DNA from: Micromonospora sp. NBC_01699 | GTDB taxonomy: Bacteria > Actinomycetota > Actinomycetes > Mycobacteriales > Micromonosporaceae | DNA length: 64,000 nt | Reading direction: 5' to 3' | Assembly: GCF_036250065.1 (NCBI RefSeq) | Contig: NZ_CP109199.1 | Span: 7,876,083 to 7,940,082, forward strand | Part shown: in pieces, positions 1 to 64,000 of the stretch | Numbering within the stretch: the first letter of the stretch is position 1 | How the letters are laid out: each line of letters begins with the position of its first letter | Program-made: the position numbers and the translations under genes | The notes under the pieces: generated by a model | The model's database searches: none | Told to the model about the DNA's origin: nothing | The model's input: the letters and a program-made list of their open reading frames with translations, nothing else

Positions 1-25
1 GAAGGCACACGGTAGCGTTGCGCCC

Positions 26-526
26 GTGCGAGTACGCGTAGAACAGACCGCCCTGCCCGGGATCGGCGTGCGCCACGACATGGTGACCACGTCCGGTCGC
101 CGGCTCGGGGTGGTCACCCATCGCAATGGCCGACGTGACCTGGTTTTATACGACCAGGACGACCCCGATGCCTGCACCGCGGACATCCCGCTGAACGACG
201 ACGAGGCGGAGGCACTGGCCGACATCCTCGGCGCCTCGCTGATGCTCGGTCAGCTCTCGGGACTGCGCCAGCAGGCCGCCGGACTGCTCACCGAGCAGAT
301 CTCCATCCCGGCCGGGTCGCCGTACGTCGGACGGAAGCTGGGCGACACCAAGGCTCGCACCCGGACCAGCGCCTCGATCGTGGCAGTGCTGCGCGAGCGC
401 GAGGTCATCGCCTCCCCCGATCCCTCGTTCCGCTTCGAAGCCGGCGATGTCGTGGTCGTGGTCGGTACCCGCAGGGGTCTCGACGGCGTCACCGCGATCC
501 TCGCCGACAGCGATCCGGACGGCTGA
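26..526 (+). CDS. KhtT-like regulatory subunit of a K+/H+ antiporter (TrkA-C domain)
   Basis: 166 aa. The N-terminal half resembles the KhtT/YhaT N domain (begins MRVRVEQTALPGIGVRHD). The C-terminal half is a TrkA-C (RCK_C) domain with the typical ending FRFEAGDVVVVVGTRRGLDGV. TrkA-C domains bind nucleotides or ions and gate the partner transporter. The next gene starts 6 bp downstream and encodes a CPA2 antiporter, so the pair probably forms a KhtTU-like cation/proton exchanger. The reading frame is open to the left edge of the window, so a start further upstream cannot be excluded. The GTG at 26 fits the usual N-terminus of the family. Confidence 0.82.
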   Translation: MRVRVEQTALPGIGVRHDMVTTSGRRLGVVTHRNGRRDLVLYDQDDPDACTADIPLNDDEAEALADILGASLMLGQLSGLRQQAAGLLTEQISIPAGSPYVGRKLGDTKARTRTSASIVAVLREREVIASPDPSFRFEAGDVVVVVGTRRGLDGVTAILADSDPDG

Positions 527-532
527 TCGCGG

Positions 533-1744
533 ATGCATGATCAAACCGTCCTGCTCGTCGAAGTCGGCGCGCTGTTGCTCGGGCTCGGCCTGCTCGGCCG
601 GCTGAGCCGCCGGATCGGGCTCTCCCCGATCCCGCTCTACCTGCTGGCCGGCCTGGCCTTCGGCCACGGCGGCATCGTGCCGCTCTCGGCCAGCGAGGAG
701 TTCTTCGCGGTCGGCGCCGAGATCGGCGTGATCCTGCTGCTGGTCATGCTCGGCCTGGAATATTCGGCCAGCGAACTCGTCGGCAACCTGCGCGCCGCCG
801 CCCCGGCCGGGCTGATCGACGGGCTGCTCAACGCGCTGCCCGGGGCCGCCTTCGCGCTGCTGCTCGGCTGGGGCTGGCTCGCTGCCGTGGTGCTCGCCGG
901 CATCACCTGGGTCTCCTCGTCCGGCGTGATCGCCAAGGTCCTGGCCGACCTGGGTCGGCTGGGTAACCGGGAAACCCCGGTCATCCTGTCGATCCTGGTC
1001 ATCGAGGACCTCGCGATGGCGCTCTACCTGCCGCTGGTGACCGCGCTGCTGGCCGGCATCGGGCTGATCGGCGGGGCCAAGGCGCTGGGCATCGCGGTCG
1101 CCACCGTCGTCGTGGTGCTGGTCGTGGCGATCCGGTACGGGCACATCATCTCGCGCATGTTCGCGCCGACCGATCCGGAGGCGCTGCTGCTCGGCGTACT
1201 CGGGCTGACCCTGCTGGTGGCGGGCCTGGCGGCCGGGCTGAAGGTCTCGGCGGCGGTCGGCGCGTTCCTGGTCGGCATCGCGCTCTCCGGGCCGGTCGCA
1301 CACCACGCGACCGAGCTGCTGTCGCCGCTGCGGGATCTGTTCGCCGCCGTCTTCTTCGTCTTCTTCGGGCTGGCCACGGATCCCGCCGACATGCCGCCGG
1401 TGCTGCTGCCGGCGCTGGGACTGGCCGTCGTCACGATGGGCACGAAGCTGCTCACCGGTTACCTGGCCGCCCGCCGGGTCGGGATCGCCCTACCCGGTCG
1501 CTGGCGTACGGGACTGGCGCTGATGCCACGCGGCGAGTTCTCGATCGTCATCGCCGGGCTCGCGGTCACCTCCACCGGGGTGGCGATCGAACCGCAGCTC
1601 GCCCCGCTCGCCACGGCGTACGTGTTGATCACCGTGGTCACCGGTCCGATGCTGGCCCGACTGCCGGACATGCGCTGGTTCAAGGACTGGCTGCGCCGCA
1701 AGGCTCAGGCGTCCGCCCTCAAGCCGGCACCCGCAACCGACTGA
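533..1744 (+). CDS. CPA2-family cation/proton antiporter (KhtU/KefB-like)
   Basis: 403 aa, almost entirely hydrophobic, with about 11-12 membrane segments. It has family motifs such as LSRRIGLSPIPLYLLAGLAFGHG near the N-terminus, a TWVSSSGVIAKVL segment, and a VILSILVIEDLAMALYLPL segment carrying the conserved ED pair of the ion site. It lacks the C-terminal KTN/TrkA-N domain of Kef proteins, which fits a KhtU-type transporter whose regulatory subunit is encoded separately by the preceding gene. It would exchange K+ (or another monovalent cation) for H+ at the plasma membrane. The substrate is inferred from family only. Confidence 0.85.
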   Translation: MHDQTVLLVEVGALLLGLGLLGRLSRRIGLSPIPLYLLAGLAFGHGGIVPLSASEEFFAVGAEIGVILLLVMLGLEYSASELVGNLRAAAPAGLIDGLLNALPGAAFALLLGWGWLAAVVLAGITWVSSSGVIAKVLADLGRLGNRETPVILSILVIEDLAMALYLPLVTALLAGIGLIGGAKALGIAVATVVVVLVVAIRYGHIISRMFAPTDPEALLLGVLGLTLLVAGLAAGLKVSAAVGAFLVGIALSGPVAHHATELLSPLRDLFAAVFFVFFGLATDPADMPPVLLPALGLAVVTMGTKLLTGYLAARRVGIALPGRWRTGLALMPRGEFSIVIAGLAVTSTGVAIEPQLAPLATAYVLITVVTGPMLARLPDMRWFKDWLRRKAQASALKPAPATD

Positions 1745-1915
1745 ATCGCCCCGGTACGGGGGACTCTCCGTACTTTTGACGTAACGGCTTGATGAAATGG
1801 CACGTCAGGGCTCTTCCCCAGATCGACGGCGGCACGCTACCGTGTCGCCGCAACAGGTGGTGCGTGCGCGGGACGCTGAAGTGACCCGCGCCCGCGAGAG
1901 CGGAAGGTCGGCCCG

Positions 1916-2347
1916 GTGAGCGTGCAACAGACCGCGTTCCAAGGCTTCTCCAACCCGGTGGACCCGTCCCCCGCCGAGTTGCGCGCCTGGGCCTACCAGC
2001 CCGATTCCGTACCGTTGCAATCGATGCCGCAGGACTGGGACCTGCTGGTTTCCGGTGACCGGCTCGTCACCACCCTGTTCGAGCTGGCGATGGACCGGTC
2101 CTGCCCGGCCCGCCGGTTCGCCCTGCACTGCCTCTACATCTACGCCGCCGACGGCATCCGGACGAAGTTCCGGGCCCACCCGAAGCGGCGGCTGCGCAAG
2201 CTGGTCGAGCAGGCCGAGCAGGGCGGCGACGAGCAGATGCAGGTCTGGGCGCACAACAGCCGGGTGCTGCTGGCCAAGCCGGAACTCTTCAACTACCACG
2301 ACTGGTGCGAGGGCGGCCTGGTCCGCCAGGGTCGCCGCCTCGGCTGA
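1916..2347 (+). CDS. Conserved actinobacterial hypothetical protein
   Basis: 143 aa, GTG start preceded by a GGAAGG-type ribosome site. It is soluble with no signal or membrane segment. It contains many aromatic and charged residues (FALHCLYIYAADGIRTKF; QVWAHNSRVLLAKPELFNYHDWC) and looks like a compact helical protein widely conserved in actinobacteria. I do not recognise a function. It stands alone between the antiporter pair and the convergent XRE/DUF397 genes; the 171-bp gap upstream (1745-1915) shows no obvious element. Confidence 0.7.
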   Translation: MSVQQTAFQGFSNPVDPSPAELRAWAYQPDSVPLQSMPQDWDLLVSGDRLVTTLFELAMDRSCPARRFALHCLYIYAADGIRTKFRAHPKRRLRKLVEQAEQGGDEQMQVWAHNSRVLLAKPELFNYHDWCEGGLVRQGRRLG

Positions 2348-2382
2348 CCGGAGCAGCCGGCCCGGTTCCGCGCGGAACCGGG

Positions 2383-2571
2383 TCAGTGCTGTTTCGCGAG
2401 GCTCACGAACGCCCGCCACGCGACCGGGTCGAAGGCCAGGATGCCCCCGCCACGGTCCTTGCTGTCCCGGACCAGAACCCGGTCGGACAGGTTGTCGGCG
2501 ACCTCCACACAGTTGCCCCCGTTCGTGCCCGACCTGGTCGACTTCCGCCACCGGGCGCCAGTCACATCCAT
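2383..2571 (-). CDS. DUF397 domain protein
   Basis: 62 aa. It has the DUF397 pattern: an N-terminal WRKSTRSG, then NCVEVAD, VLVRDSKD and a C-terminal FDPVAWRAFV. DUF397 proteins are small partners of XRE/DUF5753 regulators in Streptomyces and Micromonospora (BldB/AbaA-like families). The start overlaps the end of the upstream XRE gene by 10 bp, so the two are co-transcribed and probably translationally coupled. The role is inferred to be modulation of the regulator. Confidence 0.88.
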   Translation of the reverse strand: MDVTGARWRKSTRSGTNGGNCVEVADNLSDRVLVRDSKDRGGGILAFDPVAWRAFVSLAKQH

Positions 2572-3359
2572 GATTTGGCCACTTCCCTCACCATGTCGAG
2601 CGTTTGCCGGCCGGGGAGAGCTTCGCTGGTCAAGCCGTCCCACCGCACGCCCAGCCTAGCAACGTCCACCTGCCCCTCGAAGACCTGAGCATCAAGCTGG
2701 TTATCGATATATCCGGCCCGCAACCCGCTCGACAGGTCGGCGATGACGAAGCTGCCCTGTAGTCCGGGATAGATGCCGTGGTCGACCGGGATCAGGTTGA
2801 CGTGGACGTTGGGCCGCTCCATCTGGGCGAGCAGATGCTCGACCTGGTGGCTCATCACGTCGTGGCCACCGCACCTCCGGCGCAGCACCATCTCGTCCAG
2901 CACCAGGAACAACTCCGGTGGGGTCTCCCGGTCGAGGATCGCCTGTCGGGAGAGCCGCTCGGCGACCTTCTCGTCCAGCCGGGCACCGGACAGGCCACCG
3001 ATTCGCAACAGTGCCCGCGCGTACGCCTCGGTCTGCAACAGGCCGGGCACGAAGGCCGGCTCGTACCCGCGCAGGGTGAGTGCCTCACGCTCGTACTCCA
3101 GCCATTCGCGCAGCCAGACGGGCGACGCGGCGTCGCGGACCAACTCCTGCCAGAGGTTGACGAAGAAGCCGCTGGTCTCAAGGGCCTCGTCCAGCAGTCT
3201 CAGGAATTTCTCGTCGGGGGTGGCCTTGCCCTGCTCGATGTTGCTGATGTGCGAGTCCGAGCAGAAGGTCCGTTGGGCCAGCACGATCTGGGTCATGTTG
3301 GCGGCGACCCGACGGCGTCTGATTTCGCGGACCAGAAACTCCGACGGCGAGATTCCCAC
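2562..3359 (-). CDS. XRE-family transcriptional regulator with DUF5753
   Basis: 265 aa from the GTG at 3359, which has GGAAGG about 10 bases upstream; an ATG at 3404 (280 aa) is the alternative. The N-terminal helix-turn-helix (FLVREIRRRRVAANMTQIVLA, then SDSHISNIEQGKATPDE) is followed by a DUF5753 ligand/partner domain (VPGLLQTEAYARALL; VDHGIYPGLQGSFVIADL). DUF5753 regulators control development and secondary metabolism and are normally paired with DUF397 proteins, as here. The gene is divergent from the small ORF at 3615, with about 255 bp of shared upstream sequence. Confidence 0.9.
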   Translation of the reverse strand: MGISPSEFLVREIRRRRVAANMTQIVLAQRTFCSDSHISNIEQGKATPDEKFLRLLDEALETSGFFVNLWQELVRDAASPVWLREWLEYEREALTLRGYEPAFVPGLLQTEAYARALLRIGGLSGARLDEKVAERLSRQAILDRETPPELFLVLDEMVLRRRCGGHDVMSHQVEHLLAQMERPNVHVNLIPVDHGIYPGLQGSFVIADLSSGLRAGYIDNQLDAQVFEGQVDVARLGVRWDGLTSEALPGRQTLDMVREVAKSWM

Positions 3360-3614
3360 GGGTTCCACACCTTCCCATGATTTCGACGATCGTCTATCAA
3401 CCATCACTAGCGGTGCCGGTTCATCCACGAAGCGGATTGTGCCGTTCCGACAGTAATGGTTGAGGCACCACAGTGTCACCAAGGAACCGCTCGGACCCTC
3501 CCGGTAGGACGGCCGGACGTGGACGGGCGGAACTGGGGACCGCCCCGGAATCCGTGCCCACCGGAGTCCGTGCCCACCGGACCGGGGCGGTCCCATCCAG
3601 ATCGAGGAGGTGCC

Positions 3615-3923
3615 ATGTTCCTGGTCCAACATCGACGGAAGGCGGTACCGGGCGTGCCCGACGACGACCTGACCTCCGCGCACCGCCCCGCCCCGGACGA
3701 CTGGCGCTGCCCGGACGACGGCGAGGACTGGCCATGCGCTGTCTTCCGCCGCCGGGTGCGGTTGCTCTACCCGGGGGAACCCGACCGACTGGCCGCCTTC
3801 ATGCGGCACTTCCGGGACAGGGCGGCGCCGGCACTGCCCGAACTGACCCCGGAGCAGATCCAGGCGAGGTTCGTCGGCTGGATCAACGACCCGCCCGTAC
3901 ACCGCCGGCTCAGATCGATCTGA
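3615..3923 (+). CDS. Small conserved protein of XRE clusters (W-C/WPC motif)
   Basis: 102 aa, ATG preceded by GAGGAGG 5 bases upstream. It contains WRCPDDGEDWPCAVFRRR in the first third and ends with a RFVGWINDPPVHRR segment. This pattern (WxC...WPC...R...L...RF.GW) recurs in the prophage-encoded protein at 29918-30244, so the two are probable homologues. Such ~100-aa proteins are often found beside XRE/DUF397 genes and sometimes carry a misleading 'flavin reductase' label. No function is known to me. It is divergent from the XRE gene. Confidence 0.65.
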   Translation: MFLVQHRRKAVPGVPDDDLTSAHRPAPDDWRCPDDGEDWPCAVFRRRVRLLYPGEPDRLAAFMRHFRDRAAPALPELTPEQIQARFVGWINDPPVHRRLRSI

Positions 3924-3943
3924 GGCTCACCGACAGCACCGAA

Positions 3944-3988
3944 GCCGGTACGGGCCGGGACCCCCCGTGGATCCCGGCCCGTGCCGGC
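3944..3988 (+). terminator. Long hairpin terminator after the 3615 gene
   Basis: Two 17-base arms (3944-3960 and 3972-3988), complementary apart from one G-U pair, with an 11-base loop, lying 20 bp after the stop codon of the + strand gene. There is no strong U tract, as is usual in high-GC actinomycetes. Confidence 0.7.
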
Positions 3989-4006
3989 ATCCTCAAACTA
4001 GGCCAA

Positions 4007-4038
4007 CGCCCCGCACTTCCGGGCGGAAATGCGGGGCG
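4007..4038 (-). terminator. Hairpin terminator after hspR
   Basis: The arms CGCCCCGCA (4007-4015) and TGCGGGGCG (4030-4038) flank a loop that can pair further (CTTCCG/CGGAAA). It lies 45 bp past the hspR stop, at the end of the heat-shock operon. With the 3944-3988 hairpin it separates two convergent units. Confidence 0.7.
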
Positions 4039-4083
4039 TTCCGACATCTGGACGACCAACCACGGCCGGTCGGCGGCAACGGG

Positions 4084-4521
4084 TCAGCGGGCGCGCGGAC
4101 GCCAGACCACCAGGGCGGTCGACACCTGGTTCGTCGGCACCAGGTCACGGCGCGGGAACGCGCCGGTCGCCGCCGCCTCCAGCTCGGCAACCCGCCGGTA
4201 CGCGTGCTCCAGCTCGGCTTCCATCTGCGCCATCCGCTGCTGCAACTCGTCGACCAACTGCTCCAGCCCGATGATCCGCTTGATCCCGGCGAGGTTGACC
4301 CCGTCGTCCTGACTGAGCCGCTGCACCTCGCGCAGCAGGGCGACGTCACGCACGCTGTAGCGCCGTCCACCGCCCGCCGCCCGACCCGGCTGGACCAGGC
4401 CCATCCGGTCGTACTGGCGGAGGGTCTGTGGGTGCATCCCCGCCATCCGGGCCGCCACCGAGATCATCAGCACCTTGGCATCGGACGACGTCTCGACCGA
4501 GATGATGAACTCCTCAGCCAT
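4084..4521 (-). CDS. hspR: HspR, MerR-family heat-shock repressor
   Basis: 145 aa. A MerR-type winged helix (VAARMAGMHPQTLRQYDRMGL, then GRRYSVRDVALLREVQRL) is followed by a coiled coil (LEQLVDELQQRMAQMEAELEHAYRRVAELEAA). It is the last gene of dnaK-grpE-dnaJ-hspR, the standard actinobacterial arrangement. HspR with DnaK as co-repressor binds the HAIR operator upstream of dnaK and so closes a feedback loop. The ATG at 4521 is chosen because GGAGG lies 9 bases upstream; a GTG at 4527 is too close to that site. Confidence 0.95.
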   Translation of the reverse strand: MAEEFIISVETSSDAKVLMISVAARMAGMHPQTLRQYDRMGLVQPGRAAGGGRRYSVRDVALLREVQRLSQDDGVNLAGIKRIIGLEQLVDELQQRMAQMEAELEHAYRRVAELEAAATGAFPRRDLVPTNQVSTALVVWRPRAR

Positions 4522-4548
4522 CGCCACTCACCTCCGCATCACCGACCG

Positions 4549-5742
4549 CTAGTTAACTCGACGCACCCGGGCGTCGAGATGTTCCCGCCCGGCCGGAGGA
4601 CTCTGCTTGGCGAACGATTCCAGCGCCTCACGGGCCTCCGCCGAGACCTGGGCCGGCACCGTGACCTCCACGGTGACCAGCAGGTCGCCCGGCTGGCCGT
4701 CGCGCCGGGCCACGCCCTTGCCGCGCGCCCGCAGGGTCCGGCCGCTCGGGGTGCCCGGCGGCACCCGCAGGGTCACCGCGCCGTCCATCGTCGGCAGCCG
4801 CAGGTCGGTGCCGAGCACCGCCTCGGCGAAGGTGATCGGCACGGTCAGCGTGAGGTCGTCACCGCTGCGCCCGAACAGCTCGTCGTTGCGTACCTTGACC
4901 AGCACGTACAGGTCACCGGCCGAACCGCCGCGCTCACCCGGCTCACCGCGACCGGCGAGCCGGATCCGCTGGCCGTCCGCCACCCCGCCGGGGAAACGTA
5001 CGTTCAGGGTGCGGGTCTTGGTCACCCCGCCGGTGCCGAGGCACTCCGGGCACTTCTCCTCCACCACCGTGCCGACGCCCTGGCACTCCCGGCACGGCTC
5101 GGAGAAGCTGAACGAGCCCTGGTTGCGGGTCACCACACCGGCGCCGTGGCACTGCGGGCAGGCCCGCGGCTGGGTGCCCGGCTTGGCGCCGTCACCGTGG
5201 CAGGTGTCGCAGACGCCCGGCGCGCGCAACGTCAACGGCAGGGTCACCCCGCGTACGGCGTCGTTGAAGTCGAGTACGACCTCCGCCTCGACGTCGCGCC
5301 CGCGAGCCGGGCCACGGGCCCGGGGCGCCCCGGTGGCACCGCCACCGGAGAAGATCGAGCTGAACAGGTCGGAGAATCCGGCCCCGCCGAACCGGCGGTC
5401 ACCGGCCCCGGGCTGACCGGCGTTGCCGAACAGGTCGGACACGTCGAACGGGTAACCGCCGGCGCCCGGCTGGCCGCTGCGGGCGTTGCGCCGGAACGCG
5501 CCCGAGCCGAACAGCGAGCGCATCTCGTCGTACTCCCGGCGTTTGCGCTCGTCGGAGAGCACGTCGTACGCCTCGGAGACGGTCTTGAACCGCTCCTCGG
5601 CCTGCGGGTCACCCGGGTTGTGGTCCGGGTGCGACTCGCGGGCCAGCTTGCGGTACGCCTTCTTGATCTCGTCGGAGGAGGCGGACTTACCCACACCCAG
5701 CGCGGCGTAGAAGTCCTTCTCCAGCCAGTCCTTGGAACTCAT
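4549..5742 (-). CDS. dnaJ: DnaJ chaperone
   Basis: 397 aa. J domain at about 1-75 with the catalytic HPD at 38-40, a Gly/Phe-rich linker, four CxxCxGxG zinc motifs (CDTCHGDG, CPQCHGAG, CRECQGVG, CPECLGTG), then the C-terminal substrate-binding domain. It delivers clients to DnaK and stimulates its ATPase. The position between grpE and hspR (27 bp before hspR) marks it as the HspR-controlled DnaJ. Confidence 0.96.
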   Translation of the reverse strand: MSSKDWLEKDFYAALGVGKSASSDEIKKAYRKLARESHPDHNPGDPQAEERFKTVSEAYDVLSDERKRREYDEMRSLFGSGAFRRNARSGQPGAGGYPFDVSDLFGNAGQPGAGDRRFGGAGFSDLFSSIFSGGGATGAPRARGPARGRDVEAEVVLDFNDAVRGVTLPLTLRAPGVCDTCHGDGAKPGTQPRACPQCHGAGVVTRNQGSFSFSEPCRECQGVGTVVEEKCPECLGTGGVTKTRTLNVRFPGGVADGQRIRLAGRGEPGERGGSAGDLYVLVKVRNDELFGRSGDDLTLTVPITFAEAVLGTDLRLPTMDGAVTLRVPPGTPSGRTLRARGKGVARRDGQPGDLLVTVEVTVPAQVSAEAREALESFAKQSPPAGREHLDARVRRVN

Positions 5743-5769
5743 CTGTCGTCCACCCCCTTCCTCGCGTCG

Positions 5770-5821
5770 TGATCGGGGCGTACCGGGTTCCGCCGTAACG
5801 GCCCCCGGTACGCCCCGATCA
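5770..5821 (-). other. 18-bp perfect inverted repeat in the grpE-dnaJ gap
   Basis: The arms 5770-5787 and 5804-5821 are exactly complementary over 18 bp with a 16-base loop that itself contains CCG/CGG pairing. It fills most of the 95-bp gap between two genes of one operon. It may act as an mRNA processing or attenuation hairpin that sets the grpE:dnaJ ratio; it lacks a U tract. Confidence 0.7.
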
Positions 5822-5837
5822 TGACAGTCGAATCCAA

Positions 5838-6686
5838 CTACTCCGGATCGGCGACGGCGACCAGTGCGGGTCGCAGCAGCCGCTCGCCGAGCTGATAGCC
5901 CCGACGCATGACCTCGACGCAGGTGGGCTCGGTGACCTCGGCCGAGGTCCGGTGCGCCACCGCCTCGTGCCGGGTCGGGTCGAACGGGTCGCCCTTCTCC
6001 CCGAACGGGGTCAGGCCGAACCGGGTCAGTGCCGTGTTGAGCTGCTCGGCAACGGTGCCGAACGGCCCGACCAGGTCACCGTGCTCACGTGCCCGGTCCA
6101 GGTCGTCCAGTACGGGCAGCAGCGCGGTCAGCACCTGTCCGGTGGTCTGCTCGGCCGCCAGCCCCCGGTCCCGGTCCACCCGCTTGCGGTAGTTGGCGTA
6201 CTCCGCCGACACCCGCTGGAGGTCCCGGGTCCGCTCGTCGAGTTCGGCGCGCAGCGCCTCCAACTCGGCGCCGAGCGGGCCGGGTGCGCCGCCGACCGGC
6301 TTGGCCGGTGCGTCCACCACCGCGCCCTCAAGGCCGGCCGGCTGGTCCAACTTCGGCCCCCGGGCCTTCCCGTCGGCGAGCTCGACCTCGACCTCGGCGT
6401 CCTCGACCAACTCGTCCAGGATCGGGGTACCGGGCCGGTCGGACTCGCCGACCAGTTCGTCGTCGTCCGACTCGTCCGGCTGCCCCGGCTCGACCCCGTT
6501 CACCGATGCCTCGGCGTTTGCCGAATCGACATCGTCGATCGTCGGGTCGGTGCCGTCGTCGGACCGGTCGATCTTCCGCCTGTCCCGGATGACAACCCGC
6601 TCGCCAGTTTGCTCCTGCGCCGGGCCGGAGCCACCCGGCGTCGACCCGGTGGTCTCCGGGTCGGCGGCTTGTGGCTTCTCCGTCAT
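5838..6686 (-). CDS. grpE: GrpE nucleotide exchange factor
   Basis: 282 aa from ATG 6686 (GAGGAG 5 bases upstream). A long acidic, Pro/Gly-rich N-terminal region (about 1-140) precedes the GrpE core: a coiled coil around RDLQRVSAEYANYRKRVDRD, then LLPVLDDLDRAREHGD and the C-terminal beta domain ending CVEVMRRGYQLGERLLRPA. It releases ADP from DnaK. The acidic extension is longer than in E. coli GrpE (197 aa) but is common in actinomycetes. Confidence 0.94.
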   Translation of the reverse strand: MTEKPQAADPETTGSTPGGSGPAQEQTGERVVIRDRRKIDRSDDGTDPTIDDVDSANAEASVNGVEPGQPDESDDDELVGESDRPGTPILDELVEDAEVEVELADGKARGPKLDQPAGLEGAVVDAPAKPVGGAPGPLGAELEALRAELDERTRDLQRVSAEYANYRKRVDRDRGLAAEQTTGQVLTALLPVLDDLDRAREHGDLVGPFGTVAEQLNTALTRFGLTPFGEKGDPFDPTRHEAVAHRTSAEVTEPTCVEVMRRGYQLGERLLRPALVAVADPE

Positions 6687-6800
6687 GACTTCTCCTCGCT
6701 CCACTCGTCCAGACCCCGGTCCACCGGGCCGGGCTGGCCGATCACCCTGCGCTGTTCGGCCACGCGACTACCTCGTGCCGGACAGCGCCGAAGGCAGCGC

Positions 6801-6832
6801 CGGTCCCGGTCGCCCGAGGGCGACCGGGCCGG
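6801..6832 (-). terminator. GC-rich hairpin between dnaK and grpE
   Basis: CCCGGTCGCCC (6805-6815) pairs with GGGCGACCGGG (6818-6828), extended by CGG/CCG outside. It lies just downstream of the dnaK stop in a 161-bp gap. It may partly terminate transcription and keep dnaK above its cochaperones. Confidence 0.5.
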
Positions 6833-6847
6833 CGTGGTGGCGACGGG

Positions 6848-8734
<1,887 letters not shown>

Positions 8735-8798
8735 CTTTGCTTCCTCGCTTCGTTACTAGGCAGGTGACGGGCACCGCCCGCAGCTAACCCACCGCAAG

Positions 8799-8817
8799 TT
8801 GAGTGGACCGGACTCAA
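8799..8817 (-). promoter_or_regulatory. HAIR operator (HspR-binding inverted repeat)
   Basis: TTGAGT (8799-8804), seven bases, ACTCAA (8812-8817). This matches the core of the known HspR box CTTGAGT-N7-ACTCAAG. It lies 65 bp upstream of dnaK and overlaps the predicted -10 region, so HspR bound here would block RNA polymerase. Confidence 0.9.
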
Positions 8818-8844
8818 TAGTGCCACGAGGATCCCAGGCGTCAA
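8816..8844 (-). promoter_or_regulatory. Probable sigma-A type dnaK promoter
   Basis: On the minus strand TTGACG (8844-8839) is followed after 16-17 bases by CACTAT/ACTATT (8822-8816). The -10 abuts the HAIR box. A second partial half-site (GTCAAG...TTGAGT, 8840-8857) lies around the -35. Confidence 0.6.
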
Positions 8845-8985
8845 GTTGGAGTTGAGTCACATCCGCGCAACCTCGGCCGATCGGCCTGCTGACCAGGGAC
8901 GATTGCCGGCCGGCGACGTACCGGTGCGGCCGAACCGGTATGGGTGCCTGTTGTCTGTCTTGCATACATCAGGCAGGCTTTACCC

Positions 8986-10926
8986 GTGACGACGCACGGC
9001 GATCCCGCCAGTGGTCCCGGCGCGCCCGCCCTCGTAGAGAAACCTCCCACAATATCCGAATCTTCCTCTCAAGTGGCGGCTGAACCGGGCACCGAGCCCC
9101 GAACCGGTCACGCCGACCCGAACACTCCCGGCGCCACCCGGAGCGCACCGGTCGTACGCGAGGTGACCTGGCGGGCAGCAGCCGGACAGAAGGTCGCGGA
9201 AAGCACCGAACCCGACCTGCGACCCGCGCTCGCGCACCTGCGTACGGTGATCGCCGAAACCGCGTACCCGTTGGTCCTGCCATCGGCGGACGAGGCCCGG
9301 CAGGTCGGCGCGGCCATCGCCGCGCAACTCGACGACTACCTGCTCCCGCGCCTCGCCCGACTCGACGCCCCGCTGCTCGTGGTCGTCGGCGGCTCCACCG
9401 GTGCCGGCAAGTCGACCCTGGTCAACAGCCTGGTCCAGGCCCGGGTCAGCGCCACCGGCGTGCTCCGGCCGACGACCAGGGCACCCGTCCTGGTCTGCAA
9501 CCCCGGCGACCTCGCCTGGTTCCGCCAGGGCGACCTGCTGCCCGGCCTGACCCGAACCGGAGACGCCAGTGACGACCCCGGCACGCTCCAGCTGATCGCG
9601 GCGCCGGCCCTCCCGCCGGGCCTGGCCTTCCTCGACGCACCCGACATCGACTCGGTGGTCGACGCCAACCGGGCCCTCGCCACGCAACTGCTCGCCGCCG
9701 CCGACCTGTGGCTCTTCGTCACCACCGCCGCCCGGTACGCCGACGCCGTCCCGTGGGAACTGCTGCGCACCGCCCGGCTGCGCGGCACCGTCATCGCCCT
9801 GGTCCTCGACCGGGTGCCCTTCGGGGCCGCCGACGAGGTGGCCGACCACCTCACCGAGATGCTCACCGAACAACGCCTCGGCGCGGCACCGCTGTTCGTG
9901 CTCCCCGAGACCCCGGTCGACGGGCAGGGCCTGCTACCCGAGCGCTACACCGCTGCGCTGCGCGGCTGGTTCGCCCGGCTGGCCGGCGACGCCGACGCCC
10001 GCGCCACCGTGGTCCGGCAGACCCTCGACGGCGCGCTGAGCGCGCTGCGACCGGCGGTCGAGAGCCTGGCCGGCGCCGCCGACGACCAGGCGGCCACCGC
10101 CGACGACCTCGCCGAACGCGCCCACGCCGCCTACCGGGGCGCCCGGCGTACGGTCGAGAACGGGCTCTCCGACGGTCGGCTGCTCCGGGGCGAGGTGCTC
10201 AACCGCTGGCAGGAGTTCGTCGGCACCGGCGAACTGTTCCGCACCCTGGAGGCACGGATCGGTCGACTCCGCGACCGGGTCGTCGCCGCGGTGACCGGGC
10301 GACCCGCACCCGGCCGACAGCTCCAGCACGCGATCGAGTCCCAACTGGTCAACCTGCTGCGCGGGGTCGCCGCCGAGGCGGCCGAGGGCGCGTACAACGC
10401 CTGGCACACCCATCCGTCCGGAGCGGCACTGCTCACCCCGGAACTCGGCCGCCCCGGCACCGACCTGCCGGACCGGGCGGAACGGCTGATCCGGGACTGG
10501 CAGCGGGGCGTACTCGACCTGGTCCGGGCCGAGGCAGGCGACAAACGGTTCGTCGCCCGGACCGCCGCGTACGCGGTCAACGCGATGGGGCTCGCGGTCA
10601 TGGTGGCGGTCTTCGCCTCGACCGCCTTCATCCCGACCGGGTTGGAGGTCGCCGCAGCCGGCGGCACCACCGTGGCCGCCCAGAAGGTGCTCGAAGCGAT
10701 CTTCGGCGACCAGGCCATCCGTACCCTCGCCGCCCGCGCCCGCCGCGACCTGCTGGCCCTGGTCGACAAGTTGCTCGAAGAGGAACTGGCCCGCTACCTC
10801 GACCAGCTCGACACCGTGGAGGTCGGCGCGGAACCCGGCGCCCGGCTGCGCGCGGCCGGCGCGACGGTCGAAGTCGCCCGCGCCCGGACCGCCCTGACCA
10901 CCGGCGGCCCGGAGGTGGCCCGGTGA
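8986..10926 (+). CDS. Dynamin-like GTPase, first of a pair
   Basis: 646 aa from the GTG at 8986. A P-loop GGSTGAGKST lies near residue 135, followed by a switch-like TTRAP and AFLDAPDIDSV (G3). The C-terminal half is helical with a hydrophobic hairpin (NAMGLAVMVAVFASTAFIPTG...) that could insert into membrane. The next gene overlaps by 4 bp and encodes a second GTPase. Paired bacterial dynamins such as Streptomyces DynA/DynB, which support septation, are organised like this; assignment to that pair is inference. The gene is divergent from dnaK. Confidence 0.75.
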   Translation: MTTHGDPASGPGAPALVEKPPTISESSSQVAAEPGTEPRTGHADPNTPGATRSAPVVREVTWRAAAGQKVAESTEPDLRPALAHLRTVIAETAYPLVLPSADEARQVGAAIAAQLDDYLLPRLARLDAPLLVVVGGSTGAGKSTLVNSLVQARVSATGVLRPTTRAPVLVCNPGDLAWFRQGDLLPGLTRTGDASDDPGTLQLIAAPALPPGLAFLDAPDIDSVVDANRALATQLLAAADLWLFVTTAARYADAVPWELLRTARLRGTVIALVLDRVPFGAADEVADHLTEMLTEQRLGAAPLFVLPETPVDGQGLLPERYTAALRGWFARLAGDADARATVVRQTLDGALSALRPAVESLAGAADDQAATADDLAERAHAAYRGARRTVENGLSDGRLLRGEVLNRWQEFVGTGELFRTLEARIGRLRDRVVAAVTGRPAPGRQLQHAIESQLVNLLRGVAAEAAEGAYNAWHTHPSGAALLTPELGRPGTDLPDRAERLIRDWQRGVLDLVRAEAGDKRFVARTAAYAVNAMGLAVMVAVFASTAFIPTGLEVAAAGGTTVAAQKVLEAIFGDQAIRTLAARARRDLLALVDKLLEEELARYLDQLDTVEVGAEPGARLRAAGATVEVARARTALTTGGPEVAR

Positions 10927-12626
10927 GCAACCTCGCGGGCAAGGTACGCGACGCGCTGCGCGGCGACCGGCTGATCGACGCCGACCGGCTGCTGAACCGG
11001 CTGGAGGCGGTCGACCGGTTCCGCCGGGCGGTCGACGGGCTGCTGCCGGAAAAGCGCCTCGGTACCGCGCACACCCTGGTCGAACGGGCCGAGGCCCGAC
11101 TCGCGCTGTCCCGGGACCACACCGTCGTCGCGCTCGCCGGTGCCACCGGCAGCGGCAAGTCGAGCCTGTTCAACGCGCTCGCCCGGTGGGAGATGTCCCC
11201 GGTCGGCGTGCGCCGGCCGACCACCGGCGTCACCCACGCCTGCGTCTGGGGACCGCTGACCGGCGCGGCCAAGCTGCTCGACTGGGTCGGCGTGCTGCCC
11301 CGGCACCGGTTCGTCCGGGAGAGCGCGCTCGACGGCGACGACGAACTGGCCCTGCACGGCCTGGTCCTGCTCGACCTGCCCGACTTCGACTCGGTCCAGT
11401 GGGCCCACCGGGCCGAGGTGGACCGCCTGGTCGGCCTGGTCGACCTGGTCGTCTGGGTGGTCGACCCGCAGAAGTACGCCGACCGGGTGGTGCACGCCAA
11501 CTACCTGCGCGACTTCCGCAAGCACCAGGACGTCACCGTCGTGGTGCTCAACCAGTCCGACCTGCTGCCGCCGGCCGAGGTGCCCCGGGTGGTGGCCGAC
11601 CTGCACCGGATCCTCGTCACCGACCAGCTCGACCAGGTGCCGGTGCTGGCCACCTCGACACTCAACCAGGCCGGCATCGCCGACCTGCGGGCCGCCCTCG
11701 AACGTACGGTCGCGTCTCGGCAGGCGGCGTTGAGTCGGCTCTCCGCCAACGTGGACGTGGTCGTCGACGAACTCGCCGAGCTGATGGGCCCGGCGGCGAA
11801 CGAGAACGACGTCGACCGCCGGACGATTCGCCGGCTCACCGAGGCGCTCGCCGGTTCGGCCGGGGTGCCGGCGGTGGCCGAGGCGACCCGCCGGGCGTAC
11901 GTGCACCGGGCCGGAGGGGCCACCGGTTGGCCGGTCGTACGCGGCTGGCGCCGGCTGCGCCCGGACCCGTTGCGCCGGCTGCACCTGCCCGGTTCCGGAC
12001 GGGACGGGACGGCCGGGGACGAACCTCGCACCGCACCGACCCCGCTCGGGGTCACCTCGCTGCCCGATCCGACCGCCGCCCAGCGGGCCGCCGTCGGGCT
12101 GGCCGTACGGGCGATCGCCGACCAGGCCGGTGCCGCCCTGCCGGACCCGTGGCCGGCCGCGGTGACCGCCGCCGCCCGGTCCCGCCTCACCGACCTGCCG
12201 GACGCGCTCGATCAGGCGGTGGCCGGCACCGACCTCGGCATGGATCGTCGACCGCTCTGGTGGCGAATCGTCGGCGGGGTGCAGTGGCTGGCCATCCTGG
12301 CCGCACTGGCCGGACTCGGCTGGCTGATGCTCGGTTACGCGCTGCGGGCGCTGGGCCTGCCGCCGCTGGACTACCCGACCGTCGGGGTGGTGCCGATGCC
12401 GACCGTCCTGCTGCTCGGCGGGCTGCTGCTCGGGGTGGTCGTCGCCCTGCTGGTCAAGCCGGTCATCGGCTGGGCCGCGCGGCGGGCCGGTGGACGGGCC
12501 GAGGAACGGTTGCACACCAGCGTCGGCGAGGTGGGCCGGGAACTGGTCGTCACGCCCGTACGCGACGTGTTGCGCCGGTACGCCCAAGCCCGCGAGGCAC
12601 TCGCCCTGGCCTCGTCCTCTCGGTGA
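10923..12626 (+). CDS. Dynamin-like GTPase, second of a pair, with C-terminal membrane hairpin
   Basis: 567 aa, GTG start overlapping the previous stop (GTGA). P-loop GATGSGKSS near residue 72, PTTGVTHA (G2), LVLLDLPDFDSV (G3), VVVLNQSDLL (G4, NQSD). Two membrane segments lie near the C-terminus (WLAILAALAGLGWLMLGYAL and TVLLLGGLLLGVVVALLV). It probably assembles with the preceding GTPase on the inner membrane. It is translationally coupled and so likely made in fixed ratio. Confidence 0.78.
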   Translation: MSNLAGKVRDALRGDRLIDADRLLNRLEAVDRFRRAVDGLLPEKRLGTAHTLVERAEARLALSRDHTVVALAGATGSGKSSLFNALARWEMSPVGVRRPTTGVTHACVWGPLTGAAKLLDWVGVLPRHRFVRESALDGDDELALHGLVLLDLPDFDSVQWAHRAEVDRLVGLVDLVVWVVDPQKYADRVVHANYLRDFRKHQDVTVVVLNQSDLLPPAEVPRVVADLHRILVTDQLDQVPVLATSTLNQAGIADLRAALERTVASRQAALSRLSANVDVVVDELAELMGPAANENDVDRRTIRRLTEALAGSAGVPAVAEATRRAYVHRAGGATGWPVVRGWRRLRPDPLRRLHLPGSGRDGTAGDEPRTAPTPLGVTSLPDPTAAQRAAVGLAVRAIADQAGAALPDPWPAAVTAAARSRLTDLPDALDQAVAGTDLGMDRRPLWWRIVGGVQWLAILAALAGLGWLMLGYALRALGLPPLDYPTVGVVPMPTVLLLGGLLLGVVVALLVKPVIGWAARRAGGRAEERLHTSVGEVGRELVVTPVRDVLRRYAQAREALALASSSR

Positions 12627-12713
12627 CCGGGGTGGTGTCGCTCGCTGTGGGCGTACTCGCGCCGGGCGCGCTGCTGGTGCTCACAAGGTGGCCTCGGGCG
12701 TAGGGTCGAACCC

Positions 12714-13940
12714 ATGGCGACGCCTCAATCCCCCTACGACGCGGTGCTGCACGCCGCCCGCGACGTAACCAAGCTGGACTGCGCACTCGACGCCGAAATG
12801 CTCGGCGCGGCTCTTCTGGGCAGTGTCTACGCGATCGCCGACGAAGACCGCAGCACCGCCGTACGAGAGTTCGTGGGTAATTTCCTCGCCGCGACGTCGC
12901 GGCGCCGCACAGCCGCCGCGACCACCATCCGGAACGTGTTCGCCACCCTGGTGCCGGACGCCGAGGGCGCGTCCGCCGTCAAGCAGGGCGCGACCGCGCC
13001 GTCGTGGTCGGGCCAGCTCGGCAAGGTCCGGCTGACCGGCAGCTACGCCTACGGCGACGTGTACGGCGACCAGACGTCCTACCTCGCCACGTTCGCGTAC
13101 GACGACGGTGAGTCGGGCGGGCCGGAGCATGCGGTGGTGGCCCTGGTCGACCACAACATCGGGATCACCAAGGACGTCTTCGTCGGCGGGCCGGCCGAGC
13201 GCATCCTCGGTCAGGTACGCGAGATGTGCGCCAACGACGAGCTGACCTGGTTCCGGGAGGAGGACCCGCGCCGGCTGCGCCGCGAGGTGGTCCGCTACCT
13301 GGAGGTGACCGACGAGCTCGGGGACCTGCCGGCGGAGGGTTCGCTCGCCACCGACCGGGCCCTGGTCGGTGCCCGGCTGGCGCTGCTGCCGGCGTCGGTG
13401 CTGACGGTGGTGCCGGACGAGCCCGAGCCGCTGTCGGCGGAGCAGCGTTCGGCGCTGGTCCGGGCCTTCCTCGACTCGCCGGAGGCGGCCCGGTTCGGGT
13501 TGGCCGACGTGCCCGAGGCCGACCTCGCCTCGCTGCACTTCTGCCTGAGCCTGGTGCTGGACCACTCGGCCAGTTTCCCGGACGCGGATCCGATGCGGTG
13601 GAGTCCGGCGGTCGCCGGCCTGTTCCTGCTCGACTGGGTGCACCGCCGCGCGGTGCTGGACATGGACGACGCGGCGATGCTGCCCCGCGCCGTGCGCGCC
13701 TGGGCCGCCTACGCGGCCCGTCAGCGGGGCCTGCCGGAGTCGGCGGTGCCGCAGACCGACGAGGCGATCGTGGAGATGGTGCCGGAGTTCGCCCGGCTCT
13801 ACAGCACCGGTGAGCGGCGCAGCCCGGCGACGGCGGCGGTGGCCCAGTTGATGGCCGACGGGGTGGACCCGGACGACCCGGACGCGCTGGACGCCTGGAT
13901 CGAGGCGAACCGACAGCGGCTCGGCGAGGAGCCGTCCTGA
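12714..13940 (+). CDS. Conserved actinobacterial hypothetical protein (408 aa)
   Basis: ATG at 12714. The soluble, acidic protein shows no recognisable motif. The N-terminal part (ALLGSVYAIADEDRSTAVREF) and the YGDVYGDQTSYLATFAYDD stretch look like a folded enzyme or scaffold domain. The C-terminal part is helical and ends in an acidic VDPDDPDALDAWI segment. It lies 87 bp after the GTPase pair in the same direction. I do not assign a function. Confidence 0.65.
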   Translation: MATPQSPYDAVLHAARDVTKLDCALDAEMLGAALLGSVYAIADEDRSTAVREFVGNFLAATSRRRTAAATTIRNVFATLVPDAEGASAVKQGATAPSWSGQLGKVRLTGSYAYGDVYGDQTSYLATFAYDDGESGGPEHAVVALVDHNIGITKDVFVGGPAERILGQVREMCANDELTWFREEDPRRLRREVVRYLEVTDELGDLPAEGSLATDRALVGARLALLPASVLTVVPDEPEPLSAEQRSALVRAFLDSPEAARFGLADVPEADLASLHFCLSLVLDHSASFPDADPMRWSPAVAGLFLLDWVHRRAVLDMDDAAMLPRAVRAWAAYAARQRGLPESAVPQTDEAIVEMVPEFARLYSTGERRSPATAAVAQLMADGVDPDDPDALDAWIEANRQRLGEEPS

Positions 13941-13959
13941 CCCGTACGACCCGGACAGC

Positions 13960-13993
13960 GGTACGGGGCGGCGCAGACGCGTCGCCCCGTACC
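13960..13993. terminator. Bidirectional terminator between convergent genes
   Basis: GGTACGGGGCG (13960-13970) pairs with CGCCCCGTACC (13983-13993), with a 12-base loop and further pairing outside (GACAGC/TTGTC). It occupies the 64-bp gap between the + strand gene ending at 13940 and the - strand peptidase ending at 14005. Confidence 0.75.
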
Positions 13994-14004
13994 CGTTGTC
14001 GGTG

Positions 14005-15537
14005 CTAGCTGGCGTACTCGTGCTCCTGGTCGTGCAGTCCGCCGCCACCACCGGCGGGAGCGGTCGAGCCGCTCGCCGGCCCGTTGGTCGGTACGTTCAG
14101 GCTGCGGGTGTCGAAGGCGTACGTGATCACGGCGTGCGCGACCGCGTCGGACATCTCGCCGATGGCCTTCCTGCTCACGTTGTTGATGGTGTCGCAGGCC
14201 AGGTGGTAGCAGACGTCGTAGGCGACACCGGCGGTGCCGCCGTAGGCCGCCGCCTCGGCCTCGGTCTTGATCAGCTCCCCGCCGGTGAACAGGCCCCCGG
14301 ACGGGATGTCGACGCCGGCCGCGATGAACGGCCCGTAGTCGCTGCGGCCGGAGAACGGCGTTTCCGCCGACGCCTGCCCCTGGGACTCGAAGTAGTCGTG
14401 GAAGAGGGCTTCGATCGCGCCCGAGCCGGGCGGTCCGGCGGCCGAGCCGGTTCCCGGTGGGAAGGCCGAGTTGTCGCCGTCGTAGACGAACCGTACGTAG
14501 TTGGGCGAGCCGACCATGTCGAAGTTGAGGTAGAGCGCGATCCTGTCCCGCTCGGCCTGCGGCAGGTTGGCGATGTAGTACGTCGAACCGACCAGGTTGG
14601 ACTCCTCGGCGCCCCAGAGCGCGAACCGGACCTTGTTCTTCGGGTACACCCGGCGCATCTGCTCGGCGACCTCCAGCACCGCGCCGCTGCCGCTGCCGTT
14701 GTCGTTGATGCCCGGTCCCTCGGGCACCGAGTCGAGGTGCGCACCCGCCATCACCACGTTGTTCGGGTTGCCCCAGCGGGACTCGGCGATGATGTTCTCG
14801 GTGGTGGCCGTACCCCGGAAGGTGTCGGTGTGTATCCGCAGGGTGAGCCCGGCGGGCACCTGGGCGACGAGTTCCTGGCCGAGGGCCTGGCTGACGCCGA
14901 CGGCGCCGAAGTCGGCGGTGAAGGTGTTGCCGAGGGTGCCGGCGAGGGCACCGGGGATGTTGTTGTACATGACGATCGCGGCCGCCCCGGCCGCCGCCGC
15001 CGTTGTCGCCTTCTGCCCGAACGAGCAGGTGCCCCGGCTGACCAGCACGATCGTGCCGACGTTGACCGGGCCGAAGTCCGCCGCCGCACAGCCGAGCGGG
15101 TCACCGGTCGGTACGGTGGCGCTCGCGGTGACGTCCACGCTGCCGGAGTAACTCATGATCCGGTGGGCCAGGTCGCCCGGCGTCGGGGTGATCCGTTCCA
15201 GTTCGGACGGACTGTTGATGAGGAAGGTCTGGAAGTCGAACGCTTGCCGGGTCACCCGGTAGCCGGCCTTGCGGAACACCTTCTCGGCGTAGTCGACGGA
15301 CCGGTTGTAGCCCGCGCTGCCGGAGGCCCGGTTGCCCGCGTTACGGTCGGCGATCTTCTGTAGTTCCCTGAGGTGGTGCAGGACGCCGTCGGCGGTGACC
15401 GCCTTGCGTAGTTGCCAGGACCGGAATGCTCCTGACCCGCCGGTGGCCTGTGCCGGCGGCGCCGCCACGACCACGCCCAGCACCAGCACGGTGCCGACGG
15501 CCAGCAGACGGCGCCAGGTACGACTGGATTGAGCCAC
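14005..15537 (-). CDS. Secreted M28-family zinc aminopeptidase with PA domain
   Basis: 510 aa. Sec signal peptide: basic SSRTWRR, a hydrophobic core LLAVGTVLVLGVVVAAP and an AQA cleavage site near residue 31. A PA insert (about 130-240) precedes the M28 catalytic core. Metal and catalytic residues are visible in order: AGAHLDSV, INDNGSGSG, the EE of WGAEESN, LNFDMVGS, and the H of CYHLACD. Such enzymes (aminopeptidase S-like) release N-terminal amino acids outside the cell. The C-terminus carries a Gly-rich tail. Confidence 0.9.
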   Translation of the reverse strand: MAQSSRTWRRLLAVGTVLVLGVVVAAPPAQATGGSGAFRSWQLRKAVTADGVLHHLRELQKIADRNAGNRASGSAGYNRSVDYAEKVFRKAGYRVTRQAFDFQTFLINSPSELERITPTPGDLAHRIMSYSGSVDVTASATVPTGDPLGCAAADFGPVNVGTIVLVSRGTCSFGQKATTAAAAGAAAIVMYNNIPGALAGTLGNTFTADFGAVGVSQALGQELVAQVPAGLTLRIHTDTFRGTATTENIIAESRWGNPNNVVMAGAHLDSVPEGPGINDNGSGSGAVLEVAEQMRRVYPKNKVRFALWGAEESNLVGSTYYIANLPQAERDRIALYLNFDMVGSPNYVRFVYDGDNSAFPPGTGSAAGPPGSGAIEALFHDYFESQGQASAETPFSGRSDYGPFIAAGVDIPSGGLFTGGELIKTEAEAAAYGGTAGVAYDVCYHLACDTINNVSRKAIGEMSDAVAHAVITYAFDTRSLNVPTNGPASGSTAPAGGGGGLHDQEHEYAS

Positions 15538-15703
15538 ACTGCCCTCCCGTTCGAGTCGTCCGGGGATGATCCGGAATCAATCGAAGAGGGTCAGCATAGT
15601 CAGTCGTCACTGTGCCGCGCTCGACCGAACCAAGAGCTTCGGCAGGCCGCCCACGTCGCTCTGACTTGCGATTTTCCGCCGTACGACCGCCCACTGAGGA
15701 CGG

Positions 15704-16732
15704 TCAGGTGGGTACGGCCGGCGACCCGGTGACCGCCGTCCGCGCGGACGGGATCGGGACCGACCGACCGGGCGCCCCGAGCCGGGGTGACGTCACCGGC
15801 CGGTTGTCACCGGCGGGGGCCGGCACGGGTGGCGCCGGACGGGGCGCCGGCACGGTGCGCGATACCGGCGGCGGTGCGGGACTCGGGCTCGGCCGGACCG
15901 GTGGCGTCGGTTCGGGCGTACCCGTGCCCGTCGGTGCGGGCGACGGGCCCGGCGGGTCGCTCTCGGTCGGCGCGGGCGACGGGCCCGGCGGGCCGCTCTC
16001 GGTCGGCGCGGGCGACGGGCCCGGGGTCGGGCCCGGGGCGACGGTGGCGGTCGGCTCCGGCGTCGGGTCGGGGGTGCCGGTTTCGGTCGGCTCCGGGGTC
16101 GGACCCCCGGTCGGCTCGGGCGCCGGGCTGGCGGTCGGATCCGGGCTGGGTGTCGGCTCCGGGGTCGGCTCGGGGCTCGGACCGACGGTCGGATCGGGCG
16201 GACCCGTCGGGGTCGGCTGCGGAGCGGGGCTGGACCCGGTCGGTTGCGGGCTGGGCGGCAGCACCGGCGGTGGTGCCGGCGGGCGGGTCGGTGGCGGCGC
16301 CGGCCGGGGCGGGTGACCCGGCTCGGGCCGGGCGGGGCGGGCCGGTCCGGGGCCGCGGGGCACCGGGCCCACCGGGTCGGGCTGTCGCTGCACCGACGGG
16401 GTGGTCCGGGCCTCGGCGCCGGCCGGCCGGCTGCCCGGCAGCGTCGTTGGCGGCAGCGGCAGGACGACCGGCCCGACGGACGGCGGTGCGACGAACGGGG
16501 TGGTGCCGGTCGGCGTGCTGCCGACGGTGGCCGAACCGGCGCTGATCGCGGCGATGATCGGCAGCGACGAGGTGCTGGCCAGCAGGGTGACGATGAACAG
16601 GTAGCGCCGGGTCGGCCCGGCCAGCCCCTCGGCCCGGTGCGCCCCGGCGGTACGGCGACGGCCGGGCGTAGGGTCGGATCGTCGGTGACGGGCCGGCAGC
16701 GAGGGTACGGGGTCGACACCGTGGTTCGGCAC
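15704..16732 (-). CDS. Proline-rich single-pass membrane or exported protein
   Basis: 342 aa, GTG with GAGGAGG upstream. A short basic cytoplasmic part (1-40) is followed by one hydrophobic segment (YLFIVTLLASTSSLPIIAAI), then about 270 residues that are mostly Pro, Thr, Ser and Gly in PEPTPEP-type repeats. It is probably anchored by the N-terminal segment with an extended, wall-spanning exterior. There is no catalytic domain; the extreme composition makes homology calls unreliable. Confidence 0.65.
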   Translation of the reverse strand: MPNHGVDPVPSLPARHRRSDPTPGRRRTAGAHRAEGLAGPTRRYLFIVTLLASTSSLPIIAAISAGSATVGSTPTGTTPFVAPPSVGPVVLPLPPTTLPGSRPAGAEARTTPSVQRQPDPVGPVPRGPGPARPARPEPGHPPRPAPPPTRPPAPPPVLPPSPQPTGSSPAPQPTPTGPPDPTVGPSPEPTPEPTPSPDPTASPAPEPTGGPTPEPTETGTPDPTPEPTATVAPGPTPGPSPAPTESGPPGPSPAPTESDPPGPSPAPTGTGTPEPTPPVRPSPSPAPPPVSRTVPAPRPAPPVPAPAGDNRPVTSPRLGAPGRSVPIPSARTAVTGSPAVPT

Positions 16733-17294
16733 GGAAGTCCTCCTCGTCCTCGTCGGGCGGGCCGGTCGCGACGCCTGACGCCGGCACCGGTGACATCGAG
16801 GTCATGCGACATCACCGGCGCCGACGTACGGCGGCGTCAACCGGGCGGGGCGGCAGGGAAGACCTCTCCCTACCGCAGCGGTAGCACCGCCACATACAGT
16901 GACGTAGTAACGCTTTGTTGGCTAGCCCCCCACAGCGTGTCAATTTTTGAAGTTTGGTGTCGACGCTCTCGATAGCCACAAAAGGGACAGGACTTCATGA
17001 AGGCGACGTCTGTCGATCAGTGGTCGAGGCCGAGCTGTGGGCGTGCTCACCACCTCTGCAAATATGGACCTGACGGCAACGCAGCCAAGGTCTCCGCGTA
17101 CCCCGCGGCAGGCGCGGCTCGACGCCGGCAACTCCCGAACCAGGTTCGGCCAGAATCCGGTTCACGCCGCGCGGCAACCCCCACCGGGGCTAGGCGTGGC
17201 GGCCACTACCCGGTCCGGCAGCAGCCGGGCGGGCGCTTGAGCTGCGCGGTCGGGAAACCCCCGAGGCCGACGCACACACGACAGGGAGAGACGG
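16733..17294. other. Non-coding 562-bp divergent upstream region
   Basis: It lies between the Pro-rich gene (leftward) and the E1alpha gene (rightward). GC content drops in the middle (16890-16990). I see possible -35-like TTGACA on the minus strand near 16940 but no convincing -10, and no clear operator, riboswitch or gene. Promoters for both neighbours must be here. Confidence 0.5.
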
Positions 17295-18485
17295 ATGGCG
17301 AGAGGCGACGGCGGGGCCACAGCCCGTGGCAAGCGGGCCGCACCCAAGGCAGCAAAGCCGGGGGCCACGAGGGCGGGTAAGGGCGATCCCAACCTCGTGC
17401 AGCTGCTCACCCCGGAGGGTGAGCGGATCGACTCGGTGACCGGCCCGGACGGGACCGAGTACCGGGTCGACTTCACCGACGAGGAGTACCGCGGGCTCTA
17501 CCGCGACCTCGTCCTGGTACGCAAGCTCGACGCGGAGGCGACCGCGCTCCAGCGTCAGGGCGAGCTGGGCATCTGGGCCAGCCTGCTCGGCCAGGAGGCC
17601 GCCCAGGTCGGCTCCGGGCGGGCCCTACGCACGCAGGACATGGCCTTCCCCACCTACCGCGAGCACGGCGTGCTCTACTGCCGGGGAATCGACCCGATCA
17701 TGCCGCTGGGGCTGTTCCGGGGCGTGGACCAGGGCGGCTGGGACCCCAACGAGTTCAAGTTCAACATGTACACGATCGTGATCGGGGCACAGACCCTGCA
17801 CGCCACCGGCTACGCCATGGGCATCACCATGGACGGCAAGATCGGCGGCGACGAGGGTGAAGCCGTCATCGCGTACTTCGGTGACGGGGCGACCTCGCAG
17901 GGTGACGTCAACGAGGCGTTCGTCTGGTCGGGTGTGTTCAACTCGCCGATCGTCTTCTTCTGCCAGAACAACCAGTACGCGATCTCCGAGCCGCTGGAGC
18001 GCCAGACCCGGATCCCGCTCTACCAGCGGGCCGCCGGCTTCGGCTTCCCCGGCGTACGGGTCGACGGCAACGACGTGCTGGCCACGTACGCGGTCACCCG
18101 CGACGCCCTGGACAACGCGCGTAACGGACAGGGCCCGACCCTGATCGAGGCGTACACGTACCGGATGGGTGCCCACACCACCACCGACGACCCGACCCGG
18201 TACCGGATCGCCAGCGAGGTCGAGGCGTGGCGGGCCAAGGACCCGCTGGCCCGGATGAAGGCGTTCCTCGAAAAGCAGCAGATCGCCGACGAGGCGTTCT
18301 TCGCCGAGATCGACGAGCAGGCCAAGCGGGAGTCGCTGCACCTGCGCGAGCGGGTGCTCGCGATGCCGGACCCGGAGCCGCTGACCCTCTTCGACCACGT
18401 CTACGCCCACGGCTCGCCGCTGCTCGACGCGGAACGTGAGCAGGCAGCCCGGTACCTGGAGTCGTTCGAAGGGAGTGCGCACTGA
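17295..18485 (+). CDS. pdhA: 2-oxoacid dehydrogenase E1 alpha subunit (pyruvate or branched-chain)
   Basis: 396 aa, GGAGAG 4 bases before the ATG. A basic, Ala-rich N-terminal tail (1-30) precedes the E1alpha fold. The ThDP motif GDGATSQGDVNEAF...FCQNNQYAIS starts near residue 196 and the phosphorylation-loop region YRMGAHTTTDDPTRYR follows. With E1beta and E2 it decarboxylates a 2-oxoacid and transfers the acyl group to lipoate. It matches the Gram-positive PDH E1alpha type, but branched-chain substrates are also possible. It is the first gene of a tight three-gene operon. Confidence 0.88.
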   Translation: MARGDGGATARGKRAAPKAAKPGATRAGKGDPNLVQLLTPEGERIDSVTGPDGTEYRVDFTDEEYRGLYRDLVLVRKLDAEATALQRQGELGIWASLLGQEAAQVGSGRALRTQDMAFPTYREHGVLYCRGIDPIMPLGLFRGVDQGGWDPNEFKFNMYTIVIGAQTLHATGYAMGITMDGKIGGDEGEAVIAYFGDGATSQGDVNEAFVWSGVFNSPIVFFCQNNQYAISEPLERQTRIPLYQRAAGFGFPGVRVDGNDVLATYAVTRDALDNARNGQGPTLIEAYTYRMGAHTTTDDPTRYRIASEVEAWRAKDPLARMKAFLEKQQIADEAFFAEIDEQAKRESLHLRERVLAMPDPEPLTLFDHVYAHGSPLLDAEREQAARYLESFEGSAH

Positions 18486-19474
18486 TGGCCACCGAAACCC
18501 TCACCCTGGGCAAGGCACTCAACCTCGGCCTGCGGCGCGCGCTTGAGCAGGACCCCAAGGTCGTCATCATGGGCGAGGACGTCGGCAAGCTCGGCGGCGT
18601 CTTCCGGATCACCGACGGCCTACAGAAGGACTTCGGCGAGAACCGGATCATCGACACCCCGCTCGCCGAGTCCGGCATCATCGGCACCGCGGTCGGCCTG
18701 GCCATCCGCGGCTACCGGCCGATCTGCGAGATCCAGTTCGACGGCTTCGTCTACCCCGCGTACGACCAGATCGTGTCGCAGGTGGCGAAGATGCACTACC
18801 GGTCGCAGGGCAAGGTCAAACTGCCGATCGTGATCCGGATCCCGTACGGCGGCGGCATCGGCGCGGTGGAGCACCACTCCGAGTCGCCGGAGGCGTACTT
18901 CTCGCACACCGCCGGGCTCAAGGTCGTGAGCTGCGCCTCCCCCCAGGACGCGTACGCGATGATCCAGCAGTCGGTACTGTCGGACGACCCGATCGTCTTC
19001 CTGGAGCCGAAGCGGCGCTACTACGAGAAGGGCCCGGTCGACGTCGACGCCCCGCTCGCCGACGCGTACCCGCTGCACGCCACCCGCCTGGTGCGGGCCG
19101 GTCGGGACGCCACCGTGCTCGCGTACGGGCCGATGGTCCGGACCGCCCTGGAGGCGGCCACCGCCGCCGAGGAGGACGGCCGGGACCTGGAGGTCTTCGA
19201 CCTGCGTACGCTCTCCCCGCTGGACCTGCGCCCGGTCTACGACTCGGTCCGCCGGACCGGTCGGTGCGTGGTGGTGCACGAGGCGCCCGGCAACCTGGGC
19301 CTCGGCTCGGAACTGGCCGCCCGGATCACCGAGGAGTGCTTCTACTCGCTGGAGGCGCCGGTGCTGCGGGTGACGGGCTACGACACCCCGTACCCGGCGG
19401 CCAGGGTCGAGGAGGACTACCTGCCGAACCTCGACCGGGTGCTCGACGGCGTCGACCGCACCTTCGGATGGTGA
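18485..19474 (+). CDS. 2-oxoacid dehydrogenase E1 beta subunit
   Basis: 329 aa, ATG overlapping the E1alpha stop (TGATG). Typical E1beta features: VVIMGEDVGKLGGVFRIT near the N-terminus (ThDP-contacting Glu), FRITDGLQKDFG..DTPLAESGIIGTAVG, YGGGIGAVEHHSESPEAYF, and a C-terminal transketolase domain (VVVHEAPGNLGLGSELAARI). It forms the alpha2beta2 E1 with the preceding gene product. Confidence 0.92.
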   Translation: MATETLTLGKALNLGLRRALEQDPKVVIMGEDVGKLGGVFRITDGLQKDFGENRIIDTPLAESGIIGTAVGLAIRGYRPICEIQFDGFVYPAYDQIVSQVAKMHYRSQGKVKLPIVIRIPYGGGIGAVEHHSESPEAYFSHTAGLKVVSCASPQDAYAMIQQSVLSDDPIVFLEPKRRYYEKGPVDVDAPLADAYPLHATRLVRAGRDATVLAYGPMVRTALEAATAAEEDGRDLEVFDLRTLSPLDLRPVYDSVRRTGRCVVVHEAPGNLGLGSELAARITEECFYSLEAPVLRVTGYDTPYPAARVEEDYLPNLDRVLDGVDRTFGW

Positions 19475-19478
19475 GCTA

Positions 19479-20960
19479 ATGCCACGGATCGAACAGTTCA
19501 ACCTGCCCGACCTGGGCGAGGGCCTGACCGAGGGCGAGATCCTCAAGTGGCTGGTCTCGGTCGGCGACACGATCGAGCTCAACCAGCCGATCGTCGAGGT
19601 CGAGACCGCCAAGGCAGCGGTCGAGATCCCGGCGAAGTGGGGCGGCGTCGTACACGCCATCTTCGAGGCCGAGGGTGCCGTGGTCGAGGTCGGCGCGCCG
19701 ATCATCCAGATCGACACCCAGCCCGGAGCCGGGCCGCTCGGCGCCGCCGACAACGGTGGCCTGCCGGTGCCGTCGGCCGCGTCACTGGCCGCGGTGGAGA
19801 TCGCCCCGGACGAGGGCGCGATCGAGCCCGGCATGATCGGTGGTCCGGCACCGGGTGGGCGTACCGCCGTGCTGGTCGGTTACGGCCCGAAGACCGGTGC
19901 CGCGAAGCGGAGGCCGCGCAAGGGCGCCGCCGCCGCCGAGCCGGTGGGCGCGGTGGTCTCGACGCCGCCCGCTCCGGCCCCGGTACGCCAGCCCGTGACG
20001 ACTCCCGCTCCGGCTCCGGCCGTGCAGGAACCGCCGGCTCGGGCGGTGACCCCGCCGGTGGTCGGTGGACCGGTGCTGGCCAAGCCGCCGGTGCGCAAGC
20101 TCGCCCGGGACCTGGGAGTGGATCTGACCGTACTGAGCGGGTCGGGACCGCTCGGGTCGATCACGCGCGATGACGTACACCTGGCCGCGACCGGTGCCAC
20201 GGCGGTGGCCGAACCGGTGGTCGCGACGGTGACCAGGGCCTCGGCCGCGGTCTTCGGACCCGACCGTGAGCAGCGGATCCCGGTGAAGGGGGTACGGAAG
20301 CTGACCGCGGCGAACATGGTCGCGTCGGCGTTCTCCGCACCGCACGTCACCGAGTTCCTGACCGTCGACGTGACCCGCTCGATGAGGGCGATCGACCGGC
20401 TGCGGGCGCTGCCGGAGTGGCGGGAGGTGCGGATCTCCCCGCTGCTGCTGGTCGCCAAGGCGGTCCTGCTGGCGGTCGGTCGGCACCCGATGGTCAACTC
20501 GACCTGGGCCGGCGACGAGATCGTCGTCAAGGAGTACGTCAACCTGGGTATCGCGGCCGCCACCGAGCGTGGCCTGATCGTGCCGAACATCAAGGACGCC
20601 GGTCGGCTGTCGCTGCGCGAACTGGCGGACGCGATGACCGCGCTGGTCCAGACCGCGAAGACCGGTCGTACGGCACCGGCCGACATGTCCGGCGGCACCT
20701 TCACGATCACCAACGTGGGGGTGTTCGGGGTTGACACGGGTACCCCGATCCTGCCGCCGGGTGAGTCCGCGATCCTGGCCCTCGGCACCATCCGGGACAC
20801 CCCGTGGGTACACAAGGGCAAGATCAAGGTACGTCAGGTGACCACTCTCGGTCTGTCGTTCGACCATCGGATCATCGACGGTGAACTCGGGTCGAAGTTC
20901 CTCCGCGACATCGGCGCCTTCCTGGCTGATCCGGAGGCGTCACTGCTCGCCTGGACCTGA
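19479..20960 (+). CDS. 2-oxoacid dehydrogenase E2 (dihydrolipoyl acyltransferase)
   Basis: 493 aa. One lipoyl domain (PDLGEGLTEGEILKW..., lipoyl Lys in VETAKAAVEIP near residue 43), a long Pro/Ala linker, a peripheral subunit-binding domain near 205-240 (VRKLARDLGVDL...GSITRDDV), then the catalytic domain with DHRIIDG near residue 462. It carries the acyl group to CoA. No E3 (lipoamide dehydrogenase) gene is nearby, so E3 must be supplied from elsewhere. Confidence 0.93.
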   Translation: MPRIEQFNLPDLGEGLTEGEILKWLVSVGDTIELNQPIVEVETAKAAVEIPAKWGGVVHAIFEAEGAVVEVGAPIIQIDTQPGAGPLGAADNGGLPVPSAASLAAVEIAPDEGAIEPGMIGGPAPGGRTAVLVGYGPKTGAAKRRPRKGAAAAEPVGAVVSTPPAPAPVRQPVTTPAPAPAVQEPPARAVTPPVVGGPVLAKPPVRKLARDLGVDLTVLSGSGPLGSITRDDVHLAATGATAVAEPVVATVTRASAAVFGPDREQRIPVKGVRKLTAANMVASAFSAPHVTEFLTVDVTRSMRAIDRLRALPEWREVRISPLLLVAKAVLLAVGRHPMVNSTWAGDEIVVKEYVNLGIAAATERGLIVPNIKDAGRLSLRELADAMTALVQTAKTGRTAPADMSGGTFTITNVGVFGVDTGTPILPPGESAILALGTIRDTPWVHKGKIKVRQVTTLGLSFDHRIIDGELGSKFLRDIGAFLADPEASLLAWT

Positions 20961-21032
20961 TCGACGCCCGAACCGTTGCCCGATCTGACGTGATGTCCGG
21001 TCCGGCTACGGCGGAGGCGGTACCGCGCCAAC

Positions 21033-21072
21033 CGGCCGGTGTTCCCGGGGTTAACCCCGGGAACACCGGCCG
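21033..21072 (+). terminator. 40-bp perfect palindrome, terminator of the E1-E2 operon
   Basis: The arms 21033-21052 and 21053-21072 are perfectly complementary over 20 bp with no spacer (centre GTTAAC). It lies 72 bp after the E2 stop. As RNA it forms a very stable hairpin; no U tract follows. Confidence 0.75.
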
Positions 21073-21157
21073 TGTCGTTCCGGCAACACGAAACGTCAGC
21101 CCAACAGCCTCGCGGCCTTCGATTGTTCGGCCAGTGGCCCAGCTCACCTACTAATCG

Positions 21158-21187
21158 TTGGTCATCCTCCCCCTGGTGCGCTTTAAT
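21158..21187 (+). promoter_or_regulatory. Probable promoter of the 45-aa protein gene
   Basis: TTGGTC (21158-21163), 18 bases, TTTAAT (21182-21187), 46 bp before the ATG at 21233. The local AT content is much higher than in the surrounding DNA. Confidence 0.5.
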
Positions 21188-21232
21188 GGAGGTACGCAAC
21201 GGCTGGGGGAAACCAGCCAGGGGGGCCACACC

Positions 21233-21370
21233 ATGAGCATGATCGACAGATTCCGCAGTCGTCGGGACGCCGCACGTCGCGCACGGGCCATCGAGCGCGC
21301 GCTCCGTTCCGCCAACTCGCCGGCCGTACGCGACGAGATCCTCACGATCGCCCAGCGCTACTACGGCTGA
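21233..21370 (+). CDS. Small conserved basic protein (45 aa)
   Basis: MSMIDRFRSRRDAARRARAI start, Arg-rich, helical, ending ILTIAQRYYG. AGGGGGG lies 6 bases before the ATG. It has its own promoter and a strong terminator (21405-21438), so it is an independent transcription unit. Proteins of this size and composition are conserved in Micromonosporaceae; the function is unknown. Confidence 0.7.
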   Translation: MSMIDRFRSRRDAARRARAIERALRSANSPAVRDEILTIAQRYYG

Positions 21371-21404
21371 CGCCCGTACAGACCTTCTCCTCTTCCTCCC
21401 AGAT

Positions 21405-21438
21405 CGATGACCCGCCCGTTCACCCGGGCGGGTCATCG
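21405..21438 (+). terminator. Hairpin terminator of the small-protein gene
   Basis: CGATGACCCGCCCG (21405-21418) pairs perfectly with CGGGCGGGTCATCG (21425-21438) across a 6-base loop, 35 bp after the stop codon. Confidence 0.8.
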
Positions 21439-21744
21439 GCGTTTCACGCGCAGTCATCGGCCTCCCGGGCGCACGAGACCGGGATAAGCGCCCATCGACG
21501 CGCCCGGTACGGTTGGGCTCGGTCGTCACCCGACCGGGCCGACGGGACGTCTGAGTAGATCCACTTGACTCGACTCCCCACCGGCAGCCCGGGCCCGACG
21601 GCCGGCGCTGCCCGGGCGTCACCGGCCTCGACCGGCTACCGTGCGGGAAGCTTGCACGGCCGGTCCGGCCGGCGCCTTCGGCCGCACGCCGGGGACGTCC
21701 GGACGGCATCGGCACGGCCGACATGTCATGGAGGAGACGCGCGC

Positions 21745-24700
21745 ATGACGTCCGAGGACCTGCAGCATCCCGGCCAGGAGCCGGACCAGGCTGCGCCGGG
21801 CCCCGCTGGACCAGCGCCGCAGGGCAGCAACGAACAACACCCCCCGCAGCGGTACCCGAACCCGCCCGCAGCCGCGCCCGGATACGACACCGGCTGGGCG
21901 CCACCCGCGCCGACCAGCGGATCGCCCGCCACCACCCCCTGGGGCGCGGTACCCGGACCGGATCGTCCCGATGCCGGCGGCCCATGGGGTACGCCGGGCA
22001 ACCCACCCGGCGCGGCCCAGCCCGAGCCGACCGCTGGCTGGGGCGCCCAGGGCGGCGGCGCGACGGGCACCCGCCCGGCACCGACCCCACCCCCGCTGCC
22101 GCCCGAGGTCGCCGGTGCGCAGCCGTGGGCACCCGGCGAGGCGTGGGGCGCGTCCGAGCCCGGCCGTGCCACCGTGCCGCCGACCGGCGCCGCCGCCGGA
22201 GAGCTGCCCCAACGGGACCGGGGACGGTTCGGGGCCGACACCTTCCCGGCCGACGAGTTCCCGCCGGACGCCGGCAGCGAGAACCGTCCGGCCTGGGGCG
22301 ACCCGCCGGACCGTACCGCCCAGCCGGGCGGATCGCCCACCCCGATCTACCAGCCGGCCCCGGCGCCGGGCATCTCCCCGTCCGGTGCGATACCGCTGCC
22401 GCCGCAGGAGCCACGGGTCCCGGGTGCGAGCCTGGCGGCGTCCCCGCCGGCCGACTTCGCCCCGTCCGGTGACTACACCCAGCCCCCGGAGTACGCCCCG
22501 TCCGGTGACTGGGCCCCGCCCACGGGCTACCCGGCCCCGCCTTCGGCCTACCCGGCGCCCGGCGGCTTCGCCCGGCCCGCCCCCGACTACCCGCCCGCAG
22601 GCCCGGACTACCCGCCCGCAGGCCCGGACTACCCGGCCGCAGGCCCGGACTACCCGGCCGCAGGCCCGAACCACCCGCCCACCGGCCCGGACTATTCGGC
22701 GCAGGCGGACTATCCGGCACCGGCGGGATGGGCTTCCCCGTCCGGCTACCCGCCGGCCGACGATTTCCCCGCGACCGCCGGCCCGGCACCGCACACCGAC
22801 CGTCCCGGCCGCGCGGAGGTCCCCGACTACCCGGACGCCCCGGCGCAGATCGACTTCCCACCGTCGCCCGGCTACCCCCGGCAACTGAACTACGACCAGC
22901 CGTCCTACGGCAACCCGGCACCCACCGACCAGCCCGCCTACGGCAACCCCGCACCTGCCGACCAGCCCGTCTACGGCAACCCGGCACCTGCCGACCAACC
23001 GCCCTACGGCAATCCGCCGGCCCAGCAGCCGCCCTACGGCAACCCGCCGGCGGCCGACAGCGGCTTTCCGACGACCGGCGGTTACGCCGGAACGGACCAG
23101 GGCACCGGCAGCGGACGTGGGGCCAGCATCGAGTACGGCATCGGTCCGGACTACGGCCAGCCGTCCAACGACGGACGGGACGCCCCACAGTCCTGGGCGC
23201 CGGAGGGCTATTCCGGGGCCGGCGTGTCTCCCCAGTCACCAGCGAGCCCCCCGGTCACGTCGGCACCGCCCCTGGTCCCGCAGGCTGTGGTCCCGCAGCC
23301 GCGCTCGTCGAGCGAGTCGGGCATCTCCGGTCGAGTGTCGATGCCCCGCCCGGAACAGCCGGAGCCGATCCAGGAGATCGAGCCCGCCGAGATCCGGCCC
23401 TCGGCCGGCGCCGCCGCCCCGGTCAGCGCGGCGGGCTCGGCCAGCGCCGCCGTCTCGGTCAGCGCGGCGGTCTCCGCCGGCATCGCCATCTCGGGCAGCG
23501 CCTCGGTACCGCTCGCCAGCCGGGTCATGCCGCCCACGGACCAGGCCGTCAGATCGTCGGCCATCCCCACCCCGCAGCCGAGGGTGTACGGACGCCCCGT
23601 CGACGCCGATCCGGTGGAGCAACCCGAACAGCAGGTAGCCGCAGACCCGCAGCGGTCGGCGAACGACCCGTCGGCCCGTCGGAGCCCCACCACCTACGGC
23701 GCGCCCGGCGGTTACCCGGAGCCCACCGACTACCCCGAGCCCGGTTACCCCGAGCCGACCGGTTACCCCGAGCCCGGTTACCCCGAGCCGACCGGTTACC
23801 CCGAGCCGACCGGCTATGCCGAGCCGACCGGGTTCGCCCCGGCACCGACCGGCTACCCGGAGGCCGGTGGTGGCTACCCCGAGCCAACCGGATACGCCGA
23901 CCCAACCGGATACCCCGACCCGAACGAGTACGCCGAGCCGGCCCCCCGGCGCGGCTCCACCGTGTACGGCGCCGCAGCGGCCGTCCCGCCCGCCGGCGAG
24001 GAGGCGGCCGAGCACCCCATCTCGCCGGCAGGCGCACCGCCGGTCAGCGGAGCCGCTCGGGTCGCCCCACCCCCAGGGTCGGGATTCGACGGCCCGCCCC
24101 CCGGCTTCGACTCACCACCGGCCGGATTCCCGCCACCGCCGACCGGATTCGACTCGGCACCCGGCGGATTTCCGCCACCGCCCCCCGGCTTCGACTCACC
24201 ACCCGGCGCTTTCCCACCACCAGCGACCGGATTCGACGGTCAACCGAGCGGATTCCCGCCGGCATCGACCGGATTCGACGGTCAACCCGGCGGATTCGCT
24301 CCCGCACCGCACTCGTTCGACGGGCCGCCGACGGGCTACGACAACCAGCCGCGCGGGTTCGAGCCGGCACAGGGCAGCGCCTCGCCGCAGTACCCGGGGA
24401 TGGGTGGCGCGCCCTTCGGCGACCTGCTCGGCGAGGGCCCGAACGCGATGCCGGGCAGCCCGGCGGCCGGTTCGGCGCGTCCCTCCGTACCGGCGCAGTT
24501 CGGTCAGCCGGGCACGGTCGGGAGTTCCGGGATGGGCGGGTTCGACGATCGGACCAGCGTGTCCCCGGCGGTTCCCGCACCCGCACTGCCGCCCATGCCA
24601 CCGCCGCACCCCGGCACCGCCGGTACGGCCGCCTGGCCGGCCCAGGCCGCGCCGAACGAGTCCCAGCAGAATCGGTTCGACGCGTTCAAGCCGGACGCGG

Positions 24701-25041
24701 AGGCCAAGCCCGAGCCGGCACCGACCCCCCAGGTACGCAACGGTCGGGTCCTGCTGATGGTGCTGACCGCCGCGGTGCTGCTGCTCGCGATCCCGCTCGG
24801 CGCCCTGTGGTTCATCGGTCGGGGCGGCGAGCCAGCGTTCAACCCCGCCGTCGGCGAATGCGTCAAGCAGTCCGGTGAACAGGCGGTCGGCGTCGCATGC
24901 AGCGAACCCGGCTCCTTCACCGTCGTGTCAAAGGTGGCCAGCGAGGCAGAGTGCGCCGACCAGGCCCTCCCGAGAGTCATCATCGCCACCGAAGACGGCA
25001 AACAACAGGTCCTCTGCCTCCGCCCCACCACCACCAGCTAA
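21745..25041 (+). CDS. Very large Pro-rich protein with C-terminal membrane anchor and small extracellular Cys domain
   Basis: 1098 aa, GGAGGAGAC before the ATG at 21745. About 1000 residues are low-complexity Pro/Gly/Ala/Tyr repeats (GPDYPPAGP, YGNPAPADQP, YPEPTGYPEP, GFDSPPxGFPPPP types). Near residue 1010-1030 is one membrane segment (VLLMVLTAAVLLLAIPLGALWF), followed by about 65 residues with four Cys (VGECVKQSG...GVACSEPGS...AECADQ...VLCLRP). That domain resembles small LppU/SCO3897-like extracytoplasmic domains. Probable topology is a cytoplasmic disordered region and an outside C-terminal domain. The role is unknown. Confidence 0.75.
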   Translation: MTSEDLQHPGQEPDQAAPGPAGPAPQGSNEQHPPQRYPNPPAAAPGYDTGWAPPAPTSGSPATTPWGAVPGPDRPDAGGPWGTPGNPPGAAQPEPTAGWGAQGGGATGTRPAPTPPPLPPEVAGAQPWAPGEAWGASEPGRATVPPTGAAAGELPQRDRGRFGADTFPADEFPPDAGSENRPAWGDPPDRTAQPGGSPTPIYQPAPAPGISPSGAIPLPPQEPRVPGASLAASPPADFAPSGDYTQPPEYAPSGDWAPPTGYPAPPSAYPAPGGFARPAPDYPPAGPDYPPAGPDYPAAGPDYPAAGPNHPPTGPDYSAQADYPAPAGWASPSGYPPADDFPATAGPAPHTDRPGRAEVPDYPDAPAQIDFPPSPGYPRQLNYDQPSYGNPAPTDQPAYGNPAPADQPVYGNPAPADQPPYGNPPAQQPPYGNPPAADSGFPTTGGYAGTDQGTGSGRGASIEYGIGPDYGQPSNDGRDAPQSWAPEGYSGAGVSPQSPASPPVTSAPPLVPQAVVPQPRSSSESGISGRVSMPRPEQPEPIQEIEPAEIRPSAGAAAPVSAAGSASAAVSVSAAVSAGIAISGSASVPLASRVMPPTDQAVRSSAIPTPQPRVYGRPVDADPVEQPEQQVAADPQRSANDPSARRSPTTYGAPGGYPEPTDYPEPGYPEPTGYPEPGYPEPTGYPEPTGYAEPTGFAPAPTGYPEAGGGYPEPTGYADPTGYPDPNEYAEPAPRRGSTVYGAAAAVPPAGEEAAEHPISPAGAPPVSGAARVAPPPGSGFDGPPPGFDSPPAGFPPPPTGFDSAPGGFPPPPPGFDSPPGAFPPPATGFDGQPSGFPPASTGFDGQPGGFAPAPHSFDGPPTGYDNQPRGFEPAQGSASPQYPGMGGAPFGDLLGEGPNAMPGSPAAGSARPSVPAQFGQPGTVGSSGMGGFDDRTSVSPAVPAPALPPMPPPHPGTAGTAAWPAQAAPNESQQNRFDAFKPDAEAKPEPAPTPQVRNGRVLLMVLTAAVLLLAIPLGALWFIGRGGEPAFNPAVGECVKQSGEQAVGVACSEPGSFTVVSKVASEAECADQALPRVIIATEDGKQQVLCLRPTTTS
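22585..22689 (+). repeat. Five tandem 21-bp coding repeats
   Basis: Units of 21 bp starting at 22585, 22606, 22627, 22648 and 22669 (the last one diverged) encode DYPPAGP/DYPAAGP. Near-identical codons indicate recent slippage expansion inside the Pro-rich gene. Confidence 0.85.
23714..23830 (+). repeat. Coding repeats YPEPTG/YPEPG
   Basis: Tandem 15-18-bp units built on GGTTACCCCGAGCC encode alternating YPEPG and YPEPTG, continuing less regularly to about 23940. Confidence 0.75.
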
Positions 25042-25098
25042 CCCTCCCCTCCCCTCCCTCTCTCCCCCGCCCCGCACCCCCCGCGCCACCCCTCGCGC

Positions 25099-25162
25099 CG
25101 TCGATCTAGGGCAAATACGTGCTTGTTGATCTCTAATCACCACCATTTGCCCTAGATCGACG
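25099..25162. repeat. Intergenic 18-bp inverted repeat flanked by C-rich and G-rich tracts
   Basis: CGTCGATCTAGGGCAAAT (25099-25116) and ATTTGCCCTAGATCGACG (25145-25162) are perfect inverted copies around a 28-base AT-richer loop. Left of it (25042-25090) the strand is almost pure C/T; right of it (25163-25236) it is G-rich. It could end transcription of the Pro-rich gene; the palindromic architecture also fits a chromosomal REP-like element. Confidence 0.7.
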
Positions 25163-25240
25163 AAGGAGGGGGCGGGGAGGGGGCGGGGACGGGGGGGGTT
25201 CTGGGGGGAGGGGTGGGTGGGGGTGGGGGGTCGGGCAGGA
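25163..25240 (+). other. G-tract array with quadruplex potential
   Basis: At least eight runs of four or more G in about 75 bases upstream of the truncated thioredoxin-like gene (start 25248). The only obvious translation signal is GGCAGGATGAGG just before the ATG. Confidence 0.6.
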
Positions 25241-25359
25241 TGAGGGTATGGGTGAGATACGTACTGCTCGGGTTCGCGCTCCGGAGTTGCAGGGGCGTGG
25301 GTGGCTGAACACCGGGGGTGAGTCCTACTCGATCAAGGACTTCCGGGGTCGGATCGTCC

Positions 25360-25400
25360 TGCTCGACTTCTGGGCATCTAAGAGCATCCGACGAATCCGC
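25360..25400. other. Left attachment site (attL) of the prophage
   Basis: Host homology ends at GACTTCTGG (about 25366-25374), 107 bp before a large serine integrase gene. Serine integrases place attP beside int, so the hybrid site attL must lie here. The exact core dinucleotide cannot be fixed without attR or an uninterrupted host gene. Confidence 0.7.
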
Positions 25401-25416
25401 TCCGTAACGGCCCTGA

Positions 25417-25436
25417 TGCGCTCAACGTTCATCGCA
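25417..25436. promoter_or_regulatory. Operator-like palindrome, copy 1
   Basis: TGCGCTCAACGTTCATCGCA, two mismatches to the consensus TGCGYTGAACGTTCARCGCA. First of three copies at exactly 23-bp intervals in the attL-int gap. Confidence 0.75.
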
Positions 25437-25439
25437 AGG

Positions 25440-25459
25440 TGCGCGTAGCGTTCAACGCA
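25440..25459. promoter_or_regulatory. Operator-like palindrome, copy 2
   Basis: TGCGCGTAGCGTTCAACGCA, three mismatches in the left arm; the right arm is perfect. It begins 23 bp after copy 1. Confidence 0.7.
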
Positions 25460-25462
25460 ACG

Positions 25463-25482
25463 TGCGTGTAACGTTCAACGCA
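25463..25482. promoter_or_regulatory. Operator-like palindrome, copy 3, overlapping the integrase start codon
   Basis: TGCGTGTAACGTTCAACGCA, two mismatches. Its last base is the A of the integrase ATG, so a bound protein would block both transcription and initiation. The integrase has no other visible ribosome site. Confidence 0.75.
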
Positions 25483-27083
25483 TGTCCCCTGCTCATGCCC
25501 TGCTTGACCCGTCCCTCTGCGTCGCGCTCTACCTGCGCCGGTCGCACCGGAACGCCGAAGGTGACCTACGGAACGGGCGCTCGCTGAAGGAGCAGGAATC
25601 CGAGCTTCGCGACCTATGCGCCCGTCTCGGCCTCGTCGTCGTGGCGGTCTACGTCGAGCGAGAGGGCACGGGTGCATCTCGCCACTCACACAAGGCACGG
25701 CCAGAGTGGGAGAAGGCCCTCGATCACCTGCACATCGGCGCTACGTTCCGAACGGTTGGGGTCTGGGCGCTCGACCGGGCCGACCGGCGTGGGGCCGTGC
25801 AGATCGGCGCCCTGCTCGACGCACACGCTGACGGCTCGCGCCGCATCATCGGCGTTGACGGGACCGACACGGGCGACCCCCGCCGCCGGCTGGAACACAT
25901 CATCCGAGCCGAGATCGCCCGAGAGGAGGCCGACCACCTCTCGGAACGCGTTGGGCGCGCGAAACGATTCGCTCGCGCTGATGGTCGCTGGCTGGGCGGC
26001 CCACCGCCGTTCGGGACGAGCGTGGTGGATGGGCATCTCGTGCGGGACTTGGAGAACTACTCGATCGCCCGCCTGATGATCGCCGACCCGCTGCTGAACG
26101 GTGACAGCTTGTGGCAGGTCGTCAAGGGTTTAAACACTCGAAAGGTCAAGCCCGTACGGGCCGAGACCTGGGGTATCGGAACCATCGCCCAACTCATCCG
26201 GTCGCCAGGCTGGGCGGGCCTTCAGTCCATCCGTGAACGCCTGCCGTCGGGCCGCTGGCAGGCGACGGCTGAAGTGTTCCTCGGCGAGGACGGGCTACCG
26301 GTCAAGGTCGGCGAGGGTGTAATCACGCCCGCCGAGCGGGTTCGCATCCTGAAGGCTGTCGAGGCGCGCTCAGAGTCCGCCGGGTGGCGGAAGCGGGAGA
26401 GCGTTCAGGTGGCGATGCGGGGCCGCAAGGTGTCGCGCTCGCTGCTGACAGAAGTCCTTCGCTGCGACCTCTGCGACTCGCGCACGGCCCGTTCCGGCGG
26501 CAAGTACAAGTATTACCGCTGTGCCAACTACAACAACGGGAAGGGATGCCTCGGCTTTAGCTGCCCGGTGCCGGACGCCGACGCGGCGGTGTCGCTGAGC
26601 TTCCTCGCCCGAGTCGCGAGCCTGGAACCGGGAGATCCACTGCTCGAAGCTGTCGCCGACGCGTGGGTAGCCAAGGTGTCTCCCGACCTCCTCACCGAGC
26701 GCCAAGCCGCCCAGGATTCCCTAGACGTGGCCCGCGCCGATCTCGCCCGCGTCCGGCGGCTCGTCGTGGCCGGCACGTTCGACGAGCAGGACGCAGCCGA
26801 GACCATGCCGCGTCTACGCGAGGCCGTACAAGCCGCTGAGGGCCGCCTAGGCGCCCTCCCGCTGCCCGAGGCCGACATCTCCCCGCTGCTGGACATGGCG
26901 CAGTCAGTACCCGCGTGGGAGGCTCTGCCGCTGCCGGAACGCCGGTCCTTGCTGGGCCTGGCGATTCGGGAGGTGCGGGCAACTCGCGCCGACGGCCGGG
27001 GTCTTCGGTTCCACCCGCAAGACCGCCTGACGATCGTTTGGGCAGACGGGACGAAGTCGCCCGCGTATGAGCTGGTCGGCTAA
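25482..27083 (+). CDS. int: Large serine integrase (phage site-specific recombinase)
   Basis: 533 aa. The N-terminal resolvase domain carries the nucleophile Ser21 in LYLRRSHRN, the SLKEQESELRDLCARLGL motif, GTGASRHS and VWALDRADRRG. A recombinase domain follows, then a zinc ribbon near residue 328 (CDLC...YYRCANYNNGKGC) and a coiled-coil region (LDVARADLARVRRLVV...). It integrates phage DNA by attP x attB recombination; excision would need the RDF, for which the gene at 59063 is a candidate. The start codon sits in an operator-like palindrome. Confidence 0.95.
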   Translation: MSPAHALLDPSLCVALYLRRSHRNAEGDLRNGRSLKEQESELRDLCARLGLVVVAVYVEREGTGASRHSHKARPEWEKALDHLHIGATFRTVGVWALDRADRRGAVQIGALLDAHADGSRRIIGVDGTDTGDPRRRLEHIIRAEIAREEADHLSERVGRAKRFARADGRWLGGPPPFGTSVVDGHLVRDLENYSIARLMIADPLLNGDSLWQVVKGLNTRKVKPVRAETWGIGTIAQLIRSPGWAGLQSIRERLPSGRWQATAEVFLGEDGLPVKVGEGVITPAERVRILKAVEARSESAGWRKRESVQVAMRGRKVSRSLLTEVLRCDLCDSRTARSGGKYKYYRCANYNNGKGCLGFSCPVPDADAAVSLSFLARVASLEPGDPLLEAVADAWVAKVSPDLLTERQAAQDSLDVARADLARVRRLVVAGTFDEQDAAETMPRLREAVQAAEGRLGALPLPEADISPLLDMAQSVPAWEALPLPERRSLLGLAIREVRATRADGRGLRFHPQDRLTIVWADGTKSPAYELVG

Positions 27084-27175
27084 CCACTCGGTCCGACAAG
27101 GTGCCCTCGGCACCCTGGCTGGTCGTCCTGCGGGTGACGCCGTGATGACGCAGGGTATACGCGAGATTCGTGGGG

Positions 27176-27201
27176 TGACGGAACTGCCGGAAGTTCCGTC
27201 A
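27176..27201. promoter_or_regulatory. Inverted repeat TGACGGAACT / AGTTCCGTCA
   Basis: 10-bp perfect arms (27176-27185, 27192-27201) with loop GCCGGA, 92 bp after the integrase stop and leading directly into repeat A. It may be a hairpin terminator for int or a protein-binding site; TGACGGAA half-sites recur around both copies of the 72-bp repeat. Confidence 0.6.
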
Positions 27202-27267
27202 TTTCCATATAGCTGCTTTAGAGGCTTCTTCTCCTCCTCTACAACCTGAATAGGGAGATGACGAAAC
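27196..27267 (+). repeat. 72-bp prophage non-coding repeat, copy A
   Basis: Aligned by eye without gaps to 57503-57574, 62 of 72 positions agree. Invariant blocks include TATAGCTGCTTTAGAG and AACCTGAATAGGGA, with a CTTCT-CTCCTCCTCT pyrimidine stretch between. No credible ORF crosses both copies in the same frame. Confidence 0.85.
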
Positions 27268-27458
27268 TTCGCCTGTTCCGTCATGAGGAGTCGCCCAAGG
27301 CGTCACCGCCACGGTCCCGTCTGTCCGTCGCGCCAGTCGGCGCGAAGCCCACGCCCCCCGCAGATCGTCGCCCGCCTCACGTGGGCGAGCGGGCCGCCCG
27401 CGAGCGGCCTCCGCCTCGCTGCACGTGCGAGGGATCGCGGGCTGGCTCGGAAAAGTTC

Positions 27459-27486
27459 CGCGCACACTCCCGCACAAAGTCTTGAG
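27459..27486. promoter_or_regulatory. CGCGCACACTC box upstream of the regulator operon
   Basis: CGCGCACACTC followed by CCGCACA and, after a short spacer, TTGAG. The same arrangement occurs at 29141-29167 after the XRE gene. Candidate operator for the XRE/DUF5753 protein encoded at 28277. Confidence 0.5.
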
Positions 27487-27549
27487 ACGGAGGCCAACGG
27501 CGCGCAAACTCGCTCACATCCGCCCCGCTGATCATCGAAGGAGACCAGG

Positions 27550-27780
27550 ATGTCGCTACGGTTCATCGGCAAGGACCCGGACAGCCCGAACAACGGCTCG
27601 CCTACAGTGTGGCTCGATGAGGGGGACGGGAGCATCGTGCTTCAAGGCTGGAAGATCACGGACGAGGCGACGCTAGCCGCGATCGGCTCGGTCCCTGGTC
27701 ACGAGACCGTCCTCAGACTGCCTCGCCGCATGGCGCCGCTCTTGCTGGAGGTATGTGGTGACGACGTCGGAGACCGCTAG
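27550..27780 (+). CDS. Hypothetical protein in XRE/DUF6879 module
   Basis: 76 aa, GAAGGAGACC before the ATG. Short soluble protein (MSLRFIGKDPDSPNNGSPTV start; ESVPGHETVLRLPRR-like C-terminal half). Genes of this size commonly precede DUF6879 genes in actinobacteria and share the operon with the XRE regulator. No motif is recognised. It overlaps the next gene by 23 bp. Confidence 0.65.
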   Translation: MSLRFIGKDPDSPNNGSPTVWLDEGDGSIVLQGWKITDEATLAAIGSVPGHETVLRLPRRMAPLLLEVCGDDVGDR

Positions 27781-28270
27781 GCTCCTGGCCTCCGCCACTC
27801 GGTCGGCTTGCCACCTGGAGTTGCGAGACGTTTACACGCCCGATGACCCCGACTGGCTCGCTTGGCAGGCCGGTGACCGCTTCAACCCGGCTGAGCGCTG
27901 GCATGAGTGGCACGGACTGATCAAGGAGACGACGGCTCGCGGGGTGCTCATCCGGCGCGCACGGATCGTCTCTGAGCCCGTCACTGACTACGTGGTCTTC
28001 GAGTACGACGTGACGGAGGCCCACAATATCGCGGCCGGCGAATCGGTCCGCTGGCTCTCACGCTCGCAGGCATCCGACCTTCTCGTCCCACCTGCGGACT
28101 TCTGGGTGATCGATGACACGGTGGTGTTCAACCACTTCGACGGCTTCGGCAACTGGGGAGGCGAGGAGGTCCGCGACGACCCAGACCTAGCGCGCCGTCT
28201 CGTCGAGGCGTTCAACGCTGTCTGGGAACGCGCAATGCCGCACGACGCCTACCGCCCGCCGACGAGCTAG
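27758..28270 (+). CDS. DUF6879 family protein
   Basis: 170 aa. It has the family pattern: HLELRDVYTP near the N-terminus, a WHEWHGLIKETTARGV segment, RRARIVSEPVTDYVVFEYD, and DFWVIDDTVVFNHFDGFGN. DUF6879 proteins are encoded next to XRE-DUF5753 regulators and are thought to act with them. The GTG at 27758 has GGAGGT 5 bases upstream; a GTG at 27755 is too close to that site. Six bases separate it from the regulator gene. Confidence 0.85.
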   Translation: MTTSETARLLASATRSACHLELRDVYTPDDPDWLAWQAGDRFNPAERWHEWHGLIKETTARGVLIRRARIVSEPVTDYVVFEYDVTEAHNIAAGESVRWLSRSQASDLLVPPADFWVIDDTVVFNHFDGFGNWGGEEVRDDPDLARRLVEAFNAVWERAMPHDAYRPPTS

Positions 28271-28276
28271 GTCCCG

Positions 28277-29131
28277 TTGTCTGCGTCCTCGTCGTCCAGC
28301 GCCCAGCAAGCGCGCGAAGCCCTCGGGCTCAGGCTTCGCGAGATCCGGCGGGAGGCTGGCCTCACGGCATCGGCGCTCGGGGGCCGTTTAGGAAGGCATC
28401 ACGCGAAGGTGTCGCGGATTGAGCACGGGTCCGCGACACCTTCCGAGGACGACATCCGCGCGTGGTGCGAGCACTGCGGAGTGTCCGAGCTGGTCCCGGA
28501 CTTGCTCGCCACGCTCCGCGCGGTTGAGACGATGTGGGTCGAGTGGCGCCGCATGGAGCAGGCCGGTCTACGACATGCACAAGAGGCGGTCTGGCCCCTC
28601 TACCAGCGAACCCGACACTTCCGTGTCTACACGCCGAATCTGATCCCCGGCGTCCTTCAGACCAGGGCATACACGGTTGCCATCCTCGCCGCGATTCGGC
28701 GCCGCCGCTCTGTACCAGACGACATCGAAGACGCGGTAGCCGTCCGGATGGACCGGAAAAGCATCCTTCAGGACGCAAGGCACCGATTCGCGATCTTGAT
28801 CGAGGAATCGGCACTAACTGCCGGGATTGGCGGGGTCGAAGTCATGATCGGGCAACTCGGCCATCTGATCGAACTGTCGGCCACACCAACAGTTAGTCTA
28901 GGGATTCTCCCGTCCCGACCAGACCGCGATGCCGCCTGGCCAGTCGAGGGCTTCTGGATGTTCGATGATGCACAGGTCATGGTCGAGCTGGTATCCGGGC
29001 ACCTCACCGTGACTAAGCCAAGCGAGATCGCGATGTACGCCCAGGTCTTCGCCGAACTTTCCGAGTTGGCTTCCTACGGTGCTGCCGCGCGCGCCCGGAT
29101 CACGGCCGCGATCGAATCAATCGGCGCGTGA
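28277..29131 (+). CDS. XRE-family regulator with DUF5753
   Basis: 284 aa, probable TTG start at 28277. The helix-turn-helix (GLRLREIRREAGLTASALGG, then HHAKVSRIEHGSATPSEDDI) is followed by DUF5753 (NLIPGVLQTRAYTVAIL; FWMFDDAQVMVELVSGHLTV). The architecture is the same as the host regulator at 2562-3359. It may regulate its own operon through the CGCGCACACTC boxes on either side. Whether it is the phage immunity repressor is open. Confidence 0.88.
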   Translation: MSASSSSSAQQAREALGLRLREIRREAGLTASALGGRLGRHHAKVSRIEHGSATPSEDDIRAWCEHCGVSELVPDLLATLRAVETMWVEWRRMEQAGLRHAQEAVWPLYQRTRHFRVYTPNLIPGVLQTRAYTVAILAAIRRRRSVPDDIEDAVAVRMDRKSILQDARHRFAILIEESALTAGIGGVEVMIGQLGHLIELSATPTVSLGILPSRPDRDAAWPVEGFWMFDDAQVMVELVSGHLTVTKPSEIAMYAQVFAELSELASYGAAARARITAAIESIGA

Positions 29132-29140
29132 CCAAATTGG

Positions 29141-29167
29141 CGCGCACACTCGCGCACACTCGTTGAG
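29141..29167. promoter_or_regulatory. Tandem CGCGCACACT box downstream of the XRE gene
   Basis: Two exact head-to-tail copies of CGCGCACACT (29141-29160), then CGTTGAG, in the gap before the next operon (start 29267). Related to the box at 27459. Confidence 0.55.
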
Positions 29168-29266
29168 CTGGAACCTGCCAGATATCTAGCGTCACCTTCT
29201 GAGTGGGGGCCGTACGCCGCGCCCCCTCCTAGGTTCGATCTGAACCGACCCCGGAGGAGATGCGCA

Positions 29267-29572
29267 ATGTTTGTCTTCCGTCACTGGTCTGACTGGCCCT
29301 GGCATGGGCTCACCCGGCCCGACTCTGACCCGGCTCCCAAAAGCCCACACCGCCGCGTGTGGCGCGGCTTCCGCCGGTACTGCGTGTGCGGGCTGCGCTG
29401 GCCGTGCCTTGATCGAGGCGCGCCCCCGCAGGGCGCGCGGCTTTACGGCGTCGCTCCGGTACCACGCCCGGCCTGGGTTGCCGAGCCGACGGCGAACCAG
29501 AGTCCGCCACTCACGTTCGGGCAGCAGGTGGGCTACCGCGTCCCCCGGAACGGTGGCCGTCATGTCGGCTAG
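29267..29572 (+). CDS. Hypothetical protein with CxC...WPC motif
   Basis: 101 aa, GGAGGAG 7 bases before the ATG. It contains RYCVCGLRWPCLD (possible metal-binding Cys set) in the middle and is rich in Arg, Pro and Trp at the N-terminus. Similar small proteins occur in actinobacterial XRE clusters. It is the first of four tightly overlapping small genes (29267-30467). No function is assigned. Confidence 0.65.
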   Translation: MFVFRHWSDWPWHGLTRPDSDPAPKSPHRRVWRGFRRYCVCGLRWPCLDRGAPPQGARLYGVAPVPRPAWVAEPTANQSPPLTFGQQVGYRVPRNGGRHVG

Positions 29573-29921
29573 GCCGCTATTCAAGCCCGTGACCGCCGCC
29601 ATGTCGGCCAGACCACTGGTCAAGGTCGGCGACATGTTCACGATCGACCCTATGGCGTACCTGCTGGGTCACGGACCGTTTGAGTGGCCCGAGGGCCGGC
29701 AATCCTTGTATCTGCGGGTGACCCACGTGCCGGACGTCAAGCTGAGTCGTACCGATTGGGTCGCGCTGGTGGGCGTCGAGCTGGGCCCGGACGGCCAGCG
29801 AGTTGCGGGCTTTGTCGGCGTCGTACGAACAAACGCCCTTCCTGGCTACCGCCGGCCCCCATGCGGGTTTGGGTGTGAGCCGTCGTGCCCGCCGTTCATC
29901 AGGCCGGGCGGGCAGCTATGA
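29562..29921 (+). CDS. Hypothetical protein of XRE clusters
   Basis: 119 aa, ATG overlapping the previous gene. It contains PLVKVGDMFTIDPMAYLLGH, a beta-rich middle (QSLYLRVTHVPDVKLSRTDW, WVALVGVELGPDGQRV) and a C-terminal CGFGCEPSCPPF Cys cluster. The repeated AMSARPL near the N-terminus suggests an alternative start at the second copy. The function is unknown; the genomic setting is regulatory. Confidence 0.65.
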   Translation: MSARPLFKPVTAAMSARPLVKVGDMFTIDPMAYLLGHGPFEWPEGRQSLYLRVTHVPDVKLSRTDWVALVGVELGPDGQRVAGFVGVVRTNALPGYRRPPCGFGCEPSCPPFIRPGGQL

Positions 29922-30244
29922 CCGGCCTCCCACTCACGGACGCGGTCGCCCAGCACACGGCGATACCGCAGCTCTGGATCTGTCGCGTGGACGCGTACCC
30001 GTGGCCGTGCGCGGACGCCCGCCTGAACCTGCTCGCGGGCTTCCACGGTCGGCTACTTGCCCTGAACCTGTACCTCGCGCCCCTGTTCGTCGAGGCGCTG
30101 ACCGATCTTTCCGCCGTCGCTCCGGACCTGGGCGACCCGCCGGACCCCCGCGTGATCTTCGAACGCTTCATGGGATGGGTGCCTCGCCGTTCGGGTGGGG
30201 CCTTCCGTGACAGGCCGAGACCGGCATCGGAGCCCGGATCATGA
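29918..30244 (+). CDS. Small W-C/WPC protein, homologue of the host gene at 3615
   Basis: 108 aa, ATGA overlap with the previous stop. It has WICRVDAYPWPCADARLNLL, FHGRLLALNLYLAPLF and FERFMGWVPRR, matching in order the WRCPDDGEDWPC, FMRHFRDRAAPALPEL and RFVGWI elements of the host protein at 3615-3923. Both lie beside an XRE/DUF5753 regulator, which suggests a shared module carried by phage and host. Confidence 0.65.
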   Translation: MTGLPLTDAVAQHTAIPQLWICRVDAYPWPCADARLNLLAGFHGRLLALNLYLAPLFVEALTDLSAVAPDLGDPPDPRVIFERFMGWVPRRSGGAFRDRPRPASEPGS

Positions 30245-30254
30245 CCGACTTCCG

Positions 30255-30467
30255 GTGAGTGGGCTAACGAAGGTCACCGTCAACCTCAACCCACGCGCGG
30301 TCGACGCGCTCGACGGGGCCTGTACGCGGACGCGGGACACGAAGACGGACGCGATCAATCGCGCGCTGGTCGTCTACAACCTGGTCCTAGGACTGTTGGA
30401 GCGCGGCGGCGGGAGCCTCACCCTGCGGAACCCGGATGGCAGCACCGAACGGGTGCACCTACTCTGA
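30255..30467 (+). CDS. Ribbon-helix-helix-like small protein
   Basis: 70 aa from GTG 30255. KVTVNLNPRAVDALDGACTR followed by DTKTDAINRALVVYNLVL has the beta-helix-helix spacing of RHH (CopG/Arc) DNA-binding proteins, including a T/S-x-x-x-I/V-NRAL helix. It may act as a dimeric regulator of the cluster. A longer frame begins at 30195 inside the previous gene. Confidence 0.6.
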   Translation: MSGLTKVTVNLNPRAVDALDGACTRTRDTKTDAINRALVVYNLVLGLLERGGGSLTLRNPDGSTERVHLL

Positions 30468-30482
30468 TCGGACTCTGATCGG
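30461..30482 (+). repeat. Tandem 11-bp duplication ACTCTGATCGG
   Basis: Two exact copies (30461-30471, 30472-30482) spanning the stop codon of the RHH-like gene. Possible operator or slippage product. Confidence 0.6.
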
Positions 30483-30558
30483 AGGTGAGGCATTAACCGC
30501 GACCAAGGCCGCCAATCAGGTCGACCGACGCGGCCTACCGCTACCGGCCCCCTTTGCG

Positions 30559-31233
30559 TCAGGCTCCCGGCCCGGACCCCGGGTGGAGATCCGGTGCCGT
30601 CCGGTGGTCCGATGCGAGACGTCCGCCTATGTCCGAGCGTCGGTCTTCCTGTCTCGGAGTCTCCTCGCCAATCTTTCCTCTGTCCACCAGCCGTCGAATG
30701 ACCGCTTCGGCTATTCGCGCTCTCCACGGCCGCCTAGTCATGTCGTACCTAATCCGTCCAGTGACCCGGTTGGCAGGAGGGGCGTGGTCGACCGGCCGCC
30801 GCGTGGGCATGAGCCTGCCGTGCGTGTCTCGCTGCCAAGCATTCCCCCGCTTGTCGCGGAAGGTCATGTAGACACGCGGATTCCCTCCCGGCTCCTCCCC
30901 GAACCACTTCGGGAAAAAGTCCCATGTGGTATCCGGCGGAACCAGCGAAATGAATTCAGGCATCGCTGTGTCCAAGTCTTCACTGTCGTGAATGACATAG
31001 AGCACGTCATAGACAGGAGACTTCGAGCCGTTTCGAACGTACGCCTTCCACTCCACCTCTTCGTGCTCATCGCACATCTCACGCACGAGCCAGCCTGCGA
31101 CTTCCTCCGCTTGGGCGCGTGCTTGATCCTCCCAGGCGTAGCGCTTGTCGCGGAAGTTCAATCGGTAGGTTGCGATGCTGACCAGGAGTGCCAGCAGGGC
31201 GATACCTCCAGTTACTGCCTGCACTGTGGTCAC
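30559..31233 (-). CDS. Minus-strand membrane-anchored accessory protein
   Basis: 224 aa, GTG at 31233 (upstream GAGTTT). One N-terminal membrane segment (AVTGGIALLALLVSIATY), then a soluble domain with WKAYVRNGSKSPVYDVLYVI and YMTFRDKRGNAWQRDTHGRL, and an Arg-rich tail. It faces the opposite way to all early genes, as lysogenic-conversion (moron) genes usually do, so it may be expressed in the lysogen. Possible roles such as exclusion are speculative. Confidence 0.6.
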   Translation of the reverse strand: MTTVQAVTGGIALLALLVSIATYRLNFRDKRYAWEDQARAQAEEVAGWLVREMCDEHEEVEWKAYVRNGSKSPVYDVLYVIHDSEDLDTAMPEFISLVPPDTTWDFFPKWFGEEPGGNPRVYMTFRDKRGNAWQRDTHGRLMPTRRPVDHAPPANRVTGRIRYDMTRRPWRARIAEAVIRRLVDRGKIGEETPRQEDRRSDIGGRLASDHRTAPDLHPGSGPGA

Positions 31234-31333
31234 AAACTCAAGTTACTCGATGCCAGCCAACCTGCCGCGCCCCGCTAGCCATCTCGTCGGCCCTGAGGCG
31301 GGCCTTTGTCTGTCGTGAACACCACCGGCGCCC

Positions 31334-31344
31334 CTGGCCCACTC
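31334..31344 (+). promoter_or_regulatory. CTGGCCCACTC box 1
   Basis: Exact CTGGCCCACTC 47 bp upstream of the ATG at 31391. One of six copies (one with a single change) in the prophage. Confidence 0.5.
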
Positions 31345-31390
31345 ACTCGACGTCACCAGCATCCCGGACGCCGAGGGAGACCCCCGAACC

Positions 31391-31642
31391 ATGTCGAACT
31401 TTTCCGCCGTCGCCGCGATCACCGCGCGGATGGTCGGTGCGAGCCCGGCCGAGCATCCCTTCGTCAGCGAGCCGATGTCGGTCGAGTTTCACGAGGCCGT
31501 CGCCCGCCTGCTGAACGAGATCGACGCGGCGCTGACCGCCTTTCAGGTGTCCGGCACCGAGGGCGCGATCCGTGTCGGCGCGACCCTCGGTGCCGCGAGT
31601 GACGCCCTGATGATGGCCGCCCAGATCGACGCCCTTCGGTGA
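31391..31642 (+). CDS. Hypothetical small early protein
   Basis: 83 aa, GAGGGAG about 13 bases before the ATG. Predominantly helical (FSAVAAITARMVGASPAEH; VARLLNEIDAALTAF). It opens an operon of seven overlapping small genes running to 33150 and is preceded by a CTGGCCCACTC box. No recognised domain. Confidence 0.65.
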   Translation: MSNFSAVAAITARMVGASPAEHPFVSEPMSVEFHEAVARLLNEIDAALTAFQVSGTEGAIRVGATLGAASDALMMAAQIDALR

Positions 31643-31773
31643 TGATCGCCGCCCAGCCGTGCCCGTCCTGCGGCAATCCGCTCTGGCGCTGGTACGAGCC
31701 CTCGTTCGATGACCCGGACGACGCCGAGCCGCACGCCGAGTGCCCTAACCCCGATTGCTCGTACGGATACTGA
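31642..31773 (+). CDS. 43-aa zinc-ribbon-like microprotein
   Basis: TGATG overlap with the previous stop. The product has CPSCG near the N-terminus and CPNPDC near the C-terminus, giving the four Cys of a small zinc ribbon, separated by an acidic linker. Overlap on one side and a GAGGGAGCT ribosome site for the next gene inside its end support it as a real gene. Confidence 0.6.
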   Translation: MIAAQPCPSCGNPLWRWYEPSFDDPDDAEPHAECPNPDCSYGY

Positions 31774-31784
31774 GGGAGCTACCC

Positions 31785-32183
31785 ATGGAGCACACCAACT
31801 TCGGCCCGCTGGTCGTGGGCAACGCGACCGACCACGACGACGAGCTTCCCGTGATCGTGCCCGGCACCGCGACCGAGTACCTGTCCCGTTCGGTGGTCGC
31901 CGAGCTACGCGACCACCTGACGGACATCCTCGGCGACGAGCCCGAGCCGAACGCGTTCGACGAACTGACGCCCGCAGACGTCGAGGCCCTGGGTGACCGA
32001 GAGGCGTACGTGGTCACCGCGGAATCGTTCCCGCTCGATTCGAGGCGGTCCGCTGCCCTGAAGCTGGCCGTCGAGCTGACGCCGACGAGCCCGCTCGCAC
32101 CCGCGACGGCCGGGCAGACCGCTCTCGCATACGCCGCGTTCCTGCTCGGCGAGCTGAAGGACTACCAGCAGGCCGCCGCGTGA
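31785..32183 (+). CDS. Hypothetical acidic early protein
   Basis: 132 aa, GAGGGAG before the ATG. Acidic first half (TDHDDELPVIVPG; DILGDEPEPNAFDELTPADV) and a helical C-terminal part (AGQTALAYAAFLLGELKDYQ). No domain is recognised. Its last codons overlap the start of the next gene. Confidence 0.6.
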   Translation: MEHTNFGPLVVGNATDHDDELPVIVPGTATEYLSRSVVAELRDHLTDILGDEPEPNAFDELTPADVEALGDREAYVVTAESFPLDSRRSAALKLAVELTPTSPLAPATAGQTALAYAAFLLGELKDYQQAAA

Positions 32184-32362
32184 CCGCCTTCGTCGTGAAG
32201 ACCTTCATCGTCGTCGTGCTGGCCCTTCACACACTGGCCGCTGTCCTTCAACTCGCGAAGGACGGTGACGACCGACCGGATGAGTACGCGGTCGCCTTCG
32301 TCATCGCGTTCTACACCGCTTGCGCCCTGGGCGTGCTGGTCTTCTGGGAGGTGCCCGCGTGA
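32180..32362 (+). CDS. Two-segment small membrane protein
   Basis: 60 aa, GTG overlapping the previous stop. Hydrophobic helices at about 5-24 (VVKTFIVVVLALHTLAAVLQ) and 37-57 (YAVAFVIAFYTACALGVLVF) with an acidic loop KDGDDRPDE. It is followed by an even smaller membrane peptide. The early-operon position makes a lysis role less likely than a membrane-modifying one. Confidence 0.65.
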   Translation: MTAFVVKTFIVVVLALHTLAAVLQLAKDGDDRPDEYAVAFVIAFYTACALGVLVFWEVPA

Positions 32363-32472
32363 CCCGTCGCATCCTGCGTGCGGCCGTCCTCGGCCTCGTC
32401 GCTGGCGTCGCTGCCGGCCTGGGCCTCGGCTTCGGCTGGGCCGGCGCTATCCGTCTGGTCTTCGGCCTGTGA
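32359..32472 (+). CDS. 37-aa membrane peptide
   Basis: GTG overlapping the previous stop (GTGA). MTRRILRAAVLGLVAGVAAG start, then LGLGFGWAGAIRLVFGL: a single Gly-rich membrane helix after a basic head. The GTGA overlaps at both ends indicate a real, coupled gene. Confidence 0.55.
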   Translation: MTRRILRAAVLGLVAGVAAGLGLGFGWAGAIRLVFGL

Positions 32473-32915
32473 CCCCGGATGAAGCCCTGGCCCAGGGCCG
32501 CGAGTACGTCGAGAGCCTTCGCAGCCCTCACCAGTTCACCGCGTCGGCAGACGACCTGGCTCGCGCAGCCCTGGACGTCGCACAGTTCCTCATGGAGTAC
32601 GCCGCACCGGCCGACGACGAGGAAGCCGAGCCGGACCCTCGGATCGTCCTCGCCGAGTCTCTGCCGGCTGGTCCGGCCCGCCGTGTGCAGTCCTCGGCCA
32701 GCCCCGGCGACTACGTCTACGTCCGGGGCGGGAAGTCGAACGGTGTTCCGTTCGTCGCCCTGGAAACCGTGGTCGACGGCGAGCTGACACAGCTCGCGCT
32801 CTCGCTGGTCGAGGTGCGCGCGTTCGCGGCCGGCGCTCTGGACTGCGCGGACGAGGCCGAGGGCGCCTCGCCCCTGCTCGTCTTCCAGCCCCGAGAGGGG
32901 GCGCCGGGTGAGTGA
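32469..32915 (+). CDS. Hypothetical early protein
   Basis: 148 aa, GTG overlapping the previous stop. The N-terminal part is helical (TPDEALAQGREYVESLRS); the middle has DYVYVRGGKSNGVPFVALET and then LTQLALSLVEVRAFAAGALDCA, resembling a small beta-sandwich plus helix. No family is recognised. Confidence 0.6.
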   Translation: MTPDEALAQGREYVESLRSPHQFTASADDLARAALDVAQFLMEYAAPADDEEAEPDPRIVLAESLPAGPARRVQSSASPGDYVYVRGGKSNGVPFVALETVVDGELTQLALSLVEVRAFAAGALDCADEAEGASPLLVFQPREGAPGE

Positions 32916-33150
32916 CGAGCTGGCGCCCGCTGGCGCGCTCGACGAGGTTCGAGGGATCGCGCTCGACGCGGTTCACGAGTGGGCGTCGAAGTACCCCGTC
33001 CCGCTGCCTGGCTGGGCGCTGATCCCGGTCGCCCGGAACGACGCGACCGGCGAGCTGTCCTACTCGCTGGTCCCGTACTCCCCGGCGATCCTCGATCGAC
33101 CGACGCGGAACATCACCATTCGCATCGTTGTCGAGGATGCTTGCCCGTGA
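32908..33150 (+). CDS. Hypothetical early protein
   Basis: 80 aa, GTG overlapping the previous gene by 8 bp. LDAVHEWASKYPVPLPGWAL and SYSLVPYSPAILDRPTRNIT suggest a compact alpha/beta protein. Last gene of the overlapping early run; about 240 bp of non-coding sequence follows. Confidence 0.6.
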   Translation: MSDELAPAGALDEVRGIALDAVHEWASKYPVPLPGWALIPVARNDATGELSYSLVPYSPAILDRPTRNITIRIVVEDACP

Positions 33151-33301
33151 CGAACAGGGCTGCGGGTCTTGAACCAAACGCGCACCGACTTTTCAAGTGC
33201 CGAGTAAAGAACCCGACACACATTTCCGGCATTCTGCCCGCATTCTGCCACCAAAACGGTTGATACCGTCACATAAGAAATGCTTATCTATCGAGTCGTG
33301 G

Positions 33302-33392
33302 TTGACACAAAATATCCGGGCCGGCATCTTGCGAAGCAAGGCGAAGTCAAGACCTCTCCTCAAAGGAGGAGTAGGTCTCAGGAGGCTTCGCG
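33302..33392 (+). promoter_or_regulatory. Promoter and structured leader of the first duplicated membrane-protein gene
   Basis: TTGACA (33302-33307), 17 bases, CATCTT (33325-33330). The expected RNA starts near GCGAAGC (33331-33337), which pairs with GCTTCGC (33385-33391) directly before the ATG. Nested inside are AGACCT/AGGTCT (33350-33355/33373-33378) and CTCCTC-AAAG-GAGGAG (33356-33371). The SD lies between the inner and outer stems. The same design recurs at 33670. Confidence 0.7.
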
Positions 33393-33593
33393 ATGCACGA
33401 CACCACCACCCGCGCACTCTGGCTCGCCGTTGCCGTGTTGGCCGCCGCGTTCATCGGCGCGGCTGCGGGAACGATCACCTGGCAGGAGAGCAAGGATGCC
33501 GGGGATGCCGTCCTCGTTGGAGCTGGGGCGTTCGGTGGTGGCCTCGCGCTGATCCTGACCGCGATCCGGTTTGTTACCGACCGGAGTGCCTGA
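33393..33593 (+). CDS. Two-segment membrane protein, copy 1 of a tandem duplication
   Basis: 66 aa. TM1 is ALWLAVAVLAAAFIGAAAG, then TITWQESKDAGD, then a second hydrophobic stretch AVLVGAGAFGGGLALILTAI. The N-terminal 26 residues are almost identical to copy 2 (33762-33959), while the loop and second helix have diverged. It has its own sigma-A-like promoter and is probably expressed apart from the early operon. Confidence 0.72.
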   Translation: MHDTTTRALWLAVAVLAAAFIGAAAGTITWQESKDAGDAVLVGAGAFGGGLALILTAIRFVTDRSA

Positions 33594-33669
33594 GTCGGGC
33601 AGCACGTCTCGGCTAGCCGTCTCGGACAGTAAGCATTCCTGTACAACACGCACTGTTAGCCGCAAATCC

Positions 33670-33761
33670 TTGACACGACCAGCCTGGCCGGGCATCTTGC
33701 GAAGCAAGGCGAAGAGCGAGACCCCTCCATAAAGGAGGAGTAGGTCTCAGGAGGCTTCGCG
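33670..33761 (+). promoter_or_regulatory. Promoter and structured leader of the second duplicated membrane-protein gene
   Basis: TTGACA (33670-33675), 17 bases, CATCTT (33693-33698), then GCGAAGC (33699-33705) pairing with GCTTCGC (33754-33760) before the ATG. The inner AGACC/GGTCT and CCTCC/GGAGG pairings are kept although the intervening bases differ from copy 1. Confidence 0.7.
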
Positions 33762-33959
33762 ATGCACAACACCACCGTCCGCGCACTCTGGCTCGCCGTT
33801 GCCGTGTTGGCCGCCGCGTTCATCGGCGCGGCTGCGGGGGTGATCTCTTGGGCGGGTACCCGAAAGACCGGAAGCGCTGTCCTCGTTGGCGGTGCAGCGT
33901 TCGCGGGTGCGCTCGGGCTGGCTCTGGCCGCTATCGAGTTCGTGGACCCCTCCGCATAG
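33762..33959 (+). CDS. Two-segment membrane protein, copy 2 of a tandem duplication
   Basis: 65 aa. The first helix is identical to copy 1 (ALWLAVAVLAAAFIGAAAG); the loop is ISWAGTRKTGS and the second helix AVLVGGAAFAGALGLALAAI. Divergence confined to the C-terminal half suggests duplication followed by functional specialisation. Function unknown; a membrane-level immunity or exclusion role is possible. Confidence 0.72.
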   Translation: MHNTTVRALWLAVAVLAAAFIGAAAGVISWAGTRKTGSAVLVGGAAFAGALGLALAAIEFVDPSA

Positions 33960-34017
33960 CCGAGGTCGGGGCACCCGCCCGTCCCCGGCCCTGGCGCACC
34001 CTGAGATAGGAGCCCTG

Positions 34018-34293
34018 TTGTGTAACCCCATCGACGAGGCGGCCCGGGAAGTCGCCGAGCGCTTCGCCCTGGACCCCGAGGACTTCGCCCGCCGGGTCCG
34101 GGCGCAGCTCGCCCGACGCATCGCCCGAGGCACCCGACCGCACAAGCGGTGCCCAGTCTGCCGGAACGACCTTCCGGCGCTGGCGTTCGCCGAGGACGCG
34201 AGCAAGGGCGACGGACTGAAGATCGTTTGCCGCGAATGCATGGCGGTCCGGGAAGCAGGTCGTCGCGTGTCCCAGTCTCGGCACACTAACTAG
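34018..34293 (+). CDS. Zinc-finger protein (two CxxC)
   Basis: 91 aa from TTG 34018 (TAGGAG 5 bases upstream). A helical N-terminal part (DEAAREVAERFALDPEDFAR) is followed by KRCPVCRNDLPALAF and IVCRECMAVREAG, a CxxC-x~24-CxxC zinc ribbon as in phage HNH/endonuclease VII-like proteins and small regulators. Catalytic His residues are lacking, so a DNA-binding role is more likely than a nuclease. Confidence 0.6.
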   Translation: MCNPIDEAAREVAERFALDPEDFARRVRAQLARRIARGTRPHKRCPVCRNDLPALAFAEDASKGDGLKIVCRECMAVREAGRRVSQSRHTN

Positions 34294-34502
34294 TTAGGGG
34301 GGAAGGGCGTTTACACGCCCCTAGGCCCCTCCACCTGCAAGCGCCCCGCTGATCACGACCGGTGTGCCCCTAGGGACCGGCTGAACAGCGGGGCCGCTGC
34401 GTTTTCCACTGGCTACGCCCTGGGCGTGCGCTCTCCCGGTTCGGGATGGAGTGCCACAGGGCGTTCCTTTTTGACCCCACCGGGGGGTGACTGGGGGCAG
34501 GC
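34294..34502. other. Gap before the HNH gene
   Basis: 209 bp. It begins with GGGCGTTTACACGCCC (34306-34321), a near-palindrome containing the CGTTTACACG motif, and contains GCCCCGCTG...CAGCGGGGC pairing across about 34341-34396. No gene seen. Confidence 0.5.
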
Positions 34503-34802
34503 GTGGCCTGGGAAGGATCAGACAGAGCCTCCCGCCTGCCCCCGGACTGGGCAGTACGGCGATTGCGCATCCTGCGGCGTGACCAGTACCGCTGTCAGGT
34601 GCCCCTCGAAAGTGGCCCCCGGTGCCTGGCCCCTGCCGGCGAGGTCGATCACATCGAGCCTGGCGATAACCACGAGCCCGAGAATCTTCAGGCCATCTGC
34701 CGATGGCATCACGGTCAGAAGACAGCGGCCGAAGGCAACGCCGCACGACCGCCGACGCCCTCGCGTTATCGCAAGCCTGAGTCTCATCCTGGCGCGCTGT
34801 GA
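34503..34802 (+). CDS. HNH endonuclease
   Basis: 99 aa, GTG with GGGGCAGGC upstream. Classic HNH: an initial Cys (YRCQ), EVDHIEPGDNHEPENLQAIC and RWHHGQKT, giving the D-H, N and H-H positions. HNH proteins encoded beside terminase genes of siphophages commonly assist packaging by nicking. The terminase genes begin 1.4 kb downstream after three minus-strand genes. Confidence 0.88.
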   Translation: MAWEGSDRASRLPPDWAVRRLRILRRDQYRCQVPLESGPRCLAPAGEVDHIEPGDNHEPENLQAICRWHHGQKTAAEGNAARPPTPSRYRKPESHPGAL

Positions 34803-34944
34803 CCAGCGCTGATCAAGAAGCTGATCGATCTGGGGGACGTCGTTGAGCGGTGGGGGGTGGCCCCTCCCCCTCTGGCCTGCTCACCGGGACGGCATAGCGT
34901 CTGCCTGCCTGTACGGGCATACAGGTCGTGCGCCTACCCAGCGG

Positions 34945-35448
34945 TCACGGTGGAATTGGCCGGCTAGTCCTCTTGACGGAGATTCGTCCCGTCCGAGGGT
35001 AGCCAGGTGGCAAAGTAATCTCCCACTTCTCGAATCTCTCATGAACCTCGAAGCGCCACGATCCGTCCGATTCCGCCTGGGCACCCCCCGTCACCGGCGG
35101 TACGGCGTCTGGCCGACGCTCGGCAGCCACGCGGAATGCAGCTGTAGCGAAGGTTAACGCCTCGTTCGTCGTCAGAAGCGCTAGCTGCTCTGGAGCTTTC
35201 TTCCACCGACGCCAGGCAACACTCATAAGGGCGTCGTAGGCGGCGTTCCCAATAACGCCGCTGATCGCTGCCGCGCCAACGGTTGTAACAAGATCCTTGT
35301 AAGGCTCGATTGCCCCGAGCACGAATGTCAAGGCGCCTGCGTGGTAGTTCCTACTCGTCTGCCAGGTGCCGGCCGGGATAAAGCTGGTCTCCTCTGGGGA
35401 TGCGGAGCCCTGCTGATCGCCGCCGTCACCCTTGCCGCCATCGCCCAT
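34945..35448 (-). CDS. Minus-strand accessory protein with hydrophobic segment
   Basis: 167 aa. Gly/Asp-rich N-terminus (MGDGGKGDGGDQQG), a hydrophobic segment DLVTTVGAAAISGVIGNAAY, then a soluble C-terminal part containing SWRFEVHERFEKWEITLPPG. Inserted between HNH and terminase genes in the opposite direction, a typical moron position. Function unknown. Confidence 0.5.
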   Translation of the reverse strand: MGDGGKGDGGDQQGSASPEETSFIPAGTWQTSRNYHAGALTFVLGAIEPYKDLVTTVGAAAISGVIGNAAYDALMSVAWRRWKKAPEQLALLTTNEALTFATAAFRVAAERRPDAVPPVTGGAQAESDGSWRFEVHERFEKWEITLPPGYPRTGRISVKRTSRPIPP

Positions 35449-35469
35449 AAGGAGATTGTGGCCGCTCGG

Positions 35470-35754
35470 TCAAGACGGCCTTGAATCTTCCGCTGGAAAC
35501 AGCGGCTCGGGCCGCGTCACGCGCCACACTCCGCGACTCGCCCCCTCGGCGTAAATCCTCACCAGCTCGGCGCGTGCCTCTGCCTCGTCGGCGTACCGCG
35601 CTCGCTGCATCGGCTCCCGAGCGGGATCGCTGAGGTGCACCTCCCACCCCCACGGCTCGGCCATGTCCTGCCAGAGCCGGACGTCCGCCGACGGGATGTC
35701 CGATCCCTCGGCGTAGAGCCACCCGGCCTCTCTGAGCTGCGGTAATGCCTTCAC
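35470..35754 (-). CDS. Minus-strand small accessory protein
   Basis: 94 aa, GTG start with a GGTCGGGG-type upstream purine stretch. MKALPQLREAGWLYAEGSDI, then VRLWQDMAEPWGWEVHLSD and AEARAELVRIYAEGASRGVW: a small alpha/beta fold with many Trp. Co-directional with the genes on either side. No recognised family. Confidence 0.55.
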   Translation of the reverse strand: MKALPQLREAGWLYAEGSDIPSADVRLWQDMAEPWGWEVHLSDPAREPMQRARYADEAEARAELVRIYAEGASRGVWRVTRPEPLFPAEDSRPS

Positions 35755-35784
35755 TCCCCGACCCTACTGAGCGGGACGGACGGG

Positions 35785-36117
35785 CTAGCCCTCGCCCGGT
35801 TCCTCGCTGCGCGGCTCGGCGGCGGTGCTCTCTTCCTCGGGCGTCCCTCGGCGGATGAGTGCCCGTGCTGTCTGTCCGTCTTGGCGTAGGCGTTCGCGGG
35901 TGGTCTCACCAATCTGACGAACAACCTCACGCGCGACCAGCCCCGCCGCGCCGCTAGCAAGCACCGGCACGACGACGTCGACGAGAACGACGCCGATGGT
36001 GTTCCCGCCCGCCCAAACACCTCCCGTTCCGCTGACAGACACCTCGATAGCCGGCGCTTGCGAATTCTGGTCCGCAGGTCCGCCCTGGTCGGGCGAGGTC
36101 TCTCGTTCACTCGTCAC
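35785..36117 (-). CDS. Minus-strand small membrane accessory protein
   Basis: 110 aa, GTG start. A hydrophobic middle (GNTIGVVLVDVVVPVLASGAAGLVA) is followed by a charged helix (REVVRQIGETTRERLRQDGQ) and an acidic tail. First gene of the minus-strand block, divergent from the terminase operon across a 58-bp gap that must hold both promoters. Confidence 0.55.
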   Translation of the reverse strand: MTSERETSPDQGGPADQNSQAPAIEVSVSGTGGVWAGGNTIGVVLVDVVVPVLASGAAGLVAREVVRQIGETTRERLRQDGQTARALIRRGTPEEESTAAEPRSEEPGEG

Positions 36118-36175
36118 GCAATCAGTCTGTCAACTCGTCACTACTCACAGCCATCGCCCGAAGGGAGGTCACGCC

Positions 36176-36625
36176 GTGTCCCGAGGCACGATGCACCCGA
36201 GCAAGCCGGAAGGCCAGCGACGGCGCCGGAACACCCCGACGCACGGCGAGACCGTCCTTCCCCGCAGTGACGAGCTGCGCGGCCCTGAGCTGGCCGAGCT
36301 GACCGGTGGCCGGGTCTTCGGCCCGGAAGTTCTGGCTTGGTACGACGTGTGGCGGCGCTCCCCGCAGGCGGCCGTGTTCGAGTCAACCGACTGGCTGCGG
36401 CTGGCGATGCTGGCCCCGATCGTCGAGGCGCACTTCCGCCGGCCGTCCGCTGCGGCGCTCGGCGAGATCCGCATGAACGAAGAACGCCTCGGCGCGACCT
36501 TCGTCGACCGGATGCGCGCCCGCCTGCGGGTCGCCGACGAGGACGACGACCAAGGCGCCGAGCTTCCGCCGGGCGTGACCGACATCAACACGGCCCGCGA
36601 CGAACTTCGTCGCCGGCTGGCGTGA
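36176..36625 (+). CDS. Phage terminase small subunit
   Basis: 149 aa, GTG with GGGAGGT 6 bases upstream. It is basic and Pro-rich at the N-terminus, then GGRVFGPEVLAWYDVWRRSP and MLAPIVEAHFRRPSAAALGE, the helical pattern of small terminase subunits. It overlaps the large subunit start (GTGA). It would recognise pac/cos DNA and load the large subunit. Confidence 0.75.
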   Translation: MSRGTMHPSKPEGQRRRRNTPTHGETVLPRSDELRGPELAELTGGRVFGPEVLAWYDVWRRSPQAAVFESTDWLRLAMLAPIVEAHFRRPSAAALGEIRMNEERLGATFVDRMRARLRVADEDDDQGAELPPGVTDINTARDELRRRLA

Positions 36626-38337
36626 CCGCGCAGGCACTCGCCGACGCAGAGCTGAAAGCCCACGCACGAGAGGCCGCCCGCGAGGCGGTCGAACTGCACG
36701 CCCTGACGACCGTCCCCGCGTTCCCGATGGACGGCTCGGTGCGCTCCCTCGGCTGGGGCGTCATCGATTGGGTAGAGGGCTGGCTACTTCAGCCCGACGG
36801 CGACGAAGCCGGCGAGCCGTACCGGATGACCCGCGAGCAACTGAACTTCGTCCTCTGGTTCTACGCCGTGGACGGCAGGGGCCGCTTCATCTACCGGCGC
36901 GCGGTGCTCCGCAGGGCGAAGGGCTGGGGCAAGTCACCGTTCATCGGCGCTATCTGCCTCGCCGAGCTGTGCGGCCCGGTCCGCTTCGCCGGCTGGGGCA
37001 GCGACGGCGAGCCCATCGGCAAGCCGCACCCGGCGCCGTGGGTGGTGATCGCGGGTGTCTCGGAGACGCAGACCGAAAACACGATGGCCGCCATTCGTTC
37101 GATGGTCGAGGGATCGAGCCTCGTCGAAGCCGCGGGCCTGGACATCGGCAAGACGCGGATCTTCACGCCAGGCGGCGGAAAAATTCAGCCGATCACCACG
37201 GCCAGCGCCTCGGCCGAGGGTGCCAGGCCGAGCATGGCCGTCCTAGACGAAACGCACCATTGGACCGAATCCAACGGCGGGCACGCGCTGTTCCGGGTCA
37301 TCGCCCGGAACCTCGCGAAGTCGCGCGACGGCGCGGCTCGGATGATCGAGACCACCAACGCGCACGCGCCCGGCCGCGACAGCATCGCCGAAGTCTCCTA
37401 CCTCGCGTACCTGGCGATGCGGGAGAAGCGGACGCGGGCGGCCGGTCTGCTGTACGACTCCCGCGAGGCGCCGGGCGACATCGACCTGTCCGACCGCGAT
37501 CGGCTCATGGCTGGGCTGGCATGTGCCTACGGTGACTCGACCTGGGTCGACCTGGAACGCATCGCCGAAGAGGTCTACGACCCGTCGACCCCGCCCGAGG
37601 AGTCGCGCCGGTTCTACCTGAACCAAATCGTCGCCGCCTCCGATAGCTGGCTCGCCCCGCACGAGTACGACGCAAACCGGCGTGACGACCTGGCCCCGCT
37701 GGTCGACGGCGAGACGGTTTGCCTCGGTTTCGACGGTGGCCGGACCGACGACAGCTCGGCGCTCGTCCTGGTCCGGGTGAGCGACGGCGCCCCCTACCTG
37801 CTCGGCCTCTGGGAAAAGCCCGAAGGGCCATCCGGGGTCGGCTGGGAGGTCGACCAGGAAGCGGTCCGGGACCTGGTCGACAACGCGTTTACACGCTTCG
37901 ACGTCATCGCCTTCTTCAGCGACGTAGCGCTATGGGAAACCGACGTCGACCGCTGGCGCGAGCTGTACGGGGACCGGCTGCTAGTCAAGGCCACGACCCG
38001 TCACACCGTCGCGTGGGACATGCGCGGTCACCAGAGCGACACCGTCCGCGCGGTCGAGTCCCTGCACCGGGCCTTCATCGACGGCGAGGTGCCGCACGGC
38101 CCGAACGTCCTCGCGGACGGCACGGACGGAGCCCAGGCCCTACGCCGGCACGTCCTCAACGGCCGCAGGCGGCCGAACCGCTGGGGGATCTCCTTCGGCA
38201 AGGAAACCCGCGAGTCACCGAAGAAGGTCGATGCCCTCGCGGCCCTGGTCCTCGCCCGAATGGCCCGTTCCCGCGTCCTCGCCGAGGACGTCCTTCGCAA
38301 GCGCCGGAAGCGATCCGGACGCCTTTACGGATTCTGA
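36622..38337 (+). CDS. Phage terminase large subunit
   Basis: 571 aa. ATPase domain with a Walker A-like RRAKGWGKSPF near 97-107, Walker B MAVLDETHHW near 205-214, and coupling TTNAHAPG. The nuclease domain has GFDGGRTDDSSALVL near 368 and later acidic residues (ALWETDVDRW; KKVDALAALV). It cuts and pumps genome concatemers into proheads. Length and layout are normal for siphophages. Confidence 0.93.
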   Translation: MTAQALADAELKAHAREAAREAVELHALTTVPAFPMDGSVRSLGWGVIDWVEGWLLQPDGDEAGEPYRMTREQLNFVLWFYAVDGRGRFIYRRAVLRRAKGWGKSPFIGAICLAELCGPVRFAGWGSDGEPIGKPHPAPWVVIAGVSETQTENTMAAIRSMVEGSSLVEAAGLDIGKTRIFTPGGGKIQPITTASASAEGARPSMAVLDETHHWTESNGGHALFRVIARNLAKSRDGAARMIETTNAHAPGRDSIAEVSYLAYLAMREKRTRAAGLLYDSREAPGDIDLSDRDRLMAGLACAYGDSTWVDLERIAEEVYDPSTPPEESRRFYLNQIVAASDSWLAPHEYDANRRDDLAPLVDGETVCLGFDGGRTDDSSALVLVRVSDGAPYLLGLWEKPEGPSGVGWEVDQEAVRDLVDNAFTRFDVIAFFSDVALWETDVDRWRELYGDRLLVKATTRHTVAWDMRGHQSDTVRAVESLHRAFIDGEVPHGPNVLADGTDGAQALRRHVLNGRRRPNRWGISFGKETRESPKKVDALAALVLARMARSRVLAEDVLRKRRKRSGRLYGF

Positions 38338-38361
38338 CCCGCCTCGGAAGGAGGCCCCTTC

Positions 38362-39762
38362 GTGCCTGCCACCGACGGCGCTATCACTGGCCTCGCCGAG
38401 GAACTGATCGGCGAGCACCGGACGCAAACGCAGGACCGCAGCCGGGGAGCGGGCAAGGTCGCCCGCTACCTGCGCGGCGATCATGACTTGCCGTACATGC
38501 CGAAGGGCGCGAAGGCCGAGTACAAGTCTCTCGCACAGAAGTCCATCACGAATTGGCTCCCGCTGATCAGCGAGACCTACGTGAAGGGCCTGTTCGTGGA
38601 CGGGTACCGCGCGACTCGGGCGACCGAGAACGCCGCGCCCTGGTCGTACTGGCAGGCGAACCGGCTCGACGCCCGCCAGACCATCCCGCACCGTGGCGCA
38701 CTGGAGTTCGGCGCGTCCTACGTCGTGGTCCTGCCCGGCGATAAGGCGCCGATGATCCGCCCGCTGACGCCTCTGAAAACGATCGCGATGTACGAGGACG
38801 ACGACGATGACTGGCCGATTCATGGCCTGCGGGTCAAGGGCCGGTCAGCCGACGGCGCGCGGCTCTACGAGCTGTTCGACAGCGAGGCGGTTCACCTGCT
38901 CGCGCGGCCGAAGGACTCGGGCAAGCTGACCGTCGTCCGCTCGGACACTCACGGCCTGGGCGTGACGCCGCTGTCGCGGTTCCGCGACCGGCTGGACGGC
39001 CAGAACGTCGGCGTTATCGCCCCGCTGCTCGTGCTTCAGGACCGCATCAGCGAGGCCGTCTTCTCGCTGCTCGCGGCACTTCAGTTCGCGTCATTCCGGC
39101 AGCGCTGGGCAACCGGCCTGGCTATCCCCACGATCGACGACCCGGCGTCACCGCTGTACGGCCAGCCGATCGAGCCGTTCGAGGCGGCCGTAGATCGGTT
39201 GTGGGTCTCAGACTCGCCGGACGCCAAGTTCGGGAGCTTCGATCAGACCGACGTCACCGGGCACCTCGAAACGTACGGCTCGGGTGTGCGGACGCTGGCC
39301 GCTATCGCGCAGCTCTCCCCCCATGTCCTGCTCGGCGACCTGGTCAACCTCTCGGCCGATGCGTTGGCCGCTGCTGAGGCCGCGACACAGCGCAAGATCG
39401 GCGAGTACGAGACGATCTTCGGCGAGAGCTGGGAGCAGACCCTACGGCTCGCGGCCCTCGCGGCTGGCGACAAGACGTCGGCTGGCGACATCTCGTGTCA
39501 GGTCCGCTGGCGCGACACCGAGGCGCGAAGCCTCGCGGCTGCGGTCGACGCCCTGGGCAAGATGGTCACGATGCTTGCCGTGCCGGCCGAGGCCGCATGG
39601 GAGCGCATCCCCGGCGTGACGGACACCGACATTCAGCGGTGGCGCGGCATGGCGACGTCCAGCGACGGACTCGCGGCGCTGGCGGACGCGCTGACCCGGC
39701 AGTCAACGCCGGCCCTGCCCACTGCGGCCGTGCCTACTGCGGCCCTTGCCGCTGCGGCGTAA
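38362..39762 (+). CDS. Phage portal protein (SPP1 gp6-like)
   Basis: 466 aa, GTG preceded by GGAAGGAGG. Begins with a helical lead (ITGLAEELIGEHRTQTQDRS); the central wing contains FVDGYRATRA, YVVVLPGDKAPMIRPLTPLK and VGVIAPLLVLQDRISEAVFS. It ends in a helical barrel/crown region rich in Ala. It follows terminase by 24 bp. It forms the dodecameric vertex ring for DNA entry. Confidence 0.9.
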   Translation: MPATDGAITGLAEELIGEHRTQTQDRSRGAGKVARYLRGDHDLPYMPKGAKAEYKSLAQKSITNWLPLISETYVKGLFVDGYRATRATENAAPWSYWQANRLDARQTIPHRGALEFGASYVVVLPGDKAPMIRPLTPLKTIAMYEDDDDDWPIHGLRVKGRSADGARLYELFDSEAVHLLARPKDSGKLTVVRSDTHGLGVTPLSRFRDRLDGQNVGVIAPLLVLQDRISEAVFSLLAALQFASFRQRWATGLAIPTIDDPASPLYGQPIEPFEAAVDRLWVSDSPDAKFGSFDQTDVTGHLETYGSGVRTLAAIAQLSPHVLLGDLVNLSADALAAAEAATQRKIGEYETIFGESWEQTLRLAALAAGDKTSAGDISCQVRWRDTEARSLAAAVDALGKMVTMLAVPAEAAWERIPGVTDTDIQRWRGMATSSDGLAALADALTRQSTPALPTAAVPTAALAAAA

Positions 39763-39765
39763 TCC

Positions 39766-40524
39766 GTGGCCGAGCTGACGCCGACGCAGGCTATCGAGCT
39801 GTACCGCCTCGCTCAGGCGCAGATCGCGGGCGAGGCGGCGAGCCGGGCGGTCGTGGCCTTTAACGCCCTGCTCGATCCGGCGAACCTGGACGGCTCGTTC
39901 GGTTCCTACCTACGCGTCCTCGCGCTGATCACGGACGACGCCCGGCAGCGCATGGCCGCGACCGGTGGTCAGTTCTACCTGACCCACCGCGAGGCTATGC
40001 AAGTCCTCGCCGACGCACCGCCGGTCCTGCTGGCTGGCGCGCTCCCGCCCGAGCAGATGACCACAGTCGCACTGGTCACGGGGCCGGTCGAGGTGAAGCG
40101 CGCGATCATCCGGGGCGAGCCGATCTCCGTCGCCATGAGCAAGGCCGCCGCGACGACGGCCGGCGCGGTGTTCCGGCTGACCGCGAACGCTGGGCGGGAC
40201 ACGATCGACACCATGACCGCACGCGACCGGCTGGCCCTTGGCTGGGCGCGGGTCACCGATGGGAACCCCTGCTCGTTCTGTGCGCTGTTAGCGAGCCGTG
40301 GCCCTGTCTACAAGTCGGACCAGTCCGCGACGGGCCGCAAGGGCAGGTATCACGGGAAGTGCGGGTGCCATCCGGTCGCGGTCTACAGCAAGGGCGACCC
40401 GTGGCCCGGCAAGGCTCGGGAGTTTGAAGCCCTGTACGAGAGCGCGACCGAGGGCGAGAGCGGCAGGGACGCGATCAACGCCTTCCGGCGCGCGTACGAA
40501 GCCCAGCAACGCGCAGCGGCATAG
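39766..40524 (+). CDS. MuF-like minor capsid/head morphogenesis protein
   Basis: 252 aa. A helical N-terminus is followed by the MuF-type Cys/His region: DGNPCSFCALLASRGPVYKS and YHGKCGCHPVAVY near the C-terminal third. It directly follows the portal gene, as in SPP1-like phages. MuF proteins bind the portal or capsid interior and may be ejected with DNA. No toxin domain is fused to it. Confidence 0.82.
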   Translation: MAELTPTQAIELYRLAQAQIAGEAASRAVVAFNALLDPANLDGSFGSYLRVLALITDDARQRMAATGGQFYLTHREAMQVLADAPPVLLAGALPPEQMTTVALVTGPVEVKRAIIRGEPISVAMSKAAATTAGAVFRLTANAGRDTIDTMTARDRLALGWARVTDGNPCSFCALLASRGPVYKSDQSATGRKGRYHGKCGCHPVAVYSKGDPWPGKAREFEALYESATEGESGRDAINAFRRAYEAQQRAAA

Positions 40525-40595
40525 CCCGCGCACCCCCCTAGAACGGCCCTGGGAGCTACGAGCATTCCGCGGCCTTCCCTCTTACCTAGCCGAGG

Positions 40596-40615
40596 TGCGT
40601 TGAACGACTCACGCA
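40596..40615. promoter_or_regulatory. Operator-like palindrome, copy 4 (degenerate)
   Basis: TGCGTTGAACGACTCACGCA, with four central/right mismatches to the consensus but the outer arms kept. In the 163-bp gap between the MuF-like gene and scaffold gene. Confidence 0.55.
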
Positions 40616-40687
40616 CCCTCTCAGGGCTAGCGCACCACCCCTACGCGGGCAGGACCCGCACCCCAACCCGTCCCAGGAGGACAACCC

Positions 40688-41215
40688 GTGGCCGACGAGC
40701 CCACCACCCCGCCCGCGACCGAGTCCGCCCAGACGGGCGAGCTGACGCCGGGCAACGCCGGTAGCACCCCGCCCACCCCGCCGGCCGCGTCGCCCTGGGA
40801 TGGGCCGTACGACGAGGGACGCGCAACCCGCCTGATCGAGAACCTTCGCGCCGAGTTGGCCGAGGTCAAGGCGAAGCGTTCGACCCCGCCGGCCGACGAC
40901 GTGAAGGCGCAGTTCGCCGAGCTGACGGCCGAGCTGGCGAAGACGCGGAACGAGGCGATCGAGGCCGCGAAGCGTGCCGCCATTGCCGACGCAAAGGTCC
41001 CCGCGCACCTCGCGGGCTACGTCTCGGGCAAGACCCCGGAGGAGATCAAGGCGAGCGCCGAGAAGGTGGCCGCTGACTTCGCGGCCGGCGAGACCACCAC
41101 CGACCCGCTTCCGGGTCTCCCGAAGCCCCGGCTCACGCCGGGCCGTGCGGCGGCCGACGCCGACTCGCACGACTTCGACGCCGCCGCTGTTGCCCGTGCG
41201 GCACGCGGTTACTGA
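40688..41215 (+). CDS. Phage capsid scaffolding protein
   Basis: 175 aa, AGGAGGAC before the GTG. Acidic Pro/Thr-rich N-terminus, a central coiled coil (ENLRAELAEVKAKRS; AQFAELTAELAKTRNEAIEA), and a basic/Ala-rich C-terminus. Composition, size and position just before the major capsid gene are those of scaffolds, which guide coat assembly and leave the prohead. Confidence 0.82.
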   Translation: MADEPTTPPATESAQTGELTPGNAGSTPPTPPAASPWDGPYDEGRATRLIENLRAELAEVKAKRSTPPADDVKAQFAELTAELAKTRNEAIEAAKRAAIADAKVPAHLAGYVSGKTPEEIKASAEKVAADFAAGETTTDPLPGLPKPRLTPGRAAADADSHDFDAAAVARAARGY

Positions 41216-41230
41216 CCCTGAGAGGTAGCA

Positions 41231-42148
41231 ATGCCGAACGAGTTCGTTATCCCTGAGCAGGTTCTCTCGACCGCGATTGCGCTGGTTCGGGATGACCTCG
41301 TTCTCGCCGCGACCATCAACCGTGACTACGAGGACAGCTTCGGTGGCGGAAAGGGCACCGTGGTCAACGTCCGGGTGCCTGCGACCCTGAAGGCCCGGCG
41401 TCGGAAGCTGACCGCCGACGGTACCGCGATCACCACCGACACCGTGAGCGAGTCGACCATCCCGGTCACGATGACCGAGCACGTCTACAGCGCGGTCGAC
41501 GTCTCGGACGTACAGATGCGGATGGAGATCGCCGACTTCAGTCGGCAGGTGACCGTCCCGCAGGTCCGGGGCATCGTCGAGGACCTGGAAAACCTCGTGG
41601 TCGAGACCATGCAGGCCCTCCCCGAGACGCTGGGTATCGCCTACGACCCGGCAAAGCCGCACCTCTCGTTCACCCAGGCCCGGAAGGTGCTGCGGGACCT
41701 GGGCCTTCCGGCCGATGGTCTCTGGGCGGCCGTCGGGACCGGGGTTTACTCCGAGCTGGTCGACGCGCAGGCGATCACCGATGTCAGCCAGTCGGGCAGC
41801 ACCGAGGCGCTTCGGAACGCCAACGTCGGCCGGGTGCGTGGCTTCACGACCGTCGAAAACAACCGACTCGAAGACGACGAGATCGTCTTCTACGGCCGGG
41901 ACGCCTTCACCCTGGCGATCCGCGCGCCATACCCGCCGGACGGCGCGGCGTTCAGCACTTCCCAGTCCGAGAACGGCTTCGCGCTGACCTGGGTCAAGGA
42001 CTACGACTCGTCCGTCCTGAAGGACCGCTCGATCTTCCAGACCTACGCCGGCTGCCAGTCCATGAAGGTGCAGCGGCTCGGGAAGGACGGCGTCGCCTCG
42101 CTCGTCACCCCGGCGCTTCGGGTGAAGACCTCCACCCCGGTCGCCTGA
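41231..42148 (+). CDS. Major capsid protein
   Basis: 305 aa, GAGAGGTAG before the ATG. The sequence (VLSTAIALVRDDLVLAATIN; NRDYEDSFGGGKGTVVNVRV; FSRQVTVPQVRGIVEDLENL) is that of a HK97-fold coat protein in the P22 gp5-like group with a separate scaffold. It ends SLVTPALRVKTSTPVA. An operator-like palindrome begins 7 bp after the stop. Confidence 0.9.
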   Translation: MPNEFVIPEQVLSTAIALVRDDLVLAATINRDYEDSFGGGKGTVVNVRVPATLKARRRKLTADGTAITTDTVSESTIPVTMTEHVYSAVDVSDVQMRMEIADFSRQVTVPQVRGIVEDLENLVVETMQALPETLGIAYDPAKPHLSFTQARKVLRDLGLPADGLWAAVGTGVYSELVDAQAITDVSQSGSTEALRNANVGRVRGFTTVENNRLEDDEIVFYGRDAFTLAIRAPYPPDGAAFSTSQSENGFALTWVKDYDSSVLKDRSIFQTYAGCQSMKVQRLGKDGVASLVTPALRVKTSTPVA

Positions 42149-42154
42149 CTTATA

Positions 42155-42174
42155 TGCGTTGAACGTTCATCGCA
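42155..42174. promoter_or_regulatory. Operator-like palindrome, copy 5
   Basis: TGCGTTGAACGTTCATCGCA, one mismatch to the consensus. It sits in the 41-bp gap after the capsid gene, 15 bp before the next ATG. Confidence 0.8.
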
Positions 42175-42189
42175 CCTGAAGGAGTTCGT

Positions 42190-42633
42190 ATGAGCCTGCC
42201 CTCGCTCGCCACGGTCGGCGACATGGAGAAGCGCCTAGGTCTTGCACCGGGCGCGATCACTGGCGCCGACCTGGTCCGCGCGGGGGCGGCGCTCGACGAC
42301 GCCTCGGCGCTCGTCCGGGCCGAGGCCGCGAAGGACTGGGTAGCCGAGGACGGAGTCACCCCCCAGGCCCCGGCGGTCGTCGCGATGGTCGTCGTGACGG
42401 CGGCCCTACGCAGCTACCGGAACCCGGACGGCTACCAGGGCGAGAGCGTCGGTTCCTACTCCTACCAGTACGCCCAGGGCGCGACGTCCGTGTACCTGCT
42501 CGGGCCAGAGAAGGACGTCGTCAAGCGCGCGGCGCGGGTCGGCTCGGGAAGCTACGGCGTTTACACGGTCCGGACTCCCTCGGCCTACAGCTCGCCGCCT
42601 GCCGACGAGTTCCCGTTCGGGAGGCTCGCGTGA
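42190..42633 (+). CDS. Head-tail connector (adaptor) protein
   Basis: 147 aa, GAAGGAG before the ATG. LATVGDMEKRLGLAPGAITG followed by RAGAALDDASALVRAEAAKD is the helical pattern of gp6/gp15-like connectors that extend the portal ring. It comes directly after the capsid gene. Its stop overlaps the next start. Confidence 0.78.
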   Translation: MSLPSLATVGDMEKRLGLAPGAITGADLVRAGAALDDASALVRAEAAKDWVAEDGVTPQAPAVVAMVVVTAALRSYRNPDGYQGESVGSYSYQYAQGATSVYLLGPEKDVVKRAARVGSGSYGVYTVRTPSAYSSPPADEFPFGRLA

Positions 42634-43592
42634 GGTTCCCGGACGAGGTCGTGATCCTGCGGTCAGTCGGCGCCGACGAATACGGAAACGCAGACGGCTC
42701 ATGGGATAACCCGCTCGCGATCCCGACGGCCGGGTTCCTGTCCGGCGAGGTCTGCTACCTACGGGCCAACGCCGACGCAGTCCGGGGCGATCGGCTGCTG
42801 ATCAACGGCCGGATGTACGCGATCAACGGCGAGGTGACCGAGGCCCGCTCGCCGAGTAAGTCGGTGCTGAAGACCGCTCAGGTCGTCGCCCTGGACGACG
42901 CGCAGCCAACCGAGTTCGCCGTCCGCCGGTCCGGCGACACCATGACCGGCCCGCTCGTTCTGCCGGACGGTTCGCCGGCCGCGTCCGAGGCGTTCGTCCT
43001 GGCCCACGGTGGCGAGGGTGGCGGCATCGGTCCGGCTGGTCCGCAGGGCGCGAAGGGCGACCAGGGCGAGCCCGGCCAGCCGGGTCCGCAAGGTCCCCCC
43101 GGCCCGCAGGGTCCGCCCGGAACGGGCGGCGGCGCCGCGTCGATGCCTCGGGCGAAGGTGCACGTCGCCAACCCGGACCCCGAGCCCTGGCAGACCAACA
43201 CCTACAACCTGCTCGCGTTCGCGATGCCCGAGCACGTCGACTCCGGCATGTGGACGCCCGACGTCCCGACGCGGGTCACGATCGCCGAGACCGGCTTCTA
43301 CACGCTGACGTTCTCAATCGTCCTCATCGCCCCGGAAACGCAGCCCAGCAACGCGACCCTTTACGCGATGGCCCGGAAAAACTCGGCTGGCGCGGCTCTG
43401 GGCGGCTTCACGATCGGCGTGGGCGTCGGCCAGGGACAGAACGTCCTCGGCCAGCCGTTCGGCGGGGCCGGCTCGTTCGAGGCCGAGTTCGTCGCCGGTG
43501 ACTACGTCGAAGGCTTCTTTCGCCCGACAGCGGGCGGCGGCTGGCGGATGGACCCCACCGCTACCTACCTGAGCATCCGGAGGGTCGCGTGA
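42630..43592 (+). CDS. Head-closure (stopper) protein fused to fibre-like, collagen and C1q-like modules
   Basis: 320 aa, GTG overlapping the connector stop. Residues 1-90 resemble a stopper (VVILRSVGADEYGNADGSW; GDRLLINGRMYAINGE). Residues about 98-130 match the fibre motif RRSGDTMTGPLVLPDGS...AFVLAHGG. Then about 11 Gly-x-y triplets (GPQGAKGDQGEPGQPGPQGP...) form a collagen-like helix. Residues about 185-320 are a beta-rich C1q-like domain (ETGFYTLTFSIVLI...YLSIRRVA) resembling the end of the tail fibre at 50693. Usual stoppers are 90-120 aa. It may form neck fibres. Confidence 0.72.
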   Translation: MRFPDEVVILRSVGADEYGNADGSWDNPLAIPTAGFLSGEVCYLRANADAVRGDRLLINGRMYAINGEVTEARSPSKSVLKTAQVVALDDAQPTEFAVRRSGDTMTGPLVLPDGSPAASEAFVLAHGGEGGGIGPAGPQGAKGDQGEPGQPGPQGPPGPQGPPGTGGGAASMPRAKVHVANPDPEPWQTNTYNLLAFAMPEHVDSGMWTPDVPTRVTIAETGFYTLTFSIVLIAPETQPSNATLYAMARKNSAGAALGGFTIGVGVGQGQNVLGQPFGGAGSFEAEFVAGDYVEGFFRPTAGGGWRMDPTATYLSIRRVA

Positions 43593-43876
43593 ACCGCTCG
43601 AAGCTGAAGCTCGACCACTCCGGTATCGAGGCGGTCCTGAAGTCCGCCGAGGTGGCGGCCGAAATCGGCGATCTCGCCGAGTCCGTCCGGGCCGAGGTCG
43701 CCGCTCACCCGGCCGTGACAAAGCACAAGATGACCGTCCGCGTGAGCACGTACACCACCGACCGTGCGGCGGCGGCCGTCGACATCGCGCACCCCGGCGG
43801 GCTGGGCGCCCAAGCAAAGTACGGAGTCCTGACCCGAGCGGCCGGCGCGGCTGGGTTAGAGGTCCGCGAGTCGTGA
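43589..43876 (+). CDS. HK97 gp10-like neck/tail completion protein
   Basis: 95 aa, GTG overlapping the previous stop. LDHSGIEAVLKSAEVAAEIG and VSTYTTDRAAAAVDIAHPGG match small gp10-like proteins with a helix then a YTTDR-type beta segment. Position between stopper and tail terminator supports this. Confidence 0.72.
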   Translation: MNRSKLKLDHSGIEAVLKSAEVAAEIGDLAESVRAEVAAHPAVTKHKMTVRVSTYTTDRAAAAVDIAHPGGLGAQAKYGVLTRAAGAAGLEVRES

Positions 43877-44265
43877 AGGTTCGCTTCCCCGACCCGATGC
43901 GCGCCACCCTCGCGGTACTACGGCCGGCGCATCCCGGCGTCACGTTCGGGACGAAGCTTCCCGACGAGTTCGCGGCCGGCGACGGCCCGGCGCTGCCCTA
44001 CGGGTGCGTCCGGACCGACGCGACGAAGGTGCGCTACCCGGTCGAGGCGACATCGACCGTACGCGTGACCGTCTGGGCCCAGTCCGAGGCTGCGGGCGTC
44101 GAGCTGGCCGGCGACATCCTCGCGACGCTGCTCGGCTACGAGGGCGGCCCGGACGCCCGAGGCTTCGGCCATCTCACCGGCCCGCTCCCGGCGGCCGACC
44201 CGGACACCGGGCGGCCGATCTGCTCGACCACCGTTGCCGCACGCCTGCGGCCGTACATCACCTGA
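43873..44265 (+). CDS. Tail terminator protein
   Basis: 130 aa, GTG overlapping the previous stop. LAVLRPAHPGVTFGTKLPDE and TSTVRVTVWAQSEAAGVELA, then LAGDILATLLGYEGG: the alpha/beta pattern of terminators (lambda gpU/HK97 gp10 neighbourhood). It would cap the tail tube and join it to the head. Confidence 0.75.
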   Translation: MKVRFPDPMRATLAVLRPAHPGVTFGTKLPDEFAAGDGPALPYGCVRTDATKVRYPVEATSTVRVTVWAQSEAAGVELAGDILATLLGYEGGPDARGFGHLTGPLPAADPDTGRPICSTTVAARLRPYIT

Positions 44266-44275
44266 AGGAGTTCGC

Positions 44276-44827
44276 ATGGCAGGCGACCCGACGAAGGCGG
44301 GCCTCTGGGGCGGCGCCGATGTCTACATTGCACCCGTCGGGACTGCGTTCCCGACCGACCTCGCGACGGCTTGGGCCGTGGACTGGGAGCCGGTAGGCAT
44401 CCTGGACGGCGAAGAGGGCTTCACCTGGGCGCGGGACATGGAGGAGTCCGAGTTCTACGGCTGGGGCGGAATCCTCATCCGGAAGACCCGCTCGAAGCAC
44501 AAGCGGACCGTGACCTTCGTGGCCCTCGAAGACAACGACGTCGTGTACGAGCTGGCCAACCCAGGAAGCACCCGAACGGTCAGCGAGGGCGTGACGACCT
44601 CGCTCGTCAAGGTGCCGGAGAACCGCGAGTTCGCGATCGGTTTCGAGCTGCGCGACGGCACGAAGCGCACCCGGCGATTCGTCAAGCGGGCGACGGCCGA
44701 CGTAGACGGCGAGGTCAAGGAAAGCGAGACCGAGCTGACCGCCTACACGTTCCTCGTGACGCTCTACCCCGAGGCTGACGCAACCCTCTACACCGAGCTT
44801 GCCGGGCTGTTCACTCCCACAGCTTGA
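44276..44827 (+). CDS. Major tail (tube) protein
   Basis: 183 aa, GAAGGAG 6 bases before the ATG. Features: GGADVYIAPVGTAFPTDLAT, EPVGILDGEEGFTWARD and a beta-rich core (TVTFVALEDNDVVYELANPG) ending TFLVTLYPEADATLY, typical of siphophage tube subunits. An operator-like palindrome starts immediately after the stop codon. Confidence 0.87.
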   Translation: MAGDPTKAGLWGGADVYIAPVGTAFPTDLATAWAVDWEPVGILDGEEGFTWARDMEESEFYGWGGILIRKTRSKHKRTVTFVALEDNDVVYELANPGSTRTVSEGVTTSLVKVPENREFAIGFELRDGTKRTRRFVKRATADVDGEVKESETELTAYTFLVTLYPEADATLYTELAGLFTPTA

Positions 44828-44847
44828 TGCGCTCAACGTTGCACGCA
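44828..44847. promoter_or_regulatory. Operator-like palindrome, copy 6
   Basis: TGCGCTCAACGTTGCACGCA, three mismatches. It follows the tail-tube stop codon without any gap. Confidence 0.65.
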
Positions 44848-44927
44848 TCACCCGAACCCCGAGGGCGCCGCGCGGACGTCCTCGGGGTTCGTCTCTCCGC
44901 GCCTCCGCGATGACCTGAGGAGTACCG

Positions 44928-45197
44928 ATGACCGCACGCAGCGCCGCGAAGGCCGAGGCCCTGGGCGTGAAGATCGCCTTCACCCACGAGGACGTCTCGT
45001 ACGAGATGGACCCGGCGATGAGCTGGGATCTCGACGCGATGGAGGCGTTCGAGGACGGCAACCTCGTCACCTGTATCCGGCTGATCCTCGGCCCCGAGCA
45101 GTACGCGAAGTTCAAGCCGCGCGGCACGAAGCGCACTGTCGGCGACCTGTCCGCGCTGTTCGAGACGATCCAAAAGGCGGCTGGTACCCCAAACTGA
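44928..45197 (+). CDS. Tail assembly chaperone G (zero-frame product)
   Basis: 89 aa, TGAGGAG before the ATG. AEALGVKIAFTHEDVSYEMD and FEDGNLVTCIRLILGPEQY are typical of the upstream chaperone between tube and tape measure genes. It ends at TGA 45195-45197, directly after a CCCAAAC slippery heptamer. It binds the tape measure during tail assembly and is absent from the virion. Confidence 0.85.
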   Translation: MTARSAAKAEALGVKIAFTHEDVSYEMDPAMSWDLDAMEAFEDGNLVTCIRLILGPEQYAKFKPRGTKRTVGDLSALFETIQKAAGTPN

Positions 45198-45559
45198 CGC
45201 AGCTCGTCGCCCTGGTCCGCGAGCACCCGGACGCACTGGAAGCCGACCTCGCTCGGTACTACCCCGGCGTCCGGCTCGCGGATCTCTGGCGCGGCGAGCT
45301 GTCTTGGCGCGAGCTACACGCCTACGTCGCCCACCTCCCGCCAGCCTCGGCGTGCTGGGCGATTGAGCACGGCGTCCCCTTCGGCACCTCTCCTACCGAT
45401 GTCCTGCTCGCCGACCTGTACGGCGCGCTGACCGGCGAGACGCACCCGCTACGGCCGAAGCCGAACCAGCAGGTCAGCGACGTCGCCGCGTCCGACACCT
45501 TCGCCCGCCTGAAGGCGCAGCGCGAACGCCTGAAGCGAGAAAGAGAGGCCACGTCGTGA
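44928..45559 (+). CDS. Tail assembly chaperone GT, made by programmed -1 frameshift
   Basis: Slip site C CCA AAC (45188-45194) fits X_XXY_YYZ; the -1 frame reads CCC AAA and continues from 45194 to the TGA at 45557-45559, adding about 121 residues (LTQLVALVREHPDALEADLA; RELHAYVAHLPPASACWAIE; FARLKAQRERLKREREATS end). Total about 210 aa. G/GT frameshifting at this locus is conserved in siphophages. The T part has no start of its own. Confidence 0.85.
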
Positions 45560-47745
45560 GTACGCGCGTGGGCTGGGCGACCCTCCAAATCATTCCGTCC
45601 ACGAAGGACTTCGGTAAGACCCTCGGCAAGGACGTGGATCCGCAGCTCGACGCGACCGGGAAGAAGTCCGGCGGGGCGTTCGGCGGGGCGTTGCTGGCAG
45701 GCGTCGGCAAGTTCGCCGGCCCGCTGGCGGCCGTCTTCGCGGGTGTCCAGGTCGGCGGCTTCCTGAAGGACGCGATCACGCAGGCGTCCGACCTCAGCGA
45801 GGCGGCGAACAAGCTCAATACGGTCTTCGGCACGGCGACCGGCTCGGTGATGGACTTCGCGAAGGCCGGAGCCTCGGGCCTCGGGCAGAGCAACCTAGCC
45901 GTCCAGAACGCCGCCGCGATGTTCGGCGTGTACGGCAAGGCCGCCGGGCTGGCCGGCGCAGCGAACGCCGATTTCTCGACGCAGCTCGTCCAGCTCTCGA
46001 CCGACCTCGCGAGCTTCTACAACACCCACCCAACACAGGCCGTCGAGGCGATCACTGCCGGCCTGCGAGGCGAGTCCGAACCGTTGCGGGCGTACGGCGT
46101 GCTGCTCGACGACGCGACGCTTCGACAGGAAGCCCTACGCCTCGGGCTGATCAAGACCACGAAGAACGCCCTCACGCCGCAACAGCGCGTGCTAGCGGCT
46201 CAGGCCGCGATCATGCGACAGAGCACCGTCGCGCAAGGCGACTTCGCGAAGACGTCGAACGGCCTCGCCAACCAACAGCGGATCCTGACGGCGCAGTGGG
46301 AGAACGCGAAGGCGACGCTCGGGCAGGCGTTCCTACCCGCGATAACGGGCGTCGTCCAGGTCTTGAACAAGGGCTTCGCCCCGGCGATGAAGTCGCTCAC
46401 CTCGGGGGCGAGCAAGCTCCCGACGATCGGCCGGGCGTTCTCGACGCTGTTCGACCCGGCCAACGATGACGCGGCGTACGGGTTCGGCGAGCTGCTGGAC
46501 AACGCGTTCGGCAACACCTCGAAGTACGTCGACCCGCTGACCCGGCTCGGGACCGGCATCCTCCGGTTGAAGAGCTACTTCGCCTCGTTGACCCCGAGCC
46601 TGAAGGCCATCGGCGCGACCTTCGCCGACCTTGGCCGGTTCCTGGGTTCCTTCTTTCAGGCCGAGATCATGCCGGCCCTTCAGTGGCTCGGGGTGCAGGC
46701 GGCCCCGCTGCTCGGGCAGGCCGGCGCGGCGATCCGATCGATGATCGACGCGTTGGTCCCCGCGCTGGGCGTTCTCGGCCTCACATTGAAGACCGTCTTC
46801 GGATTCCTGGGTCCGCCGCTGGTCGAGGCCGTGAAATTCGTCTTCGGCGCGGTGATCGGCATCGTCTCGGGCTTCCTGACCGTCGTTCAGGGCGTCTGGC
46901 AGATCGTCAAGGGGATCTTTACCGGGGACTGGTCGCTCGTCTGGACCGGCGTACAGACGATCTTTGCGGGCGTCTGGCGGGCGATCGAGTCGACCTTGGT
47001 CGGCGCGGCCGAGGCCGTCCGCGCGCTCGCCGTGGGCCTGTTCGGCGGGCTGGTCTCGCTGATCGGCTCGAAGCTCGCCGAAGCGGGCCGGGCCGTCGGT
47101 AGCTGGGCCGGCTCGGTCGCATCGTGGTTCGCCGACCTCGGTCGGCGCGTCGGCGCGTCGGTGTCCGGCCTCGCCTCGTCCGTCGCGAGCGGCTTCACCT
47201 TGGCGATGTCGCGCGCTCGTTCCGCCGTGGTCAGCGGCGCGTCGTCCGTGGTGACCGGCTTCGATTCGTTGCGCGACAAGGCGATCGGGGCCGTGTCCGT
47301 TCTCGCCTCCCGGTTCGTCTCGATCGGCGCCGATGTCGTCTCGGGCTTCATCCGAGGTGTCCAGTCCAACGCCGGCCGCATCATCTCGGCAGTCCGCGCG
47401 GCGATTACGGACAAGCTGCCTTCGTTCGTGAAGGACGCCCTCGGCATCCACTCGCCGAGCCGGGTCTTCGCTGCCCTGGGCCGCAACGTGTCCGAGGGCA
47501 TGGCGCTCGGCATCAACCAGCGGGCGGGGAAGGTCACGAAGGCTGTCTCGGCCCTGACGCAGATTCCGGACGCCGCGAGCGTCAACGTCGGCACCGTTCC
47601 GCGTAAGCCGGGCGACGACGAGGCCAGCTCGGGCGGGCCGCTGATCGGCTCGCTCACCATCTCGTCGACCGACTCGGTCCGCGACCAACTCGACGAGGTC
47701 AACTTCGCGCTTCGGCGCATTCGCCGAGGGGGCGTCTATGCGTGA
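45556..47745 (+). CDS. Tape measure protein
   Basis: 729 aa, GTG overlapping the chaperone stop. N-terminal WATLQIIPSTKDFGKTLGKD, then SDLSEAANKLNTVFGTATGS and Ala/Gly-rich helical stretches; a hydrophobic central region (VPALGVLGLTLKTVFGFLGP; IVSGFLTVVQGVWQIVKGIF); C-terminal HSPSRVFAALGRNVSEGMAL. With the usual ~0.15 nm per residue the tail would be about 110 nm. No lysozyme domain is evident. Confidence 0.93.
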   Translation: MSTRVGWATLQIIPSTKDFGKTLGKDVDPQLDATGKKSGGAFGGALLAGVGKFAGPLAAVFAGVQVGGFLKDAITQASDLSEAANKLNTVFGTATGSVMDFAKAGASGLGQSNLAVQNAAAMFGVYGKAAGLAGAANADFSTQLVQLSTDLASFYNTHPTQAVEAITAGLRGESEPLRAYGVLLDDATLRQEALRLGLIKTTKNALTPQQRVLAAQAAIMRQSTVAQGDFAKTSNGLANQQRILTAQWENAKATLGQAFLPAITGVVQVLNKGFAPAMKSLTSGASKLPTIGRAFSTLFDPANDDAAYGFGELLDNAFGNTSKYVDPLTRLGTGILRLKSYFASLTPSLKAIGATFADLGRFLGSFFQAEIMPALQWLGVQAAPLLGQAGAAIRSMIDALVPALGVLGLTLKTVFGFLGPPLVEAVKFVFGAVIGIVSGFLTVVQGVWQIVKGIFTGDWSLVWTGVQTIFAGVWRAIESTLVGAAEAVRALAVGLFGGLVSLIGSKLAEAGRAVGSWAGSVASWFADLGRRVGASVSGLASSVASGFTLAMSRARSAVVSGASSVVTGFDSLRDKAIGAVSVLASRFVSIGADVVSGFIRGVQSNAGRIISAVRAAITDKLPSFVKDALGIHSPSRVFAALGRNVSEGMALGINQRAGKVTKAVSALTQIPDAASVNVGTVPRKPGDDEASSGGPLIGSLTISSTDSVRDQLDEVNFALRRIRRGGVYA

Positions 47746-48622
47746 CGGTGAGTGGACGCTGTCCTACCCCGGCACCTCGATCACGTGGGGCACCGCGGCT
47801 TCGCCGATCGTGAATATGTCGGCTCCGGCGCTGGGCGACGCGGCGCTACGGGCCGACGACGACGATCGGCCCCGGTCCGATGGTCGGGGGTTCGGCGTCG
47901 ACTTCCGGGGCGGTACGACGATCTCGTTCGACCTCGGGGTGTTCGGCCCCGACGAGGCCACCGCTCGGCGGACCGTCGCCGAATTGGCCCGCGCGTGGCG
48001 GGCCGACGCGGTCCGGACCGTACCGGGCGCCGTGGCCGAGCTGCGCGTCCGGTACGCCGGCCGCGAGCGAGTTACCTACGGGCGGCCACGCCGATTCGCG
48101 GTCATCGAGACCTACGCGGCAGATGGGATCTTCGCCGTCGTCGCGGACTTCGACACGGTCGATGACCTCTGGTACAGCCCCGAGGACAACTGGCGCACCG
48201 TGACGCTCGCCCCGCCGGCTGGCGGTGGGCTGACCGGCTTGCTCGCGTCCCCGCTGACCACGACCGGCAACTCTGACCGGTCGATCGGCGTCACGATCGG
48301 CGGCGAGCTGCCGGCCTGGTCGGTGCTGGAAGTCCACGGCCCCATCACGAACCCGGTCGTCGAGATCGTCGGACTCTGGCGCGTCGAGCTGAACACCACC
48401 ATCGCCTACGACCGGACCGTGTGGGTCGACACCCGCCCGTGGCGGCGGCTGGTCGAGATCAACGGCGGCGGCTCACTGGCCGGCTCTCTGACGCGCGGGT
48501 CGGTCCGCCTGGGCGCCTCGGCCATCCCGCCCGGCCCGTACGAGCTGGCCCTTCGCGGCACCGACGAGACCGGTACCGCCTTCCTGCGCTTCGCGTGGCG
48601 CGAGACCTTCACCACCCCATAG
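47738..48622 (+). CDS. Distal tail protein (Dit-like)
   Basis: 294 aa, ATG overlapping the tape measure end. The beta-rich sequence (GVDFRGGTTISFDLGVFGPD; FAVIETYAADGIFAVVADFD; then NPVVEIVGLWRVELNTTIAYD) fits a Dit hub with an extra galectin-like half. It follows the tape measure, the standard Dit position. It would form the hexameric hub for the baseplate. Confidence 0.8.
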   Translation: MRDGEWTLSYPGTSITWGTAASPIVNMSAPALGDAALRADDDDRPRSDGRGFGVDFRGGTTISFDLGVFGPDEATARRTVAELARAWRADAVRTVPGAVAELRVRYAGRERVTYGRPRRFAVIETYAADGIFAVVADFDTVDDLWYSPEDNWRTVTLAPPAGGGLTGLLASPLTTTGNSDRSIGVTIGGELPAWSVLEVHGPITNPVVEIVGLWRVELNTTIAYDRTVWVDTRPWRRLVEINGGGSLAGSLTRGSVRLGASAIPPGPYELALRGTDETGTAFLRFAWRETFTTP

Positions 48623-48637
48623 GGAGCGTGTTTAAAC

Positions 48638-49618
48638 ATGGCCTGGGATTCCGTCCCCTGGTTCGTCGGCGGGGGCGCCGAACACAGCCCCGAGGTCGCC
48701 CGCCTGCTCGCGTACAGCGCACTGAACGGCAACGAAGGCGTTCTCGGCGTCGGGGACCTGAAGGTCCGGGCGCTGTCCGTGCCCGGTGCTGGCGTCCGGG
48801 TCATGCCCGGCGCCTGCTCGATCCTGAACCGGGCGACCGGTGGGGCGTTCCAGACGTACGCGGCCCGCCTGATCAGTGAGGACACCGTCCCCACCACGCC
48901 GACCGGATCGGGCGGCAACCGGTCGGATCTCGTTGTCGCCCGAATCGAAGACCCGACCATGCCCGGCGAGCCGTGGCAGGACCCGACGGACGCCAAGGTC
49001 GGCCCGTACGTGTTTACACGCGTCGTCCCGAACGTGCCGGCGAACACGCGGACCGTCGCTCAGCTCGGCCTCGGCTACTCCGCTATCGCGCTCGCCCGGA
49101 TCGATTTCCCGCCCAGCACGGGCACCGCCACGGACGCGATGATCGTCGACCTGCGGAAGGTGGCGAACCCGCGCCGGGAACGGCGGGTCCTGATCTCGTC
49201 GCCGAGCACCGCCGACAACCTCACCGAAGCCGCGTACCGCGATTGGCCGACGGTGGCCGTGAAATCCGTCGAGGTGCCTGCCTGGGCAACACAGGTCCGC
49301 ATCATCACGACGCTCTCGGGCGTCGTCGCGATCAACAACCGGGTAGACGGCATCATCCGCCACCGGTTCGGAGCCACGTTCGGGCAGGACACCCGCTACG
49401 ACACGAACAGCGTCACGACCTTCGACGCCCTGGACAAGACCATGATGACGGCCGATGTCCTGAGCGTTCCCGCGTCGTACCGAGGAACCACGCAGGCCGT
49501 GGCCGTTCAGGGCGCGGCCACGTATCGCGGCCCGGCTGCCCCGTTCGACGGCACCCTTCAGGCGTACGACGCGACGACGATCGTCACGGACATCGAGTTC
49601 GTCGAGGTACCCGAGTGA
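48638..49618 (+). CDS. Minor tail protein
   Basis: 326 aa, AGGGAGCG before the ATG; the GTTTAAAC octamer lies between SD and start. The N-terminal half (MAWDSVPWFVGGGAEHSPEV; LKVRALSVPGAGVRVMPGAC) is a typical actinophage baseplate domain. The C-terminal half is beta-rich (PAWATQVRIITTLSGVVAIN). Likely a peripheral baseplate component between Dit and the next tail protein. Confidence 0.75.
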   Translation: MAWDSVPWFVGGGAEHSPEVARLLAYSALNGNEGVLGVGDLKVRALSVPGAGVRVMPGACSILNRATGGAFQTYAARLISEDTVPTTPTGSGGNRSDLVVARIEDPTMPGEPWQDPTDAKVGPYVFTRVVPNVPANTRTVAQLGLGYSAIALARIDFPPSTGTATDAMIVDLRKVANPRRERRVLISSPSTADNLTEAAYRDWPTVAVKSVEVPAWATQVRIITTLSGVVAINNRVDGIIRHRFGATFGQDTRYDTNSVTTFDALDKTMMTADVLSVPASYRGTTQAVAVQGAATYRGPAAPFDGTLQAYDATTIVTDIEFVEVPE

Positions 49619-50691
49619 CCGTCTGGCGGTACATCGCACAGCGGGCACTCACCGGGGAGTTCGTGCACTGGGAAGTGCCGCTCGCCCGCGACGAGCTGAC
49701 CTGGGCGCTGTCCGGGGCCGGCGCCCTGCGCGGCACCATCGCCCCGGACGTCGGCGCACTGCGCGCCCCGGACGGCCGGCTCGTCCTGGACGAGTGGGGA
49801 ACCCTGCTCTATGCGGAAGCCGACGGGCAAATTCGCTGGGGCGGCATCGTCGTCCGGTCCGGCTTCAACGGCCCGGCGTGGGAGGTCGAGGCCGCCGGCT
49901 TCACGACCTACCCGCACGGCCTGCCGTACCTGGGCGACTGGGCATCGCCGAGCGTCGACCCGGCGGAAGCCTTCCGGCACATCTGGTCCCACGTCCAGGG
50001 CAGCCCGGACGGAAACCTCGGCGTCGTGGTGGACGGCACGGCCACGCCCGCTCGCCTCGGTACCACCGATGAGCCGTACGCGCTGAACTGGTGGGAGGCC
50101 CCCGACTGCGGCGGCGAGCTGGACACCCTCGCGCAGGAAGGCCGGTTCGACTACGCCGAGGAACACGCCTGGTCTGGGCCCTCAACGATCGCGCACCGTA
50201 TACGGATCGGTTACCCGCGGATCGGCCGTCGGCGTGAGGACTTGGCGTTCGTCCAGGGCGACAACGTGACTTCGGTCGTGGCGGTCGACCGCGACGGCGG
50301 CGAGTACGCCAACGGGATTCACGGCCTGGGCGCGGGTGAGGGCCGGGCGGCCGTCGCGACCGATGTCGTCGAGCGGGACGGCCGGCTACGCCGCATCTCC
50401 GTGTACGCCGACAAGTCAGTCACCTCGAAGGACCGGCTGACGACGCTGGCCCGAGGCGAGCTGGCGATCCGCCGGAACGTCCTCGAAGTCGCCTCGGTCG
50501 ACCTCATCAACCACCCGAACGCACCGATCGGGTCATGGCAGGTCGGCGACGACGTCCTGATTCAGGCCGAGCTTCCGTGGCTCGGCGAAGTCGCGCTCTG
50601 GGAGCGCATCACCGGGTGGTCACTGATCGGAGAAGACCGCGCCCGGCTTCTGCTGCGTCGGTCCGACGCATTCACCTACGGGGGTATCTGA
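49615..50691 (+). CDS. Minor tail protein, ReqiPepy6 gp37-like
   Basis: 358 aa, GTG overlapping the previous stop. RYIAQRALTGEFVHWEVPLA, DEWGTLLYAEADGQIRWGGI and a GFTTYPHGLPYLGDW segment are typical of the Tal/gp27-like hub proteins of actinophages. It probably forms the tail tip that contacts the Dit ring. The sequence is intact. Confidence 0.8.
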   Translation: MTVWRYIAQRALTGEFVHWEVPLARDELTWALSGAGALRGTIAPDVGALRAPDGRLVLDEWGTLLYAEADGQIRWGGIVVRSGFNGPAWEVEAAGFTTYPHGLPYLGDWASPSVDPAEAFRHIWSHVQGSPDGNLGVVVDGTATPARLGTTDEPYALNWWEAPDCGGELDTLAQEGRFDYAEEHAWSGPSTIAHRIRIGYPRIGRRREDLAFVQGDNVTSVVAVDRDGGEYANGIHGLGAGEGRAAVATDVVERDGRLRRISVYADKSVTSKDRLTTLARGELAIRRNVLEVASVDLINHPNAPIGSWQVGDDVLIQAELPWLGEVALWERITGWSLIGEDRARLLLRRSDAFTYGGI

Positions 50692-50692
50692 G

Positions 50693-52111
50693 GTGACATC
50701 CGCTGACGCGCTCGCCCGCGAGCTGGCCGACCTACGCCGCCGGCTGACCGCGATCGAGCGCACCGCGCAGATGCCGCGATCAAGCATCGACGGCGGCGCA
50801 CTGGTCGTCAACGACTCGGCCGGCGTCCCGGTAATCCGGGTCGGCCGACAGCCTGACGGCTCGTTCGCCGTGTCCGCCGAGGAACACGCCCGCATCATCG
50901 CGAACGCGGTCACGCCCGAGCTGGCCGAAGAGATATCGAAAGACCTCGCCATCGCGGACGGCGCCGTGACCGCAGCCAAGCTCGCGGCCGGCGCCGTGAC
51001 GACGACGAAGATCGCCGACGACGCCGTGAGCACGCCGAAGATCGTCGCGGGTGCCGTCCAGACCGCGCAGCTCGCGGCCGACGCCGTAGCGGCCGGGAAG
51101 ATCGCGGCCGACGCGATCACGGCCCGCGAGATCAAGGCACAGACCATCACGGGCATCACGCTCGCGGGTGGTGAGCTGATCGTCGCGGACACCGACGGAA
51201 GTTACGTGCACGTCTACGACGACCCGGCCAGCGGCGCAACGATCGACATGCGCCCGGCGGACGTAGACGACTCAGTCATTACCCCCGCAACAATCCGGAC
51301 GGCGCTCGTCGACGAGGACGTGACCACGGTGATTCGCGGACCCAACATCAACGGCAACGGGTCCGCCGAAATCTTCATGGGGTCGGACGGCTACGGCGGC
51401 ACGCTGGAGATCCGCAGCGGCTACTACTGGCTAACCTCCGACAACGGCTGTTCCTGGGTTCTCGGGGGTGACTGGGAACTTGCACGGCCCGAGGTCGACC
51501 CGGAAGACGGTCAGTTGTACTACATGATCTATTTCCAGGTCTGGAACGACGGGAGCGTCCACGCCTCGTCGTTCGAGGGCCGAACGGCCGGCTTCTGGGG
51601 CGACGAGGACGACCCGAGCAAGCCCAGTCTCAGCGTCGAGGGAACGTCCAGTTTTTATGGTGACATCGAGGTCTTCGGCTCGCTCGAAGTCGACGGCCCG
51701 ATTACTTCTGGCGCTCATGCCGTCCTTACCCGCCCATCCGCGTTCACCGTGGCTAGCAACGGTTCCGGCAGCCCGATCCCCTGGGCTACCGCCGCGCGCA
51801 ACGTCGGCGGCATGTGGTCGAGCGGGACCGACGTCGTAATCAGGCGGGCCGGTACCTACCTCGTCACCGCCGCCGGCTCGTTCGACGGAAACGCCACCGG
51901 GGTTCGTTCCATGGGCGTGCACCGCAACGGCGACAACATCGCCGAGTTCAAACGGCCCGCGAGCACCCCGGCGCAGAACGACCCGATGAACGTTGCGATC
52001 GAGATCGTGTGCGCCGAGAACGACGTCATCCAGCTTTGGGCCTTCCAGACCAGCGGCGCGAACCGAAACTTCAGCCTGTCGACCATGTCAGTCCGCCTCG
52101 TCGGCGCCTGA
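50693..52111 (+). CDS. Tail fibre / receptor-binding protein with C1q-like tip
   Basis: 472 aa, GTG two bases after the previous stop. Short helical N-terminus (LARELADLRRRLTAIERTAQ), then about six 10-11-residue repeats (DGAVTAAKLAAGAVTTTKIA...DDAVSTPKIV...DAITAREIKA) forming an extended trimeric stalk, a beta region, and a C-terminal C1q-like domain from about residue 340 (MWSSGTDVVIRRAGTYLVTA...MSVRLVGA). Likely the receptor-binding fibre. The tip resembles that of the 42630 protein. Confidence 0.82.
   Translation: MTSADALARELADLRRRLTAIERTAQMPRSSIDGGALVVNDSAGVPVIRVGRQPDGSFAVSAEEHARIIANAVTPELAEEISKDLAIADGAVTAAKLAAGAVTTTKIADDAVSTPKIVAGAVQTAQLAADAVAAGKIAADAITAREIKAQTITGITLAGGELIVADTDGSYVHVYDDPASGATIDMRPADVDDSVITPATIRTALVDEDVTTVIRGPNINGNGSAEIFMGSDGYGGTLEIRSGYYWLTSDNGCSWVLGGDWELARPEVDPEDGQLYYMIYFQVWNDGSVHASSFEGRTAGFWGDEDDPSKPSLSVEGTSSFYGDIEVFGSLEVDGPITSGAHAVLTRPSAFTVASNGSGSPIPWATAARNVGGMWSSGTDVVIRRAGTYLVTAAGSFDGNATGVRSMGVHRNGDNIAEFKRPASTPAQNDPMNVAIEIVCAENDVIQLWAFQTSGANRNFSLSTMSVRLVGA
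50955..51130 (+). repeat. Coding repeats of the tail fibre stalk
   Basis: Imperfect 30-33-bp units of the type GACGCCGTGA-N-ACGAAGATCG encode AVTxxKIAxDA-like repeats. Confidence 0.7.
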
Positions 52112-52117
52112 TCTGGA

Positions 52118-52137
52118 TGCGCTAAACGTTCGACGCA
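52118..52137. promoter_or_regulatory. Operator-like palindrome, copy 7
   Basis: TGCGCTAAACGTTCGACGCA, two mismatches, 6 bp after the tail-fibre stop. Confidence 0.72.
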
Positions 52138-52150
52138 CCGCCTCATTCCA

Positions 52151-52181
52151 AAAGGGCGCTCCCATTCCGGGGGCGCCCTTT
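52151..52181 (+). terminator. Terminator at the end of the structural operon
   Basis: AAAGGGCGC (52151-52159) pairs with GCGCCCTTT (52173-52181), with CCC/GGG inside the loop, followed by TCGTTTG. It lies 13 bp after the palindrome and ends just before the endolysin ribosome site. Confidence 0.75.
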
Positions 52182-52203
52182 CGTTTGCCCGAAAGGAACC
52201 ACC

Positions 52204-53148
52204 GTGACGGTTGCCCCTCAAAACCTGAAGGACGCCCGAACCCTCATCCTCGAATCTCTGCCGGTCGACCCGGCGGCTGTCGGCATCGTCGGCGACGACG
52301 CGCACTCAGGCGGATATCACTGCGGCTCGGACCGGACTGTGAAGAACGACTACTCCGTGGTCGAGTCCTCGCGGGACAAGACGGGCCTGACGACCGCAGC
52401 GAGCGCGCTCGACGTCGGACAGTTCTTCAAGGGCGCCCACAACCTGCGGACGTTCTCGGCGTGGCTGGTAAACGAATGTGCAAAGGGGGCAGCCGACACC
52501 AAGGACATCCGCGAGGTCATCTACAGCCCCGACGGGCACAGCGTGAAGCGCTGGGACCGCGAGGGAAAGCGCACCTCGGGCGACGACTCCCACCTCTGGC
52601 ACACGCACATCAGCTTTTACCGCGACGCCACAAAGGCTAACCGCGACGTGCGCCCCCTGTTCCGGCGCTACATCGCGTACGTCAACGGCACCCCCGCCCC
52701 GAAGCCCCCGGCGCCGACGCCCGCACCGACGAAGCTCGGTCAGCGGACCGTGAAGCAGGGCATGACCGGCGCCGACGTGAGCGAGCTCCAGACGAAGCTC
52801 AACGCAAAGGGCCCCCGGCTGACCGTGGATGGCAACTTCGGCCCGGCGACCCTGAACGCGGTCACAGCGTTTCAGCGGCTCTACTCGCTAAGCCCGGACG
52901 GCATCGTCGGCCCGAACACCGTCGCGGCGCTGCTGACCGGCCTCGGCGGTCGCGCACTGAAGCAGGGCGCGACCGGCTCCGACGTGCGTGAGCTTCAGCG
53001 CTTGCTCACCGCCCAGGGCTACAAGCTCGACCAGGACGGCGAGTTCGGTCCGAAGACCCTCGCGGCTGTGAAGGCGTTCCAGAAGAACCGGAAGCTCGCC
53101 GTTGACGGGCAGGCCGGACCGAAGACCATCGGCGCTCTCAGGAAGTAA
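52204..53148 (+). CDS. Endolysin: M15-like peptidase plus two peptidoglycan-binding domains
   Basis: 314 aa, GAAAGGAACC before the GTG. Catalytic region at 1-155 with zinc-ligand pattern HSGGYHCGSD, ASALDVGQF and HLWHTHISF as in M15-type peptidases. A Pro-rich linker leads to two PG_binding_1 repeats (VKQGMTGADVSELQTKLNAK and LKQGATGSDVRELQRLLTAQ). It cuts cell-wall peptides at lysis. The holin candidates follow directly. Confidence 0.87.
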   Translation: MTVAPQNLKDARTLILESLPVDPAAVGIVGDDAHSGGYHCGSDRTVKNDYSVVESSRDKTGLTTAASALDVGQFFKGAHNLRTFSAWLVNECAKGAADTKDIREVIYSPDGHSVKRWDREGKRTSGDDSHLWHTHISFYRDATKANRDVRPLFRRYIAYVNGTPAPKPPAPTPAPTKLGQRTVKQGMTGADVSELQTKLNAKGPRLTVDGNFGPATLNAVTAFQRLYSLSPDGIVGPNTVAALLTGLGGRALKQGATGSDVRELQRLLTAQGYKLDQDGEFGPKTLAAVKAFQKNRKLAVDGQAGPKTIGALRK

Positions 53149-53154
53149 CCCCTC

Positions 53155-53400
53155 ATGCCCCTCACTTCGCCCGACCCGTCGTCCGACCTTCCGCCGGAAG
53201 TCCAGGTTCAGATCTGGTTCGCCCGCCTGGAAGCAAAGCTCGACATCGCGCTGTCCCAGCACGCCGACCACGAAACCCGCCTCCGCGAGATCGAGCGGCG
53301 GCCGGTCGTGACACCTCGGGCGATGTGGGTGGGCCTCGCCGCTGTCGGCGGTCTAGTCGCGGCGGCACAGCCGTTCCTAGACCGCCTCTACGCCAACTGA
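53155..53400 (+). CDS. Holin-like small membrane protein
   Basis: 81 aa, AGGAAG before the ATG. Charged N-terminal helix (VQVQIWFARLEAKLDIALSQ), then one C-terminal membrane segment (MWVGLAAVGGLVAAAQPFL). Position between endolysin and a two-segment membrane protein suggests a lysis role (holin or antiholin). Confidence 0.68.
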   Translation: MPLTSPDPSSDLPPEVQVQIWFARLEAKLDIALSQHADHETRLREIERRPVVTPRAMWVGLAAVGGLVAAAQPFLDRLYAN

Positions 53401-53426
53401 CCCCGCCCACCCGGAAGGACCCCGCC

Positions 53427-53741
53427 ATGTCCCGTCAGCCCATCGTCACCCGCGCCGCCATCGTCTCGGGCGTCGGTACCGTCGTCGCCCTGCTCGCCCT
53501 CTTCGGGGTAGACGTTCCCGCCCCAATCAGTGCAGCGGTCGTCGGCGTGCTGGTGATCGTCGCCCCGTTCGCCGTGGCGCTCCTGGCCCGGCGCCACACC
53601 ACGCCCATCTCCGACCCGCAGGACGCCAACGGCTCACCCCTGGTCCCGGCGGTATCCGCAGGTCAGGAAGCCGACGGCGGCGCTGGGGCGAACAGCTTCA
53701 GCCCTGAGGCGGACGCATACACCCCCGAGCACGCCGCCTGA
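53427..53741 (+). CDS. Holin candidate (two membrane segments)
   Basis: 104 aa, GGAAGGACC before the ATG. Segments at about 9-27 (RAAIVSGVGTVVALLALFGV) and 32-50 (ISAAVVGVLVIVAPFAVALL), then RRHTTP and an acidic tail. Size and topology match actinophage holins. Last gene of the lysis set; a terminator follows. Confidence 0.72.
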   Translation: MSRQPIVTRAAIVSGVGTVVALLALFGVDVPAPISAAVVGVLVIVAPFAVALLARRHTTPISDPQDANGSPLVPAVSAGQEADGGAGANSFSPEADAYTPEHAA

Positions 53742-53750
53742 CGCGCCACC

Positions 53751-53784
53751 CGCCCCGCCCTCGGTCTCCACCGGGAGCGGGGCG
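53751..53784. terminator. Terminator after the lysis genes
   Basis: Arms 53751-53765 and 53770-53784 pair over 15 positions with one mismatch and a CTCC loop, followed by TTTCGG. It separates the lysis operon from the convergent minus-strand gene. Confidence 0.8.
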
Positions 53785-53877
53785 TTTCGGCGTTTACACG
53801 CTCCGCTTATCAGCTGTAGCCCTCGGGCGGTCCGCCCCGCCCGCCCGAAATCCGCCCGGCGGCTGTGGCGGGAAGTG

Positions 53878-54759
53878 CTAGGGAGCCTGCCCGTCGCCCT
53901 GCTCGACACGGACGAGAGGCCGCCGCACCAGCACGCGCACAGCTTGCGCCGCCCCTTCCTGCGCCTCGTAGTTCTCGGGAGCGGGCCGGGTACCGGACGC
54001 TTGAAGCATCTCCAAGACCACGTTCGTCCCCACGGCCCCGGCCTCTCCAGGCGCCACCTCGTCTGTGGTCAGCCCTGCTTTCCGCGACGACAGTTCAGCG
54101 CGGTGCACCTGCCAGTCCATTACCATTTGCAGCCCTTGCTTCGCCACGTACAAGGCCGCTAAGGCATATCCGAATGGTTTTGTCTCACTGGCTAGCGTCG
54201 TGAGAACCACCTCTAGCGGGCTCGCCAGCTTGAGGCTGGCTACCCCAACTGGCACATCGGGTCGCGTCGCCTCGGCTCGGGCGAAGTGAAAAGTTGGCCC
54301 GGTCTGCGTAACCCAGACGGCCCCACTGTGGGTCACGGAGCTTTCAAACAAATCAACTTGCTGCACGGGCCGATGGCCGACGCCTTCCATACCGCCCGGC
54401 AGGCGACCGATTATCTGCTTCAGCAAATCACCACGCGTGGTCGAGCGCTCCGGCCCATCCTGGACATCCGGCCCGCCAAAATCAGCAACCCCACGGTACA
54501 CGGTTGCGTCACGGCCTTGACCTCTGTCGGTGGGCCCATCGCTCTCACTCGCGCCCGGAACGTCTTCGCTAGCCTGCCTGCCCGCCGGCGCCGGACCACC
54601 ACTAGCTTGCGCTCGGGTAAGCAAATACGCGTACCGGCATATGGCGTCCAGTGCAGCCAGATACTCGCTGACGACCGCGAGAGGCGGGGTGTCCCCAAGA
54701 TCGGCCACGACCAGGAGTGTCGGCGCCTGAGTCGAGGTCTGGCCGAGCGTCTGCGTCAT
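53878..54759 (-). CDS. Minus-strand accessory protein after the lysis cassette
   Basis: 293 aa from ATG 54759; an upstream extension to 54834 is possible. N-terminal helix (LAVVSEYLAALDAICRYAYL), a Gly/Asp/Ser-rich linker, a SVTHSGAVWVTQTGPTFHFA beta part, and a hydrophobic helix near the C-terminus (PFGYALAALYVAKQGLQMVM). GC is lower than in the tail genes. Its position and direction are those of a lysogenic-conversion gene. Function unknown. Confidence 0.55.
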   Translation of the reverse strand: MTQTLGQTSTQAPTLLVVADLGDTPPLAVVSEYLAALDAICRYAYLLTRAQASGGPAPAGRQASEDVPGASESDGPTDRGQGRDATVYRGVADFGGPDVQDGPERSTTRGDLLKQIIGRLPGGMEGVGHRPVQQVDLFESSVTHSGAVWVTQTGPTFHFARAEATRPDVPVGVASLKLASPLEVVLTTLASETKPFGYALAALYVAKQGLQMVMDWQVHRAELSSRKAGLTTDEVAPGEAGAVGTNVVLEMLQASGTRPAPENYEAQEGAAQAVRVLVRRPLVRVEQGDGQAP

Positions 54760-54959
54760 AGGGGCATTTAAACATGAGCGTATCGACGATCTGCGAGCAC
54801 CGACGCCAGGCAGGAACCCGAGGTGAACCCTCACACCCCCGGAAACGCCGCCTGACGCATGTGGCCCTGCGACGGTCGGCCGAGCCCAGCCGAGATCCGA
54901 CCGCCGGACGAGTAGATCAAAAGTGGACCGCCCTTATTTCACCTAGTACCGTTAGCATC

Positions 54960-55295
54960 GTGAGCGATGGACCTGTACGAATCACTCAGCCCCTACTTGT
55001 GGTTCTTGAGACACTCCTTGCTGCCGACGAGCACGAGCTACACGGCTGGGCGATCATGAAAGCCACCGGCCGAGCCGGACCCACCATCTACAAGATCTTG
55101 GAGCGCTTAGCCGAGGCCGAGTGGGTAACGTCCCGGTGGGAGGCCGAGGTCGAGCCAGGCAAGCCGCGTCGCCGCTACTACCGGCTCACCCCACACGGGG
55201 CCACGCGAGCGGAGGACATCCTGGCGCACCAGCGGTCGAAGCCCGTTGGCCGGTTCCGGCTGGCGTTCGGGGCCATCGACGGGTGCGAGGCATGA
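54960..55295 (+). CDS. PadR-family transcriptional regulator
   Basis: 111 aa from GTG 54960. ITQPLLVVLETLLAADEHEL, HGWAIMKATGRAGPTIYKIL and ERLAEAEWVTSRWE...RRRYYRLTPHG are the winged-helix elements of PadR. No SD precedes the GTG, so it may be leaderless. A longer frame to 54774 has no homology. It overlaps the next membrane gene (ATGA); such PadR/membrane pairs are typically autoregulated. Confidence 0.88.
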   Translation: MSDGPVRITQPLLVVLETLLAADEHELHGWAIMKATGRAGPTIYKILERLAEAEWVTSRWEAEVEPGKPRRRYYRLTPHGATRAEDILAHQRSKPVGRFRLAFGAIDGCEA

Positions 55296-55681
55296 CCCGG
55301 GAGATCGTTATCGGTGCAATCATCAGCCTGCTGATAACGGAGTTCACCGACATCTCACCGTGGGCCGCTCGGCGCTTGGCTCGGTGGGCTGCCTACCACT
55401 GGACGGCCGATGAGGAAATTGCAGCCGGGTACGCCGAAGAGTGGGCAGCGGTCATCGAGGCCCGACCAGGAAGGCTTCTCAAGTTGGCGACCGCCCTGTC
55501 GTTCACTTTCGGAGCGTTCGGACGGTGGGCGCCGCAACGTCTAGCGGCTTGGTCTCGATCTGTCGTGACCCTCTTTCTCCCTCATCTCCTTATGAATGTC
55601 CTCACCGGGCGTGACCGACGCAGGGTTCGTGCGATCGAGGAATTGCTCAAGACCAACCCACCCCGGAACCCAACGGAGTAG
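55292..55681 (+). CDS. Membrane protein paired with PadR
   Basis: 129 aa. N-terminal segment IVIGAIISLLITEFTDISPW, amphipathic middle (WTADEEIAAGYAEEWAAVIE), second hydrophobic stretch (KLATALSFTFGAFGRWAP) and a third (SVVTLFLPHLLMNVL). It is translationally coupled to the PadR gene and so is its likely target or partner. No transport motif is recognised. Confidence 0.65.
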   Translation: MTREIVIGAIISLLITEFTDISPWAARRLARWAAYHWTADEEIAAGYAEEWAAVIEARPGRLLKLATALSFTFGAFGRWAPQRLAAWSRSVVTLFLPHLLMNVLTGRDRRRVRAIEELLKTNPPRNPTE

Positions 55682-55720
55682 CAGACCGGGGACGAACGTT
55701 CCTGAACACCCTCGCACCCC

Positions 55721-55731
55721 TCGGCCCACTC
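55721..55731 (+). promoter_or_regulatory. TCGGCCCACTC box 2
   Basis: One change from CTGGCCCACTC, 36 bp before the GTG at 55768, followed by GTGTC-N8-GACAC. Confidence 0.45.
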
Positions 55732-55767
55732 CCTTCGTGTCCAGCAACCGACACAGGGAGCCGACCG

Positions 55768-56124
55768 GTGCCATCGATTGACAGCTACACGACCTGGAAC
55801 GACCCACTCCTTCGCCGGCTCGCAACCGCCGCCCCCGCCACCCGCGAAGACGCCATCCGCCGGGCAGAGCTGATCCTTCGCACTGCCGGCGTGAAGGCCG
55901 ACATCGTCCCGCGTCACCCGGCATGGAAGGCCGGGGATGTCGTGGTCGTCTACTACGGCCCGCAGCGCACCCCGTACACCTACGTTCGCGGCCGGGAGAC
56001 CTGGCCCGCCGATGGCGACCGCCCGGCGAAGGCCGACGGCTTCATGAACGAGCAGTACGACCGTGACCGACTGAAGCCCGTCTTGCAGGCCGGGGGCGTG
56101 CCGTTCGAGCGGACCCGGCTCTGA
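55768..56124 (+). CDS. Hypothetical protein
   Basis: 118 aa, AGGGAGCC before the GTG. LLRRLATAAPATREDAIRRA, WKAGDVVVVYYGPQRTPYTY and MNEQYDRDRLKPVLQAGGVP; a small alpha/beta protein starting the nucleotide/replication region. Its stop shares a base with the next start (TGATG). No family is recognised. Confidence 0.65.
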   Translation: MPSIDSYTTWNDPLLRRLATAAPATREDAIRRAELILRTAGVKADIVPRHPAWKAGDVVVVYYGPQRTPYTYVRGRETWPADGDRPAKADGFMNEQYDRDRLKPVLQAGGVPFERTRL

Positions 56125-56675
56125 TGGCGCGTCCGATCCTGGGACTCGTCGGCCGGAAGCGCACCGGTAAGGACACGGTCGCGGCCCGGCTCGTCGAGGC
56201 TCACGGCTTCGTCCGGTACGCCTTCGCGGATGAGTTGCGGCGCGCGGCGCTGGCGCTCAATCCGATCATTGTTCCGGGTAACACCCCGTGGGGGTCGTAC
56301 CGGCTGTCTGAGATTGTCACGGCCGACGGCTGGGAGAAGGCAAAGGAAGACCCCGAGGTCCGGCGGACGCTGCAAAATTACGGCGTGGCGATCCGCGAAT
56401 TGGACCCGGATTTCTGGGTCCGTCTGGTCTTGCGCGAGGTGAACGACGATCCGCGCCCGGTCGTGATTACCGATGTCCGCTTCCCGAACGAGGCTCGGGC
56501 GGTCGAGGACGTCGGGGGCGTGCTCGCCCGCGTCGTTCGGCCCGGCCTCGACGAGTCCGATATCCACGCCAGCGAGACCGCTCTAACCGATTACCCGACG
56601 AAGTTCGATCTTCTGAACGACAGGGATGTCCCGGCGTTGCACAGGCACGCCGACGAGCTGGTAAACCTCTTGTAA
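56124..56675 (+). CDS. Deoxynucleoside monophosphate kinase
   Basis: 183 aa. P-loop GLVGRKRTGKDTVAARLVEA near residue 8, FVRYAFADELRRAALALNPI, an LQNYGVAIRELDPDFWVRLV lid-like segment and VITDVRFPNEARAVEDVGG: the signature of phage dNMP kinases (T4 gp1-type fold). It converts dNMPs to dNDPs for phage DNA synthesis. A terminator follows. Confidence 0.87.
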   Translation: MARPILGLVGRKRTGKDTVAARLVEAHGFVRYAFADELRRAALALNPIIVPGNTPWGSYRLSEIVTADGWEKAKEDPEVRRTLQNYGVAIRELDPDFWVRLVLREVNDDPRPVVITDVRFPNEARAVEDVGGVLARVVRPGLDESDIHASETALTDYPTKFDLLNDRDVPALHRHADELVNLL

Positions 56676-56692
56676 CTAAGGTCACCCTAAGT

Positions 56693-56737
56693 AGGCCCCT
56701 GGCATGGTCCGGCATACGCTGACCTTGCCAGGGGCCT
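56693..56737 (+). terminator. Terminator after the dNMP kinase gene
   Basis: AGGCCCCTGGCA (56693-56704) and TGCCAGGGGCCT (56726-56737) are perfect 12-bp arms, followed by TTCGG. The loop also contains a GGTCA/TGACC pairing with flanking sequence. Confidence 0.8.
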
Positions 56738-56802
56738 TTCGGCGTTTGCCCAGGTCAGCGGCCCATCTGCACCTTTAAGGGCGATTTAAGGATCAAGGGA
56801 TT

Positions 56803-56822
56803 ACCGCTGAACGTTCAACGCA
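56803..56822. promoter_or_regulatory. Operator-like palindrome, copy 8
   Basis: ACCGCTGAACGTTCAACGCA, mismatched only at the first two bases. 46 bp upstream of the GTG of the next gene, in a typical autoregulatory position. Confidence 0.75.
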
Positions 56823-56868
56823 GCTAGGCTGGTCTGGGACACCCCGAGTGAAACGAGGGCGCCGAACC

Positions 56869-57498
56869 GTGGAACCCACCAGCGCCGAGGACGAGCAGGC
56901 CCGTACGAAGGACGAGCTTGGTGGAGCCCTCGTGCGCACGTTGAAACAGTTACGCCGCGTGACCGGCAAGGAAGGACGAACGCCGTTCTACCGTGAAATC
57001 GCCATACTTTCCGTTGATCTACGACCGCATTTTTTGGTGGAGGAGACCGGCCAGCCCGACTGGGCGGGCCGGACGTGGGCGTACCGCGAGTTCATCCGCA
57101 GCAAGTACAGCGACGCGGGCTACAGCAAGGATGAGGCGCGGCCGATTCAGACTGCCGTCCGTTACCACACCGCAACGGCCATTCGTGACCGAATCTCGGC
57201 CGAGCAGGTCGAGGACGCGGGACTTCAGTCCGACGACATCCTGAAGAGGGAGCGGGACCGGCGCAACGTGCGGAGCGCAATTCTCGCGACCGTGGCTGCC
57301 CCGGCAGACGATCTGAACGCCGACCCCGGTCGGTCGATGGCCGCCGCCCTGCTGATCCTTCAGCGGCTCGACCTGGCGCAGGTCGCCGCGCTGAACGGGT
57401 CCGCGAAGACGCAGGCACGAGCTGTGCTAGCGCGGCTCGCCGCAGTGGGCGATGCACTGAGCGCAGCGCTCGAAGCGCCGGATGACGAAACAGCTTGA
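56869..57498 (+). CDS. Unknown early protein downstream of an operator; possible regulator
   Basis: 209 aa from GTG 56869 (GAGGGCG upstream); a GTG at 56848 would give 216 aa. Basic helical N-terminus (GALVRTLKQLRRVTGKEGRT), FYREIAILSVDLRPHFLVEE, AYREFIRSKYSDAGYSKDEA and a helical Ala-rich C-terminal half. It is preceded by palindrome copy 8 and followed by the 72-bp repeat B. No clear helix-turn-helix, but the setting fits a repressor or replication regulator. Confidence 0.6.
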   Translation: MEPTSAEDEQARTKDELGGALVRTLKQLRRVTGKEGRTPFYREIAILSVDLRPHFLVEETGQPDWAGRTWAYREFIRSKYSDAGYSKDEARPIQTAVRYHTATAIRDRISAEQVEDAGLQSDDILKRERDRRNVRSAILATVAAPADDLNADPGRSMAAALLILQRLDLAQVAALNGSAKTQARAVLARLAAVGDALSAALEAPDDETA

Positions 57499-57502
57499 AG
57501 TG

Positions 57503-57574
57503 CCGTCATTTCTGTATAGCTGCTTTAGAGACTTCTCCTCCTCCTCTTTAACCTGAATAGGGAAGTGACGGAAG
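57503..57574 (+). repeat. 72-bp prophage non-coding repeat, copy B
   Basis: Gap-free match (62/72 by eye) to copy A at 27196-27267. It begins 5 bp after a stop codon and runs into AGTGACGGAA/TTCCGTCACT arms (57564-57573, 57583-57592). Confidence 0.85.
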
Positions 57575-57677
57575 TTCCGTCGTTCCGTCACTGTCGACCC
57601 TCTCACCGCGCCCGCTAGGCCCTCACTGGCCCGGCGGGCGTCTTACTGTCGGCACCTCCTGAACAGCACATACCCTG

Positions 57678-57688
57678 CTGGCCCACTC
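57678..57688 (+). promoter_or_regulatory. CTGGCCCACTC box 3
   Basis: Exact copy 46 bp upstream of the ATG at 57734, followed by CCTGTGT-CCATCTGG-AACACAGG, a small hairpin. Confidence 0.5.
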
Positions 57689-57733
57689 CTCCTGTGTCCA
57701 TCTGGAACACAGGCCGAGAGGGGCCGGGTAGGT

Positions 57734-58552
57734 ATGACCACACCCAAAATCAACACCATCTCGCGCGGCGGCTCGCGTTGGTACGTGAACCCCGAAAGCG
57801 GCGCGAAGGCACCGGGCGTGACGAGCGTTCTCGGGATGTTGCCGAAACCGTTCCTTCAGCACTGGGCCGCTAAGGTCGTAGCGACCTACGCCGTCGAGAA
57901 CCTAGGAGACATCGTCGGCATCGCCCTACGGGGAGACCGGCAGGGCGCAATCGACTACCTGAAGGGAGCGCCCCGGCGGGACACCGCGCAGGCGGCAGAG
58001 ACCGGCACGGCCGCTCACGACCTCTTCGAGACGATGGCAAAGGGCCTGCCTGTCGGCCGGGTGCACCCGGACTACAAGCCGTTCGTTGAACACTTTGACG
58101 CGTTCCTGGTGGAATTCCACCCCGAGATCGTGTTCACCGAAGAGACCGTGTGGTCCGAAGAGGTCGACTACGCCGGCTCGTTCGACGCCTACGCGGTGAT
58201 TGACGGTGAGCGGCTGTGGTTGGACTGGAAGACGACCCGCAGCGGCGTGCACCCCGAGGTCGCGATCCAGTTGGCCGCGTACCGGCACGCGGACTACATC
58301 ATCAGGCCAGACAAGACCCGCGTCCCGCTCCCCGGTGCTGACGGGGGCGCGGTGCTGCACGTCCGGCCCGAGGGCTGGTCGTTGGTCCCCGTTCGGTGCG
58401 ACGCCGAGGTGTTCGAGGTCTTCAAGGTGTTGCGCGAGGTCTTCACCTGGGACCGCGAGACGAAGGACGGGGTAATTGGCGAGCCGGTCAACAAGGCGCC
58501 GACCGCCGAGCCGAAGCGGCGCACCCCGGCGCCCCGTCGGCGGACCGCGTGA
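57734..58552 (+). CDS. PD-(D/E)XK exonuclease (Cas4/RecB-like, phage recombination)
   Basis: 272 aa. N-terminal PGVTSVLGMLPKPFLQHWAA, ETGTAAHDLFETMAKG, then the nuclease core: YAGSFDAYAVIDGERLWLDW-KT (D and LDWKT) and a QLAAYRHADYII helix, with a basic Arg-rich tail. It probably resects DNA ends for phage recombination/replication. It starts the replication operon; the next gene overlaps by 4 bp. Confidence 0.85.
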   Translation: MTTPKINTISRGGSRWYVNPESGAKAPGVTSVLGMLPKPFLQHWAAKVVATYAVENLGDIVGIALRGDRQGAIDYLKGAPRRDTAQAAETGTAAHDLFETMAKGLPVGRVHPDYKPFVEHFDAFLVEFHPEIVFTEETVWSEEVDYAGSFDAYAVIDGERLWLDWKTTRSGVHPEVAIQLAAYRHADYIIRPDKTRVPLPGADGGAVLHVRPEGWSLVPVRCDAEVFEVFKVLREVFTWDRETKDGVIGEPVNKAPTAEPKRRTPAPRRRTA

Positions 58553-58926
58553 TCGAGCACGCCGACCGCGACGACGTCCTGTGGCTGGCGGGCCTGCTCG
58601 AAGGGGAAGGCGCGTTCGACTTGCACCGGGCGAGGTATCCGCGCGTCCGCGTGGCGATGACCGACCGGGACGTGATCGGCCGGGCCGCGACCCTCTTCGG
58701 CGTGTCCGTTCGGCTCACGCTCAAGCCGGCGCCGCAGCAGGCGATGTGGCATGCCGAGGCGTCCGGGCCGAAGGCTGAGGCGGTTATGCGGGCGATCCTG
58801 CCGCACATGGGTGCCCGGCGGTCGGCGCGCATCGCGACGATCCTCGGCCACGCCCCGAAGACGGCGAAGACGACCGTCTCGATCTCGCGTCCGCCGGGTC
58901 TCCCGAGCGCGCCGAAAGCCGCGTGA
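58549..58926 (+). CDS. LAGLIDADG-type homing-endonuclease-like protein
   Basis: 125 aa, GTG overlapping the previous stop (GTGA). LWLAGLLEGEGAFDLHRARY carries the LAGLIDADG motif with the catalytic acidic residue, followed by VRVAMTDRDVIGRAATLFGV. Only one motif copy is present, so it would act as a dimer. It is freestanding and coupled to the exonuclease gene, suggesting selfish mobility or domestication. Confidence 0.75.
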   Translation: MIEHADRDDVLWLAGLLEGEGAFDLHRARYPRVRVAMTDRDVIGRAATLFGVSVRLTLKPAPQQAMWHAEASGPKAEAVMRAILPHMGARRSARIATILGHAPKTAKTTVSISRPPGLPSAPKAA

Positions 58927-58941
58927 ACAGGGCTTACGTCG

Positions 58942-58952
58942 CTGGCCCACTC
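58942..58952 (+). promoter_or_regulatory. CTGGCCCACTC box 4
   Basis: Exact copy 16 bp after the LAGLIDADG stop and 111 bp before the next ATG (59063). Confidence 0.45.
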
Positions 58953-59062
58953 ACTACCTGACAGCTACCGCAGCGCGGGGCGTGGGCCTTCAACGCCGCC
59001 CAGCTTCCCAACGACCCGGCTTAGCAGGGCGCCCGCGCTTCACCCCTTGAAGGAGCCCGTAC

Positions 59063-59737
59063 ATGGGTTTGCGTATCTGGGAGACCGACCCCGAGGCCGA
59101 GCCGAAGCCCCGCCAGAAGTTCACAAGCGATATCGTCGGCCGGTTTCGCAGCGGCTACCAGGTCAACGGGCGCCCGGCAGCGCTCGAACAGTGGCGGGTC
59201 ACGTCCGGCGATCCGGACGTAGCCGACACCATCCGGGCGATGTTCGGTGGCGATGCCGCGCAGACCTGGGACACGCAGGGCGAGGACAGCCTGGAAGTGT
59301 TCACCGAGGCCCCGCGTGTGAAGGTCGTTCTCGACGGCCCCTCGGCCATCCGGCAAGAGATGATCCTCTGGGGCCGCAACACGATGATTCGGCGCTGTGA
59401 CGGCGTCGAGCAGACGATGGACGAGGACAAGGGCAAGCCGTGCGAGTGCCCCGCGTCCTACCAGGACCGCAAGGACGCGGCTAAGTCCGGCCGTGGCTGC
59501 GCGCCGAGCATCACGATCTACTTCACGCTCGCGGATGACCCCGACCTTGGACGCTTCCGCTTCAACTCTGGGTCATGGTCCCTCGTCCGCGACATCGTGA
59601 CCGCCGAAGCGCAGCTCGCGGCGATCGACGGACCGGCCGAAGCGTGGCTCGGCCTCGAAGTCGTCGAGTACGAGGCGGGCGGCAAGAAGCGGCGCTTCAC
59701 GAAGCCCGTCGTCGACGTCATCGGTGCCGTCAAGTAA
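59063..59737 (+). CDS. phiC31 gp3-like recombination directionality factor
   Basis: 224 aa, GAAGGAG before the ATG. MGLRIWETDPEAEPKPRQKF, IVGRFRSGYQVNGRPAALEQ, DGVEQTMDEDKGKPCECPAS and FTLADDPDLGRFRFNSGSW match the gp3-like RDF family of serine-integrase actinophages. It would switch the integrase at 25482 from integration to excision, and related proteins may also act in replication. It lies 32 kb from int, among early genes, as in phiC31-like phages. Confidence 0.7.
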   Translation: MGLRIWETDPEAEPKPRQKFTSDIVGRFRSGYQVNGRPAALEQWRVTSGDPDVADTIRAMFGGDAAQTWDTQGEDSLEVFTEAPRVKVVLDGPSAIRQEMILWGRNTMIRRCDGVEQTMDEDKGKPCECPASYQDRKDAAKSGRGCAPSITIYFTLADDPDLGRFRFNSGSWSLVRDIVTAEAQLAAIDGPAEAWLGLEVVEYEAGGKKRRFTKPVVDVIGAVK

Positions 59738-59747
59738 CTACCCCTGA

Positions 59748-59767
59748 TGCGCTGAACGTTCAGCGCA
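59748..59767. promoter_or_regulatory. Operator-like palindrome, copy 9 (perfect)
   Basis: TGCGCTGAACGTTCAGCGCA: perfect 20-bp palindrome, 10 bp after the RDF stop codon and 7 bp before a terminator. Confidence 0.82.
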
Positions 59768-59774
59768 TAAACCG

Positions 59775-59816
59775 GCCCCGAGTTCGGCGAGACATCGAGT
59801 CCGCCGGCCTCGGGGC
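59775..59816 (+). terminator. Terminator after the RDF gene
   Basis: GCCCCGAG (59775-59782) pairs with CTCGGGGC (59809-59816), and CGGCG with CGCCG inside, followed by TTTCC. Confidence 0.75.
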
Positions 59817-59837
59817 TTTCCACGTTTGGGGAGCACA

Positions 59838-60020
59838 TTGGATATCTACCGAGTCGAGAACGGGCGGGCCGTGCCTGTAGCTGCGGCCGGCGAGCTGCGC
59901 GGGATGACCTCAGGGCACGTCATCGCGGTTGGCCCGGCGAAGCCCTCGGATTCCGGCACCTGGGCGGCGGTCCTCGGGCAAGCCCTCGTGAACGGCGTCA
60001 CGGTGGAGCGTCGCCCGTGA
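59838..60020 (+). CDS. Hypothetical small early protein
   Basis: 60 aa, TTG with GGGGAG 4 bases upstream. DIYRVENGRAVPVAAAGELR, HVIAVGPAKPSDSGTWAAVL; a small beta-rich protein. Its stop overlaps the next gene's GTG. No family is recognised. Confidence 0.55.
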   Translation: MDIYRVENGRAVPVAAAGELRGMTSGHVIAVGPAKPSDSGTWAAVLGQALVNGVTVERRP

Positions 60021-60466
60021 CGACGAACAAGGCGAAGGGCACTGCCTACGAGACGTTGTCTGTCCGTGCGCTGAACACCTTTGGTGTCGACGCCTACCGG
60101 GCCGCTCAGGCTGGCGCGAAGGACACCGGCGACCTTCACGGGCTGTCCCCGTGGATCGGCCAGAACAAGGCGTACAAGAGCTGGCAGGACGCGATCCGGA
60201 TCGGCCTGGACGGCGCCGAGAAACAGCGTGTAAATGCCCACGAGTCCTACGGGGTGGCTCTCGTGAAGCGGGCCTACCGGTCGGTCGGCGAGTCCTACGC
60301 CGTCCAGACGTTCGCCACCTGGGCTCGGGTCCTGGTCCGCCTGCGGCGCGCGGAAGCCCTGCTCGCCGAGCTGGCGCCCGACGCCTACGCCGCCCACATG
60401 GCCGCCACCGCCGACGAGCTGGCCCGGCCGTTTCCGCGCGGCACCGAGAAAGCCGAGGACGCCTGA
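60017..60466 (+). CDS. Holliday-junction resolvase-like PD-(D/E)XK protein
   Basis: 149 aa. NKAKGTAYETLSVRALNTFG, then AGAKDTGDLHGLSPWIGQNK gives the E...GDL...xxK pattern of small archaeal/phage-type resolvases. The helical C-terminal part is Ala-rich. It sits between RDF and primase genes, consistent with processing branched replication or recombination intermediates. Confidence 0.65.
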   Translation: MTTNKAKGTAYETLSVRALNTFGVDAYRAAQAGAKDTGDLHGLSPWIGQNKAYKSWQDAIRIGLDGAEKQRVNAHESYGVALVKRAYRSVGESYAVQTFATWARVLVRLRRAEALLAELAPDAYAAHMAATADELARPFPRGTEKAEDA

Positions 60467-60481
60467 ACACCTCGCGGCCCG

Positions 60482-60492
60482 CTGGCCCACTC
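60482..60492 (+). promoter_or_regulatory. CTGGCCCACTC box 5
   Basis: Exact copy 31 bp upstream of the GTG at 60523. Confidence 0.5.
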
Positions 60493-60522
60493 CGACGCCA
60501 TACCCCTACGGAAGGACAGCCC

Positions 60523-63039
60523 GTGACCCTGGACGACCTACTGAGCCGGTTCGCCGAGGTACAGGACGAGCGGGACGGCTGGCTCGTCCCATGCCCGGCG
60601 CACACCGACTCGCACCCGTCATTGCGGGTGGCCGTGAGCGACGCCGGAAAGGTCTTGCTGAAGTGCCGTGCCGGTTGTCCGACCGGGCGTCGGAAAGCCG
60701 AGGACCCGGCGGGTGTGCTGGAAGCGCTCGGCATGACCTGGGCCGACCTGGACGGTATCGAGCCCGGCGAGGTCCGCGCCCGCGCGACGTCGACCGACAC
60801 CCCGGCAGGCCCGGCGGATGTCGCCCGGCTCGCCGCGCAGCTCGACCGGTACGCGGCGGCCCTCCTTCATCCGACGGCACCGGGCGCCCGGCGGGCACTC
60901 GAGTACGCCGAGGCTCGGTTCGGCATCTTCCCGGCCGATGTCGAGCGGCTGGGCCTGGGCTACGCCGAAGACCTCGGCGGGGGCGGCCGGCTCGTCGTGC
61001 CGTTCCGCGACCGCAACGGCATCCCTCGCGGCTTCCAAGCCCGCGCCTTGGGCGCCGACGCGAAGGTTCGTTGGCTCGGCGCGAAGTCTCCCGATGGTGC
61101 AAGCTGGGCGCGGGTGGCCTGGCTGCCGGCTGATACCGGCTGGCCCGAGGTCATCGTCACCGAAGGCCCCGGCGACGGGCTGACATCGACGGCTGCGGGC
61201 TACGACACGATCGCTGTGCGTGGTGCCGGGCTGGCCTCCAGCGTGGCGGACGAGGTCGCGCGGCTGGCCGAGGGGCGCCCGGTCGTTGTGGTGGGCGACG
61301 CGGACCCGTCGGGCGACGCCTTCGCGCGGACCCTCGCGGCCGAGCTGGCGAAGCTGGGCCTGTCGGTCCGGAGGGTTCGGCCTCCGGTCGACGGTTTTGA
61401 CCTCACGAAGTGGCGCGAGAGCGATCCGGCGACGTTCGCGACGAACTTCATCCGGGCGATCCAAACGGCGCAGGACCCCGGCGGACTACAGACCAGGCTC
61501 GACGTCTGGACGGATGCCGACCTGACCGAGGTTGCCTCGGCCCGCCGGCTGAAGGAGCACTTCATCGGCACTGGGTCCGGCGTCAGGTACAGCCCCGAGG
61601 CGGGGTTCTTCCTGCTCGACGGTGGCGTGTGGCGGGCTGACAAGCTCGATGCGGTCCGGACTGCGGCTCAGGAGGTGGCCGGATCGATCTGGGGCGAGGC
61701 GGCAGAGCTGGCCGAGGCCCTGGACGCGGTCGAAGAGGCCGGCGACCCTGCCGGCGAGGCTAAGCGGCTGAAGGCCCGAGTCGGGAAGCTGAAGGCGTTC
61801 GCGCGGAACGCGAACAGCTCGCGCGGCATCGACGCAATGGTTCGAGAACTGAAGGCGCTTCGCGGCGTAGCGGCCGACCTCGAAGCGTTCGACCGGCACC
61901 ATCATTTGTTGGCGGTCCGTAACGGCGTGGTCAACCTGCGGACGGGCCGGCTCCAACCCCATGACCCCGAACTACTGCTGACGCGGCGCGTCGACCTGGA
62001 CTACGTCCCCGACGCCCAGGCCCCGCGTTGGGAAGCGTTCCTTCGGGAGGTCTTCCCGCACGCGGCGCACGCCGGCTTGCCGGCATACATGAGGCGGCTC
62101 GTCGGGTACGGCATCACCGGCGAGACCGCAGAGCAGGCGTTCGCCGTCCTCTGGGGCACCGGGGCGAATGGGAAATCGGTCCTGACGGACACGCTGACCG
62201 AGGTCTTCCGCGAGTTGACCGTGACGACCCCCTTCAGCACGTTTGAGGATCGCGGGTCGGGCGGCATTCCTAACGACTTGGCAGCGCTGAAGGGCGCACG
62301 GCTTGTCATGGCGGCTGAGGGCGAGCAGGGCAGACCGATGGCCGAGGCGATCTTGAAGCGGGTCACCGGACGTGACTTGATCAGCGCCCGCTTCATGCGG
62401 AAAGAGTTCTTCGAGTTCAGACCAACCTTTCTGCTCTTGTTGGCGACCAACTTCAAGCCGCAGTTTCGCGGGGCGGACGAGGGCCTTTGGCGGAGGGTGA
62501 AGCTGATCCCGTGGGAGAGGTATTTCGCCCCGCACGAGCGAGATCACAAGCTCGGCGAGAAGTTGCTGACCGAGGCCCCCGGCATCCTCGCGTGGGCGGT
62601 GCGCGGTGCTCAGGAGTGGTACCGCGACGGCCTGGGCGACCCGGCCGCGATCGTCAACGCGACGAAGGAATACCGGCAGACGTCGGATGCCCTGACCGGC
62701 CTGCTGCCGGGCCTTTTCGTGATGGACCCGGACGGCAAGGTGACCGGGAAACTCGTGTGGGACGCCTACCAGCAGTGGGCGGACGACGAGAACCTACCGG
62801 GCAAAGAGCGCTGGACGCGGCGGGCCTTCTTCGCGTCCCTGGAAGAGCGCGGGGCAGTCAAGAAAAAGGAAGCGAGCGGCATCGTCTTCGTCGGCATCCG
62901 GCGTGCCCGGCAGACGGACGCGGTCGAGGATCACGCGCCAGAAATCCCGGACGACGAGCGAACAGCCAGTAGCCCGCTGGCCCACTCCCCTAGCGAAACC
63001 CCGAGTTCCGGCCCGTCGCTGGACGACATCGCTTTCTAG
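60523..63039 (+). CDS. Primase-helicase (CHC2 zinc finger, Toprim, D5/SF3 helicase)
   Basis: 838 aa, GGAAGGAC before the GTG. CHC2-like zinc motif PCPAHTDSHPSLRV...LLKCRAGC near 25-52; Toprim with EVIVTEGPGDGLTSTA near 208 and VVVVGDADPSGDAF near 258; SF3 helicase with Walker A LWGTGANGKSVLTD near 545, LVMAAEGEQGRPM and LLLATNFKPQFRG; D5 C-terminal domain. It unwinds and primes phage DNA. A longer frame to 60151 is only the shadow of the previous gene. Confidence 0.92.
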   Translation: MTLDDLLSRFAEVQDERDGWLVPCPAHTDSHPSLRVAVSDAGKVLLKCRAGCPTGRRKAEDPAGVLEALGMTWADLDGIEPGEVRARATSTDTPAGPADVARLAAQLDRYAAALLHPTAPGARRALEYAEARFGIFPADVERLGLGYAEDLGGGGRLVVPFRDRNGIPRGFQARALGADAKVRWLGAKSPDGASWARVAWLPADTGWPEVIVTEGPGDGLTSTAAGYDTIAVRGAGLASSVADEVARLAEGRPVVVVGDADPSGDAFARTLAAELAKLGLSVRRVRPPVDGFDLTKWRESDPATFATNFIRAIQTAQDPGGLQTRLDVWTDADLTEVASARRLKEHFIGTGSGVRYSPEAGFFLLDGGVWRADKLDAVRTAAQEVAGSIWGEAAELAEALDAVEEAGDPAGEAKRLKARVGKLKAFARNANSSRGIDAMVRELKALRGVAADLEAFDRHHHLLAVRNGVVNLRTGRLQPHDPELLLTRRVDLDYVPDAQAPRWEAFLREVFPHAAHAGLPAYMRRLVGYGITGETAEQAFAVLWGTGANGKSVLTDTLTEVFRELTVTTPFSTFEDRGSGGIPNDLAALKGARLVMAAEGEQGRPMAEAILKRVTGRDLISARFMRKEFFEFRPTFLLLLATNFKPQFRGADEGLWRRVKLIPWERYFAPHERDHKLGEKLLTEAPGILAWAVRGAQEWYRDGLGDPAAIVNATKEYRQTSDALTGLLPGLFVMDPDGKVTGKLVWDAYQQWADDENLPGKERWTRRAFFASLEERGAVKKKEASGIVFVGIRRARQTDAVEDHAPEIPDDERTASSPLAHSPSETPSSGPSLDDIAF
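62977..62987 (+). promoter_or_regulatory. CTGGCCCACTC box 6 (inside the primase gene end)
   Basis: Exact copy within the last 65 bp of the primase-helicase gene, 62 bp upstream of the GTG at 63049; it encodes PLAHS. Confidence 0.45.
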
Positions 63040-63048
63040 GGAGTGCCC

Positions 63049-63306
63049 GTGTCCGTTACCGCCCCGGCCGATGACTGCGGCGTGACCGGTGGCTGTCCCG
63101 CGTGCCCGCTGTTCGCGGCCGACGTCTGCGGAGACCCGGCGCCGATCCCTGAGTTCGTCTTCGAGGCGCACCTACAAGGAATGGATTGCGGGCGCAGACC
63201 GTGTCGCTCGTGTGAAGGGCCGCCGGTCACCGACGCCCCAGACATCGACCCAGCCGAGCCGCCCCCCGAGGGCGCCGGTTGCTGCGGCGGTGCCTGCTCG
63301 GCCTGA
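63049..63306 (+). CDS. Cys-rich small protein
   Basis: 85 aa, GGGAG 5 bases before the GTG at 63049 (alternative GTG 63043). Nine Cys: DDCGVTGGCPACPLF, ADVCGD, MDCGRRPCRSCEG, GCCGGACSA. The CxxC pairs suggest metal binding. It lies between primase-helicase and polymerase genes. Function unknown. Confidence 0.6.
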   Translation: MSVTAPADDCGVTGGCPACPLFAADVCGDPAPIPEFVFEAHLQGMDCGRRPCRSCEGPPVTDAPDIDPAEPPPEGAGCCGGACSA

Positions 63307-63320
63307 CCTTCCCCGCCCAA

Positions 63321-63356
63321 GAAGGGCCGCTTCCCCGCACCGGGAGGCGGCCCTTC
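63321..63356 (+). terminator. Hairpin between the Cys-rich gene and polymerase
   Basis: GAAGGGCCGC (63321-63330) pairs with GCGGCCCTTC (63347-63356) around a 16-base loop. It lies within a presumed replication operon, so it may only attenuate. Confidence 0.65.
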
Positions 63357-63379
63357 ACTCGCACCAAAGGAGTCTGCGG

Positions 63380-64000
63380 GTGATCGTCCTATCACATACC
63401 GTGGCTGGGGAAGCGTGTCGAATCCACTTCCCCGAGCGCCCGGCCGACCTGTACGGCTTCGAGCAGTTCGTAGCCGGCCCCGATCGAGTCCTCGCGGTCG
63501 ACACCGAGACGACTGGCCTCGACATCTACTCGACCAGTCACCGCCTGCGGCTTATCCAGTTCGGCAACTCGCGCGAGGCGTGGGTTCTTCGCGCCGACAT
63601 GTTCGCCGACGCAGCGGCCCGCGCCCTGCGGGTATCCCGGTCGCTCATCGCGCACAACGCGCCGTATGACCTGCTCGTCCTTGACCGGCATCTAGGGGTA
63701 CGGCTTGAGGAGCTGGGCGGGCGGACTTTCGACACGAGGATCTTGGCTCACCTGCTCGACCCTCGCGGCCCACAGGAAGGCGGAATCGGCCTATCGCTGA
63801 AGCCGCTCTCGGCGGTCTACGTAGACACCGAGGCGCCAGACACGCAAGCCGGTCTGACAGCCGTCTTTCGATCGCTCGGCCTCACCAAAGAGACCGGCTG
63901 GGCTGAAATCCCCATCGATCACGAGACCTACGTCCGGTACGCCGGCCTGGACGTGATCCTGACGCACCGGCTGTTCCGTCAGATCGGGCCGATGGTGCGG
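63380..64000 (+). CDS. Family A DNA polymerase, N-terminal part (cut by window edge)
   Basis: At least 207 aa; AAAGGAG 10 bases before the GTG, and the frame is open to the edge. The 3'-5' exonuclease domain is complete: Exo I LAVDTETTGLDIYS, Exo II SLIAHNAPYDLLVLD, Exo III ETYVRYAGLDVILTHRL. The polymerase domain would follow outside the window. It replicates phage DNA with the primase-helicase upstream. The catalytic acids are all present, so proofreading is predicted. Confidence 0.88.
   Translation, partial: MIVLSHTVAGEACRIHFPERPADLYGFEQFVAGPDRVLAVDTETTGLDIYSTSHRLRLIQFGNSREAWVLRADMFADAAARALRVSRSLIAHNAPYDLLVLDRHLGVRLEELGGRTFDTRILAHLLDPRGPQEGGIGLSLKPLSAVYVDTEAPDTQAGLTAVFRSLGLTKETGWAEIPIDHETYVRYAGLDVILTHRLFRQIGPMVR

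Follow-up and report, generated by a model that had tools for sequence, protein, structure and literature searches.

Dispersed 20-bp palindromes as probable operators of a phiC31-like immunity regulon in a Micromonospora prophage

The 45.6-kb prophage of Micromonospora sp. NBC_01699 contains about fourteen strong copies of a 20-bp palindrome. Judged from sequence, the palindromes are very probably the operators of the immunity regulon of a temperate prophage resembling phiC31 and the Azeevirinae, with the product of gene 56848 as the repressor. The true start of the gene is probably at 56869, as judged from homologues. The regulon appears to be a new variant of dispersed-operator immunity of the phiC31 type, which is itself already known. 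The prophage starts within the window (the whole 64,000-nucleotide stretch analysed) and extends past its end at genome position 7940082 (Table 1). The att core lies in a host NHL-repeat/thioredoxin-like gene, within its 5' end, and the gene at the right end is of the NHL/Thioredoxin_8 type. The terminase is up to 68% identical to those of the closest relatives. NCBI taxonomy places the Azeevirinae in the Casidaviridae. Genes of this prophage and of the G-numbered genomes were called with a simple GC3 script.

Table 1 Features of the prophage. Coordinates are window positions unless marked as genome.
Feature	Coordinates	Strand	Remarks
attL core, 25 bp	25321..25345	+	exact repeat at genome 7947004-7947028 (attR); prophage left end
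Putative operator site 1	25417..25436	.	tandem array upstream of int
Putative operator site 2	25440..25459	.	23 bp from site 1; tandem array
Putative operator site 3	25463..25482	.	last base is first base of int ORF
Serine integrase gene (int)	25482..27083	+	phrog_95 1.4e-49; Resolvase 8.2e-15
Putative operator site 4	40596..40615	.	between protease-position and scaffold-position genes
Putative operator site 5	42155..42174	.	directly 3' of major capsid gene
Putative operator site 6	44828..44847	.	directly 3' of gene 44234-44827
Putative operator site 7	52118..52137	.	directly 3' of tail-fibre gene
Putative operator site 8	56803..56822	.	upstream of candidate repressor gene; autoregulation proposed
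Candidate immunity repressor gene, 216 aa	56848..57498	+	probable remote homologue of phiC31 c
Exonuclease gene	57734..58552	+	phrog_298 4.7e-55; next after repressor slot, as in phiC31
Gene at phiC31 gp3 / recombination directionality factor (RDF) position	59063..59737	+	phrog_9220
Putative operator site 9	59748..59767	.	perfect palindrome 3' of RDF-like gene
Phage sigma-factor gene	genome 7942225-7943046		site 7942161 upstream, site 7943031 at its end
Five further strong sites	genome 7942161, 7943031, 7945786, 7946011, 7946497		matrix scan

Each of the nine palindromes that the first-pass annotation had listed in the window was located at its exact coordinates. A consensus search allowing three mismatches recovered eight of them, against none in 100 shuffles; the site at 40596, which is more degenerate than the other eight, was not recovered at this threshold. 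The copy at 59748, described as perfect, is palindromic at 20 of 20 positions and is the sole perfect copy. A symmetrised matrix built from the nine sites scores them at 23–33 bits, and reaches a maximum of 8.1 bits at window positions 1–25400, in keeping with the claim that the host part lacks sites. Past the end of the window, the remaining 7 kb of prophage hold five more strong sites of 24–33 bits, and one intermediate prophage site, at genome 7943294, scores 16.1 bits. Whole-genome searches, in line with the check proposed in the annotation, found the strong copies confined to the prophage and the host nearly without matches. In the whole 8.28-Mb genome, the consensus with up to three mismatches has 15 separate matches, of which 13 fall in the prophage and two, each with three mismatches, in the host. 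A sequence-only model, for which 150 of 1410 first-look candidates were scored and whose matches do not include site 7943031, gave 26 strand-matches at E ≤ 10; the best 20 are all in the prophage and three of the 26 are in the host. A chance origin of the palindromes was rejected, given the empty shuffles and the confinement of the top whole-genome model matches to the prophage. The claim that all sites are non-coding holds for 12 of the 14, which are mostly intergenic according to a rough gene caller. Site 25417 falls within an ORF that extends from the interrupted host gene; the end of the phage sigma-factor gene runs into site 7943031.

The 56848 gene is also present in Micromonosporaceae prophages and in phages of Arthrobacter, Microbacterium, and Curtobacterium. 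Most of these relatives have dispersed 20-bp palindromes with the outline TGCGY-NNNN-C|G-NNNN-RCGCA, which occupy shared gene junctions and differ in their inner bases. With a palindrome finder restricted to intergenic DNA, palindromes of this outline were found de novo in eight of 12 other Micromonosporaceae prophage regions and in phages Moss, Percival, Liebe, Amyev, Lego, and Powerpuff, in the last of which the palindrome ranks second (193 vs 194 for another repeat). The best-motif totals exceed the maximum of 20 Markov controls in all 16 genomes, and the best motifs of Yang and Attoomi are not of this outline. Three genomes with short homologues (G001, G201, and G276) gave no palindromes of the outline. 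A loose palindrome search over entire phage genomes was overwhelmed by hits in GC-rich coding sequence, and each relative's genome also has one to nine coding places at which its matrix reaches 13 bits.

The junctions that hold sites are shared across 13 phages. The site 6 junction is occupied in eight of the 13, and that of site 9 in all nine Micromonosporaceae prophages with site lists. All 14 phages with site lists have a site ahead of the sigma-factor gene, as do Powerpuff and Lego; the one in Yang was not recovered in a later rescan. Among 354 genomes of the family, 28 match a core-specific pattern with up to two mismatches, and only four match at two or more places: the present genome (nine), G249 (ten), G178 (two), and G252 (two). 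All four belong to the 15 genomes with a 56848 homologue. The two places in G178 are identical copies at opposite contig ends. It is possible to read the palindromes as structural DNA elements, which a phage or host protein would use in replication, packaging, or segregation, since they are dispersed over the whole prophage, late genes included. We consider this role highly unlikely, because the host genome is almost devoid of the palindromes, which recur ahead of regulator genes and int and change their inner bases between phages along with one phage protein.

A de novo search of 15 IMG/VR stretches around homologues found operator-type palindromes in an Actinoplanes prophage (L082), weak ones in L091, and none in the other 13. 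Two of the blank stretches are parts of Yang and Liebe (L088 and L089), which shows that sites are missed when stretches are short and gene calls rough. The exact core pattern matched six IMG/VR contigs. One of them (L010) encodes a 56848 homologue (L023), another (L011) has three sites in 3.3 kb, and a third (L014) has one strong site and one of 17.6 bits. The remaining three, with one match each, may be chance. An Rfam search returned three matches, every one below the gathering score.

The first-pass annotation had proposed two binders, the products of 56869 (56848) and 28277. The former is the likely binder of the palindromes, on the sequence-based evidence of its slot, probable remote kinship with phiC31 c, and covariation with the sites. 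The gene sits between a homologue of annotated dNMP kinases and the exonuclease gene, and the slot before the exonuclease is that of phiC31 c and of annotated immunity repressors. A site often lies upstream of its homologues, as site 56803 does here; none that is convincing was found upstream of those in Liebe, Amyev, and Powerpuff, and only weak scores of 6–15 bits were found in G213, Yang, and G278. The product matches no helix-turn-helix family; searches of PHROG (threshold E 0.001) and Pfam (E 0.01) gave no hit to it, and neither sequence nor fold search found a PDB relative. Homologues of it occur in 100 phage records. Powerpuff gp25 and its Lego homologue share 189 of 192 residues, and both phages have the same sites. 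According to the portion of PMC8758107 consulted, the Cluster AZ phage Powerpuff forms immune lysogens, and Powerpuff and Lego are homoimmune.

The divergence of the operators follows that of the 56848 product. Across 14 phages the correlation is rho 0.64 (partial 0.48, p 0.0005, the permutation floor), and across nine Micromonosporaceae prophages it is rho 0.62 (partial 0.51, p 0.018). The test left out G252, which has three sites on a 16-kb contig, as well as G001, G201, G276, Attoomi, Lego, and Powerpuff; the Yang sites were taken by hand from the second-ranked motif, because it shows the expected outline and junctions. Of 11 shared proteins, 56848 alone tracks operator divergence in the 14 phages when the others are controlled for. 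In the nine prophages a partial correlation of 0.35 (p 0.035) also persists for the adjacent exonuclease. Covariation, conserved junctions, and prophage confinement together strongly support one phage-wide operator set for one prophage-encoded regulator, as the first-pass annotation had proposed.

Another conserved regulator, most plausibly the phage sigma factor, would fit the sites as lytic promoters or activator sites: its homologue is present in 15 of 16 compared genomes, and sites lie upstream of the gene and, here, at its end. We consider this assignment improbable, as the divergence of the sigma factor, with the other proteins controlled for, does not follow that of the operators (partial -0.24 in the 14 phages, 0.15 in the nine) and a symmetric 20-bp site is unlike a promoter. 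Moreover, a separate dispersed motif looks like a sigma-type promoter, resembles the phiC31 GGTTGCCGACTCCCTTA repeat in placement, and is mostly more than 290 bp from the palindromes in five relatives tested. Direct overlap of the palindromes with the phiC31-like early promoter motif was rejected in Moss, G178, G022, Liebe, Amyev, and phiC31. The closest distances are 31 bp for a two-mismatch match in G022 and 294 bp for an exact match; in phiC31 they are 44 and 168 bp.

The second proposed binder, the XRE-DUF5753 protein 28277, is encoded near int, has an HTH_31 domain in addition to DUF5753, and matches the phage DNA-binding family phrog_9908. Of 16 genomes, 13 of which have site lists, only five including its own have hits to it, and the other four hits are 26–30% identical. 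Its DUF6879 neighbour is found in its own genome only among the 16, and sites of the same outline are present in genomes without 28277. As there is no site between 25482 and 40596, none closely precedes the 28277 gene. The chance that 28277 is the binder is minimal.

The 56848 product is probably a remote relative of phiC31 c, as judged from sequence profiles and predicted models. In a profile-profile comparison, the c profile matches the 56848 family with P 8.3e-6 and a probability of 83.5%, and it ranks the 56848 homologue first among all proteins of at least 60 aa in five of five phages. In the reverse search with the 56848 profile, phiC31 c is only third of 48 (P 0.066), and a phiC31 minor tail protein reaches P 8.2e-4, as good as the best forward matches. 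Shaeky gp22 was added to the c profile before a second comparison, whose gain is partly by choice because this protein had already matched both profiles. A Foldseek search with the 56848 model placed two c-family proteins second and third (E 0.08 and 0.21; TM-scores 0.15–0.35); in the search with the c-core model, the 56848 family is absent among the 50 matches listed. The two models have an identical order of helices and bridge. The proteins differ in size: 56848-type proteins have about 195–216 aa and lack a long N-terminal part, whereas phiC31 c has 683 aa.

The arrangement of sites in phiC31 is similar. Its contiguous 20-bp palindromes, of which we found 15 copies, likewise lie between genes, one of them ahead of the repressor gene and two ahead of the sigma-factor gene, and its repressor gene likewise occupies the slot before the exonuclease. 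The site sequence of phiC31 (Lomovskayavirus), ACCTACTCACGTGAGTAGGT, is unrelated, and identity of the two repeats was rejected, as our matrix has no match above 10 bits in phiC31. The RDF-like product is 48% identical to a Moss protein, whose gene is annotated as RDF. The AZ and EH phages examined (Yang, Liebe, Amyev, Lego, Powerpuff, and Percival) share gene order, the candidate repressor family, and dispersed palindromes of the outline, and differ in the inner operator bases. The L5/Cluster A stoperators and the R4-type system likewise have numerous scattered repressor sites, which lie between genes or at their ends. Stoperators are asymmetric and 13–14 bp long, as given in the part of PMC13313380 consulted, unlike the 20-bp near-palindromes described here. 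The R4 repressor is annotated as 'similar to L5 gp71' and does not belong to the 56848 family.

We propose that the 56848 (56869) product binds to each 20-bp site as a dimer, with each subunit on its own contiguous 10-bp half-site. All members of the family would contact the outer TGCG, and immunity specificity would be set by the inner four bases. In the lysogen, the product would regulate its own gene through site 56803, hold int off from the array at 25417–25463, and hold off the sigma-factor gene from the site at genome 7942161, which would in turn keep phage-type early promoters off. Sites 3' of structural genes may act as stoperator-like blocks. The sites abutting int and upstream of the sigma-factor gene suggest control there at least as much as roadblocking. 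More speculatively, and with considerable doubt, phiC31 c and the compact 56848-type proteins might form one repressor superfamily with an unsolved DNA-binding fold, in which the outer TGCG of the 10-bp half-site is kept and the inner four bases have diversified into immunity groups. Repression would then be centred on the sigma-factor gene, and the two early operons would each start beside a conserved twin hairpin, of which one copy follows the repressor gene and one follows int, serving as an RNA or DNA control element.

The repressor was reported as not identifiable in AZ or EH phages in the portions of PMC8758107 and PMC11600132 consulted; our assignment would name one gene and its operators for these phages and tie AZ/EH-like phages to the classic phiC31 immunity system. 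It predicts that phages with the same inner bases share immunity, as Powerpuff and Lego do. Since 56848 is without a close PDB match, structural biology would have no precedent for the way it recognizes DNA, if it does bind.

A homologue of 56848 is also encoded by the Arthrobacter phage phiAAU2 (Y11761), whose ORF II matches the family profile with E 3.9e-50 in a search of three proteins. ORF II, of 94 aa as deposited, overlaps the deposited gene ald, 'protein Aborting Lytic Development', the role of which we take from its name alone. The deposited ald reads in a different frame and does not itself match the 56848 family. Upstream of ORF II, a stretch resembling the AZ-type palindrome was recognized by eye.

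The prophage occupies 45.6 kb and interrupts a host NHL-repeat/thioredoxin-like gene in its 5' end. It is delimited by a 25-bp att core repeat, of which attR lies 7 kb past the window end; the prophage is thus larger than the window shows. All nine 20-bp palindromes that the first-pass annotation had described as dispersed phage operators are present, and they score 23–33 bits with a matrix built from them. The last 7 kb of the prophage, past the window, contain five additional strong sites and one weak site (16.1 bits). The expected confinement to phage DNA is borne out: the window left of the prophage does not exceed 8.1 bits with the nine-site matrix, and the consensus with up to three mismatches occurs at 15 places in 8.28 Mb, 13 of them in the prophage and two in the host. 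A sequence-only model yielded 26 strand-matches genome-wide at E ≤10, the top 20 all in the prophage; three host matches score 12.4, 10.7 and 10.5 bits. This model scored 150 of the 1410 first-look candidates, and the site at genome position 7943031 is absent from the resulting list. The sites had been placed exclusively in non-coding gaps, which holds for 12 of 14 that are mostly intergenic and fails for the other two. The intergenic bias has a binomial p of 1.8e-10, with 89% of the prophage coding according to a rough gene caller. Inspected by eye, the phage apparently brings its own first codons of the NHL/thioredoxin-like gene beside attR, and integration seems to swap out the 5' end and start of the host gene.

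Coordinates of prophage features and related elements
Feature	Location	Remark
att core (25-bp repeat)	window 25321-25345 (attL); genome 7947004-7947028 (attR)	prophage ends
Apparent phage-borne first codons of NHL/thioredoxin-like gene	genome ~7946943-7947028; window 25248-25345	
Hairpin element, ~105 bp	window 27175-27284; window 57482-57591	after int; after repressor candidate
DUF6879 + XRE-DUF5753 gene pair	window 27755-29131	adjoins int
Candidate repressor gene 56848	window 56848-57498	probable start 56869
RDF-like gene	window 59063-59737	
Sigma gene	genome 7942225-7943046	
Second sigma-region-2 protein	L008:3537-4151 (window-equivalent 68454-69071)	prophage part past window
Weaker hairpin loci	genome 7350771, 2733641, 4673207, 2006817, 4436763 (L114-L118)	three others in addition
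phiAAU2 homologue (ORF II)	L120:386-788, Y11761	stops shortly past conserved part
Second dispersed motif	Moss 20099; G178 34764; Amyev 23324; Liebe 22026; phiC31 22668	more copies exist
CTGTTTACAC repeat	Powerpuff L121 35650-41696; Lego L119 34262-40493; Liebe L021 19637-37113	
Attoomi dispersed motif	L071 18212-40763	8 copies

The prophage proteins group with those of Arthrobacter Azeevirinae (cluster AZ), Microbacterium cluster EH and Curtobacterium phages (Moss, for example); terminase identity to these reaches 68%, with 82% of the query covered. The candidate immunity repressor, the 216-residue product of gene 56848, has matches in 100 phage records (Arthrobacter 75, Microbacterium 14, Curtobacterium 10, Streptomyces 1) and homologues in 15 of the 354 host-family genomes searched (E ≤0.001; two are weak). 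Two or more matches to the prophage's own core occur in only four of the 354, every one with a 56848 homologue, and a single match in 24 others.

A palindrome finder blind to the window consensus and restricted to intergenic DNA brought up a dispersed palindrome of 20 bp in eight of 12 related prophage regions (host-family genomes G249, G278, G178, G210, G213, G280, G022 and G035), and in Moss and the cluster AZ/EH phages Percival, Liebe, Amyev and Lego. In Yang and Powerpuff it is the motif ranked second, and the 16-kb contig of G252 has three sites once three count as enough. The finder detected no such palindrome in G001, G201 and G276, which have short homologues, or in a 20-kb IMG/VR stretch (L023). 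The best motif exceeds the maximum of 20 Markov controls in all 16 genomes controlled; in Yang and Attoomi this motif lacks the TGCG outline. The relatives' matrices also reach 13 bits at 1–9 coding places per genome. The outer TGCG/CGCA is constant across sites, as is the central CG save in G035 and Percival. The inner bases vary: TTGAAC in G249 and G210, YTGAAC in the prophage studied here, TAAAC in G178, CTAACC in G280, TGAGNC in G278 and Moss, and AAGGC in Amyev. Attoomi carries an unrelated dispersed motif, approximately TGTCACGGCCCCCAGTGGAT, and its gp25 matches the repressor family at 7e-15 in a search of three proteins.

When the genes of the prophage are mapped onto its relatives and sites are compared by gene border, the sites recur at the same borders. 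The site upstream of the sigma gene is found in 11 of 13 phages in de novo lists. A rescan of every phage with the matrix derived from its own sites brings in G278 and G178, and the Yang site, starting 31 bp upstream, belongs to the de novo motif and was missed by the rescan; the sigma gene is therefore preceded by a site in 14 of 14 phages. In Powerpuff and Lego this site begins 39 bp upstream. Sites are present upstream of the repressor candidate in 9 of 13 phages and between genes 44234-44827 and 44928 in 8 of 13. A site follows the RDF-like gene in all nine Micromonosporaceae prophages with site lists versus none of four other phages. Seven of the eight Micromonosporaceae prophages with a scored int match have a site upstream of int, G210 being the exception; the int sites are arrayed at 23-bp spacing in our prophage, G178 and G280.

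Both 56848 and the sigma factor belong to the proteins found in every phage that bears sites. The XRE-DUF5753 product of 28277, one of two binders proposed initially, is not among these proteins, and neither is DUF6879; the other proposed binder, the 56848 product, gains support. Operator-profile distance correlates best with 56848 distance among 11 proteins in 14 phages (rho 0.64); the ten others give 0.30–0.48, with sigma at 0.30. After controlling for the mean distance of the other proteins, 56848 alone retains signal (partial correlation 0.48; p 0.0005, the lowest value that 2000 permutations allow). Among nine Micromonosporaceae prophages the value is 0.51 (p 0.018) for 56848 and 0.35 (p 0.035) for the adjacent exonuclease. 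The 56848 homologues of Powerpuff and Lego are identical in 189 of 192 residues, and their site sets are nearly alike (10 and 11 listed). The two phages share immunity, according to PMC8758107. The DUF6879/XRE-DUF5753 pair beside int is missing from most relatives; we label it a putative lysogeny accessory.

The 56848 family is likely homologous to the phiC31 repressor c. Its members precede the exonuclease, a slot taken by c in phiC31 and by proteins annotated as immunity repressors in Dubu and AbbeyMikolon, with one small gene in between in phiC31 and AbbeyMikolon. Comparing the two profiles yielded P 5.9e-4 at first. For the second comparison (27 and 19 sequences), the c side had been extended by Shaeky gp22, a protein with matches to both profiles in the initial round; this comparison gave P 8.3e-6 and a probability of 83.5% over 96 columns. 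The c profile ranks the 56848 homologue first among the proteins of Yang (60), Moss (56), Percival (66), Liebe (61) and Amyev (59), with P from 7e-4 to 0.023. In the reverse test, phiC31 c is only third of 48 (P 0.066), and a minor tail protein stands ahead at P 8.2e-4. In AlphaFold models, the window protein (pLDDT 86) and the phiC31 c core (pLDDT 85) have, in the same order, two helices, two bridge residues seven apart, and two helices. Foldseek with the window model places c-family proteins at ranks 2 and 3, with E 0.08 (probability 0.77) and E 0.21 (probability 0.87) and with low TM-scores; the reverse search contains no 56848 family member among the 50 matches listed. Rank 1 is a 94-residue ORF of Arthrobacter phage phiAAU2 (E 2.6e-4). 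This ORF II overlaps, in another reading frame, the deposited gene "ald, protein Aborting Lytic Development", whose own frame has no match to the 56848 family. If a cloned fragment was the basis for naming ald, the phenotype may be that of ORF II.

The conserved inverted repeat system of phiC31 is a model for dispersed-operator immunity, and the blind finder recovered 15 copies of its repeat. The stoperators of L5 and R4 are further models (R4 and Cluster A: PMC10276819 and PMC13313380). According to the respective articles, Powerpuff lysogens are immune with the repressor yet unidentified (PMC8758107), the repressor of AZ1 phages is again not identifiable (PMC11600132), and AZ1 phage Cyan is predicted temperate from its integrase (PMC11783174), where the remark "no immunity repressor" concerns a cluster AT phage, not Cyan. 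The literature covered on these phages and systems, mostly open-access, contains no report of the sites.

The prophage also contains a comparatively AT-rich hairpin element at two loci. The hairpin occurs twice each in Yang, Moss, Percival, Liebe, Amyev and phiC31 (in the last only at E ~0.02), and at two loci apiece in eight related genomes. At least one compensatory double change affects 12 of its 18 consensus pairs, and Rfam has no match overlapping it at E ≤1. It may function as a nut/put-like RNA, as a terminator or as a DNA element. Eight more chromosomal loci give weaker matches to the hairpin model. The five examined are similar to each other and have no BLASTN similarity to the prophage copies; by eye, at least three of them are near genes resembling XRE-type regulators. 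These loci resemble a host family of MITE-like elements, and the hairpin shape is therefore not confined to phage DNA. In G178 (L044-L046), the left-end operator doublet and int-side hairpin are repeated at the opposite end of the region retrieved, giving three hairpins in total, which points to duplication of one end or to another integration event.

We hypothesize that a dimer of the 56848 product probably binds each palindrome and would exert direct control through the sites before the sigma gene, int and 56848 itself. Late-region sites directly 3' of stop codons would suit putative stoperator-like blocks. A second dispersed motif, phage-specific in sequence, resembles the phiC31 GGTTGCCGACTCCCTTA repeat in placement and style, and appears to be an early promoter dependent on a phage sigma factor. 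The phiC31-like promoter motif reads CTGGCGCATAGGG in G178 and GGGGCACCCTACA in Amyev versus GGTTGCCGACTCCCTTA in phiC31. In the relatives tested this motif mostly lies far from the palindromes, so repression may act chiefly by switching off the sigma gene. The early region also encodes a second sigma-region-2 protein (PF04542, 3.3e-9), matched in one of 15 other genomes compared (G035). Four palindromes each in Liebe, Powerpuff and Lego stand 6–8 bp before a CTGTTTACAC-like stretch; such repeats are possibly promoter elements paired with the operators and under their control. A similar motif, CGTTTACACG, is present in G249.
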